Assembly (NCBI GenBank): GCA_015657535.1
Contig: JADHZB010001972.1
Location: 7,272 to 34,893 of the forward strand
Length of the DNA: 27,622 bases
Reading direction: 5' to 3'
Source: Nephromyces sp. MM_2019
Lineage: Eukaryota > Apicomplexa > Aconoidasida > Nephromycida
Below the pieces are notes generated by a model, which did not search any database, was not told the origin of the DNA, and saw only the letters and a program-made list of their open reading frames with translations. The position numbers and the translations under genes were made by a program. Every line of letters starts with the position of its first letter. Position 1 is the first letter of the stretch. Below, piece after piece: positions 1 to 27,622 of this stretch.

Positions 1-65
1 AAAAAAAAATTTCTTTAATTTATCCTATTAGAACTTTTATTGATTGGAGATATTTTAATCTAGGA
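1..65 (+). other. Leader upstream of rpl4 at the window edge
   Basis: A+T-rich sequence before the rpl4 ATG. The rpl4 frame stays open to the left edge, with no stop from base 3, but no upstream ATG is visible and the extra residues match nothing I know in L4. A short stop-terminated frame (bases 2-31) could be the tail of an upstream gene. No tRNA T-arm or other recognisable element is present. Confidence 0.4.
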
Positions 66-635
66 ATGTTTATTTTTTCTTTAAAATTTAATAATAATTA
101 TTTACAAAAAAAAAGAATATATTTTAATAAATTAATTATTAAAATAATTAAATTAGAAAAATTTTTTTTAAATAATAAAATTAAGCCTTCTTCTAAAATT
201 AAATCTGAAGTTAATAAAAGTAATAAAAAATTAAGAGTACAAAAAGGAACAGGAAGATCTAGAATACGAAATTTAAATAATTCTTCATCTAAAAATGGTA
301 GTGTTTGTTTTGGACCTCGTCCTAAACTAATTTTAAAAAAGTTTAAAATAAAAAATTATAATTTAATAAAACAAATAATTTTATTTAATAAAAGAAGTAA
401 TATTTTAATTATAAATTTTAAAAATATATTTAATTTAACTAAAATTAATTTAAATAAACATATAACTAAACAATTAGATAATTTAGGTATTAATATAAAA
501 ATTTCAAATATTTTATTTTTAAGTTTAACTCAAATAAAAATAATTAATTATTATAAAAATTTTAAAATTAAAACTTTTTCTAATATTTATTGTTTAGATT
601 TATTATTATCTGATTATATTATAATTTTTTTATAA
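66..635 (+). CDS. rpl4: Ribosomal protein L4 (large subunit)
   Basis: L4 is a primary 23S rRNA-binding protein lining the peptide exit tunnel. The 189-residue product carries the L4 core motifs: KLRVQKGTGRSRIRN (about residues 55-69, compare RxQKGTGxAR) and GSVCFGPRP (about 78-86, compare GGxxFGPxPR). The remainder is Lys/Asn/Ile-rich as expected from base bias. It ends in TAA one base before the rpl23 ATG. It is the first gene of the conserved S10/spc/alpha/str-like cluster and precedes rpl23 as in bacteria and plastids. No UGA codon occurs in it. The first ATG was chosen because no earlier ATG is visible. Confidence 0.9.
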   Translation: MFIFSLKFNNNYLQKKRIYFNKLIIKIIKLEKFFLNNKIKPSSKIKSEVNKSNKKLRVQKGTGRSRIRNLNNSSSKNGSVCFGPRPKLILKKFKIKNYNLIKQIILFNKRSNILIINFKNIFNLTKINLNKHITKQLDNLGINIKISNILFLSLTQIKIINYYKNFKIKTFSNIYCLDLLLSDYIIIFL

Positions 636-636
636 A

Positions 637-867
637 ATGATAAAAAAAATTTTTCCTTTTTGTTTTTTAATTAATTTTAAAAAATATAATACAAATAATT
701 TAAAAAATTTAACTAAATGAAATCTAATAATTTCCTCTAATTTAGATAAAATATCATTAAAATATAATTTTGAATTTTTTTTTAATCGACAAATATCAAA
801 ATTAAATATTTATCAAATTAAAAATAAATATAATTTTAAAAAAATATATATTACATTTAAAAATTAA
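637..867 (+). CDS. rpl23: Ribosomal protein L23 (large subunit), divergent
   Basis: L23 binds domain III of 23S rRNA at the exit tunnel. The 76-residue frame has one in-frame UGA (codon 28, position 718), so a standard-code scan misses it. Its C-terminal half (YNFEFFFNRQISKLNIYQIK, then an aromatic/basic tail) resembles the L23 pattern YxFxVxxxANKxxIKxAIE followed by VxVxxVxT. It sits one base after rpl4 and two bases before rpl2, exactly the L23 slot of the S10 operon. Similarity is weak, so the call leans on position. Normal L23 is 90-100 residues, so this is a short form. Confidence 0.78.
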
Positions 868-869
868 AA

Positions 870-1646
870 ATGAATTTCAATTTTAATTATAAAATTAAAA
901 ATTTAAAAATTAAATGGTTTAGATCTAATGGTAGAAATAATTTTGGTAAAATAACTAGTCGTTATCGTGGTAATAGTTATAAAACTAAATATAAAATAAT
1001 AAATTGAAATTATGCTAATTATGGTAAAGATAGTAATTCAGCTATAGTAATTTCAATTTATTATGATAAATTTAGAACTGCTTATATAGGTTTAATTAAT
1101 TATTTAGATGGTTTTAAAGCAGGTTCTTTTCAATTTATATTATTAATTAATTCATTATTAAAAAATGATATAATTACATTTAATTCAAAATATACTTATA
1201 ATAAAGGTAGTTCTAAAGCTTTAAAATATATGATCTTAGGAAGTAATTTAAGTAATTTAGAATTAACACCTAAAAAAGGATCTCAATTAGTAAAAGCTTC
1301 AGGTACAGTTGCTAAATTATTATCATTAGATAATAAATATGCTTTACTTAAATTACCTTCACAAGAATTTAGATTAATTTCAATAAATTGTTTTGCTACT
1401 TTAGGATCAATAGCATTTATTAAAAACTTAAAAAAAAAAAAAGCTGGATTTAATAAATTTTTAAATAAAAAATCTCATGTAAGAGGACTTGCTATGAATG
1501 TTTGAGATCATACTCATGGAGGTGGTGAAGGACGTACTGGAATTGGACATAAAATTAAATACACACCATGGGGTAAAGTTAAATTTAAAACTAGAAAAAA
1601 ATTAAAATATTCCAATAAATTTATATTAATAAAAAGAAAAATTTAA
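870..1646 (+). CDS. rpl2: Ribosomal protein L2 (large subunit)
   Basis: L2 is a core 23S rRNA-binding protein needed for subunit joining and peptidyl-transferase assembly. The 258-residue frame contains [14 protein letters not shown] (about 22-35, compare GRNNxGxITxRHRGGGHK), a central SH3-like part, and the signature ending [14 protein letters not shown] (about 213-226) followed by TPWGK. Two UGAs are read through: codon 46 (1005) and codon 212 (1503). The second lies just before DHTHGGGEG, where homologues read NPVDHPHGGGEG, so a stop there would delete the catalytically important end. The conserved TPWG tryptophan is TGG. The gene is compact; bacterial L2 has about 275 residues. Confidence 0.96.
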
Positions 1647-1654
1647 ATTAAAAT

Positions 1655-1873
1655 ATGAAAAAAATATTTATATCTAAAGATATTTTACGTAAATTTAAAT
1701 TAATTAAAAAAAATAAAAAGAAATTTTTACAATTTTATAATAAATCTAATATAATTCTTATATATTTTTTAAATATGATATTACATATATATAATGGAAA
1801 TAAATTTAATTTATTTAAAATTAATCAATTAAAAATAAATTATAAATTAGGATTAATTTTTACAAATTTTTAA
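1655..1873 (+). CDS. rps19: Ribosomal protein S19 (small subunit), short form
   Basis: S19 forms a head complex with S13 near the A/P-site tRNAs. The 72-residue product keeps the C-terminal pattern IYNGNKFNLFKINQLKINYK then LGLIFTNF, matching the S19 pattern (VYNGKxFxPVxIxxxMVGHKLGEFAxTRxF). The usual N-terminal WKGPF segment is reduced to a Lys-rich stretch, so the protein is about 20 residues short. It lies between rpl2 (8-base gap) and rps3 (11-base gap), the standard order. rpl22, which follows rps19 in bacteria and many plastids, is absent. Confidence 0.85.
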   Translation: MKKIFISKDILRKFKLIKKNKKKFLQFYNKSNIILIYFLNMILHIYNGNKFNLFKINQLKINYKLGLIFTNF

Positions 1874-1884
1874 ATTATTTAAAT

Positions 1885-2550
1885 ATGGCTAGAAAAATTT
1901 CTCCTCTTATATTTAGAACTAAATTTTATTTAAATTATAATAGTATTTGGAAAACTCCTTTTAAATTTAAAAATAATTTTATTTTTAATTTAAATTGAGA
2001 TATTTATTATTTTTTAAATAAATTAAAAGATACTTTTTTTATTTTTAATATAAAATTAATTTATTTTGAATTTAATATTTGTAAAATTTTTTTACAAATC
2101 TCAATTTTAAATAAATATAAATTTTATTTATCCAAATATTTATTATTAATAAATCTTTTACAAAAATTAAAACTTAATATTAATAAAAAATATTATAATA
2201 AATTTAATATTTTCTATGAATTTTTATCTTATCAATTTAAATTTAATTCTATATCATATATTTTATTTTATATAAAAATATTAATAAAAAAAAATATATC
2301 AATTAGATCTATATTAAAATTAATTTCTAAAAATTTACTAATTAACAATTATAAATTTAATAAAAAAATATATGGTTTTAAATTTAAAATTTCAGGTAGA
2401 TTTAATAATTCAGATAAATCTAAAATAGAAATTTTTAATTACGGTTCAATTCCTTTACAAACTATTTCTAATAATATTAAATATAAAATTGGAAATTTAA
2501 AAACTAAATTTGGTATTATAGGTATCAAAATTTGGATTTTTTATAATTAA
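1885..2550 (+). CDS. rps3: Ribosomal protein S3 (small subunit)
   Basis: S3 forms part of the mRNA entry site. The 221-residue frame begins MARKISPLIFRTKF (compare MGQKxNPLGFRLG) and ends with a clear S3 C domain: GFKFKISGRFN, then GSIPLQTI, then TKFGIIGIKIWIFYN (compare GIKVxxSGRLxGAE, GxIPLxTLRA, GIIGVKVWI). One in-frame UGA lies at codon 38 (1996) near the region where homologues have WxSxWFA. The alignment there is ambiguous because a TGG tryptophan (SIW) occurs nearby and may be the true WFA counterpart. The middle KH domain is hard to see through the A+T bias. The next gene is rps17, so rpl16 has been lost from this position. Confidence 0.93.
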
Positions 2551-2578
2551 AATTAAATTATTAATTAAAAAATTAAAT

Positions 2579-2827
2579 ATGTTTAATTATAAAATAGGTT
2601 ATATAATTAAAAAAATAAATAATAAATCATTAATTATTATTTATCCTTTCAAAAAAAATTATTTAAAATATAAATTAAAACTTAGTAAAAATAAAAAATA
2701 TTTTTTATTTAATATTAGAAATGAAATTAAAATTAAAGATTGGATAATTTTTAAATTAAATTATTCTACAAGTAAATTAACTTATATTAAAATTTTAAAA
2801 ATTTTTAAATTAAAATGATACAAATAG
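2579..2827 (+). CDS. rps17: Ribosomal protein S17 (small subunit)
   Basis: S17 binds 16S rRNA helices 7 and 11 early in assembly. The product starts MFNYKIGYIIKKINNKSLII (compare GxVVSxKMxKTxxV) and carries NEIKIKDWIIFKLNYSTSKL (compare NxxxxGDxVxIxExRPLSKxKxW). A UGA at 2816-2818 would end it at 79 residues, overlapping the rpl14 ATG. Since UGA is sense elsewhere here, translation should instead reach TAG at 2825-2827, adding three residues and overlapping rpl14 by 13 bases. No other gene in the window would end in UGA, which favours the longer reading. Confidence 0.85.
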
Positions 2828-3180
2828 GTTCTTATTTTAATATTTTAGATAATAGTGGTGTAAAAAAAATTTTATGTATAGGAATATTAAATTCTAAAAA
2901 ATTTAAGATTAAATTGGGAGATTGAATAATAGGTATTGTTAAAGTTTGTAATAAAAAATCAATTATAAAAAAATCTGTTATTATTAAAGCAATTGTTATA
3001 AATTTAAAAAATTCATTTTTGTTTAAAAATGGATTAATTATTAAATTTAAGTCTAATTCAGCTATATTAATAGATAATAATTTTAATCCTTTAGGTACTA
3101 GAATATATGGAATTTTACCTAAATTTATTTTTCATAAAAATTATTTAAAGTTAAAATCACTTTCTTTTGAGTTGATTTAA
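2815..3180 (+). CDS. rpl14: Ribosomal protein L14 (large subunit)
   Basis: L14 sits at the intersubunit interface and contacts 16S helix 14. The 121-residue product is full length. It opens MIQIGSYFNILDNSGVKKIL (compare MIQxxTxLxVADNSGAxxxxCI), has the central GD-IIGIVKV strand, NPLGTRIYGILPKF (compare xPxGTRIFGPVxREL) and ends LKSLSFELI (compare KIxSLAxEVL). One UGA is read through at codon 37 (2923), at a position that is Ile/Val in homologues. The ATG overlaps the end of rps17, which suggests coupled translation. Confidence 0.95.
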
Positions 3181-3207
3181 TAAATTATTAAATAATAAAT
3201 AATTATA

Positions 3208-3567
3208 ATGAAATCAATTTTTGAATTATTAAATAATTTGAATAATAATAAATATTCTAGTAAAAAATTTCTATATTTTAAAGCAACTAAATTTAAATAT
3301 AAAATATGTCAATTTTTAAAATTTAAATCTTATATAACTAAAATTTATTGGTTAAAAATACATAATAAATATTATTTATTATTAATTATAAAAAAAAATT
3401 TTAGTTATATAAAATTTTTAAAAATTTCAATTACATATAAAAATATATTTAAATTATTTTTTAAATTTAAAGGTTTATTTATTATTAGTACTTCTAAAGG
3501 TTTATTTACAATTTCGAAAGCATATAAATTAAAAATAGGAGGTTTATTAATTTGTTATATTTTATAA
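3208..3567 (+). CDS. rps8: Ribosomal protein S8 (small subunit)
   Basis: S8 nucleates the 30S platform by binding 16S helix 21. The 119-residue product has the S8 C-terminal signature FIISTSKGLFTISKAYKLKI then GGLLICYIL (about 93-119; compare IxSTSKGIMTxxxARxxxxGGExLxxIW), and an N-terminal part matching the helix pattern around xFExLNNLNN. No UGA occurs. It follows rpl14 by 27 bases; the intervening rpl24, rpl5 and rps14 of the bacterial spc operon are absent, as is normal in apicoplasts. Confidence 0.92.
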   Translation: MKSIFELLNNLNNNKYSSKKFLYFKATKFKYKICQFLKFKSYITKIYWLKIHNKYYLLLIIKKNFSYIKFLKISITYKNIFKLFFKFKGLFIISTSKGLFTISKAYKLKIGGLLICYIL

Positions 3568-3572
3568 AAATT

Positions 3573-4121
3573 ATGATTAAATTATTAAAATTAAATACTA
3601 AACAAAATTTTAATTATTATATAATTATAGATAAATTTATTAAATTAAATTATTTTATTTTAATAAATAATAATAAGTTACTATATTTTAATTTTTTAAA
3701 TAAAATAAATATAATAATTGGAAATAAATATATATTTTTATATATAAAAAAATATTTAAAAAAAAATAAATCTTTTTTAAATTTATATTTTTCAATTATT
3801 AAAAATTATTTTTATGATTTATTAAAATTATATAAAATAGAATTAAATTTTTTCGGAATAGGATATAAAATTAAATTTAAAAATAATAATTTATTAATTA
3901 AAATAAAATATAATCATATTATTAAATATAAATTCCCTTATATAATTTTTAAAAATATAAAAAATGAAACTATATTAATAATGGAAAGTTTTAATAGAAA
4001 TTTAATTAGTTTATTTGCTTCTAGAATTAAATTAATTCAAAAACCTGATAAATATAAAGGTAAGGGAATACGTTATTTATATGAGAAAATAACAATTAAA
4101 TTAAGTAAAATTAAAAAATAA
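3573..4121 (+). CDS. rpl6: Ribosomal protein L6 (large subunit)
   Basis: L6 binds the sarcin-ricin/factor-binding region of 23S rRNA. The 182-residue product carries ELNFFGIGYKIK (compare ExxGxGYRA) and the diagnostic end IQKPDKYKGKGIRYLYEKIT (compare xKPPEPYKGKGIRYxxExxxxKxGK). An earlier in-frame ATG at 3552 would add seven residues and overlap rps8 by 16 bases. I chose 3573 because its product starts like other L6 proteins and avoids the overlap, but either start is possible. rpl18, which follows L6 in bacteria, is absent. Confidence 0.92.
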   Translation: MIKLLKLNTKQNFNYYIIIDKFIKLNYFILINNNKLLYFNFLNKINIIIGNKYIFLYIKKYLKKNKSFLNLYFSIIKNYFYDLLKLYKIELNFFGIGYKIKFKNNNLLIKIKYNHIIKYKFPYIIFKNIKNETILIMESFNRNLISLFASRIKLIQKPDKYKGKGIRYLYEKITIKLSKIKK

Positions 4122-4129
4122 TATTCTAT

Positions 4130-4813
4130 ATGAATTTAAATTATTTTATAAAAAAAAATTTCTTTAATTTAAAGATATTAATTTTAATATTAATAAAATT
4201 TAATTATAATAGTTATATGTTATTAATATTAATAATTACTTTCTTTAAATTGTTAAATTATTTATTTATTATTAAATTTTTATATTATTTAAAAAATTAT
4301 ATATATTTATATAATAATTTATTTAATTTTTTAATTTTTAATAATTCTTGAAATTATAAAAATAAAAAAAATTTAAAAAATGTTTTTATTAAAACTATTA
4401 AATATAAAATTATTGATATTAAAAAAATTTCTAAAACTTCTAAAAAAGGTAGACTTAAAAAATTTTGAATTATTTTAGTCATAGGTAATTATTCTGGTTG
4501 GTTTGGAATTGGAATTGGAAAAGATTATTATTTAAATGAAGCTTTCTATAAAGCTTATTTAAAAGCTTTTAAAAATATTTATTATTTAAATATTAATAAA
4601 TTAAAAATTTCTAATAAATTTCATTTAATCAAATATAAAAAAGCTAAATTTTTAATAAAATCTAAAATTCAAAATTATCATATTTTATCTTGAAATACAT
4701 TAAAATTTATTTTAGACTTATCTGGTTATAAAAATATAACTTGAAAATTATTAGGTTCTAATAATAAATTAAATTTAATAAAAGCTTTTGTTAAAAATTT
4801 TTGTTTAAATTAA
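4130..4813 (+). CDS. rps5: Ribosomal protein S5 (small subunit), with four in-frame UGA codons
   Basis: S5 lines the mRNA entry tunnel and affects decoding accuracy. The 227-residue frame reads through UGA at codons 74, 113, 188 and 205 (4349, 4466, 4691, 4742). The S5 core appears after the first UGA: KKISKTSKKGRLKKF (compare VxKVxKGGRxxxF), IILVIGNYSG then GIGIGK (compare VVVGDxxGxVGxGxGKA), LKFILDLSGYKNI (compare xRxVLExAGIxDI) and KLLGSNNKLNLIKA (compare KxxGSxNxxNxVxA). Homologues have Ser, Gly and Ala/Thr at the three alignable UGA positions. The first 70 residues are hydrophobic and unconserved; read alone they would look like a membrane protein. Confidence 0.93.
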
Positions 4814-4852
4814 ATTCTAAAAAACTAAATTATATTCATTAAATTTTTTATA

Positions 4853-4966
4853 ATGAAAATACGTTCAAGTTTAAAATTATTTTGTGTAAAATGTAAAAAA
4901 GTACATAGAAGAAATAAATATATGATAATTTGTATAAATCCTAAACATAAACAAAAACAAAAATAA
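4853..4966 (+). CDS. rpl36: Ribosomal protein L36 (large subunit)
   Basis: A 37-residue, full-length L36, the small zinc-binding protein of the 50S subunit. It starts [20 protein letters not shown] and continues through a third Cys and a His ([11 protein letters not shown]), giving the C-x2-C-x12-C-x4-H zinc ribbon of L36. All three cysteines are TGT. Its TAA stop overlaps the rps11 ATG (TAATG). Confidence 0.96.
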
Positions 4967-5364
4967 TGAATTATTGAAAAAATTTTAAGAAAAAAATAAT
5001 AAATTTTTATATAAAATCAACTAATAAAAATACTTTTATTAGTTTATTTGAACTTAATTATAAAATAATTAAATTAATTAAAATCTATTCTTTTGGTAAT
5101 ATTGGTTTTAAAAAAGGTCGTTATAAAAATACTCCTTTTTCAAGTACTTTTTTAATATCAAAAGCTGTAAAAAAAGCCTTAAAATTAAATTATACTCATG
5201 TTAATATTATATTTAATGGAAATTTTCTTTTACAAAGACAAATTCTTTTAAAAACAATTTTAACTATTAATTATAATTTTAAAAATTTAAAATTAAATAT
5301 AATTATAGATAAAACTTCTTTATCATTTAATGGATGTAAAAAAAGAAAATTTAAACATTTTTAA
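4966..5364 (+). CDS. rps11: Ribosomal protein S11 (small subunit)
   Basis: S11 forms the platform near the mRNA exit and E site. The 132-residue product has IYSFGNIGFKKGRYKNTPFS (compare WSSxGxxGFKGxRKxTPxAA), SKAVKKALKLNYTHVNIIFN and the end IDKTSLSFNGCKKRKFKHF (compare DVTPIPHNGCRPPKRRRV). UGA occurs at codon 4 (4975), in a variable N-terminal part. The ATG overlaps the rpl36 TAA by one base, suggesting translational coupling. The rpl36-rps11 order is that of the bacterial alpha operon, with rps13 missing. Confidence 0.95.
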
Positions 5365-5375
5365 TAAATTTTATT

Positions 5376-5738
5376 ATGTTAACTAAAAATCAACTTTTAA
5401 AAACAAAAAGAAAAAAAAATATATTTTGAAAAAAAACTATTTTATTTAAAAAACCACAACGTAAAGGAATCTGACAAAAAATTTTTACTATGGCTCCTAA
5501 AAAACCTAATTCTGCTTTAAGAAAATGAGCAAAAATTAAATTAAATAATAATCTTGAAATTATAGCTTATATACCAGGTGAAGGATTTGCTTTACAAGAA
5601 CATAATATAGTTTTAATAAGAGGAGGTAAGGTAAAAGATTTACCTGGTGTTCATTATCATATTATTAGAGGTTCTAAAGAAGTTAAAGGTGTAAAAAATA
5701 GAAAAAGTAGTAGATCTAAATATGGTGTTAAAAAATAA
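5376..5738 (+). CDS. rps12: Ribosomal protein S12 (small subunit)
   Basis: S12 is the decoding-centre protein whose loops contact A-site mRNA-tRNA. The 120-residue product is highly conserved: [51 protein letters not shown] and [11 protein letters not shown]. Three UGAs are read through at codons 18, 33 and 51 (5427, 5472, 5526). Codon 33 lies in QRKGI-UGA-QKI, where bacterial and chloroplast S12 have the near-invariant Cys of RGVCTRV; codon 51 follows SALRK, where homologues have Val. The classical streptomycin-sensitive residues are present (Lys in TMAPKKPNS and in GKVKDLPG). The 3' end overlaps rps7 by 17 bases. Confidence 0.97.
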
Positions 5739-6159
5739 TTATTATAATTTATTTTTAGAAAATTTATTTATTAAAAAAATTCAAAAAAAAGGTAAAAAAA
5801 ATAAAAGTAAAATTTTATTAAATAAAATATTAAATTTATTAATTAAATTTAATAATAATAATAATATTTTAGAAAAAATAATAAAAAAAATAAAATTTCC
5901 AGTTAAATTAATAAAAAAAAAAATAAGTAATACTATTTATCCTATTCCTATTAAAATTACATTAAAAAAATCTATAACTTTATCTATATCATTAATTTTA
6001 TCTACTTTAAAAAAACAAAATAAAAAAATAAATTTTACTAAATTTTTTTATTTAGAATTTTTAAATATTTTAAATAATGAAGGTTTAATTTTACAACAAA
6101 AACAACAGTTTTTAAAAAAAGCTTTATCTTTTAGAGTTTTTTCTCATTTAATTAAATAA
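5722..6159 (+). CDS. rps7: Ribosomal protein S7 (small subunit)
   Basis: S7 nucleates assembly of the 30S head and borders the E site. The 145-residue product shows the S7 pattern: [16 protein letters not shown] (about 21-36, compare MxxGKKxxAxxIxYxAL), [20 protein letters not shown] (compare GGAxYQVPVExxxxRxxxLA) and the C-terminal [17 protein letters not shown] (compare KRxDxHxMAEANRAFAHYRW). It overlaps rps12 by 17 bases in another frame, the usual rps12-rps7-tufA order of the str operon with fusA lost. No UGA is present. The start is the only ATG that keeps the N terminus. Confidence 0.9.
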
Positions 6160-6184
6160 AAAATTTTATTAAAATAGTTTATTC

Positions 6185-7420
6185 ATGAAACGTGAAATTT
6201 TTAATCGTAATAAACCACATATTAATATAGGAACTATTGGTCATGTAGATCATGGTAAAACAACATTAACATTAGCTTTAACAAATATTTTATCTTTATA
6301 TGGTTATTCAAAATGTTATAATTATACTGATATTGATTCAGCACCTGAAGAAAAAGCAAGAGGAATTACAATAAATACAGCTCATATTGAATATGAAACT
6401 AAAACTAGACATTATGCTCATATTGATTGTCCTGGACATGCAGATTATATTAAAAATATGATAATAGGAACTACACAAATGGATGGGGCTATTTTAGTAG
6501 TTTCTGCTATAGAAGGACCTATGCCTCAAACACGTGAACATTTATTATTAGCTAAACAAATAGGTATTTCATCAATAATAGTTTTTATTAATAAAATTGA
6601 TCAAGTAGATGATTTAGAGCTTTTAGAATTAGTAGAATTAGAAATTAAAGATCTTTTAAAAGAATATGGATTTTTAAATGAAAAAATTAAATGTTTAAAT
6701 GGTTCTGCTATAAAAGCTTTAGAATATATAAAAAATATTAAAAGTTATAATTATGGAGATAATAAATGGGTTGATAAAATTTTAGATTTATTAAATTATA
6801 TAGATACTTATATACAAGCTCCTATTAGAGATATAGATAAATCTTTTTTAATGTCTATTGAAGATGTATTATCAATTACAGGTAGAGGTACTGTTATTAC
6901 AGGATGAATAGAACGAGGAAAAATTAAAATAGGAGATACAATTCAAATTTTAGGTTTTGGTAAATGTTATAATAGTACTATAATAGGTATAGAAATGTTT
7001 AAAAAAACTTTAGAAATAGGTCTAGCAGGAGATAATGTAGGTTTATTATTAAGAGGAGTACAAAAAACTGATATTAAACGTGGTATGATTTCAGCACAAT
7101 TTAATACTATTCATTTAATTTCTAAATTTACAGCTGATATTTATATTCTTAAGTCAAATGAAGGAGGTCGTACTAAACCTTTTTTTGAAGGTTATAAACC
7201 TCAATTTTATTTTAAAACTACTGATATTACAGGTACTATTACTAAAATTTATAAATTAAATTCTAAAATAGAACAACTTTCTATGGTTTTACCAGGTGAT
7301 ATGATAACTTTAGAAATTAATTTATTATATTCAATGGCTATTGAAAAAGGAATGAATTTTGCTATTAGAGAAGGTTGTAAAACAATAGGTGCTGGTATTA
7401 TAACTAATTTAATTAATTAA
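6185..7420 (+). CDS. tufA: Elongation factor Tu
   Basis: EF-Tu delivers aminoacyl-tRNA to the plastid ribosome in a GTP-dependent cycle. The 411-residue product has all G motifs: GHVDHGKTT (residues 19-27), the switch region with [26 protein letters not shown] (about 80-92), NKID (about 136-139) and GSA. Domain 2 contains [10 protein letters not shown] then UGA at codon 241 (6905) then [10 protein letters not shown]; bacterial EF-Tu usually has Arg there (TGRxERG). Domains 2 and 3 end with [20 protein letters not shown] and [18 protein letters not shown] (compare REGGRTVGAGVV), where the normal Gly-Gly is Gly-Cys. Plastid EF-Tu is the target of kirromycin-class drugs. Confidence 0.99.
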
Positions 7421-7427
7421 TAATCAA

Positions 7428-7583
7428 ATGGTTCAAATATTGAATTATAATAAAATTTATTATAAATTTAAACTATATACTTTTTATAAAAAAAAAAATT
7501 TTTGGTTATATTTTTGTTTATTAAAAAATTTTAAAGTTAATTTAATTAAATTTAATCAAAATTTTAAATATAAAAATTTTTAA
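7428..7583 (+). CDS. Unidentified 51-residue ORF after tufA
   Basis: This short frame starts seven bases after the tufA stop and ends in TAA (7581-7583), five bases before the trnF gene on the other strand. The product is basic and aromatic (N-terminal MVQILNYNKIYYKFKLYTFY, then NFWLYFCLLKNF). I recognise no family. Its place between tufA and rpl11 is where bacteria carry secE, but no convincing 20-residue membrane segment is visible. Tight spacing argues for a gene; base composition alone could also produce it. Confidence 0.4.
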   Translation: MVQILNYNKIYYKFKLYTFYKKKNFWLYFCLLKNFKVNLIKFNQNFKYKNF

Positions 7584-7587
7584 ATTT

Positions 7588-7659
7588 ATCGAAAACCAGA
7601 ATTGAACTGGTGACCTAAGGATCTTCAATCCTTTGCTCTACCAACTAAGCTATTTCGAC
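7588..7659 (-). tRNA. trnF: tRNA-Phe (GAA)
   Basis: A 72-base cloverleaf on the minus strand. The acceptor is GTCGAAA/TTTCGAT with a G1-U72 wobble; the anticodon loop TTGAAGA sits on an AAGGA/TCCTT stem; the T arm is ACCAG-TTCAATT-CTGGT. It is the only minus-strand gene inside the long plus-strand block, directly before trnQ. Confidence 0.93.
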
Positions 7660-7692
7660 TTATTAATAAATTAATTTATTATATATTTTAAA

Positions 7693-7766
7693 TGAGATAT
7701 AGCCAAAAAGGTAAAGGCATCAGATTTTGATTCTGAAATTTTATAGGTTCAAGTCCTATTATCTCA
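7693..7766 (+). tRNA. trnQ: tRNA-Gln (UUG)
   Basis: A cloverleaf with acceptor TGAGATA/TATCTCA, anticodon stem TCAGA/TCTGA enclosing loop TTTTGAT (anticodon TTG), and T arm ATAGG-TTCAAGT-CCTAT. Confidence 0.93.
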
Positions 7767-7782
7767 GAATTTAATTCTAAAA

Positions 7783-7853
7783 ACGCTTTTAGTTTAAAGG
7801 TAAAATATTAGTTTCCAAAACTTTATGATGAAGGTTCAATTCCTTCAAAGCGT
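7783..7853 (+). tRNA. trnW: tRNA-Trp (CCA)
   Basis: A cloverleaf with acceptor ACGCTTT/AAAGCGT, D stem GTTT/AAAT, T arm GAAGG-TTCAATT-CCTTC, and anticodon loop TTCCAAA giving anticodon CCA. The anticodon stem (TTAGT/ACTTT) has two U-U oppositions at 27:43 and 28:42. A CCA anticodon reads only UGG by normal wobble. That matters because UGA is used as a sense codon here: unless C34 is edited or modified, this tRNA cannot decode it. Confidence 0.9.
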
Positions 7854-7892
7854 GAGGTTATTAAATTATTTTTATAATAAAAATTTTAACAA

Positions 7893-8312
7893 ATGTCTAA
7901 AAAATTATTAATTATAATAAAATTAAATTTATTAGCTGGAAATGCTATACCTAATTCTTCTTTAAGTTCTATATTAGGACAATATGGTATTAATTCACTT
8001 TTATTTTGTAAAGAATATAATAAATTAACAATTAAAAATTCTGGTTTTATTTTACCTATTAAATTAAATATTTATTCTGATAAAAGTTATTCTTTTACTT
8101 TAAAAACACCTACAATTTCAAATTTAATTTTAAAGATTTTAAAATTAAAAAAAGGATCTACTTATCCTAATAAACAATTTAAAGGAATTTTAAAAACAAA
8201 AGATATAAAAAAAATAATTAATATTAAAATAAAAGATTTATTTTTATTATCTAGAGAACAAATAAAAAAAATTATTTATGGAACAGCTCAATCATTAGGA
8301 GTTTTATATTAA
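7893..8312 (+). CDS. rpl11: Ribosomal protein L11 (large subunit)
   Basis: L11 binds the GTPase-associated region of 23S rRNA and is part of the thiostrepton site. The 139-residue product is full length. It starts IIKLNLLAGNAIPNSSLSSI then LGQYGINSLLFCKEYN (compare VKLQIPAGKAxPAPPVGPALGQxGxNIMxFCKxFN), has FTLKTPTISNLILK (compare FxxKTPPAxxLLxKA) and ends IKKIIYGTAQSLGVLY (compare xxGTARSMGI). The conserved prolines that contact thiostrepton (PAPPVGP) are largely replaced (AIPNSSLSSI). No UGA occurs. It is expressed with clpC, 37 bases downstream. Confidence 0.95.
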   Translation: MSKKLLIIIKLNLLAGNAIPNSSLSSILGQYGINSLLFCKEYNKLTIKNSGFILPIKLNIYSDKSYSFTLKTPTISNLILKILKLKKGSTYPNKQFKGILKTKDIKKIINIKIKDLFLLSREQIKKIIYGTAQSLGVLY

Positions 8313-8349
8313 AATTTTATTTTTTATAAAAAAATTTAACCTATTATTT

Positions 8350-10578
8350 ATGATTTTATATAATTCTATGAATAAAATAAATTTCTTTTGTACAAAAGAA
8401 ATTTATTTTATTTTATTAAAAGCAGAATATTTAGCTATTAAATATAATAGTTATTATATTGAACCTATTCATATTATATCATCTTTATGTTTAACTAAAA
8501 ATTTATTTTCTTTTTTATTTTTAAATAAAACTTTAAAAATAACAAAAATAATTAATTTTATATTAAATGAAATAAAATTTAAAAATTATCAATTTTCTAA
8601 ATTTAAATTATTTTCAATCAAATCTTTAAATTTATTAAGTAAAATTATAAATAAACAGAGATTTTTTAATTCGATAGATTTAATATGTTATTTAATTAAA
8701 GAAGATAATTTATTAGTTAATAAATTAATTTCTAAGTTACACTTAGAAAAAATTTTTATTTTAAAAAATTTAAATAATTATATTAAAAATTTAAATTTAC
8801 AGCAATTAAATATATTTAATAATTATACTAATTTAAATTTATTTGATAATATATCTAATTTAATAAATAGAGATGATGAAATTAATAATATTATTAAAAT
8901 ATTAATAAAACGATTTAAATCTAATCCTTTATTAATAGGGGAAATTGGTACAGGTCGTCGTTCTTTAATAAAATTACTTTTTAAAAAATTAAAATTTAAT
9001 AAAATATCAAAAATACTAAAATTTAAAGAAATAAGAATTTTAGATATATTTAATTTATTAATAAATATAAATAAAACTGATTTGGATTATCAATTTGATT
9101 TATTAATTAAATCATTAAAAAATTATAATAATTTAATTTTAATATGTTTTGATATTGAATTATTTTTTAAACAAAATGATAATTCTAATTATACTAATTT
9201 TTTAAAAAAAATACTTGAATTAAAATCTATTCAAATAATTGGAATTACAACCCCAAAAAATTATAATCAAATTTTAAAAACTAATTATATTATTAATAAT
9301 TTTTTTGAAACTCTTTTTATACCTGAACCTAATGAAATTCAAACCTTTGAAATTTTAAAACAATGATCAAAAGAATTAATTCAATATCATAATATTAACT
9401 TATTACCTAAAAATTTAAAAGAATCTATTATTTTAAGTAAAAAATATTTAAAATTTAAAGTTTTTCCTTTAAAAGCTTTAGAAATCTTAGATAGAGCTTG
9501 TATAAAAGGAATTGAAAAAAATAATCAATTAAAAACAATTAATACATTAGAAATTAAGGAAGCTATATCAGAAGTATCAGGAATACCTAAATCTATTTTA
9601 ATACAAAATGAGAATATTAATAAAAAGTTAAACTTATTAGAAACTGAATTAAAAAAAAATATTTATGGACAAGATCAAGCATTAATAAATATTAATACAG
9701 CTCTTAAAAGAACATATACAGGATTAAAACAATTAAATCGTCCTATAGGGAGTTGGATTTTTTGTGGGCCTAGTGGTACTGGAAAAACTGAATTAGCTAA
9801 AATTATTTCTAAATTATTATTTGGATCTATAAAAGAACTTATAAAATTTGATATGAGTGAATTTATGGAAAAACATTCTATTTCCAGATTAATAGGATCA
9901 CCTCCTGGTTATATTGGATATGGAGAAGGAGGACAATTAACAGAAGCTATTAATAAAAAACCTTATAGTGTTATTTTATTTGATGAAATTGAAAAAGCTC
10001 ATGAAGATATTAATAATTTAATGTTACAAATTTTAGATGATGGAATTTTAACTGATTCTACTGGAAAACAAATAGATTTTTCTAATACTATAATTATATT
10101 TACAAGTAATTTAGGATGTCCTAAAAATCCAAATGAATTTAAATTTTTTGAAGAAGGTAAAATCTTAACTAAAAATAGTTTTAATTCTTTAAATTTAAAA
10201 ATTAAAAAAGCAATTAATAAACATTTTAAACCTGAATTTTTAAATCGTATAGATGAAATAGTAATTTTTAATCCTTTATCTATAGAAATTTTAGTTTTTA
10301 TAACTGAAAAATTTATTAATAATTTACAAAACCAATTAATTTTAAATAAATCTTCTATTTTAATTTCTGTAGATTCAAATGTTAAACATTTTTTAGCTAT
10401 ATGATCTTATCATCCTTTTTATGGAGCTAGACCTTTAAAAAAATTAATAGAAAAATTAATTGAAAAACCTTTAAGTGAATTATTATTAAATTTAAATTTA
10501 ACTAAAGATTCTTATTTATTATCTTTTATTTTTGATAAAAATTCAAAAGAACTTACATATTCTATAAAAAAAATTTAA
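8350..10578 (+). CDS. clpC: ClpC-type AAA+ chaperone (Clp/Hsp100)
   Basis: A 742-residue class I Clp ATPase that unfolds substrates for ClpP or helps move imported proteins in the plastid. Residues 15-150 resemble the Clp N domain. D1 begins near LINRDDEINNI, but its Walker A is GEIGTGRRSL (197-206), with the catalytic Lys and Thr replaced by Arg, and its Walker B Glu is Ile (FDIELFF, about 267-273). D2 is intact: GPSGTGKTE (473-481), FDMSEFMEKHSISRLIGSPP then GYIGYGEGGQLTEAI, LFDEIEKAH (543-551) and the arginine-finger region FYGARPLKK. UGA is read at codons 339 and 685. It ends near trnG and looks co-transcribed with rpl11. Confidence 0.96.
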
Positions 10579-10588
10579 TATTATTTAA

Positions 10589-10660
10589 GCAAATATAGTT
10601 TTAATAGGTAAAACATTAATCTTCCAAATTAAAAAAGCGAGTTCAAATCTCGTTATTTGC
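10589..10660 (+). tRNA. trnG: tRNA-Gly (UCC)
   Basis: A cloverleaf with acceptor GCAAATA/TATTTGC, anticodon stem TTAAT/ATTAA around loop CTTCCAA (anticodon TCC), and T arm GCGAG-TTCAAAT-CTCGT with an uneven outer pair. It starts 10 bases after the clpC stop. Confidence 0.92.
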
Positions 10661-10695
10661 TTTTAATTAATTATTAAAATTTTTATATATAAAAA

Positions 10696-10917
10696 ATGAA
10701 AAAAATTTCAATAAGAAAAAATAAATATTCATTAAAAAATAAATTTATTAAAAATAAAAATCTTTTATTTAATAATTTAATTTTTTATAATAATAATTTT
10801 AACATATTCATTATTAATTATAAATATTTAATTAAATTAGTAAAATTAAATTATTCTATTAATAAAAATTTAAATAGATTTATTATCAAATCTATTAAAA
10901 ATTCAATTAATTTTTAG
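10696..10917 (+). CDS. Unidentified 73-residue basic ORF
   Basis: A Lys/Asn-rich product (starts MKKISIRKNKYSLKNKFIKN, ends NRFIIKSIKNSINF) bounded by ATG and TAG, without UGA. High basicity and position among ribosomal-protein and tRNA genes suggest a very divergent small ribosomal protein, but no family motif can be recognised; S20, L33, S14, L29 and S16 patterns were considered and do not fit. Its TAG overlaps the first base of trnS, so tRNA processing would release the mRNA 3' end exactly at the stop. Confidence 0.45.
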   Translation: MKKISIRKNKYSLKNKFIKNKNLLFNNLIFYNNNFNIFIINYKYLIKLVKLNYSINKNLNRFIIKSIKNSINF

Positions 10918-11004
10918 GAGAAATGACAGAGTAGGTTTATTGTATCTGATTTGAAATCAGAAAAACTTTTTAAAAGTTTCGTGGGTTCAAATCCCATTTT
11001 CTCT
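10917..11004 (+). tRNA. trnS: tRNA-Ser (UGA)
   Basis: An 88-base class II tRNA. Acceptor GGAGAAA/TTTCTCT (G1-U72), anticodon stem TCTGA/TCAGA around loop TTTGAAA (anticodon TGA, reading UCN), an extra arm built on AAACTTT/AAAGTTT, and T arm GTGGG-TTCAAAT-CCCAT. Its first base is the last base of the upstream ORF's TAG. Confidence 0.93.
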
Positions 11005-11047
11005 TTTTCTATATAAATTAAATCATCTAAATTTTATTGAAATTAAA

Positions 11048-11347
11048 ATGATTATAATAAAAAAAAAACAAAAATTTTTAAAAGCAGGGTTTTTATCATA
11101 TAAACATAGAAAAAATAAAATTAAATTAAGAAAAAAAAATAATTTAAATAATCTTAATAAACTTTTAAAGTGAAAAATTCATTATAAATATTCATATTGG
11201 AAAAAAAATTTATTTAATTTATCTATAAATTTAAATTTAATATATCAATATTATATTTTATTAAATATAACATTTTTTGAATGTTTAATATTTAAAAGAG
11301 ATCTAAAATTTAATTCTATTTTAATAAATATTCTAAAAATAATTTAA
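11048..11347 (+). CDS. rpl20: Probable ribosomal protein L20 (large subunit)
   Basis: A 99-residue basic product with one UGA (codon 42, 11171). It has a Lys/Arg-rich N terminus (KKKQKFLKAGFLSYKHRKNK, compare the L20 start RGxxARKRRKKxLKxAKGFxG), a central YKYSYWKKNLFNLSI (compare YAYRDRRxKKRxFRxLWI) and a C-terminal LLNITFFECLIFKRDLKFNS (compare IxLNRKxLAxLAxxDxxxFxxLV). The order of the three segments and total length fit L20, an early 50S assembly protein. Each match is weak, so this is a probable call. It converges on rps2 with a 15-base 3' overlap. Confidence 0.6.
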
Positions 11348-12040
11348 TTTTAAATATTTTAATTTTCCATGTATTAAAGATGTTACTATTATTTCTAAAA
11401 TATATTTAATACATAAATAATTTTTATTATTACCTGGAATAGGTATATGAATAATTTCAGGAATACTATTTGTATCTACTATACTAATTATTATTTTTTT
11501 AGAATTTATTGCTTCTTTTAAAGCTATTAATTCTCAATTAAGATTTATAATAAATAAAGTATTTGGAATAAAATTAATAAATTTTAAATTTTTAAATTTA
11601 AAATTAAGTTTATTAAAAATTTTTAATAAATTATTAAACTTTTTTAATTTTAATAATTTATAGAATTTTAAAAATTTAATAATTTTTTCAAACCAATATA
11701 ATAATAATATATTATTTTTAATAATATTCCAATTAGTAATTAATCCTGCAATCCAAGAATAATTTATATAATATTGATTTGATATTATAGCTGATTTTTT
11801 TATTAAATTTTGAGATAAAAATTTAGAATCTATAAATAAAATTTTATTATCATATAAACTTAATTGATATAAAAAAATATAACAATTAATTAAATATTTT
11901 GCTGTTTGAATTAAATCAATAATTAAATTATGATTTATAATTTTATAAATAAATTTATAATTTCTAGGATCCCAATTTTCTAATTTAGATCCTATATAAA
12001 TTTTATTTTTAATTAAAGTTTTTAATGTAAATAAAATCAT
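11333..12040 (-). CDS. rps2: Ribosomal protein S2 (small subunit)
   Basis: S2 completes 30S assembly near S1/mRNA exit. The 235-residue frame starts MILFTLKTLIKNKIYIGSKL then ENWDPRNYKFIY (compare LLEAGVHFGHxTxxWNPKMxxYIF), and has IDLIQTAKYLINC, ILFIDSKFLSQNLIKKSAII, YINYSWIAGLITNW (compare WLGGxLTNxxTI) and, after UGA at codon 169 (11536), ELIALKEAINSKKIIIISIV then DTNSIPEIIHIPIPGNN (compare xIAIxEAxxLxIPVxAIVDTNxxPxxIDYxIPGNDD). Truncation at the UGA would remove this conserved last third. It ends in TAG within the rpl20 3' end and is the last gene of the rpo block, 11 bases after rpoC2B. Confidence 0.95.
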
Positions 12041-12051
12041 GTAAAAAAAAT

Positions 12052-13491
12052 TTATTTTTTATTAAAATATCTATACCAACCAGAACCTGATGGTATTAAA
12101 TCAGATATAATTAATTTAGTTTTTATATTTGTTAACCAATCTATTTTATTTTCTAAAGAAGATTTAATTAACATTTTAATTGTTTCTTGAAAACTTATAG
12201 AAGTAAAAAAACCTGAATAAGCTAAAATAGAACGAGATATTCCTAATATAATAGGTTTATATAAACTACTTTTATATTTATGAAAATTATTAGCTAAATT
12301 AATAAAATGAACTAAATTAAAAGGTAAAATTTCAAATAAATTAAAAGTTGTATTTCCATTATTAATAATTTTTACAAATGAAGTCATTTTTTTTACTATT
12401 AATTCAAAATGAATTAAAGGTAATTTAATATTATTATTTAAATATTGTTTAATTAAAGATTCTATAATAATATTTTGTATAAAATTAAATGTACTTTTAG
12501 AAGCTAAATATTGATTATTTTTAATATATAAATTATTATATTTAATATTTAAAATTAATTGAGGATTATAATTTCCTAGACTTAATATAGAACCTATTTC
12601 ATAAATAGAACTTATTTGACTTAAAGTTAATATCGATTTATTAGATAAATTAATTAATCAGTTTAATAAGTTTTGTTCATTATATATTATAAATTTATTT
12701 AAAAATATAAAATTATTATAAATTAAATTTGTTGTTTTAAAAATTAAATTTCCTTTTTCCATAATTAAATAATTATATTTTTTTCATTTATTTTCAAAAA
12801 TTGTATCTATTATTTGTAAACCATAAGTTATATCTTCAGCTTTTTTAGAAACTTTATAATTAGAAAATATATTATGTAAAGAAGTATTTAATTTACTTAT
12901 AAAAAAATTGAATATATTATTTTTAATTAAATATAATTTTAATTGATTAATAATTTCTTTAGTTAAAGGTGAATTATTAGTATTTATATAATTTATTATA
13001 TTAATTTTTTTATTAAAAATATATTTATGTAAAACTTGAATTAAATTTGTTTTTTTTATTGTATAAGGAAGTTTTAAATTATCAAAAAAATTAAATTTAA
13101 TTTTTTTAAAATTTTTAAATGAAAAAATTTTAAAATTTTTTCATTCAGTTATAATATATTTATTTTTTTTTATTTTGAATAATTTAAATTTATTCTTTTT
13201 GTAAATTATTTCATGGTAATCAAAAATTTTATTTTTATAACATATATAATTATTATTTTTAAGTAATAATTTTTTAAAAAATTTATAATTTTTTAAAAAA
13301 TTATTACTTTTAAATATATATTCAGAATTAAATAATAATTTAAAATTTATTTTTAATTTTAATATATATTTATAAATATAAAAATTTTTTAATAATATAA
13401 AAAAAATAAAATTATAATAAGATTTTAATTTTAAAAATTTAATTTTATGATTTAAATTTTTATGATTTAATTGATAAACTAAATATAGCAT
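12052..13491 (-). CDS. rpoC2B: RNA polymerase beta'' subunit, C-terminal part
   Basis: The second half of the plastid beta'' subunit (C-terminal half of bacterial beta'), 479 residues. Recognisable near the end are AEDITYGLQIIDTIFE (compare GEDITQGLPRVEELFEAR), LIHFELIVKKMTSFVKI (compare KHIExIVRQMxSKVxI), ILGISRSILAYSGFFTSISF then QETIKMLIKSSLENKIDWL (compare LLGITKASLxTxSFISAASFQETTxVLxxAAIxGKxDxL), and LIPSGSG (compare LIPAGTG). UGA occurs at codons 117, 236 and 278. An in-frame UAA lies just upstream of the ATG (13498-13500), so this is a separate reading frame from rpoC2A. The N-terminal third is unconserved. Confidence 0.93.
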
Positions 13492-13528
13492 TATTTGTTA
13501 TTTAATAAGATAATGTTAATTAAAATTA

Positions 13529-15142
13529 TTATCTAATTTTATATTTATAAATAAAATAATTATTAGTTAGTTTTATTTGTAAAAAAGAAATTTTAGATAT
13601 AAAATTATTATAAATTTGTAAAAATTTATAATAATTATTTAAATTATTTAATATTAAATTTTGTTTATTATATATATTATAACTATATAATTCATTAATA
13701 TAATACATATTAGTATTAATACTTTTTAAAATCCAATTTTTTGATGTATTTTTAAATAACAAATAAATTAATTTATTTGTTAAAATTTGAGAAATATTTT
13801 TATTTATTAAATAATTTTTTAAAGAAGTTTTAAACTCAAAACGAGTTGATTTAAATTTTATAAATAATAAAATTTGATATGATTTATAAATTAAATTTAA
13901 AAATTTATTATTATAAAAATTAAGTTTTAATTTTATTTTTTTTATATAATTATATAAATTTTTAAATTCAAAAAAATTATTAAATTTATTTTTTTTTAAA
14001 TAAGAACTATATTTTAATAATCCAAAAGTAGAAAAATTTAATAAACTAAAATTTATTTTTTTTATTTTATATAGATTATTTTTAATTATATAATTCTTAT
14101 ATAATAAAAAATTATAATTTAAATTCATATTTTTTTTTAAATTTAAAAAAACACCACCAGTATGAAATGTTCTTAAAGTTAATTGAGTCCCTCTTTCTCC
14201 TATAGATTGTCCTGATATAATACCTATTGAATTTCCTAAATTATTATTAATCCCAAAACATTGATTTCAAAAAGTTCTTCCTGAATTACAATTATTAATA
14301 GTTTTTAAAAATAATTTTAATTTAAATTTAAAAATTTTTTTTAATAAATTTTTATTACAAAATCCTTTTGTGATATAAGATTGTTTAAATAAAATAGATT
14401 TAAATAAATAAAAATAAAAATATTTTCCAATAAAATAATTATTATTTAAATAATTTAAACTACCATTTATATTTAAAATTTTATAAATATATGAAAATGA
14501 TTTAGATTGACAATTTTCTTCTTTAATAATCATATCTCTTCCTATTTCTACTAATCTTCTAGTTAAATAACCTGAATCAGCTGTTTTTAAAGCTGTATCT
14601 ATCATTCCTTTACGAGCACCATAACAAGATATAAAAAACTCATAAGTTTTTAAACCTTTACCAAAATTTTGCATAATAGGAATTTCATATAAAAATCCTT
14701 GAGAATTTGATAAATAACCTCTAAAACCAATAATTTGACATATTTGAGACCAATTAGATCTAGCTCCTGTATTAGACATTAAATGTAATGAATTTGAAAT
14801 AGGATTAATTATTTTATAAGTTTCTAATAAATTAAAATATTTTTTAAATAAAATTTGACTTTTAGTACTTTTTTCGAAAATATAAAAATTTGATAAAAAA
14901 GAATTAGACCATAAATAAATTAATCTTAAATTTTCTTTATTTTTTAAAATCGAAGTTAAATAAAAATAACTTTTTGTACTATCTAAATTTAAAGAAAAAG
15001 AATATTTTGATGAATATTCAAAACCTAAAAACATTAACTCTTGAATAAATTTTAAACATGTATCAAAATAAAAATATTTTAAAATATTATTTTCTAATTT
15101 AAGTTGATTAAAACCTGAATTTAAAATAGAAGAAAAGTTCAT
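13529..15142 (-). CDS. rpoC2A: RNA polymerase beta'' subunit, N-terminal part
   Basis: The first half of beta'' (537 residues), holding bridge-helix and trigger-loop elements: [40 protein letters not shown] then [20 protein letters not shown] (compare [30 protein letters not shown]), and [20 protein letters not shown] then FHTGGV. A zinc site is visible: Cys211, Cys285, the UGA codon 292 (14269-14267) and Cys295 in a C-x6-UGA-x2-C-F-G arrangement, matching C-x6-C-x2-CYG of homologues. It ends in UAA (13529-13531). Its ATG lies two bases after the rpoC1 stop. The conserved Pro of QSIGEPGTQ is Arg. Confidence 0.96.
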
Positions 15143-15144
15143 TT

Positions 15145-16878
15145 TTAATTAAAATTTAAGTTTTTATTTAAAAAAATTCTACCGGTATTAATTAAAATAA
15201 AATTTGTTAATTGATAATTTTGATTTTTAGTATATTTAAATTTAATCCAAATTAAATCTTTTAAATTAATTAATTTATTAATATAAGTATAAATAATATC
15301 AAATTCATTAATAAAAAAAATATTAGAATGTAATAATAAATTAAAATTATTTACTAATGTATATATACCTAAAATAATATTTTGAGAAAGTTGAAATATA
15401 TTTTTATTATTTGAAGGTGAAATTAAATTTTTATCAAATAACATTTTAGTTTTAGATTCATATTGACTTATTTTTGAAATAGGTAAAAAAATACCCATTT
15501 GATCACCATCAAAATCTGCATTGAAACTAGAACAAGCTAAAGGAAATAATCTTAATGAATTATTTTCAATTAAATAAGGTTTAAATGCTTGAATATTCAT
15601 TCTATGTAATGTAGGAGCTCTATTTAATAAAATAATTTTTTTTTTTAAAATATTTTTTAAAATTTGCTTAATAATTAGTAATTTATATTCAAGTAAATTA
15701 TTAAATTTAAAAATAGTTTTTAATGTTTTATTTAATTGAAAAATATTTAATAAAATAGGATTCATTAAATTTAATGCTAAATCAAAAGGTAATCCTATTT
15801 TATTAAAAATTAAATCAGAACCAGAAACAATCACAGATCGACCTGAAAAATCAACTCGTTTACCTAATAAATTATGTCTAAATCGTCCAAATTTTCCTTT
15901 TAATATAGTTGATAAAGATAAATTAGGACGAGATTTCAATTTTTCTTTAATTAATAAAGTATTATCTAATAATTCATCTATAGCTTCTTGTAACATTCGT
16001 TTTTCAAAAATTTCAAATAAAATAGGTAATGTATTTCTTAAAGCAATCCAACGATTTAATCTATTATTTCTTATAATTATTTTACGATATAGATTATTAA
16101 TATACGACATAATAAACATATTATTTTCATTTAATTTATAAAAAGGTCTTAAATTGGGAGGTATTATCGGTAATAAATTTAAATAAATCCATTCTAATTT
16201 AATATTACTTATAAAAAATAGATGTAAAATTTTAGCTTTTTTAGTTAATTGTTTTAATTCTAAATTATTTTTTTTATATAATATTAATTCTCTTCATTTA
16301 TTTAATTCAAATAATATATTTAAATTTTTAAGAATTTTTTGAATTAAATAATTAATAAAAATTAAATAAGAATAAGTTATATTTTTATTTTTTAAATTTA
16401 TATTAGTAAATAATTTTTTAAAAGAAAAATTATTTTTTTGAATAAAAAAATCTTTATAATATATAAAACGTTCTATTTGAGTTATCGATATATTTAATAA
16501 AGTAGATAAAATTTTTCCAAAGCCTTTTAAATACCAAATATGTAAAATAGGAGTTTTTAATAAAATATAACCCATTCTATATCTTCTAATACGAGAATCA
16601 TTTAATTCATAACCACATTTATAACAAATCATACCTGGTTTAATTAAATTTAAATAATTTTTATTATATAAATTACAATAACATTTCCAAGAATTTAAAG
16701 GACCAAAAATTTTTTCTCAAAATAAACCATTTTTTTCATAAAAACCTTTTTTAAAATTAATAGTTAAAGGTTCTGTAATTTCACCTTTAATAAAAATTTT
16801 ATTAATTTGTCTAGTAGACCATTTTATAATTTTCTCAGGAGAAATTAAACTAATTTTAAAAATTGGAATAAAATTCAT
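15145..16878 (-). CDS. rpoC1: RNA polymerase beta' subunit
   Basis: The catalytic plastid beta' subunit (577 residues). N-terminal zinc ribbon: Cys66, Cys68, Cys85, Cys88 (WKCYC and ICYKCG). Further on are RIRRYRMGYILLKTPILHIW, LLPIIPPNLRPF, NNLYRKIIIRNNRLNRW, KGKFGRFRHNLLGKRVDFSG then RSVI, LLNRAPTLHRMNIQAF and the metal-binding NADFDGDQMGIF with Asp455, Asp457 and Asp459. Two UGAs are read: codon 54 (16719) in GLF-UGA-EKIFGP, where bacteria and chloroplasts have Cys (GLFCxRIFGP), and codon 195 (16296). It lies 34 bases after rpoB and two bases before rpoC2A. Confidence 0.97.
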
Positions 16879-16912
16879 TTTAAATTATAAATAATTAAAT
16901 TATTATTAAAAT

Positions 16913-19900
16913 TTATCTATAAAAAGGATTAATTAAAAAAGATTCTATATTTAAAGCTAACCCTTTAATTTCATTTAAAACTAAACGAAAGGATTCAGAA
17001 ATAGTTGTTAAAATTAAAGATTTATTATATAATAAATTATCTTGAATATTAAGTCTAGACTCAATATCATCTGATTTAATATTTAATAATTCTCTTAAAT
17101 TATAAGCAGATCCAAAAGCTTCTAAAGCCCAAACTTCCATTTCACCAAATCTTTGACCTCCTTTTTTAGATCGACCTTTAATAGGTTGTTGTGTTATTTC
17201 TGAATAAGGTCCTATAGTTCTATAATGTATTTTATTTTTAACCATATGAATTAATTTTGTATATAAAGAACAACCAAATAATGTAGATCCTTTTAGTTTA
17301 TAACCAGTACGACCATCTAAAAGAGATATTTTACCTGGTAAATAAGGATTTAAAATAGAAGAAATACCAGATTTTAAATTAATTTGTTTTAAATTATTAT
17401 ATCAAAATGATTTTATTAAATTAAAATTATATTTTTCATTAATATTTTTATCTATTAATAATCTTTTATCAAGATAAAAACAACTAATACCAAATAAAGC
17501 TTCAAATAATTGTCCTAAATTCATTCTAGAAGGTATTCCTAAAGAACCTGTAATAATATCAGGTTTTAAAAAATCTTTTGTATAAGGTAAATCTACTTTA
17601 TTAGCTATAAATGAAATAACTCCTTTATTTCCATATCTACCTCAAATTTTATCTCCTATTTCTAATAATCTTTGTTTTATTATAATTATTCTAATTTTTA
17701 AAAAAATATTTTGAGAAATTAATTTTTTATCAAGAAAAAGTTCTATTTTAATTACTCTACCTGAATTTCCAGATGATATTAAAATAGATTTATCAATAAT
17801 ATTTTTTAATCTAGTACCAAATAATATAAATAAAAAATTTTTTAATGATTCTTTTTTTATATTAATATTATTTAAACTAATTTTAGAAATAATTAAATCA
17901 TTTTCTAAAACTTTAGAACCTTTTTTAATTATTCCAAAAAAATCTAAATTTCTTTTATTAAATTTACTATATTTAGGAATTTTAGAAAAAATAAATTCAG
18001 GGATTAATTTATCAAATAAAAGTAATGTTTCATATATATCCATATGTAAAGATGAAAAAACATTTTTTTCTATAAGTTGCTTATTAATAATTATAGAATC
18101 TTCATAATCATAACCTAAATAAGAACCATACATAATAAAAATATTATTACCTATACAAAATTCATTTTCAATAAAATCTTGATTAACAGCAATAATTTGT
18201 CCTCATATCACTCTTTCTCCTATCCAAATAATAGGTTTAAAATTTAAAATTATTCCTTGATTTGAAAAGTTATAATTTTTTAAAAAATAAGTAATTTCTC
18301 TATTAAATAAATCACGAATTATAATTTTATAAGAAGATATATATATAACTATACCTTCTTGAAATCAATTGATAATATTAATATTTTTTCTAGAAATTAT
18401 TTGTTCATAACCTGTAAAAATAAAAGGTTTTTGTTTATAAATTAAAGGTATAGATTGAGATTGCATTTTTGATCCTATTAAACATCTAGCAGGGTCATTA
18501 TGAAACATAAAAGGAATTAAATTTTCAGAAGGAGAAAATAAATTTTTATCATTTAAATTAAATTTAATATTAGAACTAGTAGTTTTAAAAAAACTATTTT
18601 CAATTATAGTAATAGTAAATTTATTAAAATTTAAATTTTTTCTTATAAAAAATTTATCTAGTGATAATTGTATTTTATCTTGAGATAATGAATTTAAAAA
18701 ATTAATATTAAATTTTTTATTTTCTTTATTTTTAAATTTATAAGGAGTAATTAAAATATTGTTTTTTGTTTTAATAATATTATTAGGTAATGAAACTATT
18801 AAGCCACTATTTAATCCCTCACTAGTATCAATTAAACATAATTTACTAAATTCACTATATTTAATATCTCTAATATTTAAATTTTTTTTTGAAAAAGTTT
18901 CTTTATTTAATTTTAATTTATGTATAATTTCAGATAATGAATTAATTTGATCTAAATATTGAACAAAAGGATTAATATTTAAATATTCTTTAAAATTTAA
19001 AAAATTTTTATTATTATTTATTAATTTAATTAAATTTTTACTTGTTAAATTTAAATTAAAAAATTTAATTAATTTATATTTAAATTTATTTACTTTATAT
19101 TCTAACATAAATTCAAGATTTTCAAATAATATAGTATTAAAAGATTCTATTTTTTTATATCCAAAATGATCTAAATTAATAAGTGATTTTTTTTTTAATT
19201 TTAAATCTAATAAAATATCAATAATACTAATTAAATCTTTTGATAAATAAATAGATTGATTTCTAAAATCAAAACCAAATAAATTAAATAATTTATTTTT
19301 AACTATTGAAGTTGTTAAATTAAAACAATTATTAAAATTAATTATATTATTATTAAATTTTTCAAATTCAAAATTTAAAATAAAAAATGTTAAAGAAATA
19401 TTAATAAAAAATTTAAAATATTTAAATAAATTATAAGAAATATGAATATAAGATTTAAAACTATTTTTTAATAATTGTCTAAAAATTAAAGTATTTCCAT
19501 ATTTTGAAAATTTGATTAAAGTATTATTAGTTATACCTATAAAATGAAGAAATAAAATAAAGTTAATTTTTATTTTATGTTTATTATCATATATAAAAAT
19601 TGAATTATATTTATTTATTTCTATAAATAATTGATAATAATTATTTAATTTTATACAAACTAGATAAAATATATTATTATATTTAATTTTTTTAGCAAAA
19701 TAAATACCTTCATTTCGTTTAATTTTAGATAATAAAGTTCTTTTTAATCCATTTAAAATAAAATTTTCTTGAAAATCTAATTTAGGAAATTTAATTAAAT
19801 TCAAATTAAAAATATTATATTTATTAATTTTAATTGAATAAAGTAAAACAGAAATTTTTATTTGTAAAAAAGGACTTATTTTTAATAAATTATGTTCTAA

Positions 19901-20098
19901 AGAAGAATTATTATATTTTGTTATATTAATTTGTAAACTATTCGAATAAAATAATAGTTTAAAATAATTTTTAAAAAATATTTGTTTAGGGATTAAAATA
20001 TTAATTTTTTTAATTAATTTATATTTTAAAAAATTAATATAATAACTAGATAAAATTTCAGTATTTTTTAAAGAAAAAGGTAATATAGAATAAAGCAT
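16913..20098 (-). CDS. rpoB: RNA polymerase beta subunit
   Basis: The catalytic beta subunit, 1061 residues. Seen in order: FILNGLKRTLLSKIKRNEGI then YF (compare FIINGxERVIVSQLxRSPGVxF); the rifampicin-pocket region VQYLDQINSLSEIIHKLKLN (379-398); LCLIDTSEGLNSGLI (compare ICPIETPEGPNIGLI); FHNDPARCLIGSKMQSQSIP; LGYDYEDSIIIN (compare GYNFEDAI); GDKI-UGA-GRYGNKGVIS (compare GDKxAGRHGNKGVxS); LPGKISLLDGRTGYKLKGST; and IGPYSEITQQPIKGRSKKGG then QRFGEMEVWALEAFGSAYNL. UGA is at codons 578, 632, 819 and 899. The lobe domains between about 135 and 375 are A+T-degraded. Confidence 0.97.
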
Positions 20099-20136
20099 TA
20101 AAATATGAATTTTAAATTAATTTTTATTAATTATAA

Positions 20137-20418
20137 TTAAATTTTAAAATTTTTTATTTGAGGTGAATTTAAAGATATTAAAAATTTAAGTTCATTTTTA
20201 ATTCAAATTTGATTATTATTTTTTTTAAATTGTAAAAATAAACCTTTAATTTCTTTTAATTTAAATTTTTTATTTTCATAAATTATTAAATTAAATTTTC
20301 AAGATTGATTAGATTTTAATTTAATTAAATTCAAAATATAAAATTTTAAATTAAATAAAGTTTTTTTTAATTTAAAAAATTTTATTTTATTTAATTTATA
20401 TATATAATTATTAGTCAT
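20137..20418 (-). CDS. Possible ribosomal protein L19
   Basis: A 93-residue frame with UGA at codons 40 and 72 (20301, 20205), invisible under the standard code. Its C-terminal end KLKEIKGLFLQFKKNNNQI, one UGA, then IKNELKFLISLNSPQIKNFK resembles L19 (FEGVVIxxxGxxxxxTFTVRxxxxGVxVERxFPLxSPxIxxIxV), notably the EIKG turn and the LNSPQIKNFKI end. The N terminus is basic and unconserved. It lies five bases after the upstream gene and 38 before rpoB, so it is probably real. L19 is my best reading, but another ribosomal protein is possible. Confidence 0.45.
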
Positions 20419-20423
20419 AAAAA

Positions 20424-20633
20424 TTAATTAATTATTAAAAATTTATATTTAATAAAAGAATATATACTTAAAATTCTAAATTGTTTAATAATTTTTATTA
20501 AAATATTATATTTTTTTCTATTATATTTATTTAAATTAGAATTTTTTAGTTTAAAAGATTTTGTTAAAAGTGTTTTCAAAATTATATTTTTTTTTAAAGA
20601 AAAATTATGTAAATATTTTTTATTTTCTCTCAT
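20424..20633 (-). CDS. rps18: Probable ribosomal protein S18 (small subunit)
   Basis: A 69-residue basic product with ATG one base after the sufB stop. The segment ILKTLLTKSFKLKNSNLNKY then NRKKYNILIKIIKQFRILSI and YSFIKY follows the S18 pattern (xLLxxFISxxGKIxPRRxTGLSxKxQRxLTxAIKRARxLALLPFxxK), ending at the expected point. S18 packs against S6 on the 30S platform. Length and charge fit (chloroplast S18 is 70-100 residues). The GKIxPRR motif is degraded, so this remains probable. No UGA occurs. Confidence 0.55.
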   Translation of the reverse strand: MRENKKYLHNFSLKKNIILKTLLTKSFKLKNSNLNKYNRKKYNILIKIIKQFRILSIYSFIKYKFLIIN

Positions 20634-20634
20634 T

Positions 20635-22050
20635 TTAACCTAAAGATTCTTCAGTTCTTAATGAAATTAATAAAGGTACTTCTGCTCCGAATTCAATTGG
20701 TAAATTTTCACAAATATTAAAACAAAATCCATAAATTAAAAGTGTAATTGCTTTTTTTAATGTAATACCTCTTTGTAATAATAAAAATAAATATTCTTCA
20801 TCAAGTTTTGAAATAGTTGCTTCTTGTTTAATTATAGCTGTAAAATTAAAAATTTTTGTATATGGAATTGTAGAAGTTAAAGCTTCAGACCCTATTAAAA
20901 GAGAATCTCATTCAGTTTGATTTATTGAATTAAAAGCTTTAATTCCTATTTCAACTAAACCTCTATAAATATTTAAAGATGAGTTTAATGAAATACTTTT
21001 AGAAATAATTTTACTTTTTGTATTAGATCCAAAATGAAACATTTTACCCCCAGTATCAGCTTCTTGAAAACCTGATAATAAAGATACAGAATAAAATTCA
21101 CTAGAGGAATTAAAACCTAATAAAATTGTTGAAGGATATTTCCAAGTTAAAGCAGATCCCATTTCAATTTGAGTCCATTCTAATCTAGAATTTTCCATAC
21201 AAACACCTCTTTTAGTTGTTAAATTATATAAACCACCTTCACCAATTTGATTTCCTCTATACCAATTTTGTATAGTAGAATATTTTACAATGCTTTGATT
21301 TTTTCAAATAATTTCTACAACAGCAACATGTAATTGTGATTCATTATAAAAAGGTGCTGTACAACCTTCTAAATAAGTTACTTTGGAATTATTAGCTGCT
21401 ATAATTAAAGTTCGTTCAAATTGAGCAAAATTTTCAGAATTTGTTCTAAAATATGTAGATAAATCAAATTCACAATAAGTATCTTTTGGTATATAACAAA
21501 AAGAACCTTCACTAAAAACTATAGAATTTAAAGCTGAAAAAAAATTATCCCCTATAGATATAATAGTTCCTAAATAACGTTTAATTAAATATGAATATTT
21601 TTTTATAACTTCAAATAAAGGTAAAAAAAGTATTCCAGATTTTAATAAAAATGGAGTTATAGTACTTATAATTGAAATACTATCAAAAACAATATCCATT
21701 GCTACATTAGTTATATTATTTTTATTTTCCATAGATAATCCTAATTTTTCAAATGTATTTTCTAATTTATTTTTAATAACTTTATTTGAAATATTTAAAG
21801 GAGCTGAATAATAAAAAATTTTATCATAATTTATATCAGGATTTTCAAAAAAACACCAATCCGGTTGTCTTAATGTTTTTAATTTATATAAAGCTTCAAT
21901 TCTAAATTTTTGAATAAAAATAGGTTCTTTTAATTTATATATAATTTTTTTTATTGTAAAAAAATTTAAACCTCCTTTAATTTGTTCACTTTTAATATTT
22001 GTTTTAAAACCATATTTATAAGGTTTATTTAATAATTGTTTAAAATTCAT
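20635..22050 (-). CDS. sufB: Fe-S cluster scaffold protein SufB (ycf24)
   Basis: SufB works with SufC and SufD to build Fe-S clusters for apicoplast enzymes such as IspG and IspH. The 471-residue product has RQPDWCFFENPDINYDKIFY then YSAP, VFSEGSFCYIPKDTYCEFDL, YLEGCTAPFYNESQLHVAVV (Cys230), KYSTIQNWYRG, GGLYNLTTKRGVC, LEWTQIEMGSALTWKYPS and the C-terminal LLLQRGITLKKAITLLIYGF. UGA is read at codon 249 (21306) and codon 381 (20910). The latter is in TE-UGA-DSLLIG, aligning with E. coli Cys405 of TQCDSMLIG. The EHEAT segment (Glu432, His433 in E. coli) reads KQEAT here. It heads the rpo block. Confidence 0.97.
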
Positions 22051-22058
22051 TAATAATA

Positions 22059-22172
22059 TTAAAAAAGAAATTTATTTTTATAATTAAATAAAATTTTAGA
22101 ATAAAATCCTGGTAAAAAAGAAATACCTAAAGTTTTTAAAATTTTAACTTTTGGACCTAAATATTTAACCAT
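22059..22172 (-). pseudogene. rps4: Truncated 5' end of rps4 at the inverted-repeat border
   Basis: A 37-codon frame beginning MVKYLGPKVKILKTLGISFL then PGFYSK, a clear S4 N terminus (compare MSRYRGPRVKIIRRLGxLPGLTxK), after which similarity stops and UAA follows. S4 normally has about 200 residues. The fragment lies downstream of LSU and trnT in the same direction, where apicoplasts carry rps4, and ends eight bases before sufB. The simplest explanation is that the inverted repeat includes the start of rps4 and this arm carries only the copied end; the intact gene would border the other arm, outside the window. Confidence 0.75.
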
Positions 22173-22230
22173 TTTTTAATTAGTATTTTAAAATTTTATT
22201 ATAAATTATTAAATATTATTTAAAATAGTA

Positions 22231-22302
22231 GCTAGTGAAGAGATTCGAACCCACAACCAACTGATTACAAGTCAGCTGCTCTACCTATTGAGCTACACTA
22301 GC
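22231..22302 (-). tRNA. trnT: tRNA-Thr (UGU)
   Basis: A minus-strand cloverleaf with acceptor GCTAGTG/CACTAGC, D stem GCTC/GAGC, anticodon stem GCTGA/TCAGT around loop CTTGTAA (anticodon TGT), and T-arm loop TTCGAAT. It lies between the LSU 3' end and the rps4 fragment, inside the repeat. Confidence 0.95.
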
Positions 22303-22319
22303 TTTTAAAAAAGTTCAAT

Positions 22320-23232
22320 TTACTCGAATTATTAGGATAATTAACTAAATATATTACTAAACTTATATATATTTATCTATTTAACAGTTAATCTTACTGA
22401 ATTCTTACTCGTTTTTAAAATTTTAAAAATCGACAAAGAACATTTATCTTAAGATATTTTTCCCACTTAGATGCTTTCAGTGGTTAAATTTTTTATATTT
22501 ATACTTAGCTTCTCAGCTTATACTCTTGGCAGAATAACTGATACACCATAGGTATAATTTCTTTGATCCTCTCGTACTAAAAGAAAATCTTTCAATGTTC
22601 TAACGACTACACCGGATACGGACCGAACTGTCTTACGACGTTCTGAACCCAGCTCACGTGCCGCTTTAATGGGCGAACAGACCAACCCTTGGAACATACT
22701 ACTGCTCCAGGATGCGACAAGCCGACATCGAGGTGCCAAACCTCCCTATTAATAAGAACTCTCAAGGGAGATCAGCCTGTTATCCCTAGAGTAACTTTTA
22801 TCCGTTAAGCAATAACATTACCACTTAATATTATTGGATCACTAAAACCGACTTTCGTCCCTGTTAGATCTATATATCAAACAGTCAAGCTTATTTATGC
22901 TTTTATACTTTAATTAAAAACCTTTGTAAATACCTCCGTTACTATTTAGGAGGTGACCGCCCCAGTCAAACTACCAACTTAAAACTGTCTAAAAATTGGT
23001 TTACAAAATTTTTATTAGAATTTAAATTTTAAAAGAGTGGTATCTCAAAAATGATTCTTTTATTTCCTAAAAAATAAATTCTTTATCTCCCACTTATTCT
23101 GCGCAATCTATTTTAAAATTCAATTTCAAGTTATAGTAAAGCTTCATAGGGTCTTTCTGTCCTGATGTAGTAAGTCCGCATCTTCACAGACATTTTTATT
23201 TCACCGAGTCTCTCTCAAAGACAGTACCCAAG

Positions 23233-23304
<72 letters not shown>

Positions 23305-24656
23305 AGCCGCCGTTTACCGGGGCTTAAAAAAAAGAATTTAATTTTTTCTTATTTTTTTAACCTATCGGCACTGGGCAGGCGTCAGTTTCCTTACATGATT
23401 TTTCAACTTAGCGGAAACCTGTGTTTTTGATAAACAGTCGCTCGGGTCTATTTTTTGCAACCTTTTTCTAATATTTAATTAAAATAAGGTATCCTTTATC
23501 CAGAAGTTACAGGATTAATTTGCCGAGTTCCTTAGAGAGAGTTTTCTCGTCTCCTACGTACATTTATACTTACCTACTTGTGTCAGTTTACGGTACGAGC
23601 ATATCTATTTTTACGCACATAAAATTTTTCTTGAAATTTTAAATATATCAAATAATTAAGATAACCAATACTTAATTAGTAATTTAAAATTTGTCATTTA
23701 TTGCAAAATAAATATGGTATAGAAATATTAATCTATTTTCCATCAATTACACTATACATCTTATTTTAGGTCTCGACTAACCCTGCGTAGAAAAACTGTA
23801 ACACAGGAAACCTTAAGTTTTAGGAGTATCAGATTTAAACTGATAATTTCGTTACTTAAACCGATATTCTCACTTCTACTTCGTTCACTTAAATTTTCAT
23901 TTAAATTTTATTCTAAGGTAGAACGCTCCCCTACCGATTTTTTTATAATCTCATAGCTTCGGTATATTGTTTATTCCCTAAAATTTTCGGCACAAAATCA
24001 CTAAACCAATGAGCTATTACGCACTCTTTAAAGGATTGCTGCTTCTAAGCCAACCTACTGGCTGTCTTTATAATTTTACTTCCTTTTTAACTTAACAATA
24101 TTTAAGGACCTTAACTTATGATCTGGGTTGTTTCCCTTTTGACTTTAAGAGATTACCCCTTAAGTCTCACTTGTTGAAAAAATAATATAACATAATAGTA
24201 TTCATAGTTTGAATAAATTAAATACTAATTAAAAATTAGCTTAAATTTAAACAGTGCTTTACCCCTAAAAATTTCTATCAACAGCTGTACTTAAATACAT
24301 TTCGGGGAGAACCAGCTAGCTCCGAATTCGTTTGGCATTTCACCGCTAACCATACCTCTTTTGATAATTTTGCAATATTAATCAATTTAGACCTTCACTT
24401 AGTTTAATCTAAGTTTCATCTTGGATATAGTTAGATCATTCGGATTCGGGTCCATAGTAGTAAACTTATTATAATGCTTAATCTTTAAATTAGCTCGCTT
24501 TCACTCTGGCTCCGTTTTTTCCTTAACCAAAGCTTACCTCTTACTATGACTCATCGGCTCCTTCTTCAACAGGCACACAGTTAGATTCAAAATAATCCTT
24601 CTATTACACATAAGCTTTTTTTTAAAAGGTTTTAAGTTCTATTTCACTCCCCTTAC

Positions 24657-24688
<32 letters not shown>

Positions 24689-25090
24689 TAAGTTTACTAT
24701 CGGTTACTCATTAGTATTAAGTCTGACGAGGTGGTCCTCGTTAATTCAAACGGAATTTGAAATTTCCATTTTACTTAAATTTAAAAAATTTGTATTTAAT
24801 TAAGACTATAAATTAATAATAATTTATTGTTTTTTCCTTTTCGTTCACCACTACTTAGAAAATCGTTGTTACTTTTTTTTCCTCTAGGTACTAAGATGTT
24901 TCAGTTCCCTAGGTTAACTTTTTAATAAATATATAATTTTTTATTAAAAATTAAAAGGTTAAATCCTATTCGGAAAACTTCAATTTATTTATTTAAGTCT
25001 TTATTAAATGAAGCATTTCGTTGACTAATACGTCCTTCTTCGTCTATGAGTACCAAGGTTTTCACCTTTAGCTTTTAAAATTTATTGAAC
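22320..25090 (-). rRNA. rrl: Large subunit (23S-type) ribosomal RNA
   Basis: About 2.77 kb on the minus strand. Landmarks on the plus strand, reverse complemented: sarcin-ricin loop AGTACGAGAGGATCAAAG near 22561-22578; the peptidyl-transferase strand GGACAGAAAGACCC near 23149-23162; the helix 69-71 region near 23250-23285; and a 5' domain with AGACGAAGAAGGACG near 25030-25046. The A2058 equivalent (plus-strand T at 23156) is A, the macrolide/lincosamide-sensitive base. Ends are estimated by alignment from memory and may be off by 10-20 bases. It is transcribed away from the SSU gene, with the tRNA cluster between the two 5' ends. Confidence 0.95.
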
Positions 25091-25146
25091 TTATTTAAAT
25101 TAAAATTATTTTTTTCTTTCTAGAACTAACTTAAGAAATTTTATAA
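25091..25146. other. Spacer between LSU 5' end and trnfM
   Basis: A+T-rich spacer with no ORF and no tRNA. The LSU promoter and leader should lie here or in the tRNA cluster, but I see no convincing -35/-10 pair that stands out from the background. Confidence 0.4.
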
Positions 25147-25219
25147 AACGGAAAATGGATTTGAACCATTGTTCTTCGGATCATGAGCCCGATGAGTTAC
25201 CTAACTACTCTATTCCGTA
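25147..25219 (-). tRNA. trnfM: Initiator tRNA-Met (CAU)
   Basis: A minus-strand cloverleaf with acceptor TACGGAA/TTCCGTT, where only the first pair (U1-U72) is mismatched, D stem GAGT/ACTC, anticodon stem TCGGG/TCCGA around loop CTCATGA, and T arm AATGG-TTCAAAT-CCATT. The unpaired 1:72, the A11:U24 pair and the G-rich anticodon stem are initiator hallmarks. Confidence 0.88.
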
Positions 25220-25228
25220 TATATTTTT

Positions 25229-25301
25229 AGACTCGAAGGGATTCGAACCCATGTCATTGTAGTCCGTAGCTACAAACTCTAATCCACTGAGATACGAGTC
25301 T
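25229..25301 (-). tRNA. trnR: tRNA-Arg (ACG)
   Basis: A minus-strand cloverleaf with acceptor AGACTCG/CGAGTCT, anticodon stem TGTAG/CTACA around loop CTACGGA (anticodon ACG), and T arm ATGGG-TTCGAAT-CCCTT containing a U-U opposition at 50:64. A34 is presumably modified to inosine to read CGN. Confidence 0.92.
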
Positions 25302-25325
25302 TATTATTTTTTATTTTAAAATAAA

Positions 25326-25396
25326 AAGTAGTTAGCTTAGAGGTAAAGTACCTGCTTTACAAGCAGAAGATTATTGGTTCGAATCCAATACTACTT
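25326..25396 (+). tRNA. trnV: tRNA-Val (UAC)
   Basis: A cloverleaf with acceptor AAGTAGT/ACTACTT, anticodon stem CCTGC/GCAGA around loop TTTACAA (anticodon TAC), and T arm ATTGG-TTCGAAT-CCAAT. Confidence 0.93.
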
Positions 25397-25412
25397 AATT
25401 TAATTATAAAAA

Positions 25413-25484
25413 GGATCTTTCGTCTAAAGGATTAGGACATAAACCTTCTAAGTTTAGAATGTAGGTTCAATTCCTACAAGGTCT
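25413..25484 (+). tRNA. trnE: tRNA-Glu (UUC)
   Basis: A cloverleaf with acceptor GGATCTT/AAGGTCT (wobbles at 1:72 and 4:69), anticodon stem TAAAC/GTTTA around loop CTTCTAA (anticodon TTC), and T arm GTAGG-TTCAATT-CCTAC. Confidence 0.92.
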
Positions 25485-25492
25485 ATAAAAAA

Positions 25493-25572
25493 ACGAATGT
25501 GGCGAAAGTGGTATACGCATTAGATTTAGAATCTAATATATTAATTATGAGAGTTCAAATCTCTCCATTCGT
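25493..25572 (+). tRNA. trnL: tRNA-Leu (UAG)
   Basis: An 80-base class II tRNA with acceptor ACGAATG/CATTCGT, anticodon stem TTAGA/TCTAA around loop TTTAGAA (anticodon TAG, reading CUN), and an extended variable arm. No intron is present. Confidence 0.93.
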
Positions 25573-25579
25573 AAAAATC

Positions 25580-25651
25580 TCTTCAAGTTGGATTTGAACC
25601 AACGATATTTCGGTTAACAGCCGAATGCTTTAACCACTAAGCTATTGAAGA
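25580..25651 (-). tRNA. trnN: tRNA-Asn (GUU)
   Basis: A minus-strand cloverleaf with acceptor TCTTCAA/TTGAAGA, D stem GCTT/AAGC, anticodon stem TTCGG/CCGAA around loop CTGTTAA (anticodon GTT), and T arm GTTGG-TTCAAAT-CCAAC. Confidence 0.94.
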
Positions 25652-25677
25652 TTAAAATTATATATTTTTATTTAAAA

Positions 25678-25751
25678 GGGGATATAACTCAAATTAGGTA
25701 GAGTACTTTTCTTGCAAGATTGTAGTTAGCGGTTCAAATCCGCTTATCTCC
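25678..25751 (+). tRNA. trnA: tRNA-Ala (UGC)
   Basis: A cloverleaf with acceptor GGGGATA/TATCTCC, D stem ACTC/GAGT, T arm AGCGG-TTCAAAT-CCGCT and anticodon loop CTTGCAA (anticodon TGC). The anticodon stem CTTTT/GATTG has two adjacent U-U oppositions (28:42, 29:41), unusual for an otherwise well-formed tRNA. It precedes the SSU gene by about 50 bases. Confidence 0.9.
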
Positions 25752-25800
25752 ATTTAAATAGAAATTTTTCTTAAACGTATAAATTAATATATTTTCTGGA

Positions 25801-26700
25801 TATTTTAAGAGTTTGATCCTGGCTCAGGATGAACGCGAAAGGCGCACTTAACACATGCAAGTTGAATGTAAATAAAAGTTTTTTTTACATAGCGAACAGG
25901 TGAGTATAATATAAAAATTAAAATTTAGATTAGAATTATAACAAAAAGAGATTTTTGGTAATATCTGATATATGCAATTTAAAGTAGTGTTTAAAAAGGT
26001 AATTTACCGTCTATAAATAAATTTATGTCTGATTAGCTAGTTGGTAAAAGTATAAGCTTACCAAGGCGAAGATCAGTAGTTGGTCTGAGAGGATGATCAG
26101 CCACATTGGGATTGAAATAAGGCTCAAACTCCTAAGGGAGGCAGCAGTGAGGAATTTTCTGCAATAAGCGCAAGCTTGACAGAGTGACGTCACGTGAAGG
26201 ATTAAGGCTTATTTAGTTGTAAACTTCTTTTACCTTAATTTTTGAATATTGACAAAAAGGTTAAAAAGTATCGGCTAACTTCGTGCCAGCAGCCGCGGTA
26301 ATACGGGGGATACAGGCGTTATCCGGAATTACTGGGCGTAAAGAGTCTGTAGGTTGTTTTATATGTCTTATAAATAAATTATGGGTTTAAATTCATTAAA
26401 TTTAAAGAAACTATAAAACTAGAGTGTAATAGAGGTAAGAGGAATTTCTTAAGTAATGGTGAAATATGAAGATATAAGAGAGAAGGCCATAGGCGTAAGC
26501 ATCTTACTGGATTATTTTCTGAACTGACACTAAGAGACGAAAGTTAAGGTAGCAAATGGGATTAGATACCCCAGTAGTCTTAACTGTAAACTATGAATAC
26601 TCGGTATTTTTTATAAAAATAATACCTTAGCTAACGCGTTAAGTATTCCGCCTGAGAAGTACGCTCGCAAGAGTAAAACTCAAAGGAATTGACGGGGGCT

Positions 26701-26736
<36 letters not shown>

Positions 26737-26817
26737 AACACGAAGAACCTTACCAGAATTTGACTTTATAATAATAAAAATTATAATAATTTTTTAATTA
26801 TTATTATAGACAGGTGG

Positions 26818-26864
<47 letters not shown>

Positions 26865-27287
26865 ATAACGAGCGTAACCCTTATTATAAGTTTAGTTTAC
26901 TTATAATATTACTTTTTTAAAATTAAAAAGAGGAAGTAAGGATGACGTCAAGTCATCATGCCCTTTATGTTCTGGGCTACAACACGTGCTACAATGAATA
27001 GTACAATAGAAACAAATTTTATTATCGTGAGAAAAAATTAAACCTTAAAACTATTCTTAGTTCGGATCATAAACTGCAACTCGTTTATGTGAAGTTGGAA
27101 TCGCTAGTAATCGCCGGTCAGCTATACGGCGGTGAATATGTTCTCGAGCCTTGTACACACTGCCCGTCACGCCACGGAAGTTAATTTATCTTTAAATCTT
27201 TAAAAAAAGATCAAAGCACAAATTAATAACTAGGGTGAAGTCGTAACAAGGTAGCTGTACTGGAAGGTGCTGCTGGATAAAATACTA
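25801..27287 (+). rRNA. rrs: Small subunit (16S-type) ribosomal RNA
   Basis: About 1.49 kb on the plus strand. Landmarks: AGAGTTTGATCCTGGCTCAG at 25808-25827, the 530 loop CAGCAGCCGCGGTAATAC near 26287, GGAATTGACGGGGGCTCGCA near 26685, TGCATGGCTGTCGTCAGC near 26817, CTGCCCGTCACGCC near 27160, and GTCGTAACAAGGTAGCTG near 27240. The base equivalent to E. coli C1400 is T. The 3' end reads GGATAAAATACT where bacteria have GGATCACCTCC, so the anti-Shine-Dalgarno core CCUCC is absent; no gene in the window shows a clear purine-rich Shine-Dalgarno either. The 3' boundary is approximate. Confidence 0.97.
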
Positions 27288-27320
27288 ATAAGGTGGTTAG
27301 TAAAAAGTTTTTTAAACATG

Positions 27321-27343
27321 TTTTATTTAACATAGAAATAAAA
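27321..27343 (+). other. Stem-loop between SSU and the candidate 5S rRNA
   Basis: A perfect 8-bp stem TTTTATTT/AAATAAAA with loop AACATAG, seven bases upstream of the candidate 5S helix I. Its place between two mature RNA ends suggests a processing signal. In sequence this A+T-rich such hairpins also arise by chance. Confidence 0.4.
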
Positions 27344-27350
27344 TAGTAGG

Positions 27351-27464
27351 TAGGTGCCTATATTATATAAATAAACACTCCAAAATTATTTTGGTTGTGA
27401 AAAATATATTTAGCAGTAATAATACTTTTAATAAATTATTAAAGGAAAAGTAACTGGGTGCTTG
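27351..27464 (+). rRNA. rrf: Candidate divergent 5S rRNA
   Basis: A 114-base segment between SSU and trnI that folds as 5S rRNA. Helix I: 27351-27360 with 27455-27464 (10 bp, several G-U). Helix II: TAAATA 27368-27373 with TATTTA 27407-27412. Helix III: CAC/GTG (27376-27378, 27397-27399) and CCA/TGG (27380-27382, 27392-27394), with a two-base bulge on the 3' side. Helix IV: CTTTTAAT 27425-27432 with ATTAAAGG 27438-27445. Sequence also matches plastid 5S: GGTGCCTA near the start, GTGAAA after helix III, AGCAGTAATAATACT (compare UGCGGUGACGAUACU) and GGAAAAGTAACTGGG (compare GGAAAAAUAGCUCGA). Loop C is about five bases short. Confidence 0.65.
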
Positions 27465-27473
27465 ATAAAAAAA

Positions 27474-27500
27474 GAGCCTTTAGCTCAAGAGGAAAGAGCA

Positions 27501-27532
<32 letters not shown>

Positions 27533-27546
27533 CTCCAGAAAGGCTC
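27474..27546 (+). tRNA. trnI: tRNA-Ile (GAU)
   Basis: A cloverleaf with acceptor GAGCCTT/AAGGCTC, D stem GCTC/GAGC, anticodon stem CACCC/GGGTG around loop CTGATAA (anticodon GAT), and T arm CTCTGG-TTCAACT-CCAGA. It is the last gene of this repeat arm, 29 bases from the dyad axis. Confidence 0.95.
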
Positions 27547-27622
27547 ATAATAAAATAAAAATAGCAATATAAAAATTTTTATATTGCTATTTTTATTTTA
27601 TTATGAGCCTTTCTGGAGTTGA
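27529..27622. repeat. Perfect 94-bp palindrome at the junction of the two inverted-repeat arms
   Basis: Bases 27529-27575 are exactly mirrored by 27576-27622, with the axis inside AAAAATTTTT (27571-27580). The match includes the trnI 3' end, so this is the meeting point of the two rRNA repeat arms with no single-copy spacer. Symmetry runs to the window edge and presumably continues through the whole arm of about 5.5 kb. In Toxoplasma, linear apicoplast DNA ends map to the centre of the repeat. Confidence 0.93.
27605..27622 (-). tRNA. trnI: tRNA-Ile, second copy, 3' end only (cut by window edge)
   Basis: These 18 bases are the reverse complement of the trnI 3' end (acceptor strand and part of the T arm), the start of the second repeat arm. 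Confidence 0.9.

Follow-up and report, generated by a model that had tools for sequence, protein, structure and literature searches.

The stretch of DNA analyzed here, a window of 27,622 nucleotides from Nephromyces sp., is an apicoplast genome, and its genes raise the question of what the codon UGA, a stop in the standard code, means in this organelle. Our recount of in-frame UGAs gave the same 33 in 18 open reading frames (ORFs) as the first-pass annotation: 17 main-set ORFs hold 32 of them, and one lies in an unidentified ORF of 99 amino acids (11048..11347, +; codon 42), for which an upstream UGA inside trnS was left out of the tally. Twenty-five ORFs end in TAA (22) or TAG (3), and TAA also terminates rpl36 and the ORF at 11048..11347. 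Thus, none of the 27 ORFs checked ends in UGA, in line with the earlier claim that all stops are UAA or UAG, with a possible exception at codon 80 of an rps17-like ORF. Our results indicate that this apicoplast uses UGA as a sense codon, chiefly for cysteine, with a probability of about 0.8, and that the usual Trp reading is probably wrong for this genome. The coccidian setting assumed in the first-pass annotation is not established, as rpl16 was not found within the window and the A+T content of the window is 81.8%. For comparison, whole-plastid A+T is 79.4% in E. tenella (without rpl23) and 78.0% in Cyclospora, our value being that of the window only.

Sixteen of the 18 UGA-bearing ORFs were aligned to cyanobacterial profiles with Trp, Cys and UGA positions masked, and log-odds were summed for each amino acid. 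The profile genomes were 24 taken from 78 cyanobacterial genomes; rpoC1 had a match in 73 of the 78, sufB in 23 of the 24, and operon loci came from 20 of the 24. Homologues of rps17 and rpl23 were chosen by gene order, and the sequences gathered for clpC may include ClpB as well as ClpC. The profiled genes contain 30 UGAs, 24 in match columns, which were scored, and six outside; three further UGAs belong to ORFs without homologues. A second alignment, by MAFFT, covered the 30 UGA columns. Diverse bacterial loci were compared as well; here rpoC1 was represented by one locus and rpl23 by none, and rpoB showed only gaps where its UGAs fall. A column was considered conserved when at least 80% of its residues were Trp or at least 80% were Cys.

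Over the 24 scored columns Cys ranked first of 20 amino acids, with a summed log-odds of +8.2, and Trp ranked 17th with -15.7. Scoring every column, in place of the inspection by eye in the first-pass annotation, shows no enrichment for Trp and places the cysteine reading of that annotation first. The same masked test returned Trp for TGG (+54.0) and Cys for TGT (+57.3). Of the 30 sense codons represented by 15 or more columns, 28 were decoded correctly, ATT and ATA being misread as Val, and in 24-column subsamples of the 30 codons (2000 per codon) Cys ranked top for TGT alone. Bootstraps placed Cys above Trp in 10000 of 10000 replicates by site and in 99.99% by gene, and Cys was top overall in 79.7% (sites) and 82.5% (genes). 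Conserved Cys columns held 18 TGT and four TGA, and conserved Trp columns held 16 TGG and no TGA, which extends the earlier observation that family-conserved tryptophans are encoded by TGG. TGA was found in conserved Cys columns at 4 of 24 positions, compared with 11 of 4780 for all codons except these and TGT (Fisher p 6.3e-7), and in conserved Trp columns at 0 of 24, compared with 16 of 26 for TGG (p 1.2e-6).

The four conserved Cys sites are exactly those singled out in the first-pass annotation. UGA codon 33 (5472-5474) of rps12 (5376..5738, +) is Cys in 18 of 18 profile sequences, in 33 of 35 diverse bacterial loci and in all five PDB alignments shown, with the query residue given as Trp. 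The column of codon 292 (14267-14269) of rpoC2A (13529..15142, -) is Cys in 16 of 16 profile sequences, 8 of 8 bacterial loci and 5 of 5 PDB alignments shown, again with the query given as Trp. Invariant Cys 211, 285 and 295 of rpoC2A are all TGT, and with residue 292 we take them to be a zinc site. In rpoC1 (15145..16878, -), codon 54 (16717-16719) is the invariant Cys of GLFC, present in 20 of 20 profile sequences and all five PDB alignments shown, here with the query given as Cys. Finally, codon 381 (20908-20910) of sufB (20635..22050, -) corresponds to E. coli SufB Cys405 and is Cys in 22 of 22 profile sequences; the structure alignments, with the query given as Trp, have Cys in both SufB chains and Asn in two SufD chains. 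Cys405 of SufB is described as an Fe-S ligand in an excerpt of PMC6006206. When these four columns were removed, Cys fell to -5.0 (11th), Lys came first at 0.0 and Trp remained 17th at -12.8. By BLOSUM62 sums over the UGA columns Ala (3) is marginally above Cys (2). Cysteine is the best-supported meaning of UGA, though it owes its lead to these four sites.

The other UGAs of these genes stand at Lys (rps12 codon 18, 5427-5429; 17 of 18), Val (rps12 codon 51, 5526-5528), Leu (rpoC1 codon 195, 16294-16296) and Ala (sufB codon 249, 21304-21306). The columns in rpoB (16913..20098, -) are Ser (codon 578), Ala (632, and 819 with 16 of 16) and Val (899), and those in rps5 (4130..4813, +) are Arg (113, 20 of 20), Gly (188) and Ala (205). 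In rpl2 (870..1646, +), codon 212 (1503-1505) falls on 19 Val and one Cys, and codon 46 (1005-1007) on Phe, with 34 Phe and two Trp in 37 diverse bacterial loci. UGA codons 236 and 278 of rpoC2B (12052..13491, -) stand at Lys (16 of 16) and Tyr, codon 117 being unscored, and codon 37 (2923-2925) of rpl14 (2815..3180, +) lies in a variable column of Val, Gln, Lys and Arg. For codon 28 (718-720) of an rpl23-like ORF (637..867, +; weak Pfam L23 match, E 0.11) the column depends on the aligner, Tyr by profile or Arg by MAFFT. Codon 38 (1996-1998) of rps3 (1885..2550, +), the one UGA previously held to be ambiguous for Trp, is outside the cyanobacterial profile and Glu in 20 of 20 by MAFFT, which gives no hint of Trp; the conserved Trp 217 of rps3 is TGG.

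Several columns fit poorly. Codon 241 (6905-6907) of tufA (6185..7420, +) occupies an invariant Arg column (20 of 20 in the profile; 76 Arg and four Lys among 80 diverse bacterial loci) which fits neither Cys nor Trp. Codon 169 (11534-11536) of rps2 (11333..12040, -), a gene with TGG at conserved Trp 23, 96 and 104, lies in an Arg/Lys column with Arg in 22 of 24. In clpC (8350..10578, +), the profile column of codon 685 contains Val, Glu and Arg, and codon 339, outside the profile, is Leu by MAFFT only. The first-pass annotation had flagged these positions in tufA, rps2 and clpC, and rightly so; rps5 codon 113, rps12 codon 18 and rpoC2B codon 236 join them. In total, three of the 24 scored columns are Arg and two are Lys.

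Three of the 33 UGAs are possibly not internal codons, none of them among the scored columns. The rps17-like ORF (2579..2827, +), named by its place and weak similarity without a Pfam match, carries UGA codon 80 (2816-2818) overlapping the rpl14 ATG (ATGA, 2815-2818), with two codons and then TAG downstream; this UGA could be a genuine stop or the remnant of one. Codon 4 (4975-4977) of rps11 (4966..5364, +) is possibly upstream of the true start. Both were excluded from the evidence. The unscored codon 74 of rps5 is within an N-terminal extension. Codons 40 and 72 of an unidentified ORF (20137..20418, -), which has no homologue, and codon 42 of the 99-residue ORF were also unscored.

The Cys score of UGA is lower than that of every 24-column TGT sample (minimum 17.9), and UGA therefore does not behave quite like UGU. 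The nuclear genome seems to carry an RF1-like gene (C182) and an RF2-like gene (C13), although the exon scores behind both are all below the models' whole-protein cut-offs. Loss of RF2 was our initial expectation, and this putative gene speaks against it. Together with the Arg columns at three UGAs (tufA, rps5 and rps2), the RF2-like gene leaves room for ambiguous decoding, in which UGA, released from its role as a stop, would be decoded by more than one near-cognate tRNA (Cys, Arg and Trp), with Cys as the main product and selection confining UGA mostly to tolerant sites. The low Cys score is consistent with this, and tRNAs for Trp, Arg and Cys are described as near-cognate UGA readers in a passage of PMC6438450. 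However, a mixture of residues should be costly at the SufB Fe-S ligand and at the invariant rpoC2A Cys near three others. Moreover, two of 41 TGT columns are likewise invariant Arg, so that Arg columns are no clear hallmark of UGA, and a single C-to-T change turns CGA into UGA. We consider ambiguous decoding unlikely.

Codon usage bears on the Trp reading. The UGA:UGG ratio is 32:30, an A share of 0.52 compared with 0.96-1.00 in five other two-fold A/G pairs, which agrees with the argument that in such an A+T-rich genome UGG should have drifted to UGA if both meant Trp. The UGA share of TGA+TGT is 0.38 overall (32 of 85) but lower, at 0.18 (4 of 22; p 0.04), where the column is conserved Cys. 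The corresponding share of ATA among ATA+ATT is also 0.38, nine other A/T pairs range from 0.15 to 0.46, and seven other A/T pairs on conserved columns from about 0.13 to 0.45. UGA thus relates to UGU as in an ordinary A/T pair, and its share against UGG is unlike that of an A/G pair.

Trp is the meaning annotated in coccidian apicoplasts (table 4), and here it would require tRNA-Trp(CCA) with relaxed pairing. Excerpts of the literature state it for Coccidia, Piridium, Chromera and corallicolids (PMC6722601), for Digyalum, Siedleckia, Selenidium and one Rhytidocystis (PMC6733595) and for Cyclospora, with 20 TGAs in 14 genes (PMC4495940). Three of the 24 columns (rpl2-46, rpoC2B-278 and rpl23-28) also fit Trp slightly better than Cys. 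The low Trp score, the exclusive use of TGG on conserved Trp columns and the A share all argue against it. Furthermore, Trp was never among the three commonest residues at the 30 UGA columns by MAFFT, and was seen only at rpl2-46, in the two diverse bacterial loci mentioned above. According to an excerpt of PMC12574857, pedinophyte mitochondria that use UGA for Trp are strongly UGA-biased (UGA:UGG 62:2, 66:3 and 131:27) and have their own trnW(uca). In our window, the tRNA search and the first-pass annotation agree on anticodon CCA for trnW (7783..7854, +), and anticodon UCA was absent among the 14 tRNAs found. An apparent U11-A24 pair in the trnW D-stem at first suggested a tRNA-Trp able to read UGA, but this was dropped, as ordinary chloroplast trnW shares the pair. 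Trp as the meaning of UGA is effectively excluded for this genome. More improbable still is RNA editing of UGA before translation under a standard code, such as U to C giving CGA at the three Arg columns, since Cys, Ala, Val, Gly and Arg columns would need different edits (A to U or C for Cys) and the Plasmodium rpoC2 frame is not repaired by editing according to part of PMC6733595.

If UGA is cysteine, its reader would be the plastid tRNA-Cys, with GCA as the expected anticodon, pairing with the near-cognate UGA; the tRNA search turned up no trnC in the window, and 7271 bases of the contig outside it read N. Isopentenylation of A37, as reported in chloroplast tRNA-Cys, may aid this pairing, and the nuclear genome contains one IPPT (MiaA-type) match. 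The action of RF2 at UGA would have been lost or outcompeted, A+T pressure could have turned UGU codons into UGA, and former Arg sites may have gained UGAs through changes of the CGA-to-UGA kind.

In the euplotid nuclear code (NCBI table 10) UGA means Cys, and a standard tRNA-Cys(GCA) may suffice to read it. As in that code, UGA here stands beside UGU as a Cys codon; however, the euplotid code is nuclear, belongs to ciliates and works with eRF1, whereas this organelle has bacterial-type release factors. Chloroplast tRNA-Cys(GCA) promotes UGA read-through (Urban and Beier 1995, as cited in passages of PMC8394491 and PMC8877259). This resembles our proposal in that a plastid tRNA-Cys with a modified A37 reads UGA, but it concerns read-through of a stop, and here up to 33 UGAs lie within genes. 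In Trentepohliales chloroplasts, UGA and UAG have been suggested to mean Arg; as far as an excerpt of PMC8692980 goes, that plastid stop-to-sense change was likewise inferred from conserved columns, and three UGAs here are also at Arg, but the amino acid is another and UGA still doubles as a stop there. The coccidian apicoplast and Chromera plastid code shares with our window the apicomplexan-lineage plastid, in-frame UGA and UAA/UAG stops, and differs in reading UGA as Trp, whereas here the columns give Cys and all 16 conserved-column Trp codons are UGG.

Excerpts of the literature on coccidian and several related plastids state that UGA is Trp, and we found no statement in them that it is Cys. 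It is conceivable, though we put it forward tentatively, that UGA is Cys here and maybe in other apicoplasts annotated with Trp, a plastid parallel to the Euplotes code brought about by an unchanged tRNA-Cys(GCA) and no new tRNA. To our knowledge, UGA as Cys would be the first such code in an organelle. Protein records of this apicoplast, and perhaps of its relatives, would then be in error at residues that matter for function, the SufB Fe-S ligand among them, and near-cognate reading by a tRNA already present may be all that reassignment requires.

As a side observation, when rpoC1 was compared with viral contigs, the best 80 of 177 relatives showed 26-31% identity; these are presumed viral polymerases.

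The window covers bases 7272–34893 of a 34,893-base contig in a 48.3-Mb assembly and is an apicoplast genome, with LSU and SSU rRNA, 14 tRNAs, ribosomal proteins, tufA, clpC, rpoB, rpoC1, a split rpoC2 and sufB. ORF and stop counts confirmed the first-pass annotation, which had reported 33 in-frame UGAs in 18 genes and only UAA or UAG as other stops. The 33 UGAs lie in 18 ORFs, and 25 ORFs end in TAA (22) or TAG (3); TAA also ends rpl36 and an ORF at 11048–11347. The 25 ORFs contain 32 TGA, 30 TGG, 53 TGT and no TGC codons, and AGG, ACG, GCG, CTG, CGC and CGG are likewise among the codons absent from them. Three of the 33 UGAs (named by gene and codon number) count for little: rps17-80 overlaps with the start codon of rpl14, rps11-4 lies at the start of its ORF and rps5-74 within an extension. 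The ATGA at 2815–2818 joins the rpl14 start to the rps17 UGA, possibly a relic UGA stop.

UGA columns were scored against homologues from cyanobacterial genomes (78 searched, rpoC1 found in 73, 24 used further; operon loci from 20). Profiles of 21 genes held 13–24 sequences each, with identical sequences merged. UGA, W and C were all hidden in the query during alignment, and thus the alignment could not favour any answer. UGA occurs in 16 of the profiled genes, 30 times in all, and 24 of these codons had a match column. Their summed log-odds (nats) placed Cys on top with +8.2, against Ala −1.3, Val −1.5, Lys −3.1, Arg −5.6 and Trp −15.7. Scored alongside, the TGG codons (26 columns) pointed to Trp at +54.0 and the TGT codons (41 columns) to Cys at +57.3, and the right amino acid was recovered for 28 of 30 sense codons with at least 15 columns, the misses being ATT and ATA, both read as Val. 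When sites were bootstrapped, Cys ranked first in 79.7% of replicates and exceeded Trp in 100%; bootstrapping over genes gave 82.5% and 99.99%. With BLOSUM62 sums over these columns, Ala (3) and Cys (2) came out on top and Trp (−52) second from bottom. From such sequence comparisons, we consider it about 80% probable that UGA encodes Cys in this apicoplast.

Four UGAs had been placed on highly conserved cysteines, and all four (rps12-33, rpoC1-54, rpoC2A-292 and sufB-381) indeed occupy invariant Cys columns in the profiles. The window has 18 TGT, 4 TGA and 11 other codons at the 33 columns with at least 80% Cys; at the 36 with at least 80% Trp it has 16 TGG, no TGA and 20 others, in line with the claim that every family-conserved Trp checked is TGG. 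MAFFT gave the same picture: Trp was among the three commonest residues in none of 30 UGA columns, and four of these columns were Cys; Trp stood at 18 of 30 TGG and Cys at 18 of 52 TGT columns. Diverse bacterial loci carry Cys at rps12-33 (33 of 35) and rpoC2A-292 (8 of 8). Among the PDB alignments shown, with Trp entered for UGA in the query, Cys stands at rps12-33 and rpoC2A-292 in 5 of 5 each and at sufB-381 in both chains of SufB; with Cys entered, it stands at rpoC1-54 in 5 of 5. TGT codons 211, 285 and 295 of rpoC2A are invariant Cys like UGA codon 292, and we take these four positions to be a zinc site. In the PDB alignment sufB-381 lies opposite E. coli SufB Cys405, reported to be the final sulfur acceptor and an Fe-S ligand (PMC6006206).

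The UGA columns other than these four favour no amino acid: without the four, Lys scored 0.0, Ala −1.0, Val −1.4, Cys −5.0 (11th) and Trp −12.8 (17th). When conserved columns were likewise removed from the controls, Cys fell to 5th place for TGT and Trp to 14th for TGG; the test itself thus accounts for part of the loss of signal. The Cys score of UGA was below all of 2000 TGT samples, and UGA makes up 4 of 22 codons on conserved Cys columns versus 32 of 85 overall (p 0.04). Misfits suspected in tufA and rps2 stood as Arg columns (tufA-241, rps2-169), to which Arg at rps5-113 and Lys at rps12-18 and rpoC2B-236 are added; all fit Cys poorly. Ambiguous decoding, with Cys as the main product, is considered unlikely.

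UGA in apicomplexan and related plastids is given as Trp in PMC6722601, PMC6733595 and PMC4495940; it is also given as an in-frame plastid stop (PMC3932168) and a true stop in Babesia microti (PMC4184790) and Eleutheroschizon (PMC6733595). No proposal of UGA as Cys in an apicoplast or plastid was found in the literature covered, partly available and mostly outside subscription journals. A Trp reading here is highly improbable, given its score of −15.7 and the lack of TGA on conserved Trp columns. The argument that UGG should have drifted to UGA if both meant Trp also held: the A share of TGA/TGG is 0.516, unlike the two-fold A/G pairs (AAR 0.978, GAR 0.957, CAR 0.981, TTR 0.985, AGR 1.000). 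In four-fold boxes the A share is about 0.90–1.00; for A/T pairs it is 0.15–0.46 across nine boxes and 0.38 for TGA/TGT. On conserved columns A:G is 112:4 for Lys, 85:7 for Glu, 43:0 for Gln, 62:0 for Arg (AGR) and 0:16 for Trp. Pedinophyte mitochondria with UGA as Trp have UGA:UGG of 62:2, 66:3 and 131:27 and a trnW(uca), according to PMC12574857. RNA editing of the UGAs deserves next to no weight.

If UGA is Cys, it would probably be decoded by a plastid tRNA-Cys, whose gene is not among the 14 tRNA genes of the window; chloroplast tRNA-Cys(GCA) stimulates UGA read-through, according to PMC8394491. The nuclear genome gave one match to IPPT (MiaA-type). It also holds organellar release-factor-like genes in pieces, whose scores on contigs C182 and C13 come from single exons below whole-protein cut-offs. 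The gene at C182:51166–52523 appears RF1-like, since prfA (75.9, 47.2, 45.5 and 37.5 bits) exceeds prfB (47.5, 28.3 and 23.4), and that at C13:8633–11469 RF2-like, since prfB (33.2, 22.7, 22.5, 21.5, 20.4 and 19.3) exceeds prfA (22.7, 20.5 and 19.2). A third, at C568:84947–86508, is of undecided class, and a lone stretch at C549:29990–30103 matches the RF2 model only. Thus, an RF2-like gene is probably present in the nuclear genome.

In apicoplasts rpl16 usually lies between rps3 and rps17; here the gap at 2550–2579 is too small, and no rpl16 was recognised among the ORFs listed. An rpl23-like ORF (637–867; Pfam L23 E 0.11) lies between rpl4 and rpl2; rpl23 is marked absent from Toxoplasma and Eimeria in a table of PMC3932168. 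Four ORFs have no Pfam match (10696–10917, 11048–11347, 20137–20418 and 20424–20633), and two of them contain UGAs.
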